Of a DNA stretch of 56,888 nucleotides, positions 1-56,888 are shown in pieces. Position 1 is the stretch's first letter. Every line of letters begins with the position of its first letter. The notes under the pieces were generated by a model that had not been told where the DNA came from, made no database searches, and worked only from the letters and a program-made list of their open reading frames with translations. The translations under genes were made by a program, and so were the position numbers. Origin of the DNA: an uncultured Oscillibacter sp. (GTDB lineage Bacteria; Bacillota; Clostridia; Oscillospirales; Oscillospiraceae); NCBI RefSeq assembly GCF_947654275.1, contig NZ_CANTJS010000017.1, forward strand, positions 1-56,888. The letters are read 5' to 3'.

Positions 1-1
1 G

Positions 2-40
2 CTGACCGAGGCCATCCGGGCCGCCAAGGCTGCGAAGTAA
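2..40 (+). CDS. C-terminal end of an unidentified gene (partial)
   Basis: The first 39 bases read as an open frame ending LTEAIRAAKAAK-stop, and a strong hairpin terminator follows 18 bases later. This is what the 3' end of a real gene looks like. Too little remains to name the family. Confidence 0.5.
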   Translation: MTEAIRAAKAAK

Positions 41-58
41 GTACTGGCGTTCAAATAG

Positions 59-85
59 GAACCCCCCGGCTTTGCCGGGGGGTTC
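59..85 (+). terminator. Rho-independent terminator of the partial gene
   Basis: A perfect 12-bp stem (59-70 with 74-85) of GAACCCCCCGGC type with a 3-base loop, followed by TTCAT. It lies just after the stop codon at 40. Confidence 0.75.
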
Positions 86-200
86 TTCATAGACGGACAA
101 AGCCCTATGTTACCAGCGAGCGCGTCCCGTTGCGCAAGTACGGTCTGACACCCGCAAGAGCTCTGCTGCTTACCGCCTGTAAACGGGCTCAGAAATTTCC

Positions 201-600
201 CATCGTCAGTTGTTCTCCAGCCTTATCCTCATCTAATTGATGCTTTATGTACTCTGCGATTTTTTCGCATTCTTTCCCGCAGTGCCCACATAATACCCAC
301 GACACCAAAATTCTCGATTCCGATACTAATACCTTAACTCTGGAAATTTCTCATAGATCATCAGACCGCTCTTTCCTTTCAAATACCCCATAAAGCTCGA
401 CACCGCCGCTTTAGGCGGAATCTCTACCAGCATGTGGATATGGGCTGGACACACTTCTGCTTCTATTATTTTAATCTTCTTCCGCTCACATAATGCTCGC
501 AGTATTTCTCCTATCTCTCGTTTTTTCTCCATAGAACACCTTCCTGCGATACTTCGGTGCAAACTCTACATGGTATTTGCAAGTTCACTTCGTGTGTGAT
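201..600 (-). pseudogene. tnpA: IS200/IS605 family transposase TnpA, decayed
   Basis: The open segment 326-562 encodes the middle of a TnpA (Y1/HUH) transposase. It contains the HUH metal-binding motif in CPAHIHMLVEIPPK and the family phrase MGYLKGKSGLMIYEKFPEL. Upstream, in another frame, the expected N-terminal residues KYHVEFAPKYRRKVFYG can be read up to about 533, so a frameshift lies in the A-run there. Downstream an in-frame TAG at about 323-325 replaces the expected lysine codon, after which NREFWCRGYYVGTAGKNAKK continues. A further frameshift near 250 leads to IAEYIKHQLDEDKAGEQLT. At least three lesions make the gene inactive. The family makes single-strand transposition with hairpin ends. 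Confidence 0.85.
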
Positions 601-631
601 AAGCTCTTTACGTCATTCACGTTTGGATGAC

Positions 632-690
632 CTCCCTTTGCTTACTCGATGCAGCTGCCAGACCGCATCTCTATTCTAGAGCAAAGGGAG
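632..690. repeat. Inverted repeat upstream of the IS200-like transposase
   Basis: An 11-bp perfect inverted repeat, CTCCCTTTGCT (632-642) and AGCAAAGGGAG (680-690), separated by 37 bases just upstream of the TnpA remnant. IS200 elements carry structured left ends in this position; that this is the left end is inferred. Confidence 0.5.
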
Positions 691-767
691 TTTTCTTGTC
701 TACATCATCGCCATGAGGCTTCTTTTGAACCACTCGCCTAGCGAGTGGTTTTCTGGTTACAAAAAAA

Positions 768-794
768 CGCGGGCAGGAAAAACTCCTGCCCGCG
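768..794 (-). terminator. Terminator of the XRE regulator gene
   Basis: An 11-bp stem CGCGGGCAGGA (768-778) and TCCTGCCCGCG (784-794). Read on the minus strand it is followed by a run of Ts, directly after the regulator's stop. A second IR, AACCACTCGC/GCGAGTGGTT (728-750), sits next to it. Confidence 0.7.
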
Positions 795-796
795 TT

Positions 797-1021
797 TCAT
801 CGTTCTTTACTAAGACCCAGCAAATAATCGGTGCTGACGCCGTAGTACCTACTCAGTGTGATCAGATGGTGGATGGGAAGCTCATTGGCCCCCCGCTCAT
901 AGCGCGCATACATGGTCTGGGAGGTTCCCAGCACTTCAGCGATCTGTGTCTGAGTCTTATCGGCGTCCTCGCGCAAATCACGCAGAATACGTACATACTC
1001 CATCTCATCCACGTTCGACAC
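797..1021 (-). CDS. XRE-family helix-turn-helix regulator
   Basis: A 74-residue single-domain HTH_3/Cro-C1 protein. Residues ~10-65 hold the five-helix fold, with the recognition region TQIAEVLGTSQTMYARYERG and the family C-terminal signature LSRYYGVSTDYLLG. Such small regulators bind DNA as dimers; the target is unknown. The start is uncertain: GTG at 1021 is very close to the purine-rich AGGGGG, and GTG at 1012 would have better spacing. A promoter-like TTACCA-N17-TATAAA lies upstream. It stands alone between the IS remnant and the helicase gene, and transcribes away from the helicase. Confidence 0.85.
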   Translation of the reverse strand: MSNVDEMEYVRILRDLREDADKTQTQIAEVLGTSQTMYARYERGANELPIHHLITLSRYYGVSTDYLLGLSKER

Positions 1022-1345
1022 CCCCTATGGACTTTTCCCGTTTCGGTCTTGCTTTTTATAATTTATCATAAAAAAACTGGTAAGTTGGACCTACAATACA
1101 CAATTTTACTATAAATTCTTCGTGTTTTTCGGCAAAACCCGGCAAATTCCATATATTTAACGCATTAAAGTTTGATATTTTCCCGAAAATTCCAATGCAG
1201 CCCCCCTCTGAGGCCTCCGGAGCGCTTTACAAGCGGTCATTTTCCCTGTATAATGAACTGCGGCCCTGCGGGGGCCGGGGGCCCTCCGGGCTCACCCTGT
1301 TTTATTTTATCATATGCTTTACTCTATGAAAAGAGGAAATACACT

Positions 1346-2503
1346 ATGGAATACACACAAGGCGTCCGGTTCGACAGCCTGGGTCTGTCGCCCGAAATCA
1401 TGCGCGCCATTCAGCGCCGGGGGCTGGAGATGACCACTCCGGTTCAGGCCGGCTGCATCCCCCCTATGATGGACTGGCAGGACGTGATTGCCAAGGCTCC
1501 CACCGGTACTGGAAAGACCTTTGCCTACGGCATCCCCATCATTGAGCACACGAATCCCGAGGACGAGTCCGTCCAGGCCGTCATCCTGGCTCCCACCCGG
1601 GAGCTGGCCATTCAGATTACCGACGAGCTCCGGGACATCGCCGCCTTCCGCCCCGGGGTCCGCAGCGTGTGCCTCTACGGCGGACAGCCCATCGGGAAGC
1701 AGATCGAGGCCCTGAAAAAGCGCCCCCAGATTGTCGTGGCCACGCCGGGGCGGCTCAGCGACCACATGAAGCGGCGCACCGTCCGGGTGGACAGCGCTCA
1801 GACCGTCGTGCTGGACGAGGCGGACCGGATGCTGGACATGGGCTTCATCCACGATGTGACCCGGCTGCTGGACCGTATGAACAAGCGGAAAAACCTGGGC
1901 CTGTTTTCCGCCACCATCTCCCGGGAGGTCATGGACATCGCCTGGGTCTACCAGCGGGACGCCGCCGAGGTCACCGTCCGGGAGGACGAGCAGAACAAGC
2001 CGGACATCAGGCAGTTCCGCATGGACGTGGCCCAGAACGAAAAGGCCGACGTCATCGCCCGCATTCTGGACGAAACCGGCTTTGACCGCTGCATGGTCTT
2101 CTGCAACACCAAGGGCTCCACAGAGCGCATCTGCAAGTTTTTGCAGATGCGGGACATCGACGCGGAGTGCATCCACGGGGATATCCCTCAGAAGCGCCGG
2201 GAACAGGTGATGCACCTGTTCCGGGAAGGGAAACTGCGGGTCTTCGTGTCCACCGACGTGGCGGCCCGGGGCATCGACGTGGACGATGTGGACATTGTGT
2301 TCAACTGCGACGTGCCTGACGAAAACCAGGACTATGTCCACCGCATCGGGCGCACCGGGCGGGCAAAGCGCCAGGGCGTGGCGGTGTCGCTGATTGCCGA
2401 CTATCCCTCTAAAATGCGCATTGACGACATCGCCCAGAAGACCCGGAACCAGATTGTCCCCGTGAAGTTTGGGGAGGACGGTCAGCTGGCCGTCGCTGAG
2501 TAA
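1346..2503 (+). CDS. DEAD-box ATP-dependent RNA helicase
   Basis: A 385-residue core-length DEAD-box protein that unwinds RNA duplexes with ATP. The motifs occur in order: an N-terminal Q-motif region (FDSLGLSPEI...TPVQ), Walker A APTGTGKT (~50), PTRELA, TPGR, DEAD in VVLDEADRMLDMGF, SAT in LFSATIS, and helicase motifs V and VI in ARGIDVDDVD and HRIGRTGRAKR. The long basic or RNA-binding tail of CshA or DbpA types is absent, so it is a minimal helicase. The start at ATG 1346 is chosen because of AGAGGAAAT 7 bases upstream; the open frame extends 5' to 1172 but that part is not protein-like. Likely roles are ribosome biogenesis or mRNA turnover. Confidence 0.95.
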   Translation: MEYTQGVRFDSLGLSPEIMRAIQRRGLEMTTPVQAGCIPPMMDWQDVIAKAPTGTGKTFAYGIPIIEHTNPEDESVQAVILAPTRELAIQITDELRDIAAFRPGVRSVCLYGGQPIGKQIEALKKRPQIVVATPGRLSDHMKRRTVRVDSAQTVVLDEADRMLDMGFIHDVTRLLDRMNKRKNLGLFSATISREVMDIAWVYQRDAAEVTVREDEQNKPDIRQFRMDVAQNEKADVIARILDETGFDRCMVFCNTKGSTERICKFLQMRDIDAECIHGDIPQKRREQVMHLFREGKLRVFVSTDVAARGIDVDDVDIVFNCDVPDENQDYVHRIGRTGRAKRQGVAVSLIADYPSKMRIDDIAQKTRNQIVPVKFGEDGQLAVAE

Positions 2504-2569
2504 ACACGCGCCGGTTCCGAACGGCGCTTCATCCCCGTGCATCACTCTCAAAAAAAAGGAGGCCTTCCC

Positions 2570-3187
2570 ATGTCTGAGACCCGCGAAAAGCTCCGTCCTC
2601 TGAAAGCCCTGAAATGGGCCGTGCTGGGCGTCCTGCTCTGCGCCGCCGCAGGTCTGGCGGGCTTTCTGGGCGGCCGCTATGTCCAGAACCATCCGGAGGA
2701 GCCGGAGATTTCCGCCGTGGTGCTGGAGGCCCGTCTGCTGGAAATCAGCGAGCTGGCCAGCGTCACCTATCAATACACCAACATGGCCCAGTACGAAAAC
2801 AGCGGAACCTTTTACGGCATGACGGTCCCCTTTACCACCAAGCGGTTTATCCTCACCTATGACGGCGTCATCAAGGCCGGGGTGGACCTCTCCGCGGCCC
2901 AGGTCACCGTCAGCGGCTCCGCCGTCACCGTCGCCCTGCCCCCGGCCCGGATTCTCTCCCACGAGCTGGACGAGGACAGCGTGGAGGTCTTCGACGAGCG
3001 GACCAGCATTTTCAACCCCTTTACCGTGGAGGACGTCACCGCCTTCCAGGCGGAACAAAAGGCCGTTATGGAGGAAAAAGCCCTCCAGCGGGGCCTGCTG
3101 GACCAGGCCCAGGAGAAGGCCGCCGACAGCGTTCAGGCTCTGCTGTCCGCCGCTCTGCCGGAAACCGTACAACTGACGGTACGGTAA
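2570..3187 (+). CDS. DUF4230 membrane-anchored protein
   Basis: A 205-residue protein with a basic N-terminus, one transmembrane helix at about residues 17-36 (WAVLGVLLCAAAGLAGFLGG), and an extracytoplasmic domain resembling DUF4230. Features typical of that family are an LLEISELASVTY segment and a C-terminal QAQEKAADSVQALL helix. The function is unknown. The start at 2570 has an AAAAGGAGG ribosome site 8 bases upstream. It lies 66 bases after the helicase and may be read with it. An alternative is a divergent lipoprotein-like envelope factor. Confidence 0.8.
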   Translation: MSETREKLRPLKALKWAVLGVLLCAAAGLAGFLGGRYVQNHPEEPEISAVVLEARLLEISELASVTYQYTNMAQYENSGTFYGMTVPFTTKRFILTYDGVIKAGVDLSAAQVTVSGSAVTVALPPARILSHELDEDSVEVFDERTSIFNPFTVEDVTAFQAEQKAVMEEKALQRGLLDQAQEKAADSVQALLSAALPETVQLTVR

Positions 3188-3232
3188 TTTTGAACATTTT
3201 GTAATTTTTTGTTACTTTTTCCTCTGCCCGTC

Positions 3233-3261
3233 TTTACAAGGCGGGCAGAATTCTTTATAAT
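3233..3261 (+). promoter_or_regulatory. Sigma-A-type promoter before the peptide-binding protein gene
   Basis: TTTACA (3233-3238), a 17-base spacer, then a perfect TATAAT (3256-3261). Transcription from here would include a leader of about 260 bases before the next gene, containing the repeat at 3352-3447. Confidence 0.6.
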
Positions 3262-3351
3262 GAGGAAACAGCCTGTTATCAGCGTCAGAACCGGCGGCCT
3301 GTCTGCCGGGCCTTCTGACGTCCGCCGTCCTGTGACGGCGCAATCAAGTCA

Positions 3352-3447
3352 GCACAGTTGAAAACCGGCAGATACCGATTTTCAAACAGCGGCGGAGCCG
3401 CTGACGGGTGAGGAACCCCCCCTGTGCCGGCTATGAAGTCCGCCGCA
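3352..3447 (+). repeat. Intergenic repeat with GTTGAAAACCGG hairpin, copy 1
   Basis: The stretch begins GCACAGTTGAAAACCGGCAG, and TTGAAAACCGG can pair with CCGATTTTCAA six bases on. It continues through AACAGCGG...CCGCTGA to GGCTATGAAGTCCGCCGCA. The same order of blocks recurs at 43569-43648, and the central hairpin alone recurs at 18314-18350. It is intergenic in all three places and lies in the leader of the following gene here. Confidence 0.7.
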
Positions 3448-3530
3448 TGCGCTGAAAAGAAGCGGATGCTTCTTTTCAACCGCGGTGACTACACAATCCC
3501 CATTCCCCGGATGAGGGCGGAGGTTTTTTT

Positions 3531-5189
3531 ATGAATCGTTTTATGAAGCGGCTGGCGGCGCTGCTGCTGCCCGCCGTGCTCTGCGTCTCCCTGCTGGGGG
3601 GCTGCGCCGGAGCCGAGGAGGGCCTGTCTCTGCCGGTGAGCGTCGGCGGCGCGCCGGTCTCCCTGGACCCGGCCTATGCCGAAGAACCGGGGGACCAAAC
3701 CATTCTGGCCCACCTGTATGAAAATCTGATGCGGGTGACGGTGGACGGCAGCGGCCGGACCTCCGTCATCGGCGGCATGGCCAAAAGCGTGGAGCAGGAG
3801 GAGGAAACGGTGGACGGCAGTCTGGCCGTCACCTATACCTTCCGGCTTCGGTCCGCCCGGTGGTCCGACGGGCAGGCCGTCAAGGCCTCGGACTTTGTAT
3901 ATGCCTGGCGGCGGCTGGCGGACCCCGGCACCAACTCCCCCTACGCGGAGCTGCTGTCCATGGTCAGCGGCTACCGGGAGGCCCGGGACACCGGGAATCT
4001 GGAGCTGCTTCAGGTCAACGCCAAAAACGACAGCACACTGGAAGTGGTGCTGAACGGGCGGCACGACTGGTTTTTAAAGGAGGTCTGCACCTCTCCCGCT
4101 ACAAGTCCCCTGCGGCAGGACGTGGTGCAGAAGCTGAAGGCAGCTGCGGAAGAGGGAAAGCCCTGGTGGTCCGACCCCACCGCCCTGGTGACCAACGGGC
4201 CTTACACCGCCGCGGAATCAGACGGGGGCCACTCCCTGAAGCTGACCTCCAGCAGCCGTTACTACGGCGACATGCCGGGCCCTCAGAGTCTCACCTTCCA
4301 CTTTGTGGACACGGCGGAGCAGGGTCAGACCCTCTATGACTCCCGGGCCATAGACGCGGTGTGGCCCCTGACGGACGCCCAGCTGGAAACCGCCTCTCCG
4401 GAATGGGAGGGCACGCCGGAGCTGGAGACCGCCCTGGCGGTGTTCAACTGCGCCCGGGAGCCCTTTTCCGACGTCCTGATTCGCCAGGCCCTGAGTCTGG
4501 CCGTCGACCGGACCGCCCTGGTCCAGGCCGCCGGTCCCTCGGCGTGCATGGCGGAGGGCGTGGTGCCCCCCGGCGTGCCGGAGAACGAGGAGGAGGATTT
4601 CCGGACCGCCGGCGGCCCACTGCTGGACAACGATCCGGAGACCCTGGAGACCCGCCGCATCCAGGCCCGGGCCCTGCTGGGCGAGGCCGGATACGACAGC
4701 GGCCTGGACCTGGGCGAGCTGGAATACCTCTATGTCCAGAGCCCCGCCAACGACGCCGCCGCCCAGGAGCTCTGCCGCCAGTGGCGGGACAACCTCTCCG
4801 TCCAGATAACCCCGAAGGGCATGACGGAACGGGCCCTGATGTCGGCCCTGCGGAGCGGGGAATACACCGTGGCAGGTCTGGCCCTGGCCGCTCCCGCCAA
4901 CGACGCCGAGTGCTTTTTGATGGACTGGACCTCCGGAAGCCAGCACAATGTGGCCTTCTATGAAAACAGCGCCTACGACACTCTGATGGCCATTATCGCC
5001 AGCGCCGCCGACGGCACCGCCCGAATGGGCTGCCTCCACGACGCGGAGGCCCTTCTGCTGATGGACTGCGCCGTCGTTCCCCTGTATACCCAATCCACTG
5101 ACTGGACCCTGCGGGAGAACCTCACCGGCGCCTTCCGGGACCCCCGGGGCTGGTTCTGCTTCTCAGGCGTCGTCACCCGGTCTGTCTAA
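3531..5189 (+). CDS. Peptide ABC transporter substrate-binding lipoprotein (OppA-like, SBP_bac_5)
   Basis: A 552-residue exported solute-binding protein. Residues 1-25 form a lipoprotein signal with lipobox LLGGC, so Cys25 would be lipidated and the protein tethered outside the membrane. The mature part has the family order: SLDPAYAEEPGDQTILAHLYENLM near the N-terminus, WSDGQAVKASDFVYAWRRLADP at ~115-140, and VRQAL-like DVLIRQALSLAVDRTALV at ~315. The length matches OppA proteins. No permease or ATPase genes adjoin it, so it is an orphan that must work with a transporter elsewhere or act as a sensor. The stop codon abuts the small inverted-repeat element at 5193. Confidence 0.92.
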   Translation: MNRFMKRLAALLLPAVLCVSLLGGCAGAEEGLSLPVSVGGAPVSLDPAYAEEPGDQTILAHLYENLMRVTVDGSGRTSVIGGMAKSVEQEEETVDGSLAVTYTFRLRSARWSDGQAVKASDFVYAWRRLADPGTNSPYAELLSMVSGYREARDTGNLELLQVNAKNDSTLEVVLNGRHDWFLKEVCTSPATSPLRQDVVQKLKAAAEEGKPWWSDPTALVTNGPYTAAESDGGHSLKLTSSSRYYGDMPGPQSLTFHFVDTAEQGQTLYDSRAIDAVWPLTDAQLETASPEWEGTPELETALAVFNCAREPFSDVLIRQALSLAVDRTALVQAAGPSACMAEGVVPPGVPENEEEDFRTAGGPLLDNDPETLETRRIQARALLGEAGYDSGLDLGELEYLYVQSPANDAAAQELCRQWRDNLSVQITPKGMTERALMSALRSGEYTVAGLALAAPANDAECFLMDWTSGSQHNVAFYENSAYDTLMAIIASAADGTARMGCLHDAEALLLMDCAVVPLYTQSTDWTLRENLTGAFRDPRGWFCFSGVVTRSV

Positions 5190-5192
5190 GAA

Positions 5193-5271
5193 CCTGTATT
5201 CACAGCCGGGGGGATGCCGGATGGGCGGGAAAAAGGCCGCCCGGACAGCGTTCAGCGGTTGTGAATACAGG
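5193..5271. mobile_element. MITE-like inverted-repeat element, short copy (79 bp)
   Basis: Perfect 12-bp terminal inverted repeats CCTGTATTCACA (5193-5204) and TGTGAATACAGG (5260-5271). The left half (GATGCCGGATGG) and right half (AAAGGCCG..CAGCG..CAGCGGTTGTGAATACAGG) match the two ends of the 167-bp copy at 49333-49499. This copy therefore looks like that element with its centre deleted. Confidence 0.75.
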
Positions 5272-5390
5272 CGCGCTGTCACTTTTTCCGTTAACGCCCT
5301 GCCGCCTTTTTGTGCTTGCCGGATGCTCTCCGGCTGTGGTATGATGGAGTCAATCCACTTCCACCTCAGAGAAACTATGGAGGGCCCATT

Positions 5391-6038
5391 ATGAGTCACC
5401 CCATCGCCGTCATGGCAGGCACGCCTGTGGACACCCACATGGGCGTCAGCATCCTGAAGACCCGGGATCTCCCCTGCATTCCCTTCCCCATCTCCATGAA
5501 TCCCCAGGAGCAGACCCTGTTTCAGGTCTCTCCCGCCGGGGACAAGCGCCGGCATATGCTGGCTCTGCTGCGTCAATCCCAGTCCCTGGGCTGCCGGAAG
5601 GTGTTTGTCTACTGCAATTCCCTCTCCGCCGCCGTGGACTTCCCCAGCCTGGCCCAGGAGACCGGCCAGCGGATTGTCACGCCTCTGGAGGTCTATGGTT
5701 CCCTGGCCCGCCGGTACCGGAAGCTGGCCTTCATCGCCGCCAACGCCCAGGGTCTCAGCGGCATCGAGCGGGTACTTCTGGGGGCCAACCCCCAGCTGTC
5801 CACCCTGTCCGCCGCCCTGCTGCCGGTGGTCTTCGCCATAGAGGACGGCATGGAGCCGGAGGAGCTGACGGAGCGGTTCCGCCTGGCGGAGCTGGCCCGG
5901 TGGTTCTCCGCCTGCGGCATGGAAGCCCTGCTTCTGGGCTGCACCCACTTCCCCTATTTCAAGGAGGCCCTGTCCCGGCGGACGGAGCTGCCCATCATCG
6001 ACCCCGCCGCGGAAATGCTGGACCTGCTGAACGCCTGA
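5391..6038 (+). CDS. Aspartate/glutamate racemase family protein
   Basis: A 215-residue Asp/Glu racemase-superfamily protein. The two catalytic cysteines of this cofactor-independent fold are visible: one in FVYCNSLSAA (~Cys73) and one in LLLGCTHFPYF (~Cys183). The latter is the family signature LxGCTHFP. MurI normally has ~265 residues and an N-terminal DSGxGG motif, which is missing, so this is a shorter relative and not the cell-wall glutamate racemase with certainty. The true substrate is unknown. ATG 5391 is preceded by GGAGG (5379-5383). A weak TTGCCG...TATGAT promoter lies ~50-75 bases upstream, just beyond the inverted-repeat element. Confidence 0.85.
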   Translation: MSHPIAVMAGTPVDTHMGVSILKTRDLPCIPFPISMNPQEQTLFQVSPAGDKRRHMLALLRQSQSLGCRKVFVYCNSLSAAVDFPSLAQETGQRIVTPLEVYGSLARRYRKLAFIAANAQGLSGIERVLLGANPQLSTLSAALLPVVFAIEDGMEPEELTERFRLAELARWFSACGMEALLLGCTHFPYFKEALSRRTELPIIDPAAEMLDLLNA

Positions 6039-6087
6039 GCCTGCTCCAGCCCGCGGATTCCCGCTCTCTTCCGCACTGTCCCGCCTG

Positions 6088-6116
6088 CCGGGGCCCCTGT
6101 GGGGCTCCGGTTTTTT
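6088..6116 (+). terminator. Rho-independent terminator of the racemase gene
   Basis: Stem CCGGGGCCCC (6088-6097) with GGGGCTCCGG (6101-6110), one G-U-type mismatch, followed by six Ts. Confidence 0.8.
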
Positions 6117-6197
6117 CATGCCCGCTTCCCAGTGCCATTCAGCCACCTTGCACAATTTTACCTCAATGGGGAACTGTAAAATCATCCAAAACACAGC

Positions 6198-6225
6198 TTG
6201 CCTTATTGTGCAAAACAGCTATAAT
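6198..6225 (+). promoter_or_regulatory. Promoter of the MATE transporter gene
   Basis: TTGCCT (6198-6203), 16-base spacer, TATAAT (6220-6225), about 65 bases before the start codon. Confidence 0.6.
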
Positions 6226-6291
6226 AAACGGAGCTTTCAGGACAGGCCCTCCGTCATGTCCTGAACAATTGTGAGCAAAGCGAGGCAGCTT

Positions 6292-7656
6292 ATGACAAGA
6301 GATTTAACAAAAGGCAGCCCCATGAGGCTGATTCTCAGCTTCGGACTCCCTGTTCTCCTTGGGAACCTGTTCCAGCAGTTTTACAACGTGGTGGATACCG
6401 CCATTGTGGGCAAGACCCTGGGGGGCAGCGCCCTGGCGGCGGTGGGCTCCACCGGCAGCATCAACTTTCTGGTGGTGGGCTTCTGCGTCGGCCTCTGCGG
6501 CGGCTTCGCCATTCCGGCGGCCCAGCAGTTCGGCGCGGGGAATCACTGGGAGCTGCGGCGGTATGTCACCGGCGGCGCGTGGCTGTGCCTGCTCTTCGGC
6601 GCCCTGACAACCCTGGCTACCACCCTTTTCTGCGGCCACATCCTCACGGGGATGCAGACGCCCCCGGAGATCTATCAACGGGCATACCTCTATATCTTCA
6701 CTATTTTCGCCGGGCTTCCCGCCTATTTCCTCTACAACTTCACGGCCAGCGTCCTCCGGTCCCTGGGGGACAGCCGGACGCCGGTGATCTGGCTCAGCGG
6801 CGCGGCGCTGCTGAATATCGTGCTGGACGTGGTTTTCATCCTGACCTTCCACCTGGACGTCTTCGGCGCGGCGCTGGCCACGGTGCTCTCCCAGGCCGTC
6901 GCCGGAGCGGGCTGCCTGGTGCGGATGCTGCGGGGCTATCCCATTCTGCACACGGAGCGGGCGGACTGGCGGTGGAGCCGCCGCCGGATGGGGGAGCTGT
7001 GCCTGATGGGTCTGCCCATGGGGCTCCAGTTCTCCATCACCGCCATAGGCAGCGTCATGATTCAGACGGCGGTCAACGGCCTGGGCACCGCCTACGTCAC
7101 CGCCGTCACCGCCGCCAGCAAGGTGTCCATGTTCGTCTCCTGTCCCTTTGACGCCATGGGCAGCACCATGGCTACCTACGGCGGGCAGAATGTGGGCTCC
7201 GCCCGCTGGGAGCGGCTGGACCAGGGTCTCCGGGCCTGCGTCCTGCTGGGGGCGGTTTACTCAGCACTCTCCCTGGCGCTGCTGTACGTCTTTGCCGACC
7301 CGCTGAACATGCTCTTCCTGGACGCGGACAGCGCTTCCCTGTTGCCCCTGGCCCGGCAGTATCTGCTGACGCTGGCCCTGTTCTACTTCCCCCTGGCTCT
7401 GGTCAATATCCTCCGCCTGCTGATTCAGGGCATGGGCTTCTCCCCCCTGGCCACCCTGGCCGGCGTGCTGGAGCTGGCCGGACGGGCTGTTATTTCCATG
7501 CTGGTGCCCTCCCTGGGCTTCGCCGCCGCCTGCTTCGCCTCTCCGGCGGCCTGGGTGCTGGCGGACCTGTTCCTGCTCCCCGCCTATTTCCACTGCCGGC
7601 ACAGACTCACCCGGCCCCGGAGACGGAGAAGAAAACCGGCCCCCGCAGGCGCGTGA
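6292..7656 (+). CDS. MATE family efflux transporter
   Basis: A 454-residue inner-membrane protein of the multidrug and toxin extrusion family, which exports cationic compounds in exchange for Na+ or H+. The hallmark N-terminal sequence is clear: DLTKGSPMRLILSFGLPVLLGNLFQQFYNVVDTAIVGKTLG. Internal repeats follow, including the second-half equivalent LCLMGLPMGLQFSITAIGSVMIQTAVN at ~245-270. About 12 hydrophobic segments are seen and the length is normal. ATG 6292 is preferred over the upstream GTG 6271 because GCGAGG lies 8 bases before it and the family starts at MTRDLTKG. It stands alone with its own promoter; the substrate cannot be told. Confidence 0.93.
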   Translation: MTRDLTKGSPMRLILSFGLPVLLGNLFQQFYNVVDTAIVGKTLGGSALAAVGSTGSINFLVVGFCVGLCGGFAIPAAQQFGAGNHWELRRYVTGGAWLCLLFGALTTLATTLFCGHILTGMQTPPEIYQRAYLYIFTIFAGLPAYFLYNFTASVLRSLGDSRTPVIWLSGAALLNIVLDVVFILTFHLDVFGAALATVLSQAVAGAGCLVRMLRGYPILHTERADWRWSRRRMGELCLMGLPMGLQFSITAIGSVMIQTAVNGLGTAYVTAVTAASKVSMFVSCPFDAMGSTMATYGGQNVGSARWERLDQGLRACVLLGAVYSALSLALLYVFADPLNMLFLDADSASLLPLARQYLLTLALFYFPLALVNILRLLIQGMGFSPLATLAGVLELAGRAVISMLVPSLGFAAACFASPAAWVLADLFLLPAYFHCRHRLTRPRRRRRKPAPAGA

Positions 7657-7703
7657 AGCCGGAATCACAAAAAAGAAAGCCGCAAAGTTACGAAAACTGC
7701 AAA

Positions 7704-7742
7704 AACCCCGCCGGAGGCGCAGAATACGCCTTCGGCGGGGTT
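7704..7742. terminator. Bidirectional terminator between MATE gene and icd
   Basis: A 16-bp near-perfect stem (7704-7719 with 7727-7742), AACCCCGCCGGAGGCG type, flanked by A-rich sequence on the left and TTCTTTTTT on the right. It serves the two convergent genes. Confidence 0.85.
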
Positions 7743-7756
7743 CTTTTTTCCGTGCA

Positions 7757-8974
7757 TTAAGCCAGCTTTTCCGCCAGGCGGGCGGCGATGGCGTCCATGA
7801 ATTCCTCGCTGTCCACGCCCCGGGCCTCAAAGCCCGCTTCCACCAGGGGCAGAAGGTCTTTCGTCATGATGCCAGCCTCCAGCGTCTCTAAGGAAGCGTC
7901 CTCCAGCGTCTGGCCGAAGCGGACCAGCTCCGGCAGAGCGTCCAGCTCCCCCCGGCGCTTCAAAGCGCCGGACCAGGCGAATATGGTGGCCATAGGGTTG
8001 GTGGAGGTCTTTTCACCCTGGAGATAGCGGTAGTAGTGGCGGGTGACAGTGCCATGGGAGGCCTCGAATTCCATGGTGCCGTCAGGGGACACCAGCACGG
8101 AGGTCATCATGGCGAGGCTGCCGAAGGCGGCGGCCACCATGTCGCTCATCACGTCGCCGTCGTAGTTTTTCAGGGCCCAGATAAACCCGCCCTTGGACCG
8201 GATGACCCGGGCCACGGCGTCGTCAATCAGGGTGTAGAAATAGGTGATGCCCAGCTTTTCGAACTCCGCCCTGTAGGTCTTCTCGTACTCCTCTTCAAAA
8301 ATCCGCTTAAAGGCCCCGTCGTAGACCTTGGAAATGGTGTCCTTGGTGGAGAACCACAGGTCCTGCTTTTGGGTCAGAGCGTACCGGAAGCAGGAGCGGG
8401 CAAAGTCCCGGATGCTGGCCTCGGTGTTGTGCTGGCCCTGCCAGACGGCCCCGCCGCGGACGGTCTGGACGTTCAGGGTCTGTTCCGCCCCGCTCTCACC
8501 CCGGAAGGTCAGCACGGCGGTTCCGGGCTCCTCTGTCTCCAGGTCCACGGCCTTGTACATGTCGCCGTAGGCGTGGCGGGCGATGGTGATGGGGGCCTCC
8601 CAATTCTTCACCGCGGGGCGGATGCAGGGCAGGACAATGGGGGCCCGGAAGGCGGTGCCGTCCAGAATGGCCCGGATGGTGCCGTTGGGGGACTTCCACA
8701 TCTCAGTGAGCTGGGGGTACTCCTCCATCCGCTGGCGGTTGGGGGTGATGGTGGCGCACTTCACCGCCACCCCCAGGCGCTTGGCGGCGTTGGCCGCGTC
8801 CACGGTGACCTGGTCCCGGGTCTCGTTCCGGTGGAGGAGCCCTAAGTCGTAATACTCGGTTTTCAGGTCCACAAAGGGCAGAATCAGCTTTTCCTTAATC
8901 ATCCCCCAGAGGATGCGGGTCATCTCGTCGCCGTCCATCTCCACCAGCGGCGTTGTCATTTTAATTTTTTCCAT
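7757..8974 (-). CDS. icd: NADP-dependent isocitrate dehydrogenase
   Basis: A 405-residue enzyme of the homodimeric (type II, eukaryote-like) NADP-IDH group that converts isocitrate to 2-oxoglutarate, CO2 and NADPH. Landmarks are MTTPLVEMDGDEMTRILW at the N-terminus, the substrate-binding SPNGTIRAILDGTAFR, the metal site YDGDVMSDMVAAAFGSLAMMTS, and the nucleotide-binding EASHGTVTRHYYRY with TSTNPMATIFAW. ATG 8974 follows GAAGAGG; the open frame upstream of it consists of the short AGGAATT repeats. It is downstream of the aconitase-family gene on the same strand, 98 bases apart. Together they give citrate to 2-oxoglutarate, feeding glutamate synthesis. Confidence 0.96.
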   Translation of the reverse strand: MEKIKMTTPLVEMDGDEMTRILWGMIKEKLILPFVDLKTEYYDLGLLHRNETRDQVTVDAANAAKRLGVAVKCATITPNRQRMEEYPQLTEMWKSPNGTIRAILDGTAFRAPIVLPCIRPAVKNWEAPITIARHAYGDMYKAVDLETEEPGTAVLTFRGESGAEQTLNVQTVRGGAVWQGQHNTEASIRDFARSCFRYALTQKQDLWFSTKDTISKVYDGAFKRIFEEEYEKTYRAEFEKLGITYFYTLIDDAVARVIRSKGGFIWALKNYDGDVMSDMVAAAFGSLAMMTSVLVSPDGTMEFEASHGTVTRHYYRYLQGEKTSTNPMATIFAWSGALKRRGELDALPELVRFGQTLEDASLETLEAGIMTKDLLPLVEAGFEARGVDSEEFMDAIAARLAEKLA

Positions 8975-8992
8975 GTTGAAACCTCTTCTCAA

Positions 8993-9070
8993 ATTAGGAA
9001 TTAGGAATGTGGAGTTAGGAATTTGGGAAGATACACGGACATTCCTCATTCCTAACTCCTGATTCCTAAT
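8993..9070. repeat. Short AGGAATTAGGAAT-type repeats between icd and aconitase genes
   Basis: Several near copies of TTAGGAATT/GGAATG occur on one strand (8993-9028), and their reverse complements (CATTCCTAACTCCTGATTCC) follow at 9041-9069, so the segment can fold on itself. Related sequence recurs at 51699-51730. Confidence 0.6.
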
Positions 9071-9072
9071 CG

Positions 9073-11859
9073 TTACATGACGTGCAGGTCCATAAACGCC
9101 AGCGTCATGGTTTTATCGTCCAGCTTCCGGACGAAGAAGCGGGCGGTCAGGTCGCTGGGCTCCCCGTTCAGGGGAACCTTGTCGTAGTGAATCACGGCGA
9201 TGTCGTCCCGGCCCATCCAGCCGTAGTCTGAGGAGATGTCGATGGCCTTGTGGATTTCCTCCCGGCGGGGACTGTTTTTCAGGCTGGTGACCTTGTAGTC
9301 CGCCCGGCCGAATTCCCTGGCGGCCTCCTCCCGGGTGTAACCGCCGCAGCCGTAACCATAAACCACGGACTCCAGCAGCCAGGGGGTCCAGTCGCTCTCG
9401 CTGTAGTCCGGCAGGAACATGGACAGGGCTTCCTCATACTTCTCTTCCGCCAGCAGCTCCGTCCACTCCTCCAGCAGGCCGATGATCTCCTCCCGGCCCG
9501 CGTCGATGGGCAGGGTACGGAGGCGGGGGTCCGCTTTTTTGGCATAGTAGTTCATAAGGCAGCCGTCGAGAATAATTTCCCGCTCATCGTTGGTGAGATC
9601 GGGGAGGTGGAGGGTGATGTCCTCCACGCCGCCGTCCGCCTTCAGCACCCTGGCGGGAACATCCTTCCGGCCCAGGCGCACGGCCTCCCGGACGTCCGGC
9701 ACAAACACGCAGTCCCCCGCCTCATAGGGGAACGCCGCTCCCTCGTCCAGGGTGAAGGGCAGAATGCCCCAGTTGATGCAGTTGGAGCGGTAACGCTTGG
9801 TGGCGAAGGCGTAGCAGATGTTGGCGAAGCCTCCCAGAACCTTCTGACAGGAGGCGGCCTGCTCCCGGGCGGAGCCGTCGCCGGGCCTGTTGGCGAAGAC
9901 GCAGGAGCCGAACTGGGTGTTCTCCGCCGTGACCCGGCAGGCTTCCAGACGGGCGCGTTTTTCCGTCTCGGAAAGGGCCCTCCCATTGGGGAGACTCTCC
10001 AGTCTGACCTTGTTGGCCGCATATTGGGCGGCGTCGGCCCGGACCAGCAGCTTTTGCAGCCTCTCCGGCACGGTCCCCGCCAGCCGTCCGGCCTCGCACT
10101 CCGCAATTGCCTTGGCCCGGCCCACATAGGCCGGTTCCCGGCGGGAGAGGGTGAACTCCGCCAGCCGCAGGGGATTGGAGCGGTAAGAGGAGGTCTCGCC
10201 GGAGGGAATCAGCTCGTCGGTGGTGGTCACGGGGTCCCGGAGCACCGCCGCCAGCTCCACCAGCAGATGTTTCGCCAGAGGCTCCATCTTCGGCCAATCG
10301 GTGATGTTGGGGCCCATAATCAGGTCCGTGTCCGGCCGGGGGCCCGTCTTCCACCCGTTGTAGACCCGCTTTTCGTAAACCCCCGCGTCAAAATGGTAGG
10401 GATGCCGGACCGGCTCATAGTCAATCTCTGTGGCCGGGGTGATTCTGCCGCCGTTCCTGGCGGTGGCGGCGATGGAACGGGCGTCCATCAGGCAGACTCC
10501 GGCGAACTGGCCCTCGCCGGGCTTGGAGCCCTCCCGGTTGGGGAAGTTCCGGGTGGTGTGCCGCAGGGAAAGGCCGTTGTGGGCGGGCACGTCTCCCGCG
10601 CCGAAGCAGGGGCCGCAGAAGCTGGGCTTGATGATGGCCCCGCATTGCAGCAGGTCCGCCGTGGCCCCGATTTTTGTCAGCTCCAGACTGACGGGGACGC
10701 TGGTGGGGTACACGTCCAGGGCAAAATAACCGTCGCCGCAGCTCTGGCCCCGGAGGATGTCCGCCGCCTCGGTGATATTGTCAAACAGGCCGCCGGCGCA
10801 CCCGGCAATCACACCCTGATCCGCCCAGACGCCGCCGTCACGGACCTTGTCCGTCAGGTGAATTTCCGCCTTAGGGAAGCGTTTCCTGGCGTCGGCCTCC
10901 ACCTGGGCCAGAATCTCCGGCGCGTTGTCCAGGAATTCCCGGATGGTCCAGGCATTGGAGGGATGGAAGGGCAGGGCGATCATGGGCTCGATCTCAGAGA
11001 GGTTCAGCTCGATGTACTTGTCGTAATACGCAAAGTCCCCGGGATGGAGCTCAAAAAACAGCTCTCCCCGCCGGTGGGCATGATAAAAGCCCTCGGTCTC
11101 CCCGTCGGTCTCCCATATGGAGGAGAGGCAGGTGGTCTCGGTGGTCATGACGTCGATGCCGTTGCGGAAGTCAATGGGCAGGCCCGCGACGCCGGGGCCC
11201 GCGAATTCCAGCACGCAGTTGTTCACAAAGCCGCTTTCAAAGGTGGCCTTCACCAGGGCAATGGCCACGTCGTGAGGTCCCACCCCCCGGCGGGGCGCGC
11301 CGGTGAGGTGCACCAGAACCACCTTGGGATAGGGCACGTCCCAGGTGTTTTTCAGCAGCTGCTTGGCCAGCTCCGGCCCGCCCTCGCCCACGGCCATGGT
11401 GCCCAGGGCTCCGTAACGGGTGTGGGAGTCGGATCCCAGGATCATCTTCCCGCAGCCCGCCAGCTGTTCCCGGGCGTAGGAGTGGATGACGCTCTGGTTG
11501 GCGGGGACGTAGATGCCGCCGTATTTTTTGGCGGCGGAGAGGCCGAACACATGGTCGTCCTCATTGATGGTGCCGCCCACGGCGCAGAGGGAATTGTGGC
11601 AGTTGGTCAGGGCATAGGGCAGGGGAAACTCCCGCATTCCGGAGGCCCGGGCCTGCTGGACGATGCCCACATAGGTGATATCGTGGCTGACCATGGCATC
11701 GAACCGGATTTTAAGCTGCTCAGGGTCCTGGCTGGTATTGTGGGCCTGAAGAATGCTCCAGGCCAGAGTCCTCTGCCGGCCCTCCTCCCGGGACACAGGC
11801 GCGTCGGCACAGAGCGCGCCCTGAGAGAGGAACACGCCGCTGTCATGTAAAGTAATCAT
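9073..11859 (-). CDS. Aconitase-family hydratase with an extra C-terminal domain
   Basis: A 928-residue protein. Residues 1-~770 are aconitase/homoaconitase-like, interconverting citrate and isocitrate through a 4Fe-4S cluster. The substrate loop GSDSHTRYGALGTMAVGEGGPE is at ~140. Cluster ligands are seen in LLQCGAIIKPSFCGPCFGAG at ~405, and the swivel-domain segments FGSCVFANRPGDGSAREQAASCQKVLGG and KRYRSNCINWGILPF follow. From about residue 775 there are ~150 residues (LLEEWTELLAEEKYEEALSMF to the end) that do not belong to aconitase; I do not recognise them. ATG 11859 has AGGAGG 10 bases upstream. It lies upstream of icd on the same strand, with its own promoter at 11910-11938. The pair probably supplies 2-oxoglutarate. 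Confidence 0.92.
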   Translation of the reverse strand: MITLHDSGVFLSQGALCADAPVSREEGRQRTLAWSILQAHNTSQDPEQLKIRFDAMVSHDITYVGIVQQARASGMREFPLPYALTNCHNSLCAVGGTINEDDHVFGLSAAKKYGGIYVPANQSVIHSYAREQLAGCGKMILGSDSHTRYGALGTMAVGEGGPELAKQLLKNTWDVPYPKVVLVHLTGAPRRGVGPHDVAIALVKATFESGFVNNCVLEFAGPGVAGLPIDFRNGIDVMTTETTCLSSIWETDGETEGFYHAHRRGELFFELHPGDFAYYDKYIELNLSEIEPMIALPFHPSNAWTIREFLDNAPEILAQVEADARKRFPKAEIHLTDKVRDGGVWADQGVIAGCAGGLFDNITEAADILRGQSCGDGYFALDVYPTSVPVSLELTKIGATADLLQCGAIIKPSFCGPCFGAGDVPAHNGLSLRHTTRNFPNREGSKPGEGQFAGVCLMDARSIAATARNGGRITPATEIDYEPVRHPYHFDAGVYEKRVYNGWKTGPRPDTDLIMGPNITDWPKMEPLAKHLLVELAAVLRDPVTTTDELIPSGETSSYRSNPLRLAEFTLSRREPAYVGRAKAIAECEAGRLAGTVPERLQKLLVRADAAQYAANKVRLESLPNGRALSETEKRARLEACRVTAENTQFGSCVFANRPGDGSAREQAASCQKVLGGFANICYAFATKRYRSNCINWGILPFTLDEGAAFPYEAGDCVFVPDVREAVRLGRKDVPARVLKADGGVEDITLHLPDLTNDEREIILDGCLMNYYAKKADPRLRTLPIDAGREEIIGLLEEWTELLAEEKYEEALSMFLPDYSESDWTPWLLESVVYGYGCGGYTREEAAREFGRADYKVTSLKNSPRREEIHKAIDISSDYGWMGRDDIAVIHYDKVPLNGEPSDLTARFFVRKLDDKTMTLAFMDLHVM

Positions 11860-11909
11860 AGAAGGAACCTCCTGAGGCGGCCCGAAGGGACCGCGGCATT
11901 TCGGGTGCT

Positions 11910-11938
11910 ATTGTAGCATAAATTCCGCCAGGAAACAA
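11910..11938 (-). promoter_or_regulatory. Promoter of the aconitase-icd pair
   Basis: On the minus strand: TTGTTT (11933-11938), 17-base spacer, TACAAT (11910-11915), about 50 bases before the start codon. Confidence 0.65.
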
Positions 11939-11980
11939 GTTCTTTGTACCGCCGGGGGAAGAATCCCCCGGACCCCCTCT

Positions 11981-12404
11981 TTTTTGTTCCGCGTTTCAGT
12001 GTGGAGCTTGCAGAAACCCGTCCCACGCGGATGGAACCCCGGAGCGCCCAAAAGAAGCAGCCCACCCGAAGGGCAGGACACAAAATATGGGTGTGCCCCA
12101 TTGGGGGATTTTTTCGGAGATTTTTATGTAGGGGCCGGGCTCTGTCCCGGCCCGTCTCCGGTTGAAGAATCCTTTTTCGTTCCGCGTTTCGGTCGGGAGC
12201 TTGCGGAAATCCGTCCCACGCGGATGGAACCCCGGAGCGCCCGGCGGCTTTTCCCTCTTTTTGTTCCGCGTTTCAGTGTGGAGCTTGCAGAAACCTGTCC
12301 CACGCGGATGGAACCCCGGAGCGCCCGGCGGTCTTTCCCTCTTTTTGTTCCGCGTTTCGGTCGGGAGCTTACGGAAGCACGCCCCACGCGGATGGAACCC
12401 CGGA
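11981..12404. repeat. Four copies of a ~70-bp repeat (non-coding cluster)
   Basis: Copies start at 11981, 12173, 12258 and 12342. Each runs from TTTTTGTTCCGCGTTTC through GGAGCTT and CCCACGCGGATGGAACCCCGG to about AGCGCCC. Copies 1 and 3 share CAGTGTGGAGCTTGCAG, while 2 and 4 share CGGTCGGGAGCTT. Within each unit GTTCCGCGT can pair with ACGCGGATGGAAC, giving a hairpin. The last three units have an ~85-base period. After copies 1 and 4 comes AAAAGAAGCAGCCC, also duplicated. The ORFs across it on both strands are repeat translations and not genes. Confidence 0.85.
12131..12159. repeat. 29-bp GC-rich hairpin repeat, copy 1
   Basis: GGGGCCGGGCTCTGTCCCGG continues as CCCGTCTCC; the arms GGGCCGGG and CCCGGCCC pair. 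The same 29 bases occur exactly at 55054-55082. Confidence 0.75.
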
Positions 12405-12516
12405 CAGAGCCCTCAAAAGAAGCAGCCCGCCCGAAGGGCGGGAAACAAAAAAACATCCGTGGACAATCCCGCGCCGCTGTGCTATCATGGACAAAACGAC
12501 CGGGAGGGACCGGACT

Positions 12517-12879
12517 ATGGCGGCAGACAACATTTACAGGCATTTTGAATCCGGCGGTTTCTCCTGCGGTGCGGAGTTTCTCCACAGCGGAAACGCCTGG
12601 GCGGTGCGTTTTTATGACGACAGCGGCCCCGGCTTCAAAGCTCCGCTGGCAAACCTGGTAATCCCGCCGGACTGCTACGGCTTCCTGCATCTGCAATGCG
12701 TAGGGGAGGACGGGGTTCTCAGCGGCTTTCTGGACGCGGCTCATTTCTCGCCGGACATGACGGAGGACCTTCTCGCCCTGCTGGAGGAAACCATTTTCAA
12801 CGGCGTCGGCTGCTATCTCCCCTATCATATCGACTTCGTGACTCTGCAAAGCTGCGAGGAGTATAACGGAGAGTATTGA
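12517..12879 (+). CDS. Hypothetical protein (120 aa)
   Basis: I do not recognise this family. It is a soluble, acidic protein of 120 residues, starting MAADNIYRHFESGGFSCGAEF and ending in QSCEEYNGEY. It has no signal peptide, membrane segment or evident motif. The start at 12517 is chosen because GGGAGGGA lies ~8 bases upstream. ATG 12487, also in frame, has no ribosome site. It follows the repeat cluster and lies 40 bases before the next gene on the same strand, so the two may be co-transcribed. Codon use and composition look like the neighbours, so I believe it is real. Confidence 0.65.
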   Translation: MAADNIYRHFESGGFSCGAEFLHSGNAWAVRFYDDSGPGFKAPLANLVIPPDCYGFLHLQCVGEDGVLSGFLDAAHFSPDMTEDLLALLEETIFNGVGCYLPYHIDFVTLQSCEEYNGEY

Positions 12880-12919
12880 GTGCTATCTTTTATACAGATA
12901 CGAAAGGAGCGTAAGGCGG

Positions 12920-14191
12920 ATGAATCTGCGGACCTGTTCCATCCTGAAATGGGTCTTCACGGCCTTGGCCCTGCTGGAGGCCCTCCTGCTCTGCGTCACG
13001 GCGGACATGACCCATGGGGCCGCCGCCGTCCTCTTCGCCTTCTGCGCCTTTGCCTTCGGGGTACAGGAGAAACGGCGGGGCCAGGCCGGGAAAGCGGCGG
13101 AACCGCCTCCCGGCGGGACCAAAAAACGCCGCCTCTGGCTGGCGCTGCTGGCGGTTCCTGTGTGCGCCGCCGTCCTGTTTCTCGTCCTCAGCGGCAAAAC
13201 CGGGGGTTGGCTGATGTCGGAACGGGAGGTGCTGGCCTACTACGCGGAGACCTACGGCCAGTCCTTCACGGTCCTCTCCCGCACCACTGAGGAGCACCGG
13301 GAGGGGGACACCCACACCCGCAGCCAGACTCTGGTCCTCTGCCCCGAGGACCGGCCGGACCTGGAATTCCAGTTCTTCCAGTGGGCGGGCTATGCCTACA
13401 GTCCCGGCCCCATTCCCCAGCTTGTCCCCTCGTTCAGCGAGAGCGTTACGGACCGTTACCCCTCCGAGGCGCTGGCCTATGCCCTGGAGAATTTTGCGGC
13501 GGAACAGGGTCTGGGGACTCTGGAGACCACGGAGGAGAACCGGACGCTTACGCTGACGGCGGAGGACTGGGAGGGGGCCGTCCGGCAGATTGCGGACTAT
13601 GTCAACAGCCTCAGCGGCGTCAGCCCATACCGCCGGCTTGAAACCATCTGGCTGCTCTGCTTCCGGCTGGAGCGGCCCGGCGGGGAGTCCGTCACCTACC
13701 GGGCGGACCTCATTGAGGAGGACCGTCTGACGGCAGACGCCGGGGAGATCATTGCCGGACTCAAAGCCGCCGAGGCCCGGGACCGGGCGGCGCTGGCCTT
13801 TGCCGCCGGTTTTCAGGAGGCCTTTCCGGAGGCACGGGCAGAGCTGTCCTATCGGGACTGGACCTTCTGCCACGAATTTTCGGCCTCTCTCGATGTGGGG
13901 TCCATAGAGGAGCTGGACCGTCTGCTGGCCCGGATGCAGGCCTTTGCTGCGGAGCATCAGGGGGACGCGGTCTACACCGCCCCGGGTCTGGAGGGTCTGC
14001 GGGTGAACGCGCATTTCATCCTGCGGGGCACGCCGGAGCCCAAGGGCCAGATTGGCACCTGGGCCCCCTTCGCCGGATCGGATCGGCTGTCCATCGACGC
14101 TGCCGCCATCCGGGAGCGCATCCGCAAGCTGTACCTGCTGCCGGAGACTGCCGCTGAATCGGAGACGGAGCCCCCGGAGACCCGGGCGTAA
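12920..14191 (+). CDS. Membrane-anchored hypothetical protein (423 aa)
   Basis: Not a family I can name. Residues ~7-48 hold two hydrophobic helices, followed by a basic Pro-rich loop (RRGQAGKAAEPPPGGTKKRR). A third helix (LWLALLAVPVCAAVLFLVLSG) comes at ~70-92. The remaining ~330 residues are soluble and acidic and should lie outside the membrane. They mix short beta-rich and helical stretches without any catalytic motif I can see. AAAGGAG lies 10 bases before ATG 12920. It could be a sensor or envelope protein; nothing in the sequence decides it. Confidence 0.8.
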   Translation: MNLRTCSILKWVFTALALLEALLLCVTADMTHGAAAVLFAFCAFAFGVQEKRRGQAGKAAEPPPGGTKKRRLWLALLAVPVCAAVLFLVLSGKTGGWLMSEREVLAYYAETYGQSFTVLSRTTEEHREGDTHTRSQTLVLCPEDRPDLEFQFFQWAGYAYSPGPIPQLVPSFSESVTDRYPSEALAYALENFAAEQGLGTLETTEENRTLTLTAEDWEGAVRQIADYVNSLSGVSPYRRLETIWLLCFRLERPGGESVTYRADLIEEDRLTADAGEIIAGLKAAEARDRAALAFAAGFQEAFPEARAELSYRDWTFCHEFSASLDVGSIEELDRLLARMQAFAAEHQGDAVYTAPGLEGLRVNAHFILRGTPEPKGQIGTWAPFAGSDRLSIDAAAIRERIRKLYLLPETAAESETEPPETRA

Positions 14192-14314
14192 GCCGCCTTT
14201 CTCGCACCGCCTTTCCCGCACCGCCTTCTTTGCACCATCTGCGGCCACAGCGCCTATACTGGAATAGGGCGGGCAAAGCCTGCCCGAATTTCCAGATAAA
14301 GGCGTTGATGATAC

Positions 14315-15076
14315 ATGCTGCGCGCGCTTAGCTGGGCCGCCCTGGGGACCGGGTTCACCTTTCTGATGACCACCCTGGGGGCCGCCCTGGTATTTTTTCT
14401 CTCCGGGGAACCGAAGCCCCGGTTTCAAAGGGCCATGCTGGGATTTGCCGCCGGCGTCATGACGGCGGCCTCGGTGTGGAGCCTGCTGCTGCCGGCCATT
14501 GACCAGGCATCGGAGGAGGGCCGTTTCCCCGGCTGGCTTCCCGCGGCGGCGGGGATGCTGCTGGGCGTGGTGTTCCTGGCGGCGCTGGACGCCCTGCTGC
14601 CCCATCTGCGGCGGGAGCGGGCGGTCCCTGACGCCTGGCGGCAGAACACCCTGCTGATGACGGCCATCACCCTACATAACGTGCCCGAGGGCATGGCGGT
14701 GGGGCTGGCCTTCGCCCTGGCGGCGGAGGGGGAGGGCGCCGTGGGCGCCATGGCCCTTGCCCTGGGCATCGGCATCCAGAACTTCCCGGAAGGGGCGGCG
14801 GTGGCCCTGCCCCTCCGGCAGGAGGGCCGGTCCCGCCTCGGCGCCTTCACCGGCGGGATGCTGTCCGGCGCGGTGGAGCCCGTTTTCGGTATCCTGGTGG
14901 TGCTGATTGCCGCGTGGGCCCACCCCGTGATGCCCTGGCTCCTCAGCTTCGCCGCCGGAGCCATGCTGTATGTGGTGGTGGAGGAGCTGGTGCCCCAGGC
15001 CCACAGCCGGGCGGGGACCTGCGGCTTTGTGGGGGGCTTTCTCATTATGATGGTGCTGGACGTGGCCCTGGGCTAG
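14315..15076 (+). CDS. zupT: ZIP-family divalent metal transporter
   Basis: A 253-residue integral membrane protein of the ZIP family, which takes up Zn2+ and sometimes Fe2+ or Mn2+ into the cytoplasm. The two metal-site signatures in transmembrane helices IV and V are present: ITLHNVPEGMAVGLA at ~120-134 and GIGIQNFPEGAAVALPL at ~155-171, plus a later conserved VVVEELVPQAHS. About eight hydrophobic segments are present, as in ZupT/GufA types. It lacks a His-rich loop. The ribosome site before ATG 14315 is weak (AAAGGCG). The nearby convergent minus-strand genes are unrelated. Assignment to ZupT rather than another ZIP subgroup is by length and signatures. Confidence 0.92.
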   Translation: MLRALSWAALGTGFTFLMTTLGAALVFFLSGEPKPRFQRAMLGFAAGVMTAASVWSLLLPAIDQASEEGRFPGWLPAAAGMLLGVVFLAALDALLPHLRRERAVPDAWRQNTLLMTAITLHNVPEGMAVGLAFALAAEGEGAVGAMALALGIGIQNFPEGAAVALPLRQEGRSRLGAFTGGMLSGAVEPVFGILVVLIAAWAHPVMPWLLSFAAGAMLYVVVEELVPQAHSRAGTCGFVGGFLIMMVLDVALG

Positions 15077-15200
15077 CTCAGAGATTTCCCTTGCCCCTCC
15101 GCGTTCCGCCTTTTGCGGAATGCTCCGCCGGACGGAACATTTCTTCGCCTCCGGTCAGGAACCGCTTGGCCGGGTTCCTGACCAGGCCGGGGAAGCAAAA

Positions 15201-15226
15201 ACGCGGCAGCCGGCAGGCTGCCGCGT
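15201..15226. terminator. Bidirectional terminator after zupT
   Basis: Stem ACGCGGCAGCC (15201-15211) with GGCTGCCGCGT (15216-15226), with A/T runs on both sides (AAAA before, CTTTTT after). It serves zupT and the converging minus-strand pair. Confidence 0.85.
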
Positions 15227-15263
15227 CTTTTTGCGCCAATTTCGGAGACCGCCCCGGAGGCGG

Positions 15264-15461
15264 CTAAAATGCGGCGATGCTCAGGGCCAGCCGGGCCGCT
15301 CCCGCCGCCAGTCCGGCGCAGGCTAAGGCCAGAATCAGGCAGAGGGCCGCCCGGTTTCCCTCTCCCCGCCGCCGGAGGCGTCCGGCCGTGTCATAGAAGA
15401 ACCAGGCCCCTGCCGCGCCCCCCAGGGCGAAGGCCAGGGAAAAAACGAAGACCATGCCCAT
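15264..15461 (-). CDS. Small membrane protein (65 aa)
   Basis: A 65-residue protein with two predicted transmembrane helices: residues ~3-22 (MVFVFSLAFALGGAAGAWFF) and ~40-62 (LCLILALACAGLAAGAARLALSIA). A basic loop (RLRRRGEGNR) joins them. The family is unknown. It starts 4 bases after the stop of the zinc-ribbon gene on the same strand, so the two are probably one operon, and the terminator at 15201 follows it. The ribosome site is weak, so reality rests on operon position and membrane character. Confidence 0.55.
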   Translation of the reverse strand: MGMVFVFSLAFALGGAAGAWFFYDTAGRLRRRGEGNRAALCLILALACAGLAAGAARLALSIAAF

Positions 15462-15464
15462 GCT

Positions 15465-15899
15465 TCAGCTTTTGGCCTTGATCTGCGCGCCGCACCTGGG
15501 GCAGGTGATGACAATATTTCCCTTCCCCACCGGCACCCGGCAGATGGCCTTGCAGGTTTTGCAGGTAAAATATTTATGGTCCTTGTCGGTGTGGCGGGCT
15601 CTGGCCCCGGCGCTGCGGCTCTTGAGCCGCCAGACCCAGTTGACCCATTTCTGATTCTCCGACCGGCGCTGGGTCAGGTTCCTGGAGAACATCCGGAAAA
15701 AGATAAAAAGCATCAGCCCAAAAAGCAGCCCTTCGAATATGCGGATGAGCAGCACGCTTTTCAGCACCAGGCCGCTGACAATCTCCGCCCCCCACAGAAT
15801 CAGATACAGCCAGAACAGCGCCCGGTTCAGCTGGTCCATGCCGTTGCGTCCATACATGAAACGGGCCAGTCCGTTTCCGATTTTCCGGAAAAAGCTCAT
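15465..15899 (-). CDS. Membrane protein with C-terminal zinc ribbon
   Basis: A 144-residue protein. Residues ~25-70 contain two hydrophobic helices (LNRALFWLYLILWGAEIVSGLVL and FEGLLFGLMLFIFFRMF). After a basic linker, a zinc ribbon is formed by CKTCKAICRVPVGKG and then CPRCGAQIKAKS, with the C-x2-C...C-x2-C arrangement. Proteins of this layout are common and uncharacterised in clostridia. The ribbon should face the cytoplasm and bind nucleic acid or protein, but the function is unknown. It is the first gene of a likely two-gene unit with the 65-aa protein. Confidence 0.8.
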   Translation of the reverse strand: MSFFRKIGNGLARFMYGRNGMDQLNRALFWLYLILWGAEIVSGLVLKSVLLIRIFEGLLFGLMLFIFFRMFSRNLTQRRSENQKWVNWVWRLKSRSAGARARHTDKDHKYFTCKTCKAICRVPVGKGNIVITCPRCGAQIKAKS

Positions 15900-16071
15900 A
15901 GGTCACGATCTCCTTTGCCCCGTGTGAGTGATCTGTCTCTATTCTACTCGCAAGGGCCGGGAGAGACAACTGTTTTAAACGGAAATTTACAAAATAGTCA
16001 TTTATTTTTAGGGACGCCCGTGCTATATTTTAGTGTTGTCAAAAAAACAAAAAAGGATGTGGTTTCCAGTT

Positions 16072-17955
16072 ATGGCAAAAAAGCAGTTCAAAGCGGAGTC
16101 CAAGCGTCTTTTGGATCTCATGATTAACTCCATCTACACCCACAAGGAGATTTTCCTCCGGGAGATCATCTCCAACGCCAGCGACGCCTGCGACAAGCTC
16201 TGCTACCAGGCGCTGACGGACCCGGCGGTGGGCCTGGACCGGAAGGATTTCAAGATTGAGATTACCGTGGACAAGGACGCCCGGACCCTGACCGTCTCCG
16301 ACAACGGCATCGGCATGGACAAGGCCGACCTGGAGAGCAACCTGGGCGTCATCGCCTCCTCCGGGTCCTACAAATTCAAACAGGAGCTGGGGAGCGACGC
16401 CAGGGACACCGACGTCATCGGCCAGTTCGGCGTGGGCTTCTACTCCGCGTTTATGGTCTCCGACCATATCACCGTGGTGACAAAGAAGTACGGGGCCGAG
16501 GACGCCTGGATGTGGCAGTCCGCCGGAGCCGACGGCTACACCGTCACCCCGTGCGATAAAGAAACCGCGGGCACCGATATCATCATGCACATCAAGGCCA
16601 ATACGGAGGACGAGCAATACGGCGAATTCCTGGAAAACTGGAAGCTTCAGGAGCTGGTCCGGAAATACTCCGACTATATCCGCTTCCCCATCCGCATGGA
16701 GGTCAGCAAGACCCGGAAAAAGGAGGACAGCCCCGAGGACAAGCCGGAATATGAGACCTATACGGAGGTGGAAACCCTGAACTCCATGGTCCCCATCTGG
16801 CAGCGGCCCAAAAACGAGGTCACGGCGGAGGAATACAGCAAATTCTACCGGGACAAGTTCCATGACTACGCCGACCCCCAGCGCTGCATCCCCGTCGACG
16901 TGGAGGGCACCGTCACCTACAAGGCCCTGCTCTTTGTCCCCGGCGCCACCCCCTTCGACTACTACACCAAGGAGTTTGAAAAGGGACTCCAGCTCTATTC
17001 CAACGGCGTGCTCATCATGGACAAGTGCGCCGACCTGCTGCCGGAGCACTTCCGTTTCGTCCGGGGCGTGGTGGATTCCCCGGACCTGAGCCTGAACATC
17101 TCCCGGGAGCTGCTCCAGCATGACCGGCAGCTGAAAATCATTGCCAAAAATCTGGAGAAACAGATCCGGGCGGACCTGGCCAAAATGCTGGCCGAGGACC
17201 GGGAGGCCTATGAGAAATTCTGGAAAAACTTCGGCCGGCAGCTGAAATACGGCGTTGTAAACGAGTACGGGCGGCACAAGGACCTGCTGCAGGACCTGCT
17301 GCTGTTCTACTCCTCCACGGAGAAAAAGCCCGTCACCCTGGATGAATACGTCTCTCGGATGAAGGAGGACCAGCCGTATATTTACTACGCCGCCGGCGAA
17401 ACGGCGGACAAGATCGACAAGCTGCCCCAGACCGAGGGGCTCAGGGACGCGGGCACGGAAATCCTCTATTTCACCGAGGAGGTGGACGAGTTCTGCGCCC
17501 AGACGCTCCGGACCTACAAGGACAAGGAGCTCCGCTCCGTGCTGGACCAGGAGATTGAGGAGGGCGCAGAGAAAAAGGCCGAGGAGGCCGCGGAGACCCA
17601 CAAGGCGGTTTTCGATTTTGTGAAGGAGGCCCTGGGCGACGCCGTCAAGGAGGTCAAGGCCAGCGCCCGCCTGAAGTCCCATCCGGTCTGCCTCACCGCC
17701 GGGGAGGGCCTGAGCTTTGAAATGGAAAAGTATTTCCAGGCCGTCCAGCCCGACGCCGCCTTCCAGGCGGAGCGCATCCTGGAGCTGAACGTAGAACACC
17801 CGGCCTTCCTGGCTCTGGAGGCCGCCGTGGAGGCGGACCCCGGCAAGGCGAAGACCTACGCTGTTCTTCTCTACAACCAGGCCCTTCTGATTGCCGGACT
17901 GCCCCTGGAGGACCCCTCCGGCTATACCGACCTGGTCTGCGGTCTGATGAACTGA
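16072..17955 (+). CDS. htpG: Molecular chaperone HtpG (Hsp90)
   Basis: A 627-residue bacterial Hsp90. The N-terminal GHKL ATPase motifs are all present: FLREIISNASDACDK, TVSDNGIGMD, and IGQFGVGFYSAF. The middle domain has NISRELLQHDRQLK with the catalytic arginine loop. The C-terminal dimerisation region (HPAFLALEAAVE...) closes the protein. The length is normal for HtpG. ATG 16072 is selected because AAAAAGGATG lies ~10 bases before it and the protein begins MAKKQFKAESKRLLDLMINS as in relatives. The protein remodels clients with DnaK. It is monocistronic; the pseudogene directly downstream is a separate relic. Confidence 0.97.
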   Translation: MAKKQFKAESKRLLDLMINSIYTHKEIFLREIISNASDACDKLCYQALTDPAVGLDRKDFKIEITVDKDARTLTVSDNGIGMDKADLESNLGVIASSGSYKFKQELGSDARDTDVIGQFGVGFYSAFMVSDHITVVTKKYGAEDAWMWQSAGADGYTVTPCDKETAGTDIIMHIKANTEDEQYGEFLENWKLQELVRKYSDYIRFPIRMEVSKTRKKEDSPEDKPEYETYTEVETLNSMVPIWQRPKNEVTAEEYSKFYRDKFHDYADPQRCIPVDVEGTVTYKALLFVPGATPFDYYTKEFEKGLQLYSNGVLIMDKCADLLPEHFRFVRGVVDSPDLSLNISRELLQHDRQLKIIAKNLEKQIRADLAKMLAEDREAYEKFWKNFGRQLKYGVVNEYGRHKDLLQDLLLFYSSTEKKPVTLDEYVSRMKEDQPYIYYAAGETADKIDKLPQTEGLRDAGTEILYFTEEVDEFCAQTLRTYKDKELRSVLDQEIEEGAEKKAEEAAETHKAVFDFVKEALGDAVKEVKASARLKSHPVCLTAGEGLSFEMEKYFQAVQPDAAFQAERILELNVEHPAFLALEAAVEADPGKAKTYAVLLYNQALLIAGLPLEDPSGYTDLVCGLMN

Positions 17956-18311
17956 GGGCAGAACCATCCGGAGCTTCAGCGGCAGTACTGCGCCGACCCC
18001 CATGCCGGCGCCTGCCCTGCTACAACCCCGGCGGCGAATTCATCTTTTACCGTGACGATGAGCGGGACGGTTTCTGGCACATGGGACTGAATACGCTGGT
18101 GAAAACCACCGGCGACCCGGACGCCGTAGCAGGCGGGCCCAAAATGCCCTTCTGTTCGGAGGCGTGGGACGCAATCTCCCGCTATATTTACACCGGCCTC
18201 CAGGGCGGTTCCATCATGAAGGGCTGGATGAGCGCCGAAAACACCATGATTGCCTGCTGTTCCGACGGCACGCGGCCCGTCATCTTCAGGATTGAGCGGA
18301 TTGACTATTGA
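17956..18311 (+). pseudogene. TIGR04076-like protein, truncated and frameshifted
   Basis: Directly after the htpG stop the frame reads NHPELQRQYCADPHAGACP. A single lost base near 18015 shifts the match into another frame, CYNPGGEFIFYRDDERDGFWHMGLNTL, and it runs to ICSCNDG-like IACCSDGTRPVIFRIERIDY at 18311. This order (CPCY...GGEF, F-CSEAWDAI, DGTRPVIF) resembles the TIGR04076 family of small unknown proteins. The usual N-terminal ~25 residues are missing and there is no start codon, so the gene is dead. Confidence 0.65.
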
Positions 18312-18313
18312 AT

Positions 18314-18350
18314 AAAGTTGAAAACCGGCAGTTTGCCGGTTTTCAACTTT
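18314..18350 (+). repeat. Perfect hairpin AAAGTTGAAAACCGGCA (repeat copy 3)
   Basis: A 17-bp perfect inverted repeat (18314-18330 and 18334-18350) with a 3-base loop. Its arm contains the AGTTGAAAACCGGCA block also found at 3357 and 43573. It may act as a terminator (TTCAACTTTACC) of the relic upstream. Confidence 0.75.
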
Positions 18351-18400
18351 ACCAACTGTATGAATAAGTCCCACGGCCAGCGCCTGCGGGGCACGCAAAA

Positions 18401-18430
18401 GGGCCCTTCCCGAAGCACCGGGAAGGGCCC
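18401..18430. terminator. Hairpin, probable terminator
   Basis: Perfect 11-bp stem GGGCCCTTCCC (18401-18411) and GGGAAGGGCCC (18420-18430), preceded by AAAA and followed by TGATTT. On the minus strand it lies beyond the MITE downstream of the ABC ATPase gene, so it could end that transcript. Confidence 0.55.
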
Positions 18431-18460
18431 TGATTTCTGATGTACCGGAGAACGGCCCTT

Positions 18461-18626
18461 TCAGAGCCTGTTTAATATCTCAACGTGTGCGTATTGGCGA
18501 GGGGATTTTTTGTCCTGCAAGGCAAAAATCCGCAGGCATCCTGACGGATGGCAAGGATTTTTAACGCAGTCAGGGCGGAAAATACACTGTCAAGACGTGC
18601 GCGGGGAGATTTTAAACAGGCTCTCA
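18461..18626. mobile_element. MITE-like element (160 bp) with 3-bp target duplication TCA
   Basis: Terminal inverted repeats GAGCCTGTTTAA (18464-18475) and TTAAACAGGCTC (18612-18623), flanked on both sides by TCA (18461-18463 and 18624-18626). The internal core ATCCTGACGGAT (18538-18549) followed by CAAGG and AACGCAGT is shared with the copies at 39601 and 49333. The right TCA is the stop codon (TGA) of the ABC ATPase gene on the minus strand. Confidence 0.8.
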
Positions 18627-19811
18627 GGCCTCCAGATTTTTGCCCTCGCCGTCAAAGAGATGGCAGACGCTGCCGGCAAAGGTGAACTTCACCTCGGCGC
18701 CCTGGGCAAAGGTCTCCTTGTGGTTTCCGTTCAGGTCCATGGTGGGCACAATGATGACCACGTCCCGGCCCATGGCGTTGGCGTGGAGATGGACCTCGCT
18801 GCCCATCATCTCGGACACGTCCACCTTGGCCCGCAGCACGTCCGCCCCGTCGCTCAGGGTGATGTGGCTGGGCCGGACGCCCAGGGTGACAGACTGGGGC
18901 TGAACGTTCTTCGCCGCCAGCTTCTTCTGCTTTTCCCCGGAGAGCTCCACCTTCATGCCGCCCACAGAGACCGCATACGTTCTGCCGTCCTTCTCCAGCT
19001 TCGCGTCGAAGTAGTTCATCTGCGGCGTGCCGATGAAGCCGGCCACGAAGAGGTTGGCGGGATGGTCGAAGACCTCCTGAGGGGTGCCGATCTGCTGGAT
19101 GAAGCCGTCCTTCATGATAACAATCCGGTCGCCCAGGGTCATGGCCTCGGTCTGGTCGTGGGTGACATACATGAAGGTGGTGTCGATTTTCTGCCGGAGC
19201 TTGATGATCTCGGCCCGCATCTGGTTGCGGAGCTTGGCGTCCAGGTTGGACAGGGGCTCGTCCATCAGCAGCACCTTGGGCTCCCGGACGATGGCCCGGC
19301 CAATGGCGACGCGCTGGCGCTGGCCGCCGGACAGAGCCTTGGGCTTCCGGTCCAGATACTGGGTGATGTCCAGAATCTCGGCGGCCTCCTTCACCCGGCG
19401 GTCAATCTCGTTCTTGGGGACCTTCCGCAGGGTCAGGGGGAAGGCCATGTTCTCATAGACAGTCATGTGAGGATACAGGGCGTAGCTCTGGAAGACCATG
19501 GCGATGTCCCGATCCTTGGGTTCCACGTCGTTCATGAGCTTATCGTCGATGTACAGCTCGCCTTCGGAAATCTCCTCCAGACCGGCCACCATCCGCAGGG
19601 TAGTGGACTTTCCGCAGCCGGAGGGACCCACCAGCACGATGAATTCCTTGTCGGCGATGTCCAGAGAGAACTGCTGCACCGCGATGACGCCCTTTTCCGT
19701 CACCTGGAGATTGATTTTCTTCTCGGGATCGCCTTTTTTCTTTTTCGCTTTTTTCTGGTCTCCGCTGTGGGGGTAGATTTTCACAATGTTCTTCAGGCTC
19801 AGTGTTGCCAT
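18624..19811 (-). CDS. Sugar ABC transporter ATP-binding protein (UgpC/MsmK/MalK-like)
   Basis: A 395-residue ATPase of the MalK group that energises carbohydrate uptake by one or several ABC permeases. Walker A is GPSGCGKST at ~72, the Q-loop lies in [16 protein letters not shown], the signature is [14 protein letters not shown], Walker B is [12 protein letters not shown], and the H-loop is [10 protein letters not shown]. The C-terminal ~130 residues form the TOBE/MalK regulatory domain. An unusual Lys-rich insert ([13 protein letters not shown]) sits near residue 20. No permease genes adjoin, so this is probably a shared ATPase. ATG 19811 fits the family start ([14 protein letters not shown]), although the ribosome site is poor. 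Its stop codon abuts a MITE. Confidence 0.93.
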
Positions 19812-20076
19812 ACACACCGGCTTTGATGAACCGGCCTCCGCCGGAGCACCTTGTCCGCGGGGAGCGTGCCCCGGGGACTTTACGGCAGGTCTCCACACTG
19901 CCGCACCGCAAGCCGTAGCGGGGTGTTCCTCCTTCTTTTCGGTGCTGGGGGCTGTGTGAGTGGAGCAGCCCGGCAGCCCATGGTTTTCGCGCGCCGAAGC
20001 AAGCCCGGGAAGAGGGGAAGCCGTCTGCGAAGGGGGCCGTCCTCTCTCCGCGCCGCTTTTCTGCGCCGCTTATATA

Positions 20077-20105
20077 AGTATACAAGAAAGCCCCGTGGAA
20101 AGCAA
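20077..20105 (-). promoter_or_regulatory. Promoter of the sugar-ABC ATPase gene with a long leader
   Basis: Minus strand: TTGCTT (20100-20105), 17 bases, TATACT (20077-20082). The start codon is about 265 bases downstream, leaving an untranslated leader of ~250 bases in which I see no gene and no riboswitch I can name. Confidence 0.55.
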
Positions 20106-20278
20106 ACAAAATCTGTGCTTTTCCCCAAAAATATTTTGCTCTGTTTTTGTTATTTATGTATGAGACGTGAGATGCCGATATAGTCTATAATCATGATGAC
20201 ACAATCCGCCGAAAAGCGCTTCGGAAAAGCGCCGGTTATCGGCTGTCAGCGGGAACCGCCCCGCAGCAAGGAGGCCGT

Positions 20279-22237
20279 ATGTCCAGACAGGAATCCACCG
20301 AACAGTACCTCAGAGCCCTGAAGCTGGGCCGCAGATGCTATAAGGACTGTGTGCTCCACGGGCACTACCCCTATCCCCAGGTTCTGGATGAAATTCTGGA
20401 GGGAGCGGTGACGGCAGGTCAGGTGGACCTGGGCGTTATCGAGATACCCACGGACCACATCGCCGGCACCAAGACCCAGGGCCGCCGCTCCGCCTTCGCG
20501 GCCAACTTCATGCCGCTGATGGAGACGGATTCGGAATTCGCCGCCAAGTGGATTTCCCTCTGCGCAGACCACCTGGGAGACGAGGGCATCCGGGACCCCA
20601 TCCGCTGTTATGAGTACCTGGGCCGCTTCTACGTTCAGGAGGGCAACAAGCGGGTCAGCGTTCTGAAAAGCTACGGCGCTCCCACCATTCCCGGCTATGT
20701 GGTCCGGATGATTCCCGTCTGGTCTCAGGACCCGGAAATTTTGGCTTATTACGAATTCATGGAGTCCTATAAGCTGACGAGGCTTTACCGGGTGTCCTTC
20801 AGCCGGGCGGGGAGCTTTGCAAAGCTTCAGGCGGCCCTGGGCTTTGAGCCGGACCACGTCTGGACCGAGGATGAGCGCCAGCACTTTACCGCCGGGTTCA
20901 CCTATTTTCAGGACGCCTTCCGAAAGCTGGGAGGCGAGAGCCTGCCCATCACCGTGGCGGACGCCCTGCTGGTCTGGCTGAAAATCTACGATTTTGAGGA
21001 CCTCCGCACCACCCCCGCCGCCGAGCTGGTGAAAACCCTCAGCGCGGTCTGGCAGGACGTAAAGGTTCTGGGCACCGAACAGCCCATCTCCGTTGCCACG
21101 GAGGAGGTGGCGGAGCCCGCCGGGGAGCCGGGCCTGCTGGGCCGCCTCTTCAAGCCCAAGCGGCTGAATGTGGCCTTTCTCAACGAACACCGGCCGGAGG
21201 AAAGCGACTGGGCCCGGGCCCATGACCTGGGCCGGCAGTATCTGGAGACGGTGATGGAGGACCTGGTGACGGTGCAGGTCTTCAACGGAATCCAAAGCGG
21301 CGCGGCGGCTGAGGAGGCCATCGACCGGGCTGTAGAAAACGGGGCGCAGGTGCTGATTACCACCACGCCGCCCCTCATCGGCGTGTGCCGGAAGGCGGCG
21401 GCCAAGTATCCCGGTCTCCGCATTCTGAACTGCTCCGTCTCCATGCCCTACACCGGAGTCCGGACCTACTACAGCCGCATCTATGAGGGAAAATTCATCA
21501 CCGGGGCCATTGCGGGCGCCATGTGCCCCAGCGGACGGATCGGCTATGTGGCCAGCAGCCCCATTTTCGGCGTTCCCGCCAGCATCAACGCCTTCGCCCT
21601 GGGGGCCCGGCTCACCAATCCCCGGGCCCGCGTCCGCCTGCGCTGGTCCTGCATGGAAGAGCATGCCATGGAAACGCTGGCCCGGGAGGGCACGGAGCTG
21701 ATCTCCAACCGGGACATCCCCACCCCCGACCGGACCCGGGAGCCCTGGGGCCTGTGCCAGGCCCTGGAGGGGGGACGCTTTCTCTCCCTGGCCTCGCCCT
21801 ACTGGCATTGGGGCAACTTTTATGTGAAGCTGGTCCGCAGCATCCTCAGCGGCGGCTGGGACGCCCTCAGCGCCCAGAATGCGGGCCGGGCGGTAAACTA
21901 CTGGTGGGGCATGGGCAGTCAGGTCATCGGCGTCCTGCTGCGGGAGGACCTGCCCGCAGGGGCCAGGCAGCTGGCCGAGATTCTCTACCGGGGTCTGGCA
22001 GCGGGAGCCATCCATCCCTTCCAGCGGCCCATCCGCTCCCAGGATGGAACACTGCAAAGCGACGGCAGCCGCTGGTTCACCCCGGAGGAGATTCTGCATA
22101 TGAACTGGCTCTGCGACTGCGTGGAGGGGTCCATCCCCGCCTTTGAGGACCTTCTGCCCTTCGCGCAAAATCTTGTGCGCCTCCAGGGCCTGGACCGGGA
22201 CCGTATTCCGCCGGAGAAAGAAGGGACCATTCTGTGA
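20279..22237 (+). CDS. Cytoplasmic BMP-type (Med/PnrA-like) sensor protein with N-terminal ParB-like part
   Basis: A 652-residue protein. Residues ~1-270 include a ParB/sulfiredoxin-like stretch (YLGRFYVQEGNKRVSVLKSYGAPTIPGYVVRMIP). Residues ~300-560 resemble BMP-family periplasmic nucleoside-binding proteins: NVAFLNEHRPEESDW, the DxAVENGAQVLITTTPP hinge and YYSRIYEGKFITGAIAG. There is no signal peptide, so it should be cytoplasmic, unlike transport receptors. A TATAAT lies at 20186. GCAAGGAGG precedes ATG 20279. The stop overlaps the start of the phosphoesterase gene, so the two are translationally coupled. A role in sensing a nucleoside-like ligand is inference. Confidence 0.8.
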   Translation: MSRQESTEQYLRALKLGRRCYKDCVLHGHYPYPQVLDEILEGAVTAGQVDLGVIEIPTDHIAGTKTQGRRSAFAANFMPLMETDSEFAAKWISLCADHLGDEGIRDPIRCYEYLGRFYVQEGNKRVSVLKSYGAPTIPGYVVRMIPVWSQDPEILAYYEFMESYKLTRLYRVSFSRAGSFAKLQAALGFEPDHVWTEDERQHFTAGFTYFQDAFRKLGGESLPITVADALLVWLKIYDFEDLRTTPAAELVKTLSAVWQDVKVLGTEQPISVATEEVAEPAGEPGLLGRLFKPKRLNVAFLNEHRPEESDWARAHDLGRQYLETVMEDLVTVQVFNGIQSGAAAEEAIDRAVENGAQVLITTTPPLIGVCRKAAAKYPGLRILNCSVSMPYTGVRTYYSRIYEGKFITGAIAGAMCPSGRIGYVASSPIFGVPASINAFALGARLTNPRARVRLRWSCMEEHAMETLAREGTELISNRDIPTPDRTREPWGLCQALEGGRFLSLASPYWHWGNFYVKLVRSILSGGWDALSAQNAGRAVNYWWGMGSQVIGVLLREDLPAGARQLAEILYRGLAAGAIHPFQRPIRSQDGTLQSDGSRWFTPEEILHMNWLCDCVEGSIPAFEDLLPFAQNLVRLQGLDRDRIPPEKEGTIL

Positions 22238-22839
22238 AGCTCCTGCTGCTTTCTGACAAGGAAAGTTCCTATCTCTGGGACTTCTACCAGCCGGGCCGCC
22301 TGTCTGAATACGGCCTGATGCTCTCCTGCGGAGACCTGAATTCCAACTATCTCTCCTTTCTCGTCACCATGGGCCGGGCCCCCCTGCTCTATGTCCACGG
22401 CAATCACGACAAGGGCTATGCCAGCCGTCCCCCAGAGGGCTGTGACTGCATCGAGGACCGCCTGGTCACCGTCAGGGGGCTTCGCATTCTGGGCCTGGGG
22501 GGAAGCCCGCTGTACAGCGGAGGCCCCCACCAGTACACGGAACAGCAAATGGCCCGGCGGATCCGGCGGCTGTGGTTTCAGCTCCGCCGGGCCGGTGGAG
22601 TGGATATCGTCCTCACCCATGCCCCGGCCCAGGGCTATGGGGACGGGGAGGACTACGCCCACAGGGGCTTCGCCGCTCTTCTCCCTCTGCTGGACCGCTA
22701 CCGGCCCCGGTATCTGATTCACGGCCATGTTCATATGAACTACGGCGCGCAGATGGAGCGGATTCACCAACGGGGGGAGACCACCATCATCAACGCCTAT
22801 GAGCGCTATGTTCTGGACATTCCGGAGGACAAGCCCTGA
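22234..22839 (+). CDS. Metallophosphoesterase
   Basis: A 201-residue calcineurin-like phosphoesterase. Metal-binding blocks are seen in order: SD at residues 7-8, SCGDLNSNYLSFL (GD), YVHGNHDKGY (GNHD), VLTHAPAQGYGD (H) and LIHGHVHMNYG (GHxH). The first block lacks the usual DxH histidine (LLLSDKESSYL), which could change metal binding, though the same variation is frequent in this small clostridial subgroup. GTG 22234 overlaps the TGA of the upstream gene by GTGA, indicating coupling. The substrate is unknown; a phosphodiester or nucleotide is likely. Confidence 0.88.
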   Translation: MKLLLLSDKESSYLWDFYQPGRLSEYGLMLSCGDLNSNYLSFLVTMGRAPLLYVHGNHDKGYASRPPEGCDCIEDRLVTVRGLRILGLGGSPLYSGGPHQYTEQQMARRIRRLWFQLRRAGGVDIVLTHAPAQGYGDGEDYAHRGFAALLPLLDRYRPRYLIHGHVHMNYGAQMERIHQRGETTIINAYERYVLDIPEDKP

Positions 22840-22848
22840 TCAGAAAAA

Positions 22849-22883
22849 GGAAGCTCCAGGCCGCAAAGGCGCCTGGAGCTTCC
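22849..22883 (-). terminator. Terminator of spoVT (and of the recombinase fusion)
   Basis: Perfect 12-bp stem GGAAGCTCCAGG (22849-22860) and CCTGGAGCTTCC (22872-22883). Read on the minus strand it is followed by TTTTT, 17 bases after the SpoVT stop. It also faces the phosphoesterase gene. Confidence 0.85.
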
Positions 22884-22899
22884 ACGCTTCATCTGTCCG

Positions 22900-23352
22900 T
22901 CAGGACTCCATATGCCGCCCCAAAAAAGCGGCTATGGTCTGGGCCAGCTTGTATTCCGCGTCGCCGGTGGCGATGCCGGGGGTGGTGCCCACAAAGAGGA
23001 CCAGGCCCAGCAGGTCCCCCTCGGAAAGAATGGGGGCGGCCACATTGGTCATCAGCTTGTCGCTTCCGTCGGTGACGGGAATGGGGTCTCCGTCACCGGC
23101 GTATTGATAGATGCGGCGGCTCTCCATGACCTGCTCCAGCTCCGGTGTAATCCGCTTGCCCATCAGTTCCCGCTTGCCGCCTCCGGCTACGGAGATGACT
23201 GTGTCCCGGTCCGTTACGGCGCAGATGGAGCCGGTGGAGCGGCTCATTGTCTCACAGAGCTGTCCGGCGAAGTCCTCCACGCCCCCCAGCAGGGAATATT
23301 TTTTGAAAATGACCTCGCCGTCCCGGCTGGTGTAAATCTCCAGGGGGTCGCC
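22900..23352 (-). pseudogene. spoVT: spoVT 3' portion, separated from its 5' end by the 19.9-kb element
   Basis: Reading from GDPLEIYTSRDGEVIFKKYS onward, this encodes the second half of the SpoVT AbrB domain and the complete C-terminal GAF-like domain (FAGQLCETMSRSTGSICAVTDRD...AAFLGRHMES). Its own start and first 33 codons are at 43276-43374. Joining the two at the shared GGCGACCCC gives 180 residues, against 178 in Bacillus SpoVT from memory. In the integrated state this part is expressed only as the tail of the recombinase. Confidence 0.93.
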
Positions 23353-25083
23353 GTTGCTGATAACTTTGACAGTGAAAATTTTTCCCCGGCGGTGGTCGCT
23401 CTCCTGGGTGATTTGGACTTCATAGGGGGATTTTGGTGCTTCCAGGGGAATGGAGGCGGGGGCCAGGGCGGCGATGGCGGGACCGCTGTCCTCCCATTCG
23501 TCGGAGCGGAGCAGAGCGTCGATGTCACTTTTCAGCAGGACTTCAATGTGGTCCTCGAACACCCGGATTTTCTGAATGATGAGCTGGAGATCGTTCCGGT
23601 CCAGCTTGGGCTTGGCCAGGATGCCGTCGAAGACCTCCAACGCCGTTTTTGCTGTCCGGTTCACTTGGATGATGGTGTTCCGTTTGTCCACCGTCATGGC
23701 AATCTGGTTTTGGATGCCCTCGATGCGGCGGAGGAGGTCGCTCTCCAGCTCATCATAGGTTTCCTCCAGAACCTCCTCCCGGTCCGGGTGCTTCATGATG
23801 TCCCGGATGCGCTGGCGCTTTGTGGCTTTCAGCTCCTCCTGAAGGTCCGCCAGCACCGCTTCCAGATTGGCGGCGCTCTGTTCGGTCTCGGCCACGTCCT
23901 CCGCCTCCCGGGCCAGGTCCGCGTTGAGCCGGTCCAGCATGGCGGCGGAGTTGTCTTTGATCTTCCGCACGTAAAGCTTCAGCAGCTCATCCAGCTTGTC
24001 CACCCGGATGTGATGGCTGGTGCAGCCCTTCAGCCCCCGCTTGTGGTACTCCCCGCAGCGGTAGGCGTCCTTGATGTCCCGGCGGCTCATGGCGAACATG
24101 GGGGAGCCGCAGTCGCCGCACTCCAGAAAGCCGGAGTAGACATTGTCGTACTTCTTCTGCCCCCGGTAATGGGCAGTGGAGCGGCTTTCCCGCAGGGCCC
24201 GGGCTGTGGCAAAGGTCCGGTAGTCGATGATGGGCTGGTGATGGCGCTCGATGACGATGTGGTCCAGCTGGTCCCGCTTCACGTCCCTGCCGTTGATTTT
24301 TTTCCGGGTGTACTTCCCCTGCCGGAGGGTGCCGATGTAGAAGTCATTGTCGATGATACCCTGAACGGTCACGATGGCCCAGGTGGGCTTGACGGTCCGT
24401 TTATACTCCTCTCCGGCGGCCTCCTTCCTGTCCCGCTCCGCCATGCGGGGGGTAGGGACGCCCTGGTCGGTAAGATAGTTGGCAATCTTTTTGTAGCCCC
24501 AGCCGTCGATGTAGAGCCGGAAAATCTCCCGGACGATCTCCGCCTCGGTGGGGACAATCTCAAACTCCTGCCGGGGGCTGATGATGTAGCCATAGGGGGC
24601 GGCACAGAGCCACTTGCCATCCTGCTGACGTCGCTTGATGACAGATTTCACCTTTTTGCTGGTGTCGGTGACGGGCATCTCATTGATGAGAAACTGGAAC
24701 TGAATTTTCAGCCAGTCGTCGTCGTTGGGAAAGTCGATATTGTCCCCGATGGAGATGATGCGGACGCCTGCGTCCCGCAGGTCCTCCAGCTCCACCAGGC
24801 CCCGGGAGTTCCGGCGGGAGAAGCGGGAGAAGTCCTTGATAATGAGGATGTCCTTTCGGTGGTCCATCAGCTCCCGGCGCAGGGTCTGGTAGCCGGGCCG
24901 CTGGTCGAAGGTGTAGCCGGACTTGTCCCGGTCCTCGAAGAAGGTCAGTGTGGAGTCGGGGAATTTCTGCCTCACGAAGTCCTGGATGATGGCCTTCTGG
25001 TTTTCGATGGAGGTGTTGTCCCGGTCCAGCTCCTCGTCCACGGAGATGCGGCAGTAGCCGGCGATGTCAAAGCGTTCAATCAT
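22900..25083 (-). CDS. Large serine recombinase fused in frame to the SpoVT C-terminal domain
   Basis: A 727-residue fusion. Residues ~1-145 form the serine-recombinase catalytic domain (AGYCRISVDEE; the nucleophile is the Ser of RISVD; IIKDFSRFSR carries the arginines). Next come the Recombinase domain (~165-290, APYGY...GTPTPR-type) and a zinc ribbon (CGDCGSPMF...CGEYHKRGLKGC). A coiled coil follows (~390-480, AETEQSAANLEAVLADLQEELKATKRQR). At residue 580 the frame passes through GGCGACCCC (Gly-Asp-Pro) into the last 147 codons of spoVT, including its GAF domain. Without integration the frame would end in 26 other residues (see 43195-43275), giving 606 aa. ATG 25083 overlaps the end of the RhuM gene. 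It drives insertion and excision of the element. Confidence 0.93.
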   Translation of the reverse strand: MIERFDIAGYCRISVDEELDRDNTSIENQKAIIQDFVRQKFPDSTLTFFEDRDKSGYTFDQRPGYQTLRRELMDHRKDILIIKDFSRFSRRNSRGLVELEDLRDAGVRIISIGDNIDFPNDDDWLKIQFQFLINEMPVTDTSKKVKSVIKRRQQDGKWLCAAPYGYIISPRQEFEIVPTEAEIVREIFRLYIDGWGYKKIANYLTDQGVPTPRMAERDRKEAAGEEYKRTVKPTWAIVTVQGIIDNDFYIGTLRQGKYTRKKINGRDVKRDQLDHIVIERHHQPIIDYRTFATARALRESRSTAHYRGQKKYDNVYSGFLECGDCGSPMFAMSRRDIKDAYRCGEYHKRGLKGCTSHHIRVDKLDELLKLYVRKIKDNSAAMLDRLNADLAREAEDVAETEQSAANLEAVLADLQEELKATKRQRIRDIMKHPDREEVLEETYDELESDLLRRIEGIQNQIAMTVDKRNTIIQVNRTAKTALEVFDGILAKPKLDRNDLQLIIQKIRVFEDHIEVLLKSDIDALLRSDEWEDSGPAIAALAPASIPLEAPKSPYEVQITQESDHRRGKIFTVKVISNGDPLEIYTSRDGEVIFKKYSLLGGVEDFAGQLCETMSRSTGSICAVTDRDTVISVAGGGKRELMGKRITPELEQVMESRRIYQYAGDGDPIPVTDGSDKLMTNVAAPILSEGDLLGLVLFVGTTPGIATGDAEYKLAQTIAAFLGRHMES
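23344..23352. other. Left attachment junction of the element (core GGGGTCGCC)
   Basis: The 9-bp core shared with 43276-43284 in the same orientation. To its right (element side) lies TTGACAGTG, whose CACTGT (minus-strand reading) is 16 bases from the core. The matching ACAGTG lies 17 bases from the core at the other end, as expected for a serine-recombinase attP. Confidence 0.88.
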
Positions 25084-26092
25084 TGGTCTCACCCTTCAGG
25101 TATTTCGCTGTCTGGCGGTCAAACTCCGAGATGTAGTCGGCGTCCTGCCTTTTGCGGAACTCCGCATAGATGTCGCCGACCTTCTTCTCCGCCGCCTCCC
25201 GGGAGATATGTCCCTTATCCTCCAGGACTTTCCGACGGTTGTTGGCAAGAAAGCGGTCCGTCTCCGCCAGCCAGTCCTTCATGGACATGGGGACCTCGTC
25301 CTCCGCCATGAGCTCGGCGTAGTCGATGAACATGGTCACCAGGCGGTTGAGGCGGGAGAGTTCTTTTTCGTTCAGGTAGTTTTTGGCAACCAGTGCGTCG
25401 CTTTTCAGTATTTTTCCATCCGGCGCGCCTTTCCAGGTTGTCAGGCCCATGGTAGGGCTGTCCAGGGTTGCCCGCTCAGAGATCAGCTCCGCCGCCGTTT
25501 TACCGGTGACGGCGAAGTGGAGCTTGTTCTGAACGAAGGCGTAGAATGCCCGGGTGGTGTCGCTGTTTTTGTCATAGTCGTAGCTGCACTGCTCAAACAC
25601 GTCCGCGATTTTCTGATAGGCCCGCCGCTCGCTGGCCCGAATTTCCCGGATGCGCTCCAGTAGCTCGTCAAAATAGTCCCTGCCGAAGGGGCGGCCGTTT
25701 TTCATCAGCTCGTCGTTGAGAACAAAGCCCTTGGTGATGTATTCTTTCAGGGTTTTCGTGGCCCACTGGCGAAACCGGGTGGCCTTCTTGGAGTTGACCC
25801 GGTAGCCCACGGCGATGATGGCATCCAGGTTATAGTGTTGCGTTTTGTAATTTTTTCCATCTGAGGCAGTCGTCAAGAAATCCTTGACAACTGCCTCCTT
25901 GTCCAGTTCTTCCTCATCAAAGCAGTTTTTCAGATGAAGGCTGATATTTTGCTTTGAGGTCTCAAACAACTCCGCCATTCCCTTTTGCGACAGCCAAAAG
26001 GTCTCGTCCTGAAACACCACGCTGACGAATTCTTTTTCGCTATCGTTGTTGTAGAGTAGAATTTCTCCACTCTGTAAAAGTTCTTTTCCCAT
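25076..26092 (-). CDS. RhuM family protein
   Basis: A 338-residue member of the RhuM (virulence RhuM) family, named after a Salmonella SPI-3 gene of unknown function and often found on mobile elements and next to restriction loci. Landmarks are FWLSQKGMAELFETSKQNISLHLKN (a helix-turn-helix-like N-terminus), YNLDAIIAVGYRVNSKKATRFRQWAT, and the Fic-like/DNA-damage-type middle part (YDYDKNSDTTRAFYAFVQNKLHFAVTGKTAAE). The length is normal. GGAGGAAA precedes ATG 26092. The gene overlaps the recombinase start by 8 bases, so the two are co-expressed; a role in controlling the recombinase is possible but not shown. Confidence 0.9.
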   Translation of the reverse strand: MGKELLQSGEILLYNNDSEKEFVSVVFQDETFWLSQKGMAELFETSKQNISLHLKNCFDEEELDKEAVVKDFLTTASDGKNYKTQHYNLDAIIAVGYRVNSKKATRFRQWATKTLKEYITKGFVLNDELMKNGRPFGRDYFDELLERIREIRASERRAYQKIADVFEQCSYDYDKNSDTTRAFYAFVQNKLHFAVTGKTAAELISERATLDSPTMGLTTWKGAPDGKILKSDALVAKNYLNEKELSRLNRLVTMFIDYAELMAEDEVPMSMKDWLAETDRFLANNRRKVLEDKGHISREAAEKKVGDIYAEFRKRQDADYISEFDRQTAKYLKGETND

Positions 26093-26146
26093 GCGATTTC
26101 CTCCATATCAATTTGAACTGCATTTCTGATTTAAATTACAGATAAT

Positions 26147-26175
26147 ATTGTATCACAGCCCGTGGGAAAACGCAA
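26147..26175 (-). promoter_or_regulatory. Promoter of the rhuM-recombinase operon
   Basis: Minus strand: TTGCGT (26170-26175), 17 bases, TACAAT (26147-26152), about 55 bases before the RhuM start. It looks like a vegetative sigma-A promoter and not a sporulation one. Confidence 0.6.
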
Positions 26176-26213
26176 CTGGAATCGCCGAACAGTTTTGTGC
26201 TGTCCGGCATTCC

Positions 26214-26474
26214 TCACCGGGATACCTGCCGCTTCCGGGCTTTCTCCCGCTGGACAGCCTGTTCGGCGGAACGGCGGCGGTTATAGCGAAGCAGGGCGCC
26301 CGTCTCCTCGGCCAGGTCCTGCCGACCGGAATAGAACACCGCCACGGTATATTTTTCCTCTGCGAACCTGCGGTATATATTTTGCAGGCGCTCTTGTACA
26401 TCCTGGCTGGACTGGTCCTCGTGTGAGAGCCAGATGTCCACCAGCTTGCTTTCTCGATGGGTATTGATTTCCAA
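26214..26474 (-). CDS. Small mobile-element protein of unknown function (86 aa)
   Basis: An 86-residue protein starting MEINTHRESKLVDIWLSHEDQ. It continues with RLQNIYRRFAEEKYTVAVFYSGRQDLAEETGALLRYNRR and a basic tail. Small proteins with this layout (VEIWL...YRQYK..KYLVAVFxSGxxDL...LLRHNR) are frequent on clostridial conjugative and genomic islands; I know no function. The start lacks a clear ribosome site. No other reading of this segment is better. Confidence 0.7.
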   Translation of the reverse strand: MEINTHRESKLVDIWLSHEDQSSQDVQERLQNIYRRFAEEKYTVAVFYSGRQDLAEETGALLRYNRRRSAEQAVQREKARKRQVSR

Positions 26475-26772
26475 CTGGGGTATCCCGTCCTTTCTCTGTG
26501 AATATTTGGAAGTATTTTCTTCTTTTCCAACGGCTTTTATGCGCTGAAATATTCAGAAAAAGGGCGGGTGAATCTGCTTGTCGATGGCTGGTGCCTCCTT
26601 TCGTGACAGTTTGGCCGATTAGATTTCACCAGTAAGAATGATTAAAATTCCTGTATACGTGCCCGCTGGGGCGCTTGTGTCCTTGTTTAGGATCGTGGCC
26701 TCCCAAAAAGAGGATGTCAATATGTGACACCCTCTTGACGCTTTTCCGCTCAATATGAGAAAATCAGGTGCA

Positions 26773-27697
26773 TCATGCAACACCCTGATTTTCTGATTCT
26801 GTATCCAATTTTTCCTTCTGACAGGGCAAAAACTCATGCCTCAGGACATGCCCAATGGTTTGAAATACCTGCACCAGCTCATAGGGCTCCCTCGCAGCGT
26901 CCTCGATTTCCGTCGGTCTCATGCGAATGCCCTCTATCCAGCAACGAATGTTTTCCGAGGTGGGCGTCAGCAAGACCGCTCTCTCGTAAGCCTTACAAAA
27001 CAGGGAGGCGACTTTCCCTCGCCGGTCAGTCTCGGCGTCGATCCGGTCGATCTCCCGCACAGCCGCAATCATTTCGGCCGCAGCGGTTTCCCGCTCCTCT
27101 GTCGGCAGCTGCTGGACGGCCTTTAGGAATCTTCCAGCCCCGATTGACAGACACTTCCTTCCGCTCCAAAGCGTCCTTTAGAGCCTGAGGCGCTTCCTCA
27201 GACAACCGCGCGATCCGGCCCATGGTCTGTTCCCTGATTCCGACGGCCTGGGCCATCTCTTTTCGGGTATCCACCGGCGTGTGATCTTCTGATGAATTCA
27301 CCAAAAGGTCTGTCCGGCGGCTCTGACGGACTTTGGCTGCTGTCTCCAGCTCTGGTTTCAGCTTCAATGCGATCTGCCCTAGCTCCCAAAGGGAAAGATT
27401 CCGCCGTCCCCGCTGGGTCCCCAATGCCCATTGCTTCGCCTCCAGCAAATCATAGAAGGAAAATACCAGCATCCTGAACGGCAGGCTATGTTTTTCGCAG
27501 ATTTGAAAGCGGTTGTATCCGTCGACGATGACCAGCTCCTCATTGACGACAATGGGCGCATAACAGCCGTTTTCCAGAATATCCCGCTCCAACGAAGAAA
27601 ACTGCTCCACGCTGAGAAGCGGGAGCAGTTGTTCCATCTCCGGCAGGACGACGGGCGTCCGCTGGCTGCTTGTGTATTCGGTTTCTGTGTTTCTCAA
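26773..27697 (-). pseudogene. ParB-like nuclease-domain protein, one frameshift
   Basis: The first frame gives a ParB/Srx domain: LLSVEQFSSLERDILENGCYAPIVV, the IVDGYNRFQIC motif, and a helix-turn-helix region (RKEMAQAVGIREQTMGRIARL). It breaks after EVSVNRGWKI near 27130. The downstream frame continues the protein as LKAVQQLPTEERETAAAEMIAAVREIDRI and runs to the stop at 26773, about 300 residues in all. One base change would restore it, so it may be a recent mutation or a sequencing error. The 5' end is uncertain; TTG 27697 has AAAGGA in position. Such proteins may regulate or partition mobile elements. Confidence 0.75.
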
Positions 27698-27876
27698 ATC
27701 ACCATTCCTTTCAGTTTGATTTGTGAGCATTTGCCGGGGATTTGCCGTTCTACCCAATCCGGTTCCTGGCAGGCAACCTTGCTTGGCGCTGTGCCGTGTG
27801 CTTTCCCTGGCTTGCCCGTTCAAACTGAAGTCATGGCAAACTTCCCCGAAAAGTATCTGATTGGACAGTCATGCAC

Positions 27877-27910
27877 CTGTACCCCAGGCACAGACGTGCC
27901 TGGGGTACAG
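27877..27910. promoter_or_regulatory. 34-bp perfect palindrome in the ParB-like gene's leader
   Basis: CTGTACCCCAGGCA (27877-27890), six-base spacer, TGCCTGGGGTACAG (27897-27910). It lies between the promoter at 28007-28035 and the ParB-like start. No T-run follows on either strand, so a protein-binding site is as likely as a hairpin. Confidence 0.6.
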
Positions 27911-28006
27911 CATAAACCTGTTATTAAAATCCGATCTCTTTCGAGAAAGCCTGCTAGAATAAAACTGAGTAAGACAATCATTTCCAATTATGTTGCTGTA
28001 GTGTTG

Positions 28007-28035
28007 AGTATAGCGTCTGCGGAAAAATTTGTCAA
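28007..28035 (-). promoter_or_regulatory. Strong promoter of the ParB-like gene
   Basis: Minus strand: consensus TTGACA (28030-28035), 17 bases, TATACT (28007-28012). It gives a ~300-base leader that contains the palindrome at 27877. Confidence 0.75.
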
Positions 28036-28040
28036 CCTCA

Positions 28041-30272
28041 TTATGTTCTTGATTTTTCCAGTCTCTGATAATACGCCTCCAACTTCTCCTCGCAGATTTG
28101 CTCGATCTCCGCTTTTTCTTCCCCGCTCAGCCGTTTCCACACAGACTCGTCCACTTGGACAATTCCCAAAGTCCGGGTGTGCCGAAGCATCTGCATGTCC
28201 TCAAACCGCTTGAAGGGGTTGGCCAGGACATTCCGCTGGGCCTCGCTGTTGGTGTATCCGCCCTTGGCAAAGATGCTGTTTGCCTTTTCCACGGTCAGTC
28301 CGGCGGCCCGCCGTCCCTCATAGTAGGACCGGAAATAGTCCGCGATGTCCGACAGCTTTACTCGGCCCTTTTCGTCGGCGTACCGCAGAACCGCCTTGAT
28401 TAAGACTGGCTTGTAAGAGTAGCTCATATCCATTTTCCGAACCATGTCCAGAAACAGGCCCTTCCGGTTGGAGTCGTCGATCAGTGTCCAGCCGTATTCT
28501 TTTGCGTACTTCTCCAGGGTTTCCTCCTTGAAATATTTGAAAACCCGATGCTCGCTCATGGGCACCGCCAGATCCGGGACCAGCTTGCCCTCCCGGACGT
28601 AGCGCTCGATGGTCTCCGCCTGCACGTCCACCCGGCGGACAAACTCCATCTGGGAGATCATGCCCTCCGCTTCTTCCTGCCAGTTGAACACGTCCACCAG
28701 CTCGTAGTCTGTGGCGCCGATGGGCCAGTCCAGTAGGGCGGTGGGCTTCTCCCGGCGATCATAGAGGGCGTTCTCCGCCGCTCGTTTGTCCCAGGGCGAG
28801 AGAACTAACTCCCCCGCCCGGTATTTCCGCAGCTTAAACAGGCGGTGCAGAGACATGGGCATATTGTACTGGCTGGCGTTGTCCACGAAGTCAAAGACCA
28901 TCAGGCTCTCCTTGCCCTCGTAAAGCCGCATTCCCCGGCCCAGCTGCTGGGTATACAGCACCCGGGACATCGTAGGCCGGGCCATGAACAGCGCTTCGAT
29001 TTCCGGGCAGTCCCAGCCCTCGTTCAGCAGGTCGCAGGCACAGAGCACCAGGATCTCCCGTTGGATGAATTTGTCCTGGAACTCCTCTCGTTCCGAGCGT
29101 TTCATGCCGCCGGACACTGCAGCGGCGGGGACTCCAGCCTCCCGAAACAGAGAGGCAATCTCCTCTGCGTGCCAGACTGAGGCACAGAACACCACCGTCC
29201 GCCGCCCCTGGACATATTGGATCCAGGTATCCACGATCAGACGGTTCCGCCCCGGCACATAGATTTTGGTTTCCAGGTCCCGGATGTTGTAGCGGACGCT
29301 GTTGAACCGCACCTTGGTCAGGTCGATGTTGGTGTGGATGCGGATGCACCGCACCGGCACCAGCTCTCCCAGCTCCACGGCGGTCTGGATGTCCAGCCGG
29401 TGTGCGGTGTTTTTAAAGATATCCAGGATGCTCCTGTCATCATTCCGCTCCGGCGTGGCAGTCAGGCCCAGGGTAAAGGCGGGCTTGAAGAACGCCAGGA
29501 CCTTTTGGTAGGTATCTGCCGCCGCATGGTGGGCCTCGTCAATGATAAGGTAATCAAATTCATCATCCTTGAAACGGTCCAGATGCAGGGCCACGCTCTG
29601 CACGCTGCCGCAGACGATGTGGGCCTCCGGCTCCTTGACGGCCTCCAGATAGCGGCCTACCGCCGCCTTGGGCCATAAGGCCCGGAATGTCTCCGCCGCC
29701 TGCTCCACCAGCTCCTGGGTGTGGGCCAGGAACAGCGTCCTGCCGCCCAGGCGCTTGGCGTCCAGCACCGCCGTCACGGTCTTGCCGGTCCCCGTAGCGT
29801 GGCAGAGCAGGGCGATGGTTTCCCCGCGGCTTCGCATAAACTTCAGAGCGTCCAGTGCCCGGCCACGTTGGGTGGGCAGGTAGTCCTCAATTTCCTGAAG
29901 CCGGGGACGGCTGCCCAGGAAGAGCCGGAGTTCGTCCTTTATCAACTCCGGCTGGAGCTGCATCTGCCGCACCGCCCAGCGGTATACGTCCCAGCCCATG
30001 TAGATCATGCTGTTCTGCTTCAGCAGGTCATCGTAGAACTTGCCGGAGGCCACCAGACTTTTGTGGTGGGAGCCCTCATCGTCGATTTCAATGGCCACTC
30101 GGCGGTCGTTGTTTTCCAGAACGAAGTCGGCATAGCGGCTGTTCTGGTAGACGTCGTAAAAGTGATATTGGGAATAGAGGTATCCGGCCTTCTCGGCGCC
30201 GAAGGCCTCGCTGAACAGTTCGATGAAAAGGTCTTCGGCCCTGCTGCCGGAGGCGGAGCGGGGAACGGGCAT
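28041..30272 (-). CDS. Superfamily 2 helicase with N-terminal nuclease domain
   Basis: A ~743-residue defence-type helicase. Residues ~15-95 resemble a PD-(D/E)XK (Vsr/DUF559-like) nuclease: YADFVLENNDRRVAIEIDDEG gives the D...E-x-D metal ligands. Residues ~130-300 are RecA-like domain 1 with Walker A ATGTGKT and motif II IIDEAHHAAAD plus LGLTATPERND. Domain 2 follows with VVFCASVWHAEE, LLNEGWDCPEIEA and QQLGRGMRL. The last ~250 residues are unassigned. ATG 30272 is preferred over GTG 30281 because GAGG lies 6-7 bases upstream. The start sits 8 bases after the MazG-like gene. It may act with the adjacent Wadjet or independently; I cannot tell. Confidence 0.88.
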   Translation of the reverse strand: MPVPRSASGSRAEDLFIELFSEAFGAEKAGYLYSQYHFYDVYQNSRYADFVLENNDRRVAIEIDDEGSHHKSLVASGKFYDDLLKQNSMIYMGWDVYRWAVRQMQLQPELIKDELRLFLGSRPRLQEIEDYLPTQRGRALDALKFMRSRGETIALLCHATGTGKTVTAVLDAKRLGGRTLFLAHTQELVEQAAETFRALWPKAAVGRYLEAVKEPEAHIVCGSVQSVALHLDRFKDDEFDYLIIDEAHHAAADTYQKVLAFFKPAFTLGLTATPERNDDRSILDIFKNTAHRLDIQTAVELGELVPVRCIRIHTNIDLTKVRFNSVRYNIRDLETKIYVPGRNRLIVDTWIQYVQGRRTVVFCASVWHAEEIASLFREAGVPAAAVSGGMKRSEREEFQDKFIQREILVLCACDLLNEGWDCPEIEALFMARPTMSRVLYTQQLGRGMRLYEGKESLMVFDFVDNASQYNMPMSLHRLFKLRKYRAGELVLSPWDKRAAENALYDRREKPTALLDWPIGATDYELVDVFNWQEEAEGMISQMEFVRRVDVQAETIERYVREGKLVPDLAVPMSEHRVFKYFKEETLEKYAKEYGWTLIDDSNRKGLFLDMVRKMDMSYSYKPVLIKAVLRYADEKGRVKLSDIADYFRSYYEGRRAAGLTVEKANSIFAKGGYTNSEAQRNVLANPFKRFEDMQMLRHTRTLGIVQVDESVWKRLSGEEKAEIEQICEEKLEAYYQRLEKSRT

Positions 30273-30282
30273 GGCAGTCACC

Positions 30283-30603
30283 TCATTTCTCCAGGACTTC
30301 TTTTAGAAGTATCTTCTTCTCAAAGCCGCCCCGTTTGGCGGCCTTCTCCTGCCGGACCTGCTCCAGTTCTTTCCACGTCTAGCCCCTGGCCCGGACGACG
30401 GCCCGCAGAACCTCCAGCAGGTCGGCCAGCTCATCCAGGGATTTGCTCTCCTGGTACTCGGCCAGTTCCTCGTTCAGCTTGGCGTCCAGCGTCTCCAGAT
30501 ATTGCTCACTAGGCAGAATTTCTGTCACACAGGTCTTGCCATCAGCCAAAATGATCTCTGGAATGCGGTCGCGGACTAACTTATGATAGGTTTTGGCTTT
30601 CAT
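30283..30603 (-). pseudogene. MazG-like nucleotide pyrophosphohydrolase with in-frame TAG
   Basis: The frame reads YHKLVRDRIPEIILADGKTC and LNEELAEYQESKSLDELADLLEVLRAVV, the acidic EExxE...ExxD helices of the MazG-like/phosphoribosyl-ATP-pyrophosphohydrolase fold, which hydrolyse non-canonical NTPs. A TAG at 30379-30381 interrupts the protein at codon 75. The same frame then continues TWKELEQVRQEKAAKRGGFEKKILLKEV to a TGA at 30283, exactly the tail expected for this family. The family usually has RGYTW here, so TAC to TAG is the simplest lesion. It is 39 bases downstream of jetD and just upstream of the helicase. Confidence 0.85.
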
Positions 30604-30642
30604 AGTAGAATTACCTCAAAACGAGTCATCTATATTGGGCAA

Positions 30643-31881
30643 TCAGGACAAAAAGCTCTCCTGCTCAATGGTAACACCACGGTTCAGTATTTCACAGATT
30701 GCACTCTCAAATATAGGATATGTCCCCTCTGCCAGTACTTGTTCCAACTGCCTCAGATACTTTACTGGTCTCTTTAACCCATTGTGGGAATACTCCGCAA
30801 CATCTTCTCCAGACATTCGCATTGGCTGAACACCCGGAAAAATCTCCTGCAAATGAGCATACATCTGAAAACCACCCAAATCAATATCTGCCCAAAAAAA
30901 GGTTTGCGTACCTTTGGATACTGCATCCCGAATTTTTGAAAACAATTTTCTTTTCTGGGGACTAAGGAAACCGCCATGATACACAGCCAGGGTATCCGGT
31001 TTCAATTCAGAGAGTAAATATTCATCATAATTTGTCTTATTTTCAATAAATATAATACTTTGGACATCGCTGAGATCAATTTTTGTGATAGAGTCTACCG
31101 CTGTACTGGGCAGGGCTATTCCGTAAGGATACGTTGCACCGACATTTACCGTTCCTGCCGGCATCGTAAAGGCGCAGTTGCCGGAAAGCTCATAAAGCTC
31201 CGGGCGGGCATAGATCCCGAGATAAGCCAGCTTATCCCGGAGCCCCATATCCGTGTGTTCACAGGCTTCTGCCAACCCCGGGTGAAATTTTTCGGCGATA
31301 CGAAGAAACGTATCACGAACCTCCCGCTCGAAGGTTTTGCTGTTATGGTAGCACTTGCTGCTGAACGCCCGCATGGTGATGGGTTCTCCGTGCAGGAAGT
31401 CATATTGTACCAGCGCGGACAGCAGATCAACCAGAAAGCCGGTATCTTTTCTGCAATAACCCGGAACTGTACATGCGTCATTTGCATTTGCGCATATATT
31501 ATCCCGCCAGGCGGCAATCCAGGCCGTTTCTACCCCGTCTAAAGCGCTTTGTACCATCTGTTCCACGATCTCTACCTGCCGTCTGGGATGTGTCCTGCCG
31601 GTCATTTGGTAGCAGCGCTCTACTTGATCTAAATTAAGGATAACCACCGAAAGGACGGGCCGCCCTTTCAGCCATTCAGCCGAAATCAACTGCTTCTGTT
31701 CTAATTCCTGCGCAGCCTGATTGAAGGCATCCCGGATGCTGGCTGTCTCATACTTGTATTCCGGCAGTTCTTTCTTTTCGATGCGCAGCATAACTCGCCT
31801 GTTGGAGCTCCCCGGCTCCAGCAGATGCTTGCTTTTTTCGTACTTATCCAGCAGGCGGGTGAGGATAATCCCCTGTTCCAT
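30643..31881 (-). CDS. jetD: Wadjet subunit JetD (DUF3322/DUF2220, Toprim nuclease)
   Basis: A 412-residue protein forming the nuclease subunit of Wadjet, which cleaves foreign circular DNA after loop extrusion by the SMC complex. The C-terminal Toprim-like domain shows SIIFIENKTNYDEYL (catalytic Glu) at ~280 and FFWADIDLGGFQMYAHL (the D-x-D motif) at ~335. The N-terminal ~200 residues are the DUF3322 arm. ATG 31881 overlaps the jetC TGA as TGATG, with AAGGAGA upstream, so translation is coupled. It is the last of the four jet genes. Confidence 0.93.
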   Translation of the reverse strand: MEQGIILTRLLDKYEKSKHLLEPGSSNRRVMLRIEKKELPEYKYETASIRDAFNQAAQELEQKQLISAEWLKGRPVLSVVILNLDQVERCYQMTGRTHPRRQVEIVEQMVQSALDGVETAWIAAWRDNICANANDACTVPGYCRKDTGFLVDLLSALVQYDFLHGEPITMRAFSSKCYHNSKTFEREVRDTFLRIAEKFHPGLAEACEHTDMGLRDKLAYLGIYARPELYELSGNCAFTMPAGTVNVGATYPYGIALPSTAVDSITKIDLSDVQSIIFIENKTNYDEYLLSELKPDTLAVYHGGFLSPQKRKLFSKIRDAVSKGTQTFFWADIDLGGFQMYAHLQEIFPGVQPMRMSGEDVAEYSHNGLKRPVKYLRQLEQVLAEGTYPIFESAICEILNRGVTIEQESFLS

Positions 31882-34800
31882 CAACAGCCCATCTCCTTCC
31901 GCCAAGGCATGACGTGCATTTGGTACTTTTCCTTTAAAACCAGAAGCGTTTTATCCGCCAGGGGCATAATGTCAGGAAGTTTGTCCGGCGGAGTACAGAT
32001 AATCGCCTGCAAGCCCATCTTCCGGAGAAGACGCACGCTTTCAATGATACGGTCACTGTCCATTTTATTGAACGCTTCATCAAACACTACCAGCCGGACT
32101 GTGTTGCTGGCTAGCGGCGAGAGGTTATTCACTTGGTAGAGTTGGGCGAAGGAAGCCAGCACAGCGATATAAAAGGGGGTCTGGGTTTCACCGCCGGATT
32201 TTGTGTTCAGTGTCTGGGACAGCAGCTGTTTGGAACCGTTTTGGTCGGTAGTCTCTAGGTCAAATTTCAAATAGGTGCGGAAATCGGTGTACCGCTCAAT
32301 ATTCTGCTGGAGCTCGCTCTGTTTTCTGGCGTTGAGCTGTGTGTCGTCAGACATGGCCAGACGGCCAAACAGCTCCTCAATCAAGGGCCCGTACTTTTGC
32401 TGGAAGGGCATGGCGAACAAACCTCCCTCCCCCTCCATCAGCTCCGGAGACATAATCATATCGTAGTACTCCGCATAGTCAGGACTCCGATCCGCCCGGA
32501 ATTGATATCGGTCTGTGCCAAATTGCGTCTGTTTCAGTGCTTTGTTCAGGCTCTTTACCTGGTCCTGCACCTGTTCGATACTGGATTTTAATTTTGCCAA
32601 AAAGTCGTTCTGGAACTGCTCCATGGCGCTCTCCCGGGCAGCCTTGATTTTTTCCCGATACTTTGGCAGTTCGCTCTCCTCCAAAAACTTTTGTTCCTGT
32701 TCAAATTCGTCGTTGGTCATCGCGTCTGTCCGGAATGAACAGGGTTGAAACGCACTGACATAGTCGGCCCGGGCCTGAAACAGCTTCTGCTGAGAGATAC
32801 GCTGTTCATTTTGAGTCTGCACCAGGCGGTCACCGAAATTCTTAGCCACAGCGGAGGCTCGTTTCAGCCGGGTGAACTCCTGCTGATAGCGGGGGCGGCC
32901 TATGTTATCCACAAAGTCTTGTGTAAACTGCTCCCTCAGATCATCCTCTCTTGCGTTCAGTTGTTGGTACAGGTTTGGCAGCTCCTCATATTCCAGTCTG
33001 CGGATACGTTCTCTCAAGCGCGCTTCCTCTCCGGTACAGTCCTGTTTTTGCTTTTCCAAGATTCCAATTTCCCGTTCCAGCAGGTTAATTTGTCGGCGTT
33101 GTTCTTCCAGCCAGAACAGGTCCAGACCGGACAGCTCCGTTTCCAGCCGCTCCAGTTCTTTTGTGATTTCTAATCCCTGCTGGTAATCAGCCCTTCGCTG
33201 CTCCACGGTGCTTTGCACAAAAAAACGGTTGAAGAGCACATCTCGCTCCCCTTGCTTCTTCAGTTGCGCCGCAATCGGAAGCCAAGCGTCGATTTCCTCC
33301 TTGGCCGCTTTCCACTCCACCTCCAGTCTGCTGATGCGCAGGGCCACCGCTCGGCGGCCAATGAAGGCATTTGCCATAAGATCTTTCCGAAGCGGGCGGA
33401 CAACATAGCCCTGATAAAGCATTCCATCTGCGGTAATAGCCGTCCGATGTTTCCGGAGCTCGCTAACATGGGAACAGCACACCACACGGCCCAGGAGATA
33501 GTCGATATAAGTGCGTGCCAAATCATTCCCTGTTTCAATTTTCCTGGCAAGACTGCCGTCCTGGGGAACGATGTGTTCTTTTTCTTGCAGCTTGGCAATG
33601 TCTACTAAACCGAAGGAATGACCGCCGTAGTCTTGCTTGATTTGATTGTAAAAGGCAAGCGCGCGCTGATAGTGTTTCGGAGGGACCAGCAGATAAAATT
33701 TCTGCGCATTCAAATAGCCCTCTACCGCGCCTCTCCAAGGTTCCTCCATCTCCGGGATTTCCAGAACATCGGCTAGAATATCGATTTGGACATCCTGTCC
33801 GCACTGCCGGTCCAGCTCCGCAGAGAGCCTGTCCCGGAGCTGCGTCAACCCCCTGGGATAATCCTTGATGTTTTTGCGCAGATTGGCTAAATCAGCGTTT
33901 CGCTGATCTTGTTCCGCCTGGAGATGGGAAAGGATGTTCTCAATTTCAAAAGAAGTGTTCCGAACAACGTTCATAAACTCCGCAGAGGTCTCCTGTGCCT
34001 GTTCAAATAAGGTGGCCGGTTTTACAAAAATCTGTTCGCCACAGTTCAGAAACTTCGCATAGGTTCTTTGCAGCTCAACAGACATTTGAATCACAGGGCG
34101 CAGCGGCTGAACTTCCTTCCACTCCGAGATCTTTTGGCACAGGCCGCACAGCAAATCTGCTTCCCGCCGGATTTCCAACGCTGTACTCCGGAGCTGAGAT
34201 AGAAGGCTTGCCTGCTCTCGCTGGAGCCGGTCTTTGTCGCCGCGCAGACGGTTTTCCTCCTGGGCAACGCTGCTTTGAACACAGGCCGCTTTCAGCTCAT
34301 CCTGACGTCTCCGTTTTCTGTCAATCTCCTCGGAAACGCCAGCAAATTCGGCGGTAGCTTTTTTGGCCCCTGCCTCGCAGTCCTGTTTCTCCGCCTCGTA
34401 ATGGGCGATTCTGCCCTCCAGGTCCTCCTTATGTGCCCACAAAACCAAAAAGGTCTGTTGGTTCCAGCGGTCGATAGCGGACTGCATCTCTCCATAGAGG
34501 CGGCTGATCTCATGGAGCCTCTTTAATTTCTCCTCCTGCCGCTGGGCAAGTTGTTCATGGCGTTTGTAGTCCCGGATATTTTGTTGCATGGCTTCGATGT
34601 CCGGCTTATCTGGAATGTCGCAGATGTTCTCCGTGATAAACTTTTGAATATCTGCAATGGGACGGAAAGACACCGCTTTTTTCAGCATCCGGCTGACCTG
34701 CTCGTTGTGGACGTTCCACTTTGCCAGCATATCGGTACGGTACTCCTTGTGGCTGTCGTACAGCTTTTGACGCAGGCTATACTGCTGCTTCAAATATACC

Positions 34801-35246
34801 CGAAGGCTGGGAATGTCCATGGCCTCCTGTCCCTCCAGGAAACAGCCCTCCGGAATGGTGCCGTCGTAAATAAAAAAGCGCTCCTGCCGACTCCCGTCGC
34901 TACGGCAGTCAAAGACGATCCCGGTCACAAAGGCGCTACCCTTCTCTTCATCCCAAAATTCACAGGCGATATAGCTGGAGAAATCTTTGCCCCGCCTGGA
35001 ATAGGGGGAATTGCTGTCCATGTCGGCCCGCAGGTATCCGTCCAAGGTCCGCTGGGACTTTTCATTGGCGGCCTGGTTGAAATTCCTGGCGTTCATCTCA
35101 CCCAGAAGAACAATCTGCAGCGCATCGATCACGGTGGATTTTCCCGCACCGTTTTTTCCGGTCAGGAAATTGATATCCTCCACCTCGATCAGCTGCTTTG
35201 AGAAATAGAGCCAGTTAATCAGCAATATCTTCTTCAGCTTCTTCAC
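31881..35246 (-). CDS. jetC: Wadjet subunit JetC (SMC/MukB-like ATPase)
   Basis: A 1121-residue SMC-family motor. Walker A is at residues ~30-37 (TGKNGAGKST) in a headpiece that starts MKKLKKILLINWLYFSKQ. Two long coiled-coil arms follow (~225-420 and ~620-960), separated by a hinge-like globular region (~470-600). The C-terminal head holds the ABC signature LNTKSGGETQTPFYIAVLASF and Walker B VRLVVFDEAFNKMD. JetC extrudes plasmid DNA with ATP. It overlaps jetB by 32 bases, and jetD starts at its stop, making one operon. The length fits Wadjet SMC proteins and no key residue is missing. Confidence 0.95.
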   Translation of the reverse strand: MKKLKKILLINWLYFSKQLIEVEDINFLTGKNGAGKSTVIDALQIVLLGEMNARNFNQAANEKSQRTLDGYLRADMDSNSPYSRRGKDFSSYIACEFWDEEKGSAFVTGIVFDCRSDGSRQERFFIYDGTIPEGCFLEGQEAMDIPSLRVYLKQQYSLRQKLYDSHKEYRTDMLAKWNVHNEQVSRMLKKAVSFRPIADIQKFITENICDIPDKPDIEAMQQNIRDYKRHEQLAQRQEEKLKRLHEISRLYGEMQSAIDRWNQQTFLVLWAHKEDLEGRIAHYEAEKQDCEAGAKKATAEFAGVSEEIDRKRRRQDELKAACVQSSVAQEENRLRGDKDRLQREQASLLSQLRSTALEIRREADLLCGLCQKISEWKEVQPLRPVIQMSVELQRTYAKFLNCGEQIFVKPATLFEQAQETSAEFMNVVRNTSFEIENILSHLQAEQDQRNADLANLRKNIKDYPRGLTQLRDRLSAELDRQCGQDVQIDILADVLEIPEMEEPWRGAVEGYLNAQKFYLLVPPKHYQRALAFYNQIKQDYGGHSFGLVDIAKLQEKEHIVPQDGSLARKIETGNDLARTYIDYLLGRVVCCSHVSELRKHRTAITADGMLYQGYVVRPLRKDLMANAFIGRRAVALRISRLEVEWKAAKEEIDAWLPIAAQLKKQGERDVLFNRFFVQSTVEQRRADYQQGLEITKELERLETELSGLDLFWLEEQRRQINLLEREIGILEKQKQDCTGEEARLRERIRRLEYEELPNLYQQLNAREDDLREQFTQDFVDNIGRPRYQQEFTRLKRASAVAKNFGDRLVQTQNEQRISQQKLFQARADYVSAFQPCSFRTDAMTNDEFEQEQKFLEESELPKYREKIKAARESAMEQFQNDFLAKLKSSIEQVQDQVKSLNKALKQTQFGTDRYQFRADRSPDYAEYYDMIMSPELMEGEGGLFAMPFQQKYGPLIEELFGRLAMSDDTQLNARKQSELQQNIERYTDFRTYLKFDLETTDQNGSKQLLSQTLNTKSGGETQTPFYIAVLASFAQLYQVNNLSPLASNTVRLVVFDEAFNKMDSDRIIESVRLLRKMGLQAIICTPPDKLPDIMPLADKTLLVLKEKYQMHVMPWRKEMGC

Positions 35247-35844
35247 TGTCCTCCTCCTTTCTCAGCACCGACACCACCGCGTCCAGCTTCTCACTGGATA
35301 CCACCGACAATACCGTGGGCAAAATCGCAAACTTACAGCTTCCCTGGCTGTATTTTCCCTCAATCCGTTGAATCACACAGTGGTTGTCCAGCAGGGTCAG
35401 CGCCCGCTTCACATCTTTCATGTTGGGCCGTGCCGAAAGGATTGCGTAATCCGTTACCACCTTTTCCAGCAGGTCTCTCACGGTGCAGATCGCGTCGTGC
35501 TCCAAACCCAGGCGCTCCTGATTTTCATCATATATCATACGGATCGCAAGCAAAATGGCAGTCTGATCTTTATCCAATTGACAGCGGTTAGCCTCATCCG
35601 TGTTAACGACATAGAAATAGCCATTGAAATCGTCCTTGCGCAGGTCCCAGTCCAACAGCGCCAGATATTCCCGCACCTCCGCATAGTGGCTGGACAGGAA
35701 GAGATAGTCCGGATTATTGACCCGGACTTTGTCAGCCCTGCACAGGGTTTTCACAAGATACGTCCGGCTAAGCAGCTGGTTGCAGACAGATTTAAACTGA
35801 TCCAACTCTTTCTGTGTCGCTCCATTGATCCAGTCCACATTCAT
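35215..35844 (-). CDS. jetB: Wadjet subunit JetB (DUF4194, KITE/MukE-like)
   Basis: A 209-residue DUF4194 protein equivalent to MukE, a winged-helix subunit that bridges the SMC heads to JetA. It carries LLSRTYLVKTLCRADKVRVNNPDYLFLSSHYAEVREYLALLDW and NRCQLDKDQTAILLAIRMIYDE, typical of this family, and ends in a very acidic tail (EEDSEEAEEDIAD). It overlaps jetA by 4 bases (ATGA) and jetC by 32 bases, so all are co-translated. Confidence 0.93.
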   Translation of the reverse strand: MNVDWINGATQKELDQFKSVCNQLLSRTYLVKTLCRADKVRVNNPDYLFLSSHYAEVREYLALLDWDLRKDDFNGYFYVVNTDEANRCQLDKDQTAILLAIRMIYDENQERLGLEHDAICTVRDLLEKVVTDYAILSARPNMKDVKRALTLLDNHCVIQRIEGKYSQGSCKFAILPTVLSVVSSEKLDAVVSVLRKEEDSEEAEEDIAD

Positions 35845-37238
35845 GTCTTTTCCTCCCTGCGTTTGATTTGAAGCCGGGGGATAGAATATCCGTTCTCCGA
35901 GTAAACTCCTTCCATCTCATGGACTGTGTAGGTGGAAAACCTGTCGTCGCCGGTCAACACGGCGAGCAGGCTCATGATGTACGCCTTGTCGTCCTTCAGA
36001 TCCAAGTCCTCCGAATAGCACACCCCGGCCGCCCCCAGCCACTGCTCCACATAGGCAGCTATCGCACTCCTGCCATATTCCGAACGCAGTAGCTGTTGGG
36101 CCTGCCTGGCCATCTCCGGGTCGATTCTGTCCTCTTGGATCAGTACCGGAGCCGCCTTAGTCCGCTTGCCTGGACGCTTCCGGTACCAGACGCTTTTTTC
36201 CGAAAGGAAAGACTGCTCGTACAGCTGAAAGGCGGGCTGGATCTGCTCCACCAGCTCGGAGGCCCTTCGGTTTCTGGACAGTGCGGTCAGCAAATAGTTC
36301 AGATTGCCCCGGACATTGTGATCCCGGTTGGTCAGGTTCTCGATTTTTTGTGTGGTTGCCCGGGTGTACCGCCGGACCTGCTGGTCAATTTCATCCAGGA
36401 ATTCATGTTCAATGTTGTCGTATCGCTCCTTGACCCAAAAGATTTTGCGCAGCAGGTCGCTCCGACAGGCGTTCAGATCACTCCCGCGTCTGTCCTGAAG
36501 GGCGGCGTTGGACATGGCGGTCAGCAGGGCGTCATCCTCCAACCAGCCGGACAGGATGGTTTGGATTGGAACCCGGTATTTTGGAACAGAATCCTTGATT
36601 TTTAAAGGGCGAATGTATGCCTCTACCACCTTCTGTCCAAAATCATCAAAGTGGGAGGCAAGAATCACGTTGACATTCTGCATATTGATTTGCCGCTGGA
36701 AAAAGTGCTTTACGTTGTGGTAGACCATTTGCAACAATTTAATTAGCGACTGCGTGTTATCATAGGCGCTGTAAACCGCCGCCATCTTGTCATAGACGCT
36801 GCTTCCCTCGCTGGCCACCTTCAATGTAGAATATGTGCCAAAGACGTAAGAGTAGCCCCACATGGGACTGTCGTCCTGCAGCAGGTGAAACAACTCCAGC
36901 AGCCGGCTGCTGTACCCCGGAACGGTGATATATTCATCAAAATCCTCTCCCCGCTGTTTCTCCAGCCATCCCTTGCTGTCCAGCTTCCGAATCAGAAATC
37001 TGGCACGACCGGAGACATCACGCAGCTCTTCCTCGTCAATATCTTCCCCCTCAAAGGTTGCCTCCGCCAGTTGCTGTTCCAGTTTGCCACGCAGCATGGA
37101 GTATAACGTCTCTTCCGGAATCTTTAGATTTTCCTGATACGACTCATAGAGGACATCCAGTGCGTCTGCATACAAACTCCGGTTAGGAGAAGCCAGGACA
37201 GAAAAAAGCTCATTGGGAACCGCGTCAAACAATTTCAT
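35841..37238 (-). CDS. jetA: Wadjet subunit JetA (kleisin/MukF-like)
   Basis: A 465-residue protein that starts MKLFDAVPNELFSVLASPNRSLYADALDVLYESYQ, characteristic of the JetA family (DUF5716 type), the kleisin that closes the SMC ring. A winged-helix N-terminal part (~1-120) is followed by a helical middle and a C-terminal winged-helix-like domain (~380-455). It is the first gene of the jet operon; TAGGGGGA lies before ATG 37238. Only 27 bases separate it from the divergent DUF5348 gene, and a TATAAT (minus strand, 37275-37280) inside that gene may serve as its -10. I do not assign a Wadjet subtype. Confidence 0.92.
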   Translation of the reverse strand: MKLFDAVPNELFSVLASPNRSLYADALDVLYESYQENLKIPEETLYSMLRGKLEQQLAEATFEGEDIDEEELRDVSGRARFLIRKLDSKGWLEKQRGEDFDEYITVPGYSSRLLELFHLLQDDSPMWGYSYVFGTYSTLKVASEGSSVYDKMAAVYSAYDNTQSLIKLLQMVYHNVKHFFQRQINMQNVNVILASHFDDFGQKVVEAYIRPLKIKDSVPKYRVPIQTILSGWLEDDALLTAMSNAALQDRRGSDLNACRSDLLRKIFWVKERYDNIEHEFLDEIDQQVRRYTRATTQKIENLTNRDHNVRGNLNYLLTALSRNRRASELVEQIQPAFQLYEQSFLSEKSVWYRKRPGKRTKAAPVLIQEDRIDPEMARQAQQLLRSEYGRSAIAAYVEQWLGAAGVCYSEDLDLKDDKAYIMSLLAVLTGDDRFSTYTVHEMEGVYSENGYSIPRLQIKRREEKT

Positions 37239-37265
37239 ATCTGATCCCCCTAAAGGAGTTGTCTT

Positions 37266-37472
37266 ATGTTTGGAATTATAATCTTAAATGGAGACCGTCC
37301 AGATATCGTACTGGAAAACGGAACGCTATACGGCGGGCTGCACTGCGGCGATTGCTTCCGATATAATGACGGAAAATGGATTGATGTCCGGCTGGAATAT
37401 AAAGACGATTGGATATTCGTTCACAATCAGGCATACCAAAAAATTATTTATGGGAAACAGGTCATAATTTAG
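37266..37472 (+). CDS. DUF5348-like small protein
   Basis: A 68-residue protein with the short beta-barrel-like pattern LENGTLYGGLHCGDCFRYNDGKWIDVRLEYKDDWIFV, typical of DUF5348 proteins found on clostridial mobile elements. Function is unknown. AAAGGAG lies 9 bases before ATG 37266. It diverges from jetA with overlapping control regions, so it could be co-regulated with the Wadjet operon, but nothing shows that it takes part in it. Confidence 0.8.
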   Translation: MFGIIILNGDRPDIVLENGTLYGGLHCGDCFRYNDGKWIDVRLEYKDDWIFVHNQAYQKIIYGKQVII

Positions 37473-37509
37473 ATGGAGCCACCAAATAAAATGTCACATT
37501 CAGATCATG

Positions 37510-38355
37510 TTATAGTTTTGTAAAGAATTCTTCGTCTATCTCGTAATCTTTTACTTCCTTAACTCCAATGCCATACTCAGCCAGTTTGTTGATAAATTCT
37601 TCGCCGTCAATCAGATCAATCTGCTGCTTACCCGGAGAAGATGCCTCCTCAATCGCCGGTTTAGAAAATGAACCTGTTGTAATAAAAACAGCCTTTTCAA
37701 TGTTGGTTGTCAGTGAGCCTCTAAAGTCCCGGATATCACCAGAACTAACCACACCTTGATATCGCTTGCACTGAAATGCAATATTAAAGCTAAATATTCC
37801 ATTGATCCTAAGTTTACCTGTCCCATCAATCCCTCCGTCTCCGGAATTTTTGGTAACCTCCACTTGGGTAAACCCAGATTCGCGTAGCACTCTTTGTGTC
37901 AACCGTTCAAATGCATATGGATTCATATCAGTCAAAACTTTATGTAACTTCTCTCGCCAAGGGCGCACTTCTTCCGGTATGTTTTCAAGATCATCATTTA
38001 TCGCGGCATTTTGGGAAGAAGTACTATTTTTGCGGCGGTTCTTCGCAATAGCATTTCCATCGACAGCAGCCACATCGGAAAATTCCGATGTGATGGACCA
38101 TACGCCTCGTGCGCTGTTGGTAATCGCCCCATGCTTTTTCAGCAGTGTCCGTGCCCACGCCAATCTATAGTTTACTTCGCTCAAACTGCTACTGCTAAGA
38201 TGTGGAATTTCCAGTACTTCATCTGAAATTGAAAGAAGTCCTGCCACTTTCTCGTTAATCTCCTCATTTTTTCCCGAACCGCCCAAATCTTTCAGGGCAG
38301 TATATGTTGCTGTGATAAGTTCTCCATATCTTGGCACTGTTTTTTTATTCGCCAT
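37510..38355 (-). CDS. mrr: Mrr-type restriction endonuclease
   Basis: A 281-residue type IV restriction enzyme that cuts methylated or foreign DNA. Residues ~1-90 form the Mrr_N winged helix (VPRYGELITATYTALKDLGG...ARTLLKKHGAITNSARGVWSIT). Residues ~150-265 form the PD-(D/E)XK domain: FERLTQRVLRESGFTQVEVTKNSGDGGIDGTGKL, then FNIAFQCKRYQG (the Q-x-K variant typical of Mrr) and AVFITTGSFSKPAIEEA. The length is usual. It lies between the Wadjet operon and the DUF1016 gene, both in the same direction, but with >100-base gaps. It has a likely start at ATG 38355. It is AT-richer than chromosomal neighbours. Confidence 0.95.
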   Translation of the reverse strand: MANKKTVPRYGELITATYTALKDLGGSGKNEEINEKVAGLLSISDEVLEIPHLSSSSLSEVNYRLAWARTLLKKHGAITNSARGVWSITSEFSDVAAVDGNAIAKNRRKNSTSSQNAAINDDLENIPEEVRPWREKLHKVLTDMNPYAFERLTQRVLRESGFTQVEVTKNSGDGGIDGTGKLRINGIFSFNIAFQCKRYQGVVSSGDIRDFRGSLTTNIEKAVFITTGSFSKPAIEEASSPGKQQIDLIDGEEFINKLAEYGIGVKEVKDYEIDEEFFTKL

Positions 38356-38492
38356 AACAGCATTCTCCTAACGCTTCATAAACTGCGACCAACACAAACG
38401 GGCATATTTTCATATTATACGCTACAAATCGTTAGATTTCAACCTTTAGGGCCTGCTTACTGGAAGACCGCCAGACCTTACCGCTCTATGTT

Positions 38493-39529
38493 TTACTTGT
38501 TTTCCAGCTTCTCAAACTCCTCCAACTTCAGCTCTCGTTTCAGTTCTTCCTCTGTGGGCAGATAGGTATATACTTCGCGGCATAAATCTGCTGGTTATCC
38601 TCCGGCAAAATCAGCTGTACCAACGTGTCGCTTTTCTGTGCGCACAGGAGCAGTCCTACCGGTGGGTTGTCCCCCTCGTTTATCTGGTACCGGGTGTAGT
38701 AGTTCACATATATCTGCATCTGGCCGATATCCTGATGGGTGAGGAAACCCGTTTTCAGGTCGATCAGCACGAAGCAATTTAGGATATAGTTATAGAACAC
38801 CAAGCCAATGTAGAAATGCTGCTCGTCCACATTGAAATGCTTCTGCCGCACCACGAAGGAGAACCCGCAGCCCAGCTCCAGGAGAAATTTTTGTAAATGG
38901 TCGATGAGAGCCTGTTCCAAACTGGACTCATAGAAATGCTCGTTAGCCGGGAGGTCCAGGAACTCCAATACATAGGTGTCCTTGATGATTTGCTCATACT
39001 CGGGCTTGGGCTCGGTGGTCTGAATCTCCTCCGCCACGCTCTCCTTGTCCCGGCTGGCCAAGAGGCGCTGGTAGAACATGGTGTTAATTTGCCGCTCCAG
39101 TTGGTAGGAAGTCCAGCCGGATTTTGTACACTCCTCCAGATAGAAAGCCCGCGCTTTGGCATCGGGTACCTTCATCAGAGAGCGGTAATGCGTCCAGCTC
39201 AATTCGGGACGCAGTGCGTCCTGAATTGGAAATGTGAGATAGAACCGACGCATATTGTGTAGATTGCTTAGATCAAATCCTTTTCCGAACTCCTTCGTCA
39301 TCCGCTTGGAGATGTATTGCAGCACCTGTTTGCCGTAGGCCGCTCGGTCATTCTCCCTGCAGGCATCAGAAATCGACTTGCCGATTTTCCAGTATGCCGT
39401 CACCATTGCGGTGTTGACGGTTGTGTAGACCTGCCGCTGTGCCTCGATCACATAGTCACGGATGGAGCGGTAGGTATCCTCCTACTGCGGGACACCCGGC
39501 GCGTTCTCTCGTTTTGTCAAGTTGTTCAT
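38493..39529 (-). pseudogene. DUF1016 (YhcG-like) PD-(D/E)XK nuclease, two lesions
   Basis: From ATG 39529 the frame reads MNNLTKRENAPGVPQ, then a TAG at 39482-39484, then EDTYRSIRDYVIEAQRQVYTTVNTAMVTAYWKIGKSI in the same frame. The core is complete: the DUF1016_N helices and the C-terminal nuclease with YILNCFVLIDLKTGFLTHQDIGQMQIYVNYY (D-x-K). An extra base near 38567 shifts the end; the correct tail YLPTEEELKRELKLEEFEKLENK lies in the next frame and stops at 38493. A shorter protein (38540-39451, from a GTG) may still be made. The family joins defence islands as a nuclease. Confidence 0.85.
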
Positions 39530-40080
39530 AGAGTGCATCCTCAGTTTCTTCAAAATCGCCTCATCCGCCGGACAAAATTCATACTGCGGAATTTCCTCTA
39601 GAGGCTGTTTTAAAACGAGCGGAATGCCGGATGGGGGCAAATTTTTTACCCAATAAGCATGTGATATCCGTAAGGCGGCAGAGCCGCCAACGGCTATCCA
39701 ATCGTCAGATAAGGCGATTGGATGCGGGAATCCTGACGGATTTCAAGTCCAATCAACGCAGTCCTGGCGGAATAAGATACCACAAAACGGCGTTTTGACG
39801 GTTTTAAAACAGCCTCTAGCGTGATCCAGCGGATGTCGTGGTGCTCCAGCATCTGGGGGATACCCTCCGAAATTGCAGTATTGAACAGTGTCAACAGTGT
39901 CAGGTGTATATTCAGGTCCGGGTAATCGTGGTCCACCTCCATGAACACGTTGCCAACCGAGATAGTGACGGCCAATTCTTCCTGGAACTCCCGAATGAGA
40001 GCCTGTTTCTTTGTCTCTCCCGGCTCCACCTTGCCACCCACAAATTTCCCATTGCGGGAAGTGTACACTGGAGGTCTTGA
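39482..40080 (-). pseudogene. NUDIX hydrolase split by a MITE and lacking its N-terminus
   Basis: From about 40070 the frame reads NGKFVGGKVEPGETKKQALIREFQEEL, a complete Nudix box (GX5EX7REXXEE) of a MutT/CTP-pyrophosphohydrolase type, then FMEVDHDYPDLNIHLTLL and EHHDIRWITLE. There the 39601-39816 element intervenes. Beyond it the protein resumes EIPQYEFCPADEAILKKL, the normal end. The N-terminal ~30 residues are absent, replaced by unrelated DNA. Removing the element restores the frame exactly. Confidence 0.85.
39598..39819. mobile_element. MITE-like element inside the NUDIX gene (~216 bp)
   Basis: A 19-bp perfect terminal inverted repeat CTAGAGGCTGTTTTAAAAC (39598-39616) and GTTTTAAAACAGCCTCTAG (39801-39819). 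It has the internal core ATCCTGACGGAT (39730-39741), then CAAG and AACGCAGTCCTGGCGGA. The interrupted gene shows the empty site was CTAG, so the target duplication is TA or CTAG depending on where the repeat is taken to end. Confidence 0.88.
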
Positions 40081-40083
40081 TTC

Positions 40084-40245
40084 ATGCACATCGTGCAAAA
40101 TGGCTCGAGGGCAATGGTGCGCTGGCTGGCGGAGAATAACATCACAAATGCCGTCGAAATTCAGGCCTTTGACCAGCTGGGCTACCATTTCCAACCCGAT
40201 TTGTTCGAAAATGAGCATCACATATTTCTCAAGGACAAGACCTAA
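40084..40245 (+). pseudogene. C-terminal fragment of an unidentified gene
   Basis: An open frame of 53 codons ends HHIFLKDKT. It includes AMVRWLAENNITNAVEIQAFDQLGYHF, which looks like the end of a real protein but which I do not recognise. It is antisense to the 5' side of the NUDIX remnant, so this is the scar of a past rearrangement. Confidence 0.4.
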
Positions 40246-40250
40246 AAGCA

Positions 40251-40278
40251 GACCCCCCGCAGTTTTATGTGGGAGGTC
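40251..40278 (-). terminator. Terminator of the peroxiredoxin gene
   Basis: On the minus strand GACCTCCCACA pairs with TGCGGGGGGTC around TAAAAC (imperfect), followed by TGCTTTTAG, just past the stop codon at 40286. Confidence 0.55.
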
Positions 40279-40285
40279 GTTTTAC

Positions 40286-40748
40286 TTATTTGCTCTCTTT
40301 GAGATATGCCAAGACCTCCGCCGCGTTGGTGTCCGACTTGACCTTGGGCATAACCTTCTCAACCACGCCGTTTTCATCAATGATAAATGAGGAGCGCACC
40401 ACGCCCATACTCACCTTGCTGTAATTTTTTTCTCCTGCCATACACCGTAGGCCTGGATGGCGGTCAACTCCGGGTCGGAGAGCAGGATAAACGGCAGGCT
40501 ATGTTTCTCCGCGAATTTCTGGTGGGAGGCCACGGAGTCCTTACTGATGCCGATCACCACTGCATCGATTTTCTTGAACTCCTCAAAGGCCCCGCAAAGG
40601 CGCAGGCCTGACGGGTACAGCCTGGTGTGTTGTCCCGAGGATAAAAGTACAGCACAACCGTCTTTCCACCGAAGTCAGACAGAGACACGGGATGGCCGTC
40701 CTTGTCTGGCAAGGTAAACTCCGGGGCTTTGGTTCCAATATCCAACAT
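40286..40748 (-). pseudogene. bcp: Thiol peroxidase of the BCP family, two frameshifts
   Basis: From ATG 40748 the frame gives [26 protein letters not shown] and the active site [15 protein letters not shown] (peroxidatic Cys in TPGC). Near 40597 one base is lost (CAFAG then [18 protein letters not shown] in the next frame). Near 40430 a run of seven As carries two extra bases before NYSKVSMGVVRSSFIIDENG. The remaining frame ends LAYLKESK at 40286. The intact protein would reduce peroxides with thioredoxin. Both lesions are recent-looking single events, one of them in a homopolymer, so read error is possible. Confidence 0.85.
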
Positions 40749-40772
40749 ATTATGTTTCCTCCCTACTATCAC

Positions 40773-41120
40773 TCAGGCCACTTCCAACTGCCTCATCACA
40801 GCTTGTTCAAGCTCTGCCATTTTTACAGAATCCGTAAGGGAGCCCATCCGGAAACGCAAACAGCTTTGGGGTATAGTGGTGAGCTGCTCTGCCAGAGCTG
40901 TGCTCTGCTTTTTCAGACCAAACCCAGAGACCTTCACATGGCACGGCATGGGCGGTCTGACAGAGGAGGTCAGTGGCACCACTGTTACAATCCTTGAATT
41001 CCGGTTCGTTAGGTCGCTGCTGATTACAATGGCCGGATGAGGGCCCCTCAGTACGTCTCCTCGGGAAAACAACAGGTTGACCATCCAAATGTCGCCTCTT
41101 TGAACGCGGTTTTTTCTCAT
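40773..41120 (-). CDS. MazF/PemK-type toxin (endoribonuclease)
   Basis: A 115-residue PemK/MazF family protein. The barrel motifs are present: VQRGDIWMVNLLFSRGDVLRGPHPAIVISSD, the NSRIVTVVPLTS strand with the conserved T/S, the ALAEQLTTI stretch and MGSLTDSVKMAELEQAVMRQL. Such toxins cut mRNA at short motifs. ATG 41120 overlaps the TGA of the upstream methylase-like gene (ATGA), so the two are coupled; the frame upstream of it is only read-through. No MazE-like antitoxin lies beside it, which is unusual. Confidence 0.9.
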   Translation of the reverse strand: MRKNRVQRGDIWMVNLLFSRGDVLRGPHPAIVISSDLTNRNSRIVTVVPLTSSVRPPMPCHVKVSGFGLKKQSTALAEQLTTIPQSCLRFRMGSLTDSVKMAELEQAVMRQLEVA

Positions 41121-42889
41121 AAAACGTCCTCCAATCCAACTTTTTGATAGAATTGTTCGCATACCCGCCGCCTTGACGCATTCAACACCTCAAGCTGCTC
41201 GTCAATGAGCACATTGGCCCCGCGAAGCTCAGAGGCATACTGGCTTTGCTGTACAAGCGGGATATAATGGAGCCGTAATTGCTCCAAATCCGCCGCGCGG
41301 ATCATAGGAATACTGCTACCCATCTGGATCTGTTGAAGCATCTTCTGGCCAACAGGGCTCTGCAGAACATAATAGAGATACCATGGGTCAACCTTGGTGC
41401 CGTCTGCACGGATCCCCAAAAAGTCGTGGGAGAGATACAGGGGCACATCCTCCGAAATTATACAGAGTTTAATCGCTTTACCCTTACAGGAAATCAAAAT
41501 ATCCCCGACACGGATTTGATAGCGATCAGCATTTTCACGCCCCGAAAGATCAAAATGGGCAATATTGTCCATACAGATCTTCCCATTTTGAACGTCAGAC
41601 AGCCGCAGCACCCCGGCGCCCTCCGCACTGCGGACTAGGTTGGCAACATTGATACCTCTATATATCTGGGCCACCTCTTTCATCCGGATGGCACTGCGGC
41701 TTCGACTGTCTCCAGCGTTTTGTACGGTATTGATATCCATATCACTCAGCCGGGTAGTGGGCAGATACCGTTGTGGGGACAGATTGAACGCATCCAATTC
41801 AAAGCGGTCTACCTGCCTTCCGCTTGTCCGTATCATAGGGAGTATGTCACTCCCCGAATGATGGAACATACTTCTGTTTTCATTCTTTTGCTTCCATAGA
41901 CCAGGTGTGGGAAGCTCCATCATCCAAACAGTATCCCCCTGTTTCCGCCCCTTACGGAAAACCACTAAAGATGTTGCCGGCGCTGCCGGCCAAAACGGAA
42001 CACTATTTTGAGGTAGTGCAATGATAGCATCTATCACATTTAGATCCAGCAAGTATTTCCGGAATGCTTGATTTTTTGCGTTGAACAACGCACCGTTTGG
42101 AATCCGGCAAACGCCAATTCCTGTTTTGTTCAATGCGCTGAGCTGGTGATAAGCATAAGACCAGTCACCGCCGCAGACAACCGAGTCGGAAACGAACACC
42201 TGCTCTCCACCTCGCAGCGAGGGGAACATGACGGACATATCCGCTTTGGAGGATATGTCTCGGGTGTTCAGGCAGTCTTCATTGGTCTGTTGGAATGCAA
42301 AGCCGTGCATTTTTGAGCGAAGGACAGAGAGATGGAACAACAACGGGTCTATCTCCTTGGTCACAACATGAAGCGGCAAGCCTTTTTTTCGCCTGTCTTG
42401 GGCAATCCTGAGCGCCATATTACCCACGCCTGCGGCGCCATCATAGAACGTGCCGGTTTTATCGCCCAGAAGCTCACAGGCCAGACGCTCCAACCACGTC
42501 GGAACGGCCAGTTCGGGACGACGAACCCGGCTGAGGTTGGGATAGACCAACCGATCTGTCAAGCGGCGTAATTTGTCCTTATCATCGCTAAACTGTGCCC
42601 AGTGGTAAAAGAGCTCCCGAAATGTATCTTCCAGTAAATGGGTTTGGGAATACTCCGCAAAAGACACTTCCGCCTCGGCATCAGTTTCTTTTAGACGATT
42701 GCGGACGGCGGCCTCAAAGTCCGCCTGGCAAAATGAGATGTTGCACAGGCTGTGGATTGTCTCTTTCTCCAAAAACCAGAAGCCAATACACAGTGCGATG
42801 GATTGGTCCAGCAGATCTGTCATGGCATAACCCCTGCCACGGGCTATGTTGAGTATACCACGTATGGGATCAGAATAGACATCGCGCAT
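41117..42889 (-). CDS. HsdM-like N6-methylase fold lacking NPP(F/Y), fused to an HsdS-type specificity domain
   Basis: A 590-residue protein. Residues ~90-330 follow type I N6-adenine methylases: motif I as FYDGAAGVGNMALRIA, the acidic VTKEIDPLLFHLSVLRSKMHG, and the later PNGALFNAKNQAFRKYLLDLNVIDAIIALPQNSVPFWPAAPATSLVVFRKG. Where motif IV NPP(F/Y) should be, the sequence is QVFVSDSVVCGGDW, so methyl transfer is unlikely. Residues ~400-580 are an HsdS-like target-recognition domain (VGDILISCKGKAIKLCII...LSHDFLGIR, DPWYLYYVLQSPVGQKML). It is coupled to the MazF-like toxin downstream, with its own promoter. No HsdR gene is present. It may sense DNA or restrain the toxin (inference). Confidence 0.85.
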   Translation of the reverse strand: MRDVYSDPIRGILNIARGRGYAMTDLLDQSIALCIGFWFLEKETIHSLCNISFCQADFEAAVRNRLKETDAEAEVSFAEYSQTHLLEDTFRELFYHWAQFSDDKDKLRRLTDRLVYPNLSRVRRPELAVPTWLERLACELLGDKTGTFYDGAAGVGNMALRIAQDRRKKGLPLHVVTKEIDPLLFHLSVLRSKMHGFAFQQTNEDCLNTRDISSKADMSVMFPSLRGGEQVFVSDSVVCGGDWSYAYHQLSALNKTGIGVCRIPNGALFNAKNQAFRKYLLDLNVIDAIIALPQNSVPFWPAAPATSLVVFRKGRKQGDTVWMMELPTPGLWKQKNENRSMFHHSGSDILPMIRTSGRQVDRFELDAFNLSPQRYLPTTRLSDMDINTVQNAGDSRSRSAIRMKEVAQIYRGINVANLVRSAEGAGVLRLSDVQNGKICMDNIAHFDLSGRENADRYQIRVGDILISCKGKAIKLCIISEDVPLYLSHDFLGIRADGTKVDPWYLYYVLQSPVGQKMLQQIQMGSSIPMIRAADLEQLRLHYIPLVQQSQYASELRGANVLIDEQLEVLNASRRRVCEQFYQKVGLEDVL

Positions 42890-42908
42890 AGTAACACCTC
42901 GCCTTGTA

Positions 42909-42986
42909 GAGTAATTGCATTATTCTTTATAGCGATAGTGTAACACACCGAATGCTGGCTGTCAAGAGTAATCTAATTATTTTTTA
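42909..42986 (-). promoter_or_regulatory. Promoter of the methylase-like/MazF operon flanked by direct repeats
   Basis: Minus strand: a TTGAC-type -35 near 42960-42965 and TACACT at 42938-42943, 16-17 bases apart. It is bracketed by two direct repeats, AGAGTAATTGCATTATTCTTTA (plus-strand reading, 42909-42930) and the 18/22 match at 42965-42986. The repeats sit just after the start site and over the upstream edge of the -35, as operators would. Confidence 0.6.
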
Positions 42987-43001
42987 ATAAGCCTGCAAAT
43001 A

Positions 43002-43035
43002 AACGAGCAGCCGCCATATTCGGCTGCTGCTCGTT
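43002..43035 (-). terminator. Hairpin, possible terminator at the right end of the element
   Basis: AACGAGCAGCCG (43002-43013) pairs with CGGCTGCTGCTCGTT (43021-43035) with a 3-base bulge. It lies downstream of the truncated SpoVT frame (minus strand); the T-run is poor (GTTTATTTGC). Confidence 0.45.
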
Positions 43036-43194
43036 AACCTAATAGCCTAAACAAGCGAATCTCCGGTACTGTGGAAAATCTGCTCCTGCATTATGAGCTG
43101 CCCGCTGAAAACCATGCTGTAAAAAGAATCTCTTTACCAATTCATGGATATAAACAGGCCAAAGGCAAATACGTACTCCCTTTTTGGTGGTATC

Positions 43195-43374
43195 TTATGT
43201 ACCCCACCCCATCCGCTTCCCCAGCTCCAATATCCCGCGGCAGAACCGCTCCCACTGTTCCAATGTCTTCTGTGAGGGGTCGCCCTCCCGGATACGCATG
43301 GTGCGGCGAATTTCCTTGGGGATCACGACCCGGCCCAGATCGTCGATCCGACGCACAATTCCTGTTGCCTTCAT
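43195..43374 (-). pseudogene. spoVT: spoVT 5' portion with a replacement 26-residue tail
   Basis: ATG 43374, preceded by AAAAGGAG, begins MKATGIVRRIDDLGRVVIPKEIRRTMRIREGDP. This is the first 33 residues of SpoVT, the AbrB-family forespore regulator. At GGCGACCCC the chromosomal gene stops and the frame enters the element, adding SQKTLEQWERFCRGILELGK and RMGWGT, stop at 43195. The 59-residue product lacks half of the AbrB swapped-hairpin fold and all of the GAF domain, so it is unlikely to work. The borrowed tail is what would end the recombinase in the excised circle. Confidence 0.93.
43276..43284. other. Right attachment junction of the element (core GGGGTCGCC)
   Basis: The second copy of the 9-bp core, codons 31-33 (Gly-Asp-Pro) of spoVT. 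To its left (element side) is CCCACTGTTCC, the inverted partner of the CACTGT arm near the left junction. Confidence 0.88.
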
Positions 43375-43425
43375 ATCAAAAACTCCTTTTGGCAGTGATA
43401 GTTGGTATGTCACTCTGGCAAAAGA

Positions 43426-43454
43426 TAGTATCCTCCGTTTTTCCCGGCTTATGC
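43426..43454 (-). promoter_or_regulatory. Sigma-G-like promoter of spoVT
   Basis: Minus strand: GCATA (43450-43454), 17 bases, GATACTA (43426-43432), about 50 bases before ATG 43374. The known sigma-G consensus is GHATR with 17-18 bases to CATAHTA, so only the first base of the -10 differs. It agrees with forespore expression of SpoVT in Bacillus. Confidence 0.6.
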
Positions 43455-43568
43455 CGGTGGAAGGCATGGTGATGTCTGGAAATCCGCGCCGCCGATGGTG
43501 ACGCGCCGGAATCAGGCCCGGCCATGTTCTCGCTCCTTATGAAAGCGGTCAAACGTCTGATATTGCCG

Positions 43569-43648
43569 GCACAGTTGAAAACCGGCAGATACCGGTTTGA
43601 AAACAGCGATAAAACCGCTGATGAGTAATGGCTATAAGGTCCGCCGCA
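43569..43648 (+). repeat. Intergenic repeat with GTTGAAAACCGG hairpin, copy 2
   Basis: GCACAGTTGAAAACCGGCAG then ATACCGGTTTGAAAACAGCG, a pairable ACCGCTG, and GGCTATAAGGTCCGCCGCA. The blocks match 3352-3447 in order, with one internal gap of about 16 bases. It lies upstream of spoVT, outside the element. Confidence 0.7.
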
Positions 43649-43796
43649 AGGCCGTTTTCCTGCACTGGGGCAGGGATTCGCCGGCGTCTGCACCAGTCCC
43701 AGCCAGCGGGGACATGGGCCGCAGGGAGGATTTCACCTGTGCAGTGTTTCTTTTTTCATAAAACCTCTTTTTTCCGTCTCCCGCCGGGGCGCTCCG

Positions 43797-45647
43797 TTAC
43801 CGGAAGTCCCTCAGGCATTCGGCTGCAGCGGCATAGCCGGCGTCAATCCGCCGCCGGGTGAGGGCGGAGTCGATTTCCAAGGTCCCTCCCAGACTGGCGG
43901 ACGGCCAGACGTTCCAAAGCTCCGCGCCGTTCCGTCCCGGCGCGGGCCCGTTCTCCAGGGCCTTGCCGTCCGCCGCGTCCCCGCGGTCCGGCTTCCTGGG
44001 GGTAAGGTGCACAACCAGAATCTTCCGGTATCCCGCCTGAACAAGGGGCGCATAGGGGCTGTTGTCCAGCACGCCGCCATCAATGCACAGGACGCCGTTC
44101 ACCGTCTCAGGGGTGTACGCGCCGGGCAGCGCCGCGGAGGCCAGCACCCTGCGGATGACGTACTCCATAGGGCCCGGACTCCAGGGGTCCAAAAACGCGT
44201 ATTCCGCCGAAAAAATAGAGGACAGTCCCTCTATTTTCTGCCGCCCCGGGACCTTGAAGGCTGAAAGGGAGACATATGCCAGCTTGTTCCGCAGGCTGTC
44301 CAGGGAGATGTTTTCCCGGATGATGCGCTCCAGCGTCTCCTTGCTGAACAGCCCCGCGTTTTCCTGAAAATCCCCCAGAAGCGCATCCGCAATCTCAAGG
44401 AGATCAGGGTGCTCCTGCGCGCCGGGCAGACAGGCCTCCAGATTTCTGGTCAGCTGCTCATTCCGCCGGAGCAGGTCTTCCTGGCGCATGCCAAGCCAGA
44501 CCCGTTCCGCCCGCTCATAATCGCCCCGGGCAAAGAGGAGCGTATTCATAGCGCCCACCGAGGCCCCGGAAACGCCGGTGAACCGCTCCGTCCCGCCATG
44601 CTCCTCCAGCCACCTCCAGACGCCCAGCTGAAAAGCGCCCTTGGCCCCGCCGCCGCAGAACACAATCCCATAGTCCAGCCCGCCGGTCTCCTTCATCCGC
44701 CTGATCTGGGCCTGAGCATGGATGTCGGCCAGGACCGGCGAAAGAATCCGCTCCGCCGTTCCCGTGACACACCGGCCTGCGCCCCGCTCCTGAAGGCAGA
44801 ACCTGTCCCGGGCCGGGTCCTGGGAGATTCGCCACCCGCCCCGCTCCAGCAGGGTTTTCCCCTCGCCCTCTTCACACCGGGCAGAGGAGGGGGCCGTGAA
44901 AACCAGCTGCCGTTCATAGAGCCGCCGCAGGTATTCCCCCGTCACGCAGAGGGCCCGGGGCGCCTCCTGCAAAAACTGCTCCAGCAGCCTTTCCGAGCTG
45001 TCCTCAGCCGGGCCCGGGGGGCTGTCGGGGCCGGCGCTCCGCGGACTGTCCTGTCCCGGAGACGTCCCCCTCTCCCGGGTCAGGAACTGGGGCAGCACCT
45101 CATTGGCGAAGATGGTCCAGAGAAGGTCGTACTGGGATTCCCTGATTTCTTTCCGGGCCTTACAGGTCCGGGGAACCGCGTACAGCTCCGCGAAATCCGC
45201 GTACTTGGACAGTTTCTCCTGATAGTACCGGGCAAAGGCCTCCCTATCTTTTTTACTCTGGTTCAGAGCCTTGCGTCTGGCCCTCAGCACGCACTTTTTA
45301 AAGCCGGCGCCGCAAATCAGGCCGAACCTGGAGCACGCCGGATCAGCGTTCCAGATGTTGACGTTGGCCAGCTGCTCCTTGGCAAGGTCGTGGTGTCCGA
45401 TGATGATGACCCGGTTGCTGACCAGCTCCTGACGATGCTTGCAATAGCGGCCCGCCGTCATGAGACAGGCCTCCTGTCCCTGAGCTTCCAGATAATGGAC
45501 GATATTTTCGGCGGCGGTTTCCGCCGTGCCGCCGTCACACACAACGATGATTGTATTCCTGGACGGGACACCCCCGCCCAGCGTGTTCACAACCTGCTCC
45601 TTTGCCTCATTCAGCACCGGCTTCACGATGTTTTTCAACAGGTCCAT
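43797..45647 (-). CDS. Patatin-like phospholipase with a large unknown N-terminal half
   Basis: A 616-residue protein. The C-terminal half is a patatin lipid acyl hydrolase: oxyanion loop CGGGAKGAFQLGVWRWLEE, the nucleophile in GVSGASVGAMNTLLF (GxSxG), and catalytic Asp in CIDGGVLDNSPYAPL. The N-terminal ~330 residues are not a domain I know. They start with an amphipathic segment, MDLLKNIVKPVLNEAKEQVV, then a Rossmann-like NTIIVVCDGGTAETAAENIVHYLEAQG and a Cys-containing SRFGLICGAGFKKCVLRARRKALNQ. ATG 45647 has GGGAGGG upstream. It is monocistronic between spoVT and dpaB. Roles in lipid turnover or defence are both open. Confidence 0.88.
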   Translation of the reverse strand: MDLLKNIVKPVLNEAKEQVVNTLGGGVPSRNTIIVVCDGGTAETAAENIVHYLEAQGQEACLMTAGRYCKHRQELVSNRVIIIGHHDLAKEQLANVNIWNADPACSRFGLICGAGFKKCVLRARRKALNQSKKDREAFARYYQEKLSKYADFAELYAVPRTCKARKEIRESQYDLLWTIFANEVLPQFLTRERGTSPGQDSPRSAGPDSPPGPAEDSSERLLEQFLQEAPRALCVTGEYLRRLYERQLVFTAPSSARCEEGEGKTLLERGGWRISQDPARDRFCLQERGAGRCVTGTAERILSPVLADIHAQAQIRRMKETGGLDYGIVFCGGGAKGAFQLGVWRWLEEHGGTERFTGVSGASVGAMNTLLFARGDYERAERVWLGMRQEDLLRRNEQLTRNLEACLPGAQEHPDLLEIADALLGDFQENAGLFSKETLERIIRENISLDSLRNKLAYVSLSAFKVPGRQKIEGLSSIFSAEYAFLDPWSPGPMEYVIRRVLASAALPGAYTPETVNGVLCIDGGVLDNSPYAPLVQAGYRKILVVHLTPRKPDRGDAADGKALENGPAPGRNGAELWNVWPSASLGGTLEIDSALTRRRIDAGYAAAAECLRDFR

Positions 45648-45818
45648 AGAATGCCCTCCCCGTCTGATCTCAAATTTCCGGCGGCCGGAGCCCGCGGCCA
45701 CATGGCATCAGGATATCATAATTCTCCCGCATCCGTCAATATCGCCGGCACGCTTGAAATGCTGTCCGGATGTCCCTGTACGGCGGAGTCCGGACAGGAC
45801 CCCGGTCCTGCCCAAAAA

Positions 45819-45853
45819 GAAAGGTCTCCGGGCACAGGGTCCGGAGGCCTTTC
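45819..45853. terminator. Terminator downstream of dpaB
   Basis: GAAAGGTCTCCGG (45819-45831) with TCCGGAGGCCTTTC (45840-45853), flanked by AAAAA on the left and TTTTTT on the right; usable in both directions. Confidence 0.8.
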
Positions 45854-45954
45854 CTTTTTTGGCCGCCCGCAGGCGGCGTGCCGGTCTTTGTTCCGGCACA
45901 GTTTCCGCCGCCGGTCTGTCACCTGGGCCTCAGAACCGCCGGCGGCCATGGGAC

Positions 45955-46530
45955 TCAGCGCAGCAGCACCGGCTGAATCTGCTCCCCCCTCAGAGCGGCG
46001 TCCACCGTCTCCGTCAGCCGGGAGAAATCCGCCACCAGAGAGGTGGGTTTTTTCTCGGCATTATCCTGCCCGAAGGGCGCAAAGAAAAAGTGCTTCCTGG
46101 CCAGCAGCTCCCCGATGTTCCTTGCGCCTGCCGCCAGCCCGTCGTTGCTGGACACCGCCAGCACCACCGGACGGCCGTTCCGCAGATGCGCCTTGGCGGC
46201 CATGGTCACCGCCGTGTCGGTGATGCCCGTGGCCAGCTTGGCGATGGTGTTGCCGGTGGCGGGGGCAATCACCAGCACATCCAGCAGCCCCTTGGGCCCG
46301 ATGGGCTCCACCGAGGGGATATCATGCAGGACCTTGTTTCCCGTCAGCTCCTCCAGGCGCTTCATCAGCGCCTCGGAGGTCCCGAACCGTGTATCTGTCA
46401 CAGCGGAGATTTCCGAGACGATGGGAATGACCGTCTCATAGTGCTCCGTCAGGTCTTCCAGGGCTTTCAGCACCTGTTCATGGGTGCAGAAGGACCCGCA
46501 GACCGCGAAACCGACCCGTTCTTTTCTCAT
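45955..46530 (-). CDS. dpaB: Dipicolinate synthase subunit B
   Basis: A 191-residue flavoprotein-like subunit (SpoVFB) that, with DpaA, makes pyridine-2,6-dicarboxylate in the mother cell for loading into the spore core. It shows the flavodoxin-like GFAVCGSFCTHEQVLKALEDL start, TGNKVLHDIPSVEPIGPK, and the family signature VLVIAPATGNTIAKLATGITDTAVTMAAKAHLRNGRPVVLAVSSNDGL. The length is normal. It overlaps dpaA by 4 bases, so the pair is coupled. Its presence shows the organism descends from, and probably is, a spore former. Confidence 0.97.
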   Translation of the reverse strand: MRKERVGFAVCGSFCTHEQVLKALEDLTEHYETVIPIVSEISAVTDTRFGTSEALMKRLEELTGNKVLHDIPSVEPIGPKGLLDVLVIAPATGNTIAKLATGITDTAVTMAAKAHLRNGRPVVLAVSSNDGLAAGARNIGELLARKHFFFAPFGQDNAEKKPTSLVADFSRLTETVDAALRGEQIQPVLLR

Positions 46531-47375
46531 GCAGGGTCACCTCGTTTTTCCAATAGGATGTAATACACCGCGTCCCGGATGGCCGCCGCCGCCGTGCGGG
46601 GAGCCAGACGGCCCGGCAGGGACCGGGCCCAGACCACCCGCTCCGCCGGAGCGTCGATGCCCCGGACAGAGGCCAGGTCCACCAGCAGGCAGTCCGCCGG
46701 CAGCTGGTCCAGCAGGGGGCCTCCCAGGACGGGGAAGGGGATGGTGTTGAATACCGCGCCGAATTCCGACAGATGGCCGGACAGTTGCCCGGTTTCCAGC
46801 GCCCGGTAGCCATAGGCCCTGATCCATGCCAGGTCCTCCGGCCGCCGGGCCGTGGCGGTGACCCGGGCCCCCAGACCCTGGAGGCGGCAGCTCAGCAGCT
46901 TTCCGATGCGGCCAAAGCCCAGCACCAGGCATTCCATGCCCAGCAGCGTCCGGTCCAGCCGCTCTAGGGCCGTCTGAATGGCCCCCTCCGCCGTGGCGGC
47001 GGCATTGGCTACGGCCAGCTCCTCCCGCAGGAAATAGTCCTCCAGCAGAAGGCCGCAGTCCTCCGCCTCCCGGCGCTGCTGAGGCCGGACCTGCCCGGCC
47101 AGAACACGCTGCCGGGGCCGCAGGCGGCGGAACAGCGAGCCGGTGGGCACGGCCCCCTCCTCGCAGTTCAGAACGCCCTCCCCCCGGCACAGCGGCAGCG
47201 GCAGAATAATCACGTCCGCCGCCGCGGCCCGGTCCAGCGAACCCGGGTCCGCCGGCTTCCAGCGGTCCAGCCCATAGGTACAGACGGCGTTCCCGTCCGC
47301 CTCCAGCAGGCGGCTCAGCTCCGCCTGGCGGCGGTCGCCGCCAATCACGCCAAAGGTCCTCTTCGCTTCTTCCAT
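46527..47375 (-). CDS. dpaA: Dipicolinate synthase subunit A
   Basis: A 282-residue NAD(P)-binding subunit (SpoVFA) of dipicolinate synthase. A first domain starts FGVIGGDRRQAELSRLLEADGNAVCTYG. A second Rossmann motif, ECLVLGFGRIGKLLSCRLQGLGARVTATAR, follows at ~150, then AVFNTIPFPVLGGPLLDQLPADCLLVDLAS and a C-terminal RTAAAAIRDAVYYIL. It also carries GAVPTGSLFRRLRPRQRVLAGQ of the family. AAGGGGGAG lies 8 bases before ATG 47375. A CATACCAT element 20 bases before the start could be a sigma-K/E -10. It is followed by dpaB with a 4-base overlap. Confidence 0.96.
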   Translation of the reverse strand: MEEAKRTFGVIGGDRRQAELSRLLEADGNAVCTYGLDRWKPADPGSLDRAAAADVIILPLPLCRGEGVLNCEEGAVPTGSLFRRLRPRQRVLAGQVRPQQRREAEDCGLLLEDYFLREELAVANAAATAEGAIQTALERLDRTLLGMECLVLGFGRIGKLLSCRLQGLGARVTATARRPEDLAWIRAYGYRALETGQLSGHLSEFGAVFNTIPFPVLGGPLLDQLPADCLLVDLASVRGIDAPAERVVWARSLPGRLAPRTAAAAIRDAVYYILLEKRGDPA

Positions 47376-47395
47376 TCGGCACTCCCCCTTGCTTC

Positions 47396-47423
47396 ATGGT
47401 ATGGCGGCGGACGGCGGATGGTT
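47396..47423 (-). promoter_or_regulatory. Possible sigma-K/sigma-E promoter of dpaAB
   Basis: Minus strand: AACC (47420-47423), 16 bases, CATACCAT (47396-47403), resembling the sigma-K pattern AC-N16/17-CATANNNT. spoVF is sigma-K controlled in Bacillus. The fit is short and could be chance. Confidence 0.35.
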
Positions 47424-47425
47424 CC

Positions 47426-47983
47426 TCAGGCCTCCGGTGGGGGCGTCTTCGGCTTTCTGCGGAGCTTCAGGGTGACGCCGGCCTCCCCGGCGGCGGCCAG
47501 CAGCTCCCCGGAGACCGCCGCCGTCCGCTCCTTCAATGAACGGTCCGCCATGGCCTCCGCCCGGGCCCGAATCCGCTCCAGGACGGGGAGCTCCAGCAGG
47601 TTCGCCGCCAGGAAAAACAGGGTTTTCCGTCTCCCGTCGTTGCAGTGCTTCAGAAGGAAGCCCAATATTTCCCGCCGCTCCGGAACTCCGGCGCGGCAGG
47701 CCTCCGGTCCCAGGAGGCGGGCCCTCTCCAGGTCCGCCTGACGGCGCTGATGGGTGATGAAGGAATCATAGTCCCCGCAGCACAGCCGTCCGCAGGGATA
47801 GTCCCCGCACTGAAAACAGTAGGCGGGGCCTCCGTGCTCCAGGGCGCACCGGGCAATTTTGCAGGACTGATTGCCCGCGCCTCCGCCGCAGCCGGGGCAG
47901 TGTCCGTCCCATTGCATGGGACACAGGCCGCAGTTCAGCCCGCAGAGAGAAAACAGCAGGTCCTGCCGCTCAAATCCCTTCAT
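47426..47983 (-). CDS. DUF3795-like cysteine-rich protein
   Basis: A 185-residue protein of the DUF3795 type. It has many paired cysteines in the N-terminal 75 residues: SLCGLNCGLCPMQWDGHCPGCGGG, NQSCKIARCALEH and YCFQCGDYPCGRLC. These probably bind zinc or an iron-sulfur centre. The helical C-terminal part (ERRRE...LERIRARAEAMADRSLKERTAAV) has no known motif. ATG 47983 overlaps the cca stop (ATGA), so the two are coupled. The gene ends 50 bases before dpaA on the same strand. Function is unknown. Confidence 0.82.
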   Translation of the reverse strand: MKGFERQDLLFSLCGLNCGLCPMQWDGHCPGCGGGAGNQSCKIARCALEHGGPAYCFQCGDYPCGRLCCGDYDSFITHQRRQADLERARLLGPEACRAGVPERREILGFLLKHCNDGRRKTLFFLAANLLELPVLERIRARAEAMADRSLKERTAAVSGELLAAAGEAGVTLKLRRKPKTPPPEA

Positions 47984-49299
47984 AGCGCTTCCCGTCTGAC
48001 CGCCGCCAGCAGCGCCGCCCGGTCGTTGGGCAGCTCGCCGTCCACCACCTGGCCGAGGAGCCTGTCCAGCGCCTCCCCCAGAGCCGGGCCGGAGAGGCCC
48101 AGGGCCAGCAGGTCCCGCCCGTCCACCGCCAGCTGCTTCAGGGAAAAGCAGGCCTCCTCTTCCAGAAGCCTGTCCAGAATCTCCTCCCCCTTTTGAATTT
48201 CCGCCTGACGGCCATGGTACGCCGGGGCCTGGGCCAGATTGTCCGCCCGCTTCAGGGCCAGCAGCAGCCGCAGGTCCTCCTCTCCCAGGGCCCGGAGGGC
48301 CCGGCGGACTCCCCTGTCCGTCCGGGGGATGTCCCGGTCGTGCCACTCCACCAGCCGGACCGCCCGCTCCCGGAACTCGTTGGAGCATTTCAGCCGCCGG
48401 AGCATGGCGTCCGCCAGGGCGACGCTGGCTTTGGCGTGGCCGTAGAAGTGGCCCACGCCGTTTTCATCCAGGGTGAACGCGGAGGGCTTGCCCACGTCGT
48501 GGAGCAGGGCGGCGCAGCGCAGGACGGGAACGGGGGGCGTATGCATCATGGCGGCCAGGCTGTGCCGCCAGACGTCGTAACAGTGGTGGACGTTCCGCTG
48601 GTCGAAGCCTACCATAGGCAGAAGCTCCGGCCAGAAGACCCCCAGAACCATGGGGTGATTCTCCAGCACCCAGCCGGTGTCCGGGCCGCAGAGGAGCTTC
48701 ATCAGCTCCGTCTGTATGCGCTCCGGAGCAATCTCCCGGAGCAGCTCCCGGTTCCGGTCCATGGCGGCGTCGGCGGCGCGGTCCTCCTCCAGCCGGAGGC
48801 ACGCCGCAAAGCGCATCCCCCGGAGAATCCGCAAAGCGTCCTCCTGAAAGCGCCGGTCCGGGTCCCCCACACAGCGCAGAATCCCCGCCTCCAGGTCCCT
48901 CCGTCCGCCGAAGGGGTCCCGCAGTTCCCCCCGGAGGTTCACGGCCATGGCGTTGACGGTGAAGTCCCGGCGGGCCAGGTCCTCGTCGACAGAGCGGGTA
49001 AACGTGACGGAGTCCGGCCTGCGGTGGTCGCGATAGGCCCCGTCGACACGGTAGGTGGTGACCTCCACCGGCCCCTCCGCTGTGCTTACGGTGACGGTGC
49101 CGTGCTTCAGGCCCGTGGGAAGGGCCTGCCCGCCGAACACGGCCATGGTTTCCTCCGGCAGGGCGGAGGCGGTCACGTCCCAGTCTTCCGGCTCCCGGCC
49201 CAGCAGGGAGTCCCGGACGCAGCCCCCCACGCACCAGGCTTCATGCCCCGCCGCCTCCAGGGCCTCCAGGACTTCCTTTACATACGTTGGTATCTCCAT
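47980..49299 (-). CDS. cca: CCA-adding tRNA nucleotidyltransferase
   Basis: A 439-residue class II nucleotidyltransferase that completes or repairs the 3' CCA end of tRNAs. The head domain shows WCVGGCVRDSLLGREPEDWDVT (GG and DxD metal site) and VEVTTYRVDGAYRDHRRPDSVTF. EEDLARRDFTVNAMAV follows, then DPFGGRRDLEAGILRCVGDPDRRFQEDALRILR (the EDxxR base-selection motif). An HD domain follows at ~240-320 (LHDVGKP...HAKASVALADAML). The start at ATG 49299 is standard. The gene is first in a unit with the DUF3795 gene. Confidence 0.96.
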   Translation of the reverse strand: MEIPTYVKEVLEALEAAGHEAWCVGGCVRDSLLGREPEDWDVTASALPEETMAVFGGQALPTGLKHGTVTVSTAEGPVEVTTYRVDGAYRDHRRPDSVTFTRSVDEDLARRDFTVNAMAVNLRGELRDPFGGRRDLEAGILRCVGDPDRRFQEDALRILRGMRFAACLRLEEDRAADAAMDRNRELLREIAPERIQTELMKLLCGPDTGWVLENHPMVLGVFWPELLPMVGFDQRNVHHCYDVWRHSLAAMMHTPPVPVLRCAALLHDVGKPSAFTLDENGVGHFYGHAKASVALADAMLRRLKCSNEFRERAVRLVEWHDRDIPRTDRGVRRALRALGEEDLRLLLALKRADNLAQAPAYHGRQAEIQKGEEILDRLLEEEACFSLKQLAVDGRDLLALGLSGPALGEALDRLLGQVVDGELPNDRAALLAAVRREAL

Positions 49300-49329
49300 T
49301 GCCTCACTCCCCTTGCTTTTTGGAGTCTT

Positions 49330-49502
49330 TTAGAACCTGTATTCATAGCCGTAAGATGCTGGATGGACAGGGATTTTTCCTGTCAGACAAGAAGATCTTT
49401 TGCGCCCGCAGCAATCCTGACGGATTGCAAGGGAAATCGACGCGGTATGGCGGGAGAAAGGCCGTCCAGACAGCGTCCAGCGGTTGTGAATACAGGTTCT
49501 TA
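49330..49502. mobile_element. MITE-like element (167 bp) with TTA target duplication
   Basis: Terminal repeats GAACCTGTATTCA (49333-49345) and TGAATACAGGTTC (49487-49499), flanked by TTA on each side (49330-49332, 49500-49502). The internal core ATCCTGACGGAT (49414-49425), TGCAAGG and GACGC are shared with other copies. The two end segments match the short copy at 5193. Confidence 0.85.
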
Positions 49503-49511
49503 GCCTATGAT
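49484..49511 (+). promoter_or_regulatory. Promoter of the tmrB-like gene, half inside the MITE
   Basis: TTGTGA (49484-49489) lies within the right terminal repeat of the MITE and is 16 bases from TATGAT (49506-49511) in flanking DNA, 35 bases before the start codon. Confidence 0.45.
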
Positions 49512-49545
49512 AAAATCGAAATTCTTCATCCAGGCAGGTGATTGC

Positions 49546-50151
49546 ATGATTCTCTGGCTCAACGGCGCCTTTGGCGCAGGGAAGACCCAGACGGCCTGTG
49601 AGCTCCGGCGCAGGCTGCCGGGGTCCTGTGTGTTCGACCCGGAAAACGCCGGGTTGTTCATCCGCGCAAGCCTTCCGCCCGCCGCGCGGCCCGCCGGTTT
49701 CCAGGACCTGCCCCTGTGGCGCGCCCTGACCTGCGACATGCTCCGCCTGATTGCGGAACGCCATGACGGCCCCATCATCGTCCCCATGACGGTGACGGAC
49801 CGGACCTGCTGCCGGGAGACCGTGGAAGCGCTGTCGGCGGAGTTCGACGTCCGGCATTTCATTCTGTGGGCGGAGCGGGAGACCCTTCAAAAACGGCTGG
49901 CCTCCCGGCTGGAGGGAAGCCGCTCCTGGGCTGCGCTCCAGATGGAACGCTGTCTCCGGGCCTTTGAAACGGACATCACGGAGGTGAAACTCCCCACCGA
50001 CGGCCTGACCATCAGCCAGACCGCGGAAAAAATCGCGGACATCGCAGGCCTTGTCCTCTCCGAGGACCGCCGGAGCGGACCGCGGAAGGCCCTGGACCGG
50101 TGTCTGCTCCAGCTCCGGCAGATTCGGTTCCCCGGCCCGTTCCATCCATAG
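49546..50151 (+). CDS. TmrB-like P-loop protein
   Basis: A 201-residue P-loop protein related to TmrB, the Bacillus tunicamycin-resistance ATP-binding protein, and to small-molecule kinases. It starts MILWLNGAFGAGKTQTACELRRRLPGS (Walker A GAFGAGKT) and has the family phrases VFDPENAGLFIRASLP, FQDLPLWRALTCDML and GPIIVPMTVTDRTCC. A lid-like RETLQKRLASRL follows. ATG 49546 is chosen over 49507 because CAGGTGA lies 7 bases before it and relatives begin MIxWxNGAFG. The real substrate is unknown; actual tunicamycin resistance is not shown. The MITE directly upstream supplies part of its promoter. Confidence 0.85.
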   Translation: MILWLNGAFGAGKTQTACELRRRLPGSCVFDPENAGLFIRASLPPAARPAGFQDLPLWRALTCDMLRLIAERHDGPIIVPMTVTDRTCCRETVEALSAEFDVRHFILWAERETLQKRLASRLEGSRSWAALQMERCLRAFETDITEVKLPTDGLTISQTAEKIADIAGLVLSEDRRSGPRKALDRCLLQLRQIRFPGPFHP

Positions 50152-50233
50152 GGAGACGGGTGAGGCCGGCGGCCCCTGCGCCATGGTCCTGTTATAAAAT
50201 GCGTGGCCGGACATTCCCTTCGTTCTTTCGCCG

Positions 50234-50262
50234 TTGCAATTCTCCGTTTTCTATATTATAAT
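50234..50262 (+). promoter_or_regulatory. Promoter of murC
   Basis: TTGCAA (50234-50239), 17 bases, TATAAT (50257-50262), about 60 bases before the start. Confidence 0.7.
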
Positions 50263-50323
50263 AGAAGACTCAAAAGGATACAATCTTTTTAGGCTCCGTT
50301 TTCTGGAAAGGAAGATGGTTTTC

Positions 50324-51700
50324 ATGTTATATCATACCCAACCCATCAGCGACTATCTCAAGCCCGGCGTCCGGGCCCACCTGGTGGGCATCGGCGGCGT
50401 GTCCATGTGCCCTCTGGCGGAGGTCCTCCGGACCAGGGGGCTGGTGATTCAGGGCTCCGACATGAGCGACAGCGCCACGGTGAAGCACCTCCGGTCCCTG
50501 GGCATCCCCGTGGCCGTGGGCCACAGCGCCGAGAATCTGGGGGACTGCGATCTGGTCATCCGCACCGCCGCCGTCCACGACAGCAACCCGGAGATTTCCG
50601 GGGCCATCGCCAGAGGCATCCCCATCTATGAGCGGGCCCAGGCCTGGGGCGCTCTCATGCGGCACTATCCCAACGCCCTCTGTGTGGCCGGGACCCACGG
50701 CAAGACCACCACCACGTCCATGTGCACCCATATCTTCATGGCGGCGGAGGCAGACCCCACGGTGATGATCGGCGGCACCCTGCCCCTGCTCCGCTCCGGC
50801 TACCGGGTGGGCCAGGGGGACACCATCATCCTGGAGTCCTGCGAGTACTGCAACAGCTTCCTCAGCTTTTACCCCACCGTGGCGGTGATTCTGAATGTGG
50901 AAGCCGACCACCTGGACTTCTTTAAGGACCTCCAGGACATCAAGGCCTCCTTCCGGAAGTTCGCGGAGCTGGTGCCCCCCGGGGGCCGGGTTGTCGTCAA
51001 CGCCGACAACGACGGGGCCCTGTCCACGGTCCGCGGCCTGGACGCCTTCACCTTTGGTCTGGACGCTCCCGGCGCGGACTGCACCGCCGCCAATCTCCGC
51101 ACGGAAAACGGCTGGCCGGCCTTCGATGTGACAGTCCACGGGGAGATCTACGCCCACGTGTCCCTCCGGGTCCACGGGCGGCACAACATCCTCAACGCCC
51201 TGGCGGCGGCCTCCGCGGCCTGGGTGCTGGGCCTGCCCGGCAAGGCCGTGGAGGAGGGTCTGGCCTCCTTCACCGGGGCGGGGCGGCGCTTTGAGTACAA
51301 GGGGACCTATAACGGCGCAGACGTCTACGACGACTACGCCCACCACCCCGACGAGCTCCACGCCCTTCTGACCATGGCCAGGGGCCTGGGCTACCGGCGG
51401 CTGACCGTGGCCTTCCAGCCCCATACCTATTCCCGCACCGCCAAGCTCTTCGACCGCTTCGTGGAGGAGCTGAAAATTCCCGAGGTGGTGGTGCTGCCGG
51501 AAATCTACGCCGCCCGGGAGCAGAATACCTACGGCATTTCTTCGGCGGACCTGAGCCGGGAAATCCCCGGGTCCGTCTACTGCTCCACCCTGGACAAGAC
51601 GGCGGAGGCCCTCCGCCGCCTGGCCCAGCCGGGGGACCTGATCCTCACGGTGGGCGCGGGGGATATCTACCGCGCCGGGGAAAAGCTGCTGGGCAAATGA
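50324..51700 (+). CDS. murC: UDP-N-acetylmuramate--L-alanine ligase MurC
   Basis: A 458-residue Mur ligase that joins L-alanine to UDP-MurNAc with ATP, the first peptide step of peptidoglycan. It has the MurC N-terminal AHLVGIGGVSMCPLAEVLRTRG with VIQGSDMSDSATVKHLRSLGI. The central ATPase site is CVAGTHGKTTTTSM (P-loop), then LNVEADHLDFFKD. The C-terminal part has RRFEYKGTYNGADVYDDYAHHPDEL and FQPHTYSRT. Two starts are possible: ATG 50324, 12 bases after AAGGA, and ATG 50315, only 3 bases after it; I take 50324. It is a single gene with its own promoter. The length is normal. Confidence 0.96.
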   Translation: MLYHTQPISDYLKPGVRAHLVGIGGVSMCPLAEVLRTRGLVIQGSDMSDSATVKHLRSLGIPVAVGHSAENLGDCDLVIRTAAVHDSNPEISGAIARGIPIYERAQAWGALMRHYPNALCVAGTHGKTTTTSMCTHIFMAAEADPTVMIGGTLPLLRSGYRVGQGDTIILESCEYCNSFLSFYPTVAVILNVEADHLDFFKDLQDIKASFRKFAELVPPGGRVVVNADNDGALSTVRGLDAFTFGLDAPGADCTAANLRTENGWPAFDVTVHGEIYAHVSLRVHGRHNILNALAAASAAWVLGLPGKAVEEGLASFTGAGRRFEYKGTYNGADVYDDYAHHPDELHALLTMARGLGYRRLTVAFQPHTYSRTAKLFDRFVEELKIPEVVVLPEIYAAREQNTYGISSADLSREIPGSVYCSTLDKTAEALRRLAQPGDLILTVGAGDIYRAGEKLLGK

Positions 51701-51730
51701 GGAATTAGGAATGAGGAATTAGGAATTATT
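51699..51730. repeat. AGGAATTAGGAATG repeat after murC
   Basis: GAGGAATTAGGAATGAGGAATTAGGAATT, three tandem near-copies of a 7-14-base unit directly after the murC stop. The same unit occurs at 8993-9070 beside icd. Confidence 0.7.
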
Positions 51731-51797
51731 TCCACATTAACAGATCGTGCCAAAGACCGGAAAATTCCTGATTTTTCGTTTTATGAGAGGTATACGT

Positions 51798-52340
51798 ATG
51801 ATGGATATTTCACCCCTGTACCACAACGCCCGGCCGGACGGGGAACTGCTGCCTCAGGAGGCGGCGGCCTTCGCCCTTCTGGAGGAGCTGGGCATGGACT
51901 ACGACCGGGTTTCCAGCGACCCCGCCGACACGATGGAGAAATGCGCCGCCGTCAGCGAGGTGCTGGGGGTGCCCATCTGCAAAAACCTGTTCCTCTGCAA
52001 CCGGCAGAAAACCCAGTTCTACCTCCTCTGCATGGGGCCTGGCAAGCCCTTCCACACCAAAGACCTCTCCCGGCAGATCGGCTCCGCCCGGCTGTCCTTC
52101 GCCCCGGAGGAGGCCCTTTGGGAGCTGCTGGGCTGTACGCCGGGCTCGGCCACCGTTCTTGGTCTGATGAACGACACAGAGCACCGGGTACGGCTGCTGA
52201 TGGAGCGGGAGGTCTATGAGGCGGAGTTTCTCAGCTGCCACCCCTGCATCTGCACCAGCAGCCTGAAGCTGAAAACGGCGGACGTGCTGCAAAAGCTGCT
52301 CCCCCGCACCGGCCACGAGGTCACGGTGGTGGACCTGTAA
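51798..52340 (+). CDS. YbaK/ProX-type aminoacyl-tRNA deacylase
   Basis: A 180-residue single-domain editing factor of the INS (YbaK/ProXp) family, which removes wrongly attached amino acids such as alanine from tRNA-Pro in trans. It has the N-terminal FALLEELGMDYDRVSSDPADT, the catalytic-lysine strand VPICKNLFLCNRQKTQFYLLCM, and LSFAPEEALWELLGCTPGSATVLGLMND, typical of the PrdX/ProX subgroup. GAGAGG precedes ATG 51798. It stands alone, with a terminator 20 bases downstream. The substrate assignment comes from the subfamily. Confidence 0.9.
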   Translation: MMDISPLYHNARPDGELLPQEAAAFALLEELGMDYDRVSSDPADTMEKCAAVSEVLGVPICKNLFLCNRQKTQFYLLCMGPGKPFHTKDLSRQIGSARLSFAPEEALWELLGCTPGSATVLGLMNDTEHRVRLLMEREVYEAEFLSCHPCICTSSLKLKTADVLQKLLPRTGHEVTVVDL

Positions 52341-52360
52341 TACACGAACCGATACCCAAA

Positions 52361-52388
52361 AACCCGCTGGAGCTCCAGCGGGTTTTTT
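52361..52388 (+). terminator. Rho-independent terminator of the deacylase gene
   Basis: Perfect 10-bp stem AACCCGCTGG (52361-52370) and CCAGCGGGTT (52375-52384), 4-base loop, followed by TTTT. Confidence 0.9.
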
Positions 52389-52647
52389 CGCTATATTTTG
52401 CTATGATCGGCCTTGCGCCGCCGGGCTCGGCGGATTCCGGAAACCGGCTATGCCTCCCCTAGGGGGACAGGCGTTGGATACGGATTCTGTCAGACGCATT
52501 GAGTTTCTGGCGGACACGCTTTATGAGGGGATTTATCTTCTCACCAGCCGCCCATCGCCTCTGGCTGGCTTGGGGCCCAATAGGAACACAACTGAGGGGC
52601 TGACACCGTGTGTGGCATCGGCCCCTCGCTGGATTTTATTGTACGGT
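52389..52647. other. Intergenic stretch without recognised gene
   Basis: A plus-strand open frame begins at 52450 and runs into the antisense of the DUF2871 gene. It has no ribosome site and no protein-like pattern, so I see nothing functional here beyond 3' flanks. Confidence 0.5.
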
Positions 52648-53067
52648 TCAGCACCGGGAAGCCGGCACGCTGCGCTTAATCTGCAGCAGCAGAAGCACCA
52701 GGCTGACGCCCAGCAGGATGTGACCCATCCCGGCCATGCCGGAGACCGCCGCATCCGCGCCTCTGGAGAGATTGGTCCCCACAACCTGGGTCACCCCCCG
52801 CACCACCAGCATCACGGCGGTCAGGTTCAGCCCGATGTGGTAGACCGCCAGCACCCGCCCGGTCTTCGCACCGGTAAAGGCCAGGTTCTTTTCCAGCACT
52901 ACCAGCAGCAGGAAAAACACCAGGCCTAACAGAAAGTAATGGGTATGTACGACGGAGAGGGCGGTCCGGGCGGTAAAGCCGTTGAACTTGGTGAACTCCC
53001 GGTAAAACACGCCGCCAATCATAGCCAGGACAGCGTACAGCAGAGCTGCATTCATATAGCGTTTCAT
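52648..53067 (-). CDS. DUF2871 membrane protein
   Basis: A 139-residue integral membrane protein with four hydrophobic helices. The conserved family part is ALSVVHTHYFLLGLVFFLLLVVLEKN, with the paired His residues. It continues VLAVYHIGLNLTAVMLVVRGVTQV and MAGMGHILLGVSLVLLLLQI. These spaced histidines resemble haem- or metal-binding sites, but no function is established. GGAGGAACC precedes ATG 53067. It follows the 7-TM gene by 13 bases and is the last of a three-gene group headed by a TetR regulator. Confidence 0.88.
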   Translation of the reverse strand: MKRYMNAALLYAVLAMIGGVFYREFTKFNGFTARTALSVVHTHYFLLGLVFFLLLVVLEKNLAFTGAKTGRVLAVYHIGLNLTAVMLVVRGVTQVVGTNLSRGADAAVSGMAGMGHILLGVSLVLLLLQIKRSVPASRC

Positions 53068-53080
53068 AATCGGTTCCTCC

Positions 53081-53746
53081 TTATTTGCATTCCTGTTTCA
53101 TGGCGAAATATCCGATGAGCACCGTCCAAACATAGGCACAGGTCTTGGGAATCATCAGCATCCCGATCATGGGTATGGCGTCCGCCCACAGGACCACTGG
53201 AATGTAAAAACCAAAACTCAGCACGATGGTCAGCCATATCCAGCGGAACGCCCTGTCCCCGTGCTTCTTTCCACTGCGGTAGAACAGCACGATCACCAGC
53301 AGACCCAGCAGGGCAAAGGGGATGTTGCGGTAGACGCCCCAGGAGAGGGGTGCTGCGGCGGTGAGCCACTGGTTCTGGGGCATCATGCACAGCGCAATCC
53401 GCACCCCGGCCAGAACGTACACGGCGGCGGTAAGGCCGCCCCGCCCGCTGATGTGATACCGCTGCCGCCAGACGTAGTAGAGCAGTACATAGAAAACCGT
53501 CATGGTGACCGAGGTGACCAGTTTTCCAAAGCCCAGGGGAACGGTGCAGTTCTCCAGGCCGGTGGTACACAGGGCGATGACGCGGGGAACCAGATGGAAG
53601 GAGTCTCCTGCACCCAGCACGACAGCCATCCATCCAAACAGGCGAAACTGGCGCGCGCCCTTACTGCCCCGGATCATTAAAATTCCGATGGTGATGACTG
53701 TAATCAAGTAGACAAGATCAAACAGGGTTTCCGCAACTGCCTGCAT
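53081..53746 (-). CDS. Seven-transmembrane hypothetical protein
   Basis: A 221-residue protein with seven hydrophobic helices, beginning AVAETLFDLVYLITVITIGILMIRG. It includes FGWMAVVLGAGDSFHLVPRVIAL, a polar pair within a helix (GDxFHLVPR) that may be a functional site, and ends YAFAMKQECK-like (GYFAMKQECK). I recognise it only as a clostridial protein that tends to neighbour DUF2871; its job is unknown. It lies 27 bases after the TetR gene and 13 bases before DUF2871 on the same strand, so all three are likely one operon. Confidence 0.8.
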   Translation of the reverse strand: MQAVAETLFDLVYLITVITIGILMIRGSKGARQFRLFGWMAVVLGAGDSFHLVPRVIALCTTGLENCTVPLGFGKLVTSVTMTVFYVLLYYVWRQRYHISGRGGLTAAVYVLAGVRIALCMMPQNQWLTAAAPLSWGVYRNIPFALLGLLVIVLFYRSGKKHGDRAFRWIWLTIVLSFGFYIPVVLWADAIPMIGMLMIPKTCAYVWTVLIGYFAMKQECK

Positions 53747-53773
53747 CGCTTACGCTCCTTTATGAGTAAGATT

Positions 53774-54331
53774 TTAATAAAGAGTCCTGCGGACAATTTC
53801 CAGTACGGGGACGGGATCGTAGTCCTGCCGCAGAAGGGCGGACAGTATCAGCGAAAACAAAACATCGGAAAACCGTCTCGCGGTGAATTGCTCCGTAAAG
53901 GCATCCGCCCGAATCCTGCTGTCCTGCATTAGGACGGAATACAGTCCATCTATAATCTGCTGCCAGACCTGCCGCATGTTCCGTTTCCCACCGGCTTTCT
54001 CCTCCTGCAAAAAGCCCAGGGAGTGCAGTGTAAAAAATCCGGGATATTGCCTGCAGCCGCGCTCCATCTGTTCATACGTCCAGGTGATATAGGCCTGGGT
54101 ATCATGAAACAGGGCCTTATCTTCCGGGCGGGGGAAAATCTCGCGCCAGACGCTTTCCACAGTGGCAGACGCCAGGGCGGATTTGGAATCAAAATAATTG
54201 TAGATGGCCCCCACCGACACCCCGCAGGCCGCGGCGACAGAGCGGATATTGACTGCGGACCATCCCTGCCGCCGGATCAGCTCCTGGCTGGTTTTCAAAA
54301 TATCCTCTTTTGATGTAACTGCCGTATTCAT
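53774..54331 (-). CDS. TetR/AcrR family transcriptional regulator
   Basis: A 185-residue regulator. The N-terminal HTH is clear: SKEDILKTSQELIRRQGWSAVNIRSVAAACGVSVGAIYNYFDSKSALASATVE, residues ~7-60. The C-terminal ~120 residues are the ligand-binding/dimer part and do not reveal the inducer. It is first in a unit with the 7-TM and DUF2871 membrane proteins, so it probably represses itself and them. The promoter at 54359-54387 is near consensus and would need tight control. Confidence 0.93.
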   Translation of the reverse strand: MNTAVTSKEDILKTSQELIRRQGWSAVNIRSVAAACGVSVGAIYNYFDSKSALASATVESVWREIFPRPEDKALFHDTQAYITWTYEQMERGCRQYPGFFTLHSLGFLQEEKAGGKRNMRQVWQQIIDGLYSVLMQDSRIRADAFTEQFTARRFSDVLFSLILSALLRQDYDPVPVLEIVRRTLY

Positions 54332-54358
54332 CGTATCACCTCAACATGAACGATATTC

Positions 54359-54387
54359 AGTATAGCGGCATATCTCCGGATTGTCAA
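54359..54387 (-). promoter_or_regulatory. Near-consensus promoter of the tetR operon
   Basis: Minus strand: TTGACA (54382-54387), 17 bases, TATACT (54359-54364), about 28 bases before the TetR start. No convincing palindromic operator is visible. Confidence 0.8.
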
Positions 54388-54754
54388 GCGTTTTTGGGAA
54401 TGGGGGAAGCGGTGAATTTTATCGCGCTGCAGACAGAGCGGTAAGAAAACATTTCCCAGGCAATATTTGATGGTTTATGGCTGTTTTTGCCCTGTTCCAT
54501 TTGCTTTCCGGCACGCTTTGGAAGCAGTGTTTCCATATACCCCCACGTCTGTCTGCGGCTGTTTATGTGATCAGAATGATTAGCGTAACGAAAGAGGCCC
54601 TAAATATGAACCGCGAAGCGCTGAGTCGTTCGCGTGCTGTTCGCCTCTGTATTTCTCCGTTTTTACCCATAAGTTTCTATCGGCTTTCAGCCTTCAATTC
54701 GGTATCGTGTGGTTGCCAAAGGTACCTAAAAATACTGAAAACAGGGGAAACAGA
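54388..54754. other. Intergenic stretch, nothing recognised
   Basis: AT-rich, mixed sequence. A plus-strand open frame (54477-54767) has no ribosome site and no protein-like composition. I see no RNA gene or repeat. Confidence 0.5.
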
Positions 54755-54965
54755 ATGGAAGACTTGAAAAGAATCATTGCCGCCGCGCTGATAATGGCCG
54801 TACTCACCACACCAGGAGATACCTTCCGAACTCATCCGGGTAAGCAGCTGCAAGGGCAGTACCTCGGCGGTCGGAGAGCGAAGCGGTCTCATCATCGGAC
54901 CCAGCGGCACGAACGACTCCGACACTGGCTACAGCTTTGTTTTCTACACACGCTACCCCGACTAA
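54755..54965 (+). pseudogene. Small secreted protein, frameshifted
   Basis: ATG 54755, after AGGGGA, opens MEDLKRIIAAALIMAVLTTP, a good signal peptide. One frame later the sequence continues EIPSELIRVSSCKGSTSAVG, ERSGLIIGPSGTNDSDTGYS and FVFYTRYPD to a stop at 54965. The two parts join if one base is removed near 54815. I do not recognise the family. The result reads as a ~70-residue exported protein that has lost its frame. Confidence 0.5.
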
Positions 54966-55053
54966 AAACGCACACACAACGGCGGCGGACCCGTAACTGG
55001 TCCACCGCTGCTGTTTTCGGGACAGGGGCCCGTCCGTCCCTCGGGGGTCCGCA

Positions 55054-55082
55054 GGGGCCGGGCTCTGTCCCGGCCCGTCTCC
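55054..55082. repeat. 29-bp GC-rich hairpin repeat, copy 2
   Basis: Identical to 12131-12159 over 29 bases. It lies between the secreted-protein relic and the symporter gene. The flanks outside the 29 bases differ. Confidence 0.75.
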
Positions 55083-55339
55083 CGAAAGCACGGAAAGCCC
55101 GAAAAAACGGCTCCTCTCTTTTCCTGTATTGTACATTCTGGCCGGGAACCGCAAGAAAACAAGAATACTTTCTTGTAAAATCGCCCAAAAGCACAGATTG
55201 CAGCAAGTTCTTTAAGGCCCCAAGCGGAAAAATTCGATAGAATAACAGCAGACAGCATACCACCATATGGAGGACCCGGACATGGCAAAAAACTGAAGGC
55301 GGAAGCCGCCGCTAAAAAAGGAAGGAAGGGAACTGCACC

Positions 55340-56743
55340 ATGAGCGACAACGAAAAGAGAGCGAGAACCCTGGCGGTGACTGCCGAAGAACGGCTTTCCG
55401 CTGGTGAGCGGCTGGCTTATGGCTGCGGCGATACCGCCTGCAATATCGTCTTCGGAATGATCAGCACCCTGCTGACGCTGTTCTACACCGATTACGCAGG
55501 CATCCCCGTGGCAACCGTGGGCCTGGTGATGCTGATTTCCCGCATTTTTGACGGAACCTCGGATGTAATCATGGGTTTTATTGTCAGCCGTACGAAGAGC
55601 AAGTGGGGCAAGGCCCGTCCCTGGATTTTGTGGATGAGCGTTCCCTACTGCATTGCGGCGGTCATGCTCTTCACGGTGCCCCAGACGTCCGCCTCCCTGC
55701 AATTCTGGTACATATTCATCACGTATAACCTGACCACCACCGTTCTCTATACCGCCATCAATGTCCCTTATGGCACGCTGTCCACCATGATGGTGCGTTC
55801 TTCCAAAGAACGAGACCTTCTCTCCGTGTTCCGCATGTCCATGGCTCCGATAGGACGGATCATCTCCGTCACCTTCACCATGCCGGTGGTGAAGCTGTTC
55901 GGTGACACCGAGCAGGCCTGGTATAAGGCCATGATGATGTGGTCCTTCATTGCCTTTATCATGCTGCTGATTTGTTTCATGAAGTGCAAAGAGCGTGTCC
56001 AAATCGAGACGGCAGAGAAAACCGATGTGCCCGTCGGGAAAAACCTGAAGGCGCTGGCTATGAACCCCTACTTTTGGGCGGTGCTGGTCCTCTGGACGGT
56101 CACCTGCGTACACGGCACCCTGGTTGGAACAGACCTCCCGTATTACTGCAAATACCTTCTGGGCAACGACAGCTGGATGTACAGTATGCTGTATCTGGCG
56201 GAAGCGGGAACCCTGGTCATTGGAGCAATGCTCTGTCCCATGCTCTTGAGCCGCTTCAGCAAACGGGACCTGTCCCTTGCAGGCTGTATCCTGGCCATTG
56301 CCGCCCACTCGGTCCTGCTGCTCAATCCCAGGAACTTCACACTTGTGCTGGTCAGCAGCATTGTCCGCGCCCTGGGAGAAGCGCCCCTTACCGCTATTGT
56401 ATTCGGCATGATGGGCGATGTTGTGGAATACGGTCAGTGGAAGACCCATATCCGTCAGGAGGCTCTGATTTTCGGCGGCGGAAGCCTGGGCTTCAAAATC
56501 GGCACCGGAATCACCAGTGCCATCATTACAAAGCTGATGGACGCCAGCGGCTATATGAGCTTTGCCGGCGGTTCCGTAGCCCAGCCCAAAAGTGCTCTGG
56601 CGATGATACAGAACATCTATTTGTATGGGCCGATACTGATCTGGGCCATCGCCGTGGCCGTGCTGGCGTTCTACAAGCTCGACAAACAGTATCCGTCCAT
56701 TATGGACGAGCTGCGGCAGAGAGAAGCGCGGGGAGAAATGTAA
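55340..56743 (+). CDS. GPH-family sugar:cation symporter
   Basis: A 467-residue MFS-type transporter of the glycoside-pentoside-hexuronide:cation group (MelB/UidB-like), importing a sugar or glycoside with Na+ or H+. Hallmarks are LAYGCGDTACNIVFGMISTLLTLFYTDYAGI and the loop motif SRIFDGTSDVIMGFIVSRTKSKWGKARPWILWM with the cation-site aspartates. YTAINVPYGTLSTMM and FGMMGDVVEYGQWKT also fit. Twelve hydrophobic segments occur. AAGGAAGGGAA lies before ATG 55340. The partial gene downstream faces the other way, so the substrate enzyme is not revealed. Confidence 0.94.
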   Translation: MSDNEKRARTLAVTAEERLSAGERLAYGCGDTACNIVFGMISTLLTLFYTDYAGIPVATVGLVMLISRIFDGTSDVIMGFIVSRTKSKWGKARPWILWMSVPYCIAAVMLFTVPQTSASLQFWYIFITYNLTTTVLYTAINVPYGTLSTMMVRSSKERDLLSVFRMSMAPIGRIISVTFTMPVVKLFGDTEQAWYKAMMMWSFIAFIMLLICFMKCKERVQIETAEKTDVPVGKNLKALAMNPYFWAVLVLWTVTCVHGTLVGTDLPYYCKYLLGNDSWMYSMLYLAEAGTLVIGAMLCPMLLSRFSKRDLSLAGCILAIAAHSVLLLNPRNFTLVLVSSIVRALGEAPLTAIVFGMMGDVVEYGQWKTHIRQEALIFGGGSLGFKIGTGITSAIITKLMDASGYMSFAGGSVAQPKSALAMIQNIYLYGPILIWAIAVAVLAFYKLDKQYPSIMDELRQREARGEM

Positions 56744-56757
56744 ACGGAAAACAGCAG

Positions 56758-56788
56758 AGACCGGGCCGGCAGATTTGCGGTCCGGTCT
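56758..56788 (+). terminator. Terminator of the symporter gene
   Basis: AGACCGG (56758-56764) pairs with CCGGTCT (56782-56788), with partial inner pairing, followed by TTTTGCTTATTTTTT. Confidence 0.7.
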
Positions 56789-56814
56789 TTTGCTTATTTT
56801 TTATGCTTTATGTT

Positions 56815-56888
56815 TTATGCAAAGGGGTTTTCCGTGGGATAGGGCAGGCTCTTGGGCTGGTTATAGGCAATGTCCTGAATGCCCAGCA
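56815..56888 (-). CDS. C-terminal end of an unidentified gene (partial)
   Basis: On the minus strand the frame entering from the window edge reads LGIQDIAYNQPKSLPYPTENPFA then TAA at 56815-56817. It is protein-like and converges on the symporter gene, so it is likely the end of a real gene. The family cannot be told from 23 residues. Confidence 0.5.
   Translation of the reverse strand, partial: LGIQDIAYNQPKSLPYPTENPFA

What the first reader, a model, noticed from the sequence alone, without database searches (positions are those of the whole stretch)
23344..43284. A 19.9-kb defence element interrupts spoVT exactly and in frame
SpoVT residues 1-33 are encoded at 43276-43374 and residues 34-180 at 22900-23343. 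Both halves meet the element at the same 9-bp core GGCGACCCC (Gly31-Asp32-Pro33) in the same reading frame. Deleting one core copy plus everything between gives a 180-codon spoVT with no other change. SpoVT in Bacillus is 178 residues. The large serine recombinase lies at one end. The layout parallels the skin element in sigK, where a serine recombinase restores the gene in the mother cell. I know of no description of spoVT as such a target. It suggests either a sporulation-timed excision switch or a parasite that has disabled spoVT.
Basis: partly seen in the sequence, partly recalled or inferred. Interest (0 to 1): 0.95.

Follow-up and report, generated by a model that had tools for sequence, protein, structure and literature searches.

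The report
Mobile elements repeatedly splitting spoVT
In this gut bacterium and many relatives a mobile DNA element sits at one exact codon of a spore-development gene, in frame, so that its own recombinase is fused to half of that gene; sequence evidence suggests it may be built to cut itself out inside the developing spore.

Summary
spoVT is split at codons 31-33 by a 19.9-kb element; removing it leaves a 180-codon gene. The same chimera occurs in 74 of 80 kept relatives; 35 of 394 genomes drawn from the order carry the recombinase. attP lies inside the recombinase gene; its last ~24 codons, conserved as protein, stay on the SpoVT N-terminal half. Integration swaps two C-termini; excision would restore both. 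The element moves between families. Interrupted spoVT is the only SpoVT_C gene found in carriers searched, is as constrained as intact spoVT and mostly keeps a sigma-G-type promoter. A small companion gene has a forespore-type promoter in 38 of 62 cases, against 10 of 541 and 11 of 650 control ORFs and 1 of 62 recombinases. I read it as an intervening element excised in the forespore and later reintegrated; known examples act in the mother cell. Excision itself is not shown.

The parts
43276..43374 (-). spoVT 5' half, codons 1-33 (start to core)
   Evidence: 100% identical over 33 aa in many interrupted relatives
43426..43454 (-). Putative sigma-G-type promoter of spoVT, GCATA-N17-GATACTA, 51 bp before the ATG
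   Evidence: a looser pattern read off these sequences, in 32 of 33 intact and 31 of 41 interrupted loci, 2.1% of shuffles; published sigma-G consensus with at most 1 mismatch in 27 of 38
43276..43284 (-). Left copy of the 9-bp core GGCGACCCC (Gly-Asp-Pro)
   Evidence: dyad centre of attP at the GA
43195..43275 (-). Detached 3' end of the recombinase gene (26 codons plus stop, SQKTLEQWERFCRGILELGKRMGWGT), now the tail of the SpoVT N-terminal half
   Evidence: 38 distinct left ends chosen with a loose tail pattern, in-frame dN/dS 0.24 against 1.09 in shifted frames and on the reverse strand; codons 10-24 alone pS 0.744, pN 0.252
23344..25092 (-). Large serine recombinase, element-encoded part (583 aa up to and including Gly-Asp-Pro)
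   Evidence: Pfam Resolvase, Recombinase, Zn_ribbon_recom
22900..25092 (-). 730-aa recombinase::SpoVT_C chimera ORF, no internal stop
   Evidence: SpoVT_C E 4.2e-36, residues 606-729; 92 distinct complete chimeras in the loci held
23344..23352 (-). Right copy of the 9-bp core
22900..23343 (-). spoVT 3' half, codons 34-180 and stop
26214..26474 (-). 86-aa companion protein, candidate recombination directionality factor (TTG start)
   Evidence: homologues in 12 of 12 elements compared and 96 of 119 distinct loci; in 9 of 86 genus genomes, 8 of which carry this recombinase at E<=1e-120 and the ninth (G115) a contig-cut piece of it; no Pfam, NCBIfam or PHROG family above its cut-off
26513..26542 (-). 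Putative forespore-type promoter GCATA-N18-GAAAATA, 38 bp before the companion gene
   Evidence: window hit; family statistics
25076..26092 (-). RhuM-family gene overlapping the recombinase start
   Evidence: Pfam PF13310; in 8 of 12 elements compared
30643..37238 (-). Cargo: Wadjet operon JetA (35841-37238), JetB (35215-35844), JetC (31881-35246), JetD (30643-31905)
28041..30281 (-). Cargo: ResIII/SNF2-type helicase
37510..42889 (-). Cargo: Mrr endonuclease, YhcG/DUF1016 nuclease, NUDIX, PemK/MazF-like protein, N6-methylase/specificity fusion

Best explanation
It is one member of a large family of mobile elements whose serine recombinase is dedicated to one site, codons 31-33 of spoVT. Shown by sequence: attP lies inside the recombinase's own 3' coding end, so integration exchanges C-termini. 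The recombinase loses its native tail (26 residues in the window) and gains SpoVT 34-180; SpoVT 1-33 gains the tail. Inferred: in growing cells the element stays integrated and spoVT is off. In the developing forespore a small companion protein, made from a sigma-G/sigma-F-type promoter, turns the recombinase towards excision. spoVT is then whole as its own sigma-G promoter fires, and the circle regains a recombinase with its native tail that can reintegrate after germination. The C-terminal swap may also mark for the enzyme which state it is in.
For: Chimera in 74 of 80 kept genome loci; 92 distinct complete chimeras (an open frame was the criterion). Tail conserved as protein. attP dyad symmetry 64.6% about the GA, against a mean of 25% (sd 8.8) over 43 centres, 31 elements. 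Recombinase and SpoVT_C histories differ within one ORF (90% against 43% identity, L231/L232). Mean dN/dS of SpoVT 31-180: 0.146 interrupted, 0.143 intact. One SpoVT_C match in each of 36 genomes reached through element loci, 35 of them split. In 19 carriers both ends lie on one contig, same strand, 6.8-80.7 kb apart. Spo0A and SpoIVA in all 17 distinct genomes tested. spoVT promoter mostly kept. Published sigma-G consensus with at most 1 mismatch before the companion gene in 38 of 62; recombinase 1 of 62; other ORFs 11 of 650 and 10 of 541 likely genes; shuffles 1.3%. Sigma-E and sigma-K 0 of 62.
Against: No excised circle and no rejoined spoVT was seen in a carrier (one search is a pattern search of the loci then held). 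The companion gene's role rests on linkage and promoter only; 23 of 119 distinct loci lack it, five of them with 3.9 kb or more upstream (L066, L107, L120, L138, L158), and in four it lies on the other strand (L122, L141, L145, L227). No companion promoter matches the sigma-G consensus exactly (0 of 62; spoVT 8 of 38). The tighter pattern was shaped after seeing the data; the pattern read off spoVT gave only 7 of 71. 10 of 41 interrupted spoVT copies lack the spoVT promoter pattern. Forespore excision puts the element at risk in the germline cell. Because the element is mobile, young insertions would also leave spoVT undecayed. The tail set was chosen with a loose tail pattern, which favours conservation; L176 fails it.
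Confidence: 0.6

Rival explanations
1. A plain parasite: the integrase uses a conserved spoVT codon as an address, spoVT is off for good in carriers, and carriers sporulate poorly or not at all.
For: Insertion is horizontal and frequent, so many insertions may be young; no excision seen; whether the carriers sporulate was not checked.
Against: Equal constraint on interrupted spoVT, promoter mostly kept, sporulation markers in the tested carriers, companion gene with forespore-type promoter.
Confidence: 0.2
2. The chimera is the working product: the SpoVT_C domain on the recombinase senses a sporulation signal or multimerises it, and controls or blocks excision; restoring spoVT is secondary.
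For: Open chimera frame in 74 of 80 kept loci, the rest being cut, at other sites or a remnant.
Against: SpoVT_C is no more constrained than in intact genes; the fusion follows automatically from the att positions.
Confidence: 0.12
3. Low-rate excision and reintegration without developmental timing (phase variation, active lysogeny); the companion gene does something else in the forespore.
For: The yabG yin element was found excised at all time points (PMC10747680, passage); contigs break at the core in one isolate assembly (L136/L245), though its left junction is unbroken.
Against: Forespore-type promoter on the one companion gene found in all 12 elements compared.
Confidence: 0.15

Closest known systems
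skin element in sigK (C. difficile CD1231/CD1234; B. subtilis)
   Same: Large serine recombinase element splitting a sporulation regulator; small RDF under a sporulation sigma factor confines excision (PMC5025042, passages including the abstract)
   Different: Mother-cell gene and sigma-E/SpoIIID-controlled RDF; no recombinase::target chimera mentioned in the passages; here target and companion promoter are forespore-type and cargo is variable
gin in gerE (B. cereus), vfbin in spoVFB, SP-beta in spsM, phi3T in kamA, yin in yabG
   Same: Intervening elements in sporulation genes; gin is non-phage, with a 9-bp overlap (passages of PMC5595907, PMC6957869, PMC10747680)
   Different: gerE, and such genes generally in PMC6957869, are mother-cell genes; no order-wide family is described in the passages read
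SP-beta integrase SprA (YokA) with SprB
   Same: Nearest solved large serine recombinase by sequence (9dxh, 9dxd); RDF-dependent excision (PMC6957869, passages)
   Different: Distant (E about 1e-19); its attP is not in the integrase coding end, as far as I recall
TnpX/TndX elements (Tn4451, Tn5397)
   Same: Clostridial mobile elements with large serine recombinases; TnpX matches (2mhc), a plasmid tndX gene at 29% identity; some relatives here carry a gene that looks like a relaxase by eye (no family search)
   Different: No dedicated spoVT site known to me (recalled)
SSV-type archaeal integrases
   Same: attP inside the integrase gene, which is split on integration (recalled; review PMC8371274 seen in a search listing only)
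   Different: Tyrosine enzymes; no in-frame swap with a regulatory protein (recalled)

Membership tests
Large serine recombinases | Resolvase, Recombinase and zinc-ribbon domains | tested here: met
Large serine recombinases | Palindromic attP with short identical core | tested here: met
   31 rebuilt attP sites
Large serine recombinases | Catalysis of attP x attB and attL x attR | not testable with these tools
   needs an assay
Sporulation-gene intervening elements (skin type) | Interrupts a sporulation gene so that deletion restores it in frame | tested here: met
Sporulation-gene intervening elements (skin type) | Excision during sporulation | not testable with these tools
   no culture or reads; no excised form found by pattern in the loci held
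Sporulation-gene intervening elements (skin type) | RDF under a sporulation sigma factor | tested here: inconclusive
   companion gene with forespore-type promoter in 38 of 62; RDF activity untested
Sporulation-gene intervening elements (skin type) | Target and timing in the terminal mother cell | tested here: not met
   spoVT is sigma-G dependent in C. difficile (PMC3738446, PMC3789822, passages); sigma-E and sigma-K consensus 0 of 62 before the companion gene at up to 1 mismatch; timing itself not tested
Prophage | Virion genes in the element | tested here: not met
   14 window element ORFs chosen by eye show none in Pfam; short ORFs and other elements not fully scanned
Wadjet defence system (cargo) | JetA, JetB, JetC and JetD together | tested here: met

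The most novel reading that the evidence does not exclude
A germline intervening element: a mobile element that leaves the chromosome inside the forespore in each sporulation, giving the spore a whole spoVT and a free circle, and reintegrates after germination, with direction set by a forespore-made factor and by the recombinase's own C-terminus, which is exchanged for a host transcription-factor domain in one state.
Probability: 0.4. Interest if true: 0.96.

Novelty: new variant of a known kind. Interest (0 to 1): 0.87.

Why it matters
It would add a forespore regulator to the list of genes split by intervening elements and extend that phenomenon from a few strains to an order of common gut bacteria. 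It raises a sharp question: how does an element survive excision in the cell that becomes the spore? The reciprocal C-terminal swap is an unusual way for an enzyme to carry a mark of its own integration state, and the family offers 92 distinct chimeras with one defined target. It also warns annotators that, in up to about a tenth of these genomes (34 of 315 high-quality ones carry the recombinase), spoVT may look absent and a recombinase oddly long.

Tried and rejected
Chance repeat: the 9-mer is uninformative by itself, but the in-frame join and empty sites settle it. Assembly artefact: rejected, since the junction recurs in many assemblies, among them isolates such as Flavonifractor sp. An100, Butyricicoccus pullicaecorum and Flintibacter muris. 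A second intact spoVT as backup: not found in the own genome or in 36 genomes reached through element loci (many are incomplete). Three genomes (G060, G024, G056) hold both an intact gene and an element end; with 4-6% estimated contamination I leave these open. Context conservation: the window's neighbours of spoVT were not found next to it in the relatives tested. Element replacement in a sister genome (G034): SpoVT_C dS 0.009 against recombinase dS 0.456 looked like replacement; on the left, identity falls at the core (96% to 60%), but on the right it falls about 500 bases inside the recombinase gene, so recombination is as likely; not used as evidence. First promoter scans: an ad hoc sigma-G pattern gave 9 of 39 interrupted and 2 of 33 intact because I had the -10 box wrong; a corrected pattern was read off the sequences; that pattern gave 7 of 71 before the companion gene; a sigma-F pattern gave 5 of 61; then a published consensus (table in PMC3416734) was used. 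Circle forms in gut phage records: H1 ends about eight residues before the core, H2 is again a chimera. No link of the companion protein to a known RDF (only weak hits to the GlpG N-terminal domain and others). Paper searches holding spoVT with intervening element, serine recombinase, prophage/interrupt/Clostridia, mobile genetic element, and recombinase/insertion (0, 0, 1, 23 and 11 papers, 20 of the 23 listed) showed none that describes spoVT as a target by title and abstract start; of these I read passages of PMC3738446, PMC3789822, PMC7438776 and PMC3416734 only.
Full report
Observation. The 9-mer alone is expected about 1.5 times in such a window. The proof is the protein: the joined gene encodes 180 residues, and 32 of 61 genomes of the genus searched have a full-length match; the seven intact genes of the genus read out carry REGDPLEIYTSR across the site. 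The own genome has a single SpoVT_C match, the interrupted one.

What was missed. The recombinase ORF on the minus strand (22900-25092, 730 aa) has no stop at the element's end and reads in frame into SpoVT 34-180. Pfam finds Resolvase, Recombinase, zinc ribbon and SpoVT_C (E 4.2e-36) in this one frame. On the other side SpoVT 1-33 reads into 26 element codons and a stop.

The pattern is a family. In 86 genomes of the genus, 9 carry the recombinase at E<=1e-120: seven have a complete chimera ORF of 709-748 aa, and the copies of G022 (split over two contigs) and G020 (5' end cut) also reach SpoVT_C. The named genome collection gave 416 relatives, of which the best 80 were kept. In 74 of these the frame runs into SpoVT_C at the same residues (two are cut by the contig end within SpoVT_C). 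Of the six others, three are cut by the contig end before or just after the core (L089, L111, L136), L101 and L147 continue into other sequence, and L149 (Angelakisella massiliensis) has a shortened recombinase beside an intact spoVT. An even draw of 394 genomes of the order, own included, found the recombinase in 35, in 28 of 168 genera; 34 of 315 high-quality genomes. Of the 29 other loci fetched from that search 27 end in SpoVT_C (23 by pattern, four by eye: L215, L218, L220, L223) and L226 and L233 do not; five matches were not fetched, of which three (G094, G481, G501) have frames of 531-567 aa in the listing. Over all loci held 119 of 134 (redundant) matched the pattern; 92 distinct complete chimeras remain after removing copies and incomplete ones.

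attP is inside the recombinase gene. The tail after Gly-Asp-Pro is a conserved protein segment, roughly S(Q/L)xTLxxWExFCxGMLDLAKRxGW, in 38 distinct left ends. These were picked with a loose tail pattern, which favours conservation; L176 fails it yet has a similar tail. In-frame dN/dS is 0.24, against 1.09 in both shifted frames and on the reverse strand. Beyond the presumed attP arm (codons 10-24) synonymous sites are saturated (pS 0.744) while pN is 0.252. The attP sites rebuilt from 31 elements (33 pairs tried, 2 dropped; G058's right end was paired with one of its two left pieces) have dyad symmetry of 64.6% centred on the GA of codon 32, with a mean of 25% (sd 8.8) over 43 centres; attB is weakly symmetric (40% at that centre, best 43% elsewhere). 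So the crossover is probably the GA of the Asp codon. Integration therefore exchanges C-termini between the recombinase and SpoVT, and excision would restore both.

Mobility. Within one ORF the two parts have different histories: 4186 pairs, Spearman 0.41, with extremes such as L231/L232 (recombinase 90%, SpoVT_C 43%; genomes of two families) and L130/L227 (56% and 80%). The recombinase moves between families and lands on the same codon. In 19 carriers both ends lie on one contig, in the same orientation, 6.8 to 80.7 kb apart (left tails read). Cargo differs: the window carries Wadjet JetABCD and several nucleases, while L044 and L178-L180 share a gene that looks like a relaxase by eye.

Is spoVT still in use? 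Of 36 genomes reached through element loci each has one match reaching the SpoVT_C domain at E<=1e-9; 35 are split and one (that of L149) is intact. Mean dN/dS of residues 31-180 is 0.146 among 10 interrupted and 0.143 among 25 intact genes of the genus (44 and 286 usable pairs; medians 0.126 and 0.138). SpoVT 1-33 in 38 left ends has dN/dS 0.029. A sigma-G-like promoter pattern (NHATR, 16-18 bp, NATAHYA) stands before 31 of 41 interrupted and 32 of 33 intact copies, 2.1% of shuffles; this pattern was read off these sequences. Spo0A and SpoIVA are present in all 18 handles tested, which are 17 distinct genomes (G045 and G130 are the same): 14 interrupted carriers, one remnant carrier (G133) and two non-carriers.

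A timed partner. Clustering ORFs of 12 elements found, besides the recombinase and shadow ORFs over it, one family in all 12: a small protein (86 aa in the window; listed ORFs 86-141 aa) on the recombinase strand. A profile found it in 96 of 119 distinct loci, some of them the same genome twice; in four it lies on the other strand (L122, L141, L145, L227). Of the 23 misses most have little upstream sequence, but L066, L107, L120, L138 and L158 have 3.9 kb or more. In the genus it occurs in 9 of 86 genomes: 8 recombinase carriers, and G115, whose contig ends inside a 212-residue recombinase fragment. The published B. subtilis sigma-G consensus (GNATA, CAWAMTA; table in PMC3416734), with at most one mismatch and 16-18 bp spacing, occurs in 38 of 62 upstream regions, against 1 of 62 for the recombinase and 11 of 650 other ORFs. 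Because those ORFs are mechanical, I added 541 longest non-overlapping ORFs (10 have it) and shuffles (1.3%) (Fisher p about 1e-34, on sequences deduplicated at 75% identity but still related). None of the 62 matches exactly, against 8 of 38 for spoVT: the first -10 base is mostly G or A. With two mismatches the counts are 51 of 62, 16 of 62 and 75 of 650. Sigma-F gives 7 of 62, sigma-E and sigma-K none. The same test on spoVT gives 27 of 38. In C. [quoted passage not shown] The window's own site is GCATA-N18-GAAAATA, 38 bp before the start. I propose that this protein is the recombination directionality factor; no family library or solved structure names it.

Model and limits. Shown: dedicated site, in-frame reciprocal swap, mobility, constraint, promoter pattern and gene linkage. 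Inferred: excision, its timing and cell, the companion's role, reintegration. Forespore excision is the bold step because that cell becomes the spore; the circle must persist and reintegrate. The C. difficile skin system confines excision to the mother cell with a sigma-E-controlled RDF (PMC5025042, passages including the abstract). Elements in gerE, spsM, spoVFB, kamA and yabG are described in passages of PMC5595907, PMC6957869 and PMC10747680, where sigK and gerE, and such genes in general, are called mother-cell genes. My paper searches for spoVT as a target found no such description by title and abstract start in the held library.

Noticed in passing
L202 10924-13323 (same as L149, Angelakisella massiliensis): Recombinase shortened at its 3' end (stop after 581 read residues, no attP half) with an intact spoVT about 280 bp after the last matched recombinase residue: perhaps a trapped or repaired remnant.
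   Followed up: partly
L101, L147, L226, L233 just after the recombinase: Recombinase reads through a related core (AGCGATTCG, GGCGACAGC, GGCGACGGC, GGCGACAGG) into non-spoVT sequence: possible secondary integration sites.
   Followed up: partly
L136 end and L245 start (isolate Flavonifractor sp. An10): Two contigs of an isolate assembly break within about 20 bases of the core; a branch between integrated and excised forms would do this, but the left junction (L246) is unbroken and the two ends do not overlap exactly.
   Followed up: partly
L066 and L067 (genome G094): SpoVT N- and C-terminal parts lie about 240 kb apart in opposite orientation on one contig, with a diverged recombinase 2.3 kb from the C-terminal part: possible inversion.
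   Followed up: no
L143 8548-9848: Two copies of the companion gene in one element.
   Followed up: no
window 25076-26092: RhuM-family gene overlaps the recombinase start and is present in 8 of 12 elements compared; matches PADLOC candidate family PDC-S05.
   Followed up: partly
window 41117-42889: Single ORF joining an N6-methylase part and a type I specificity part, beside a PemK-like gene.
   Followed up: no
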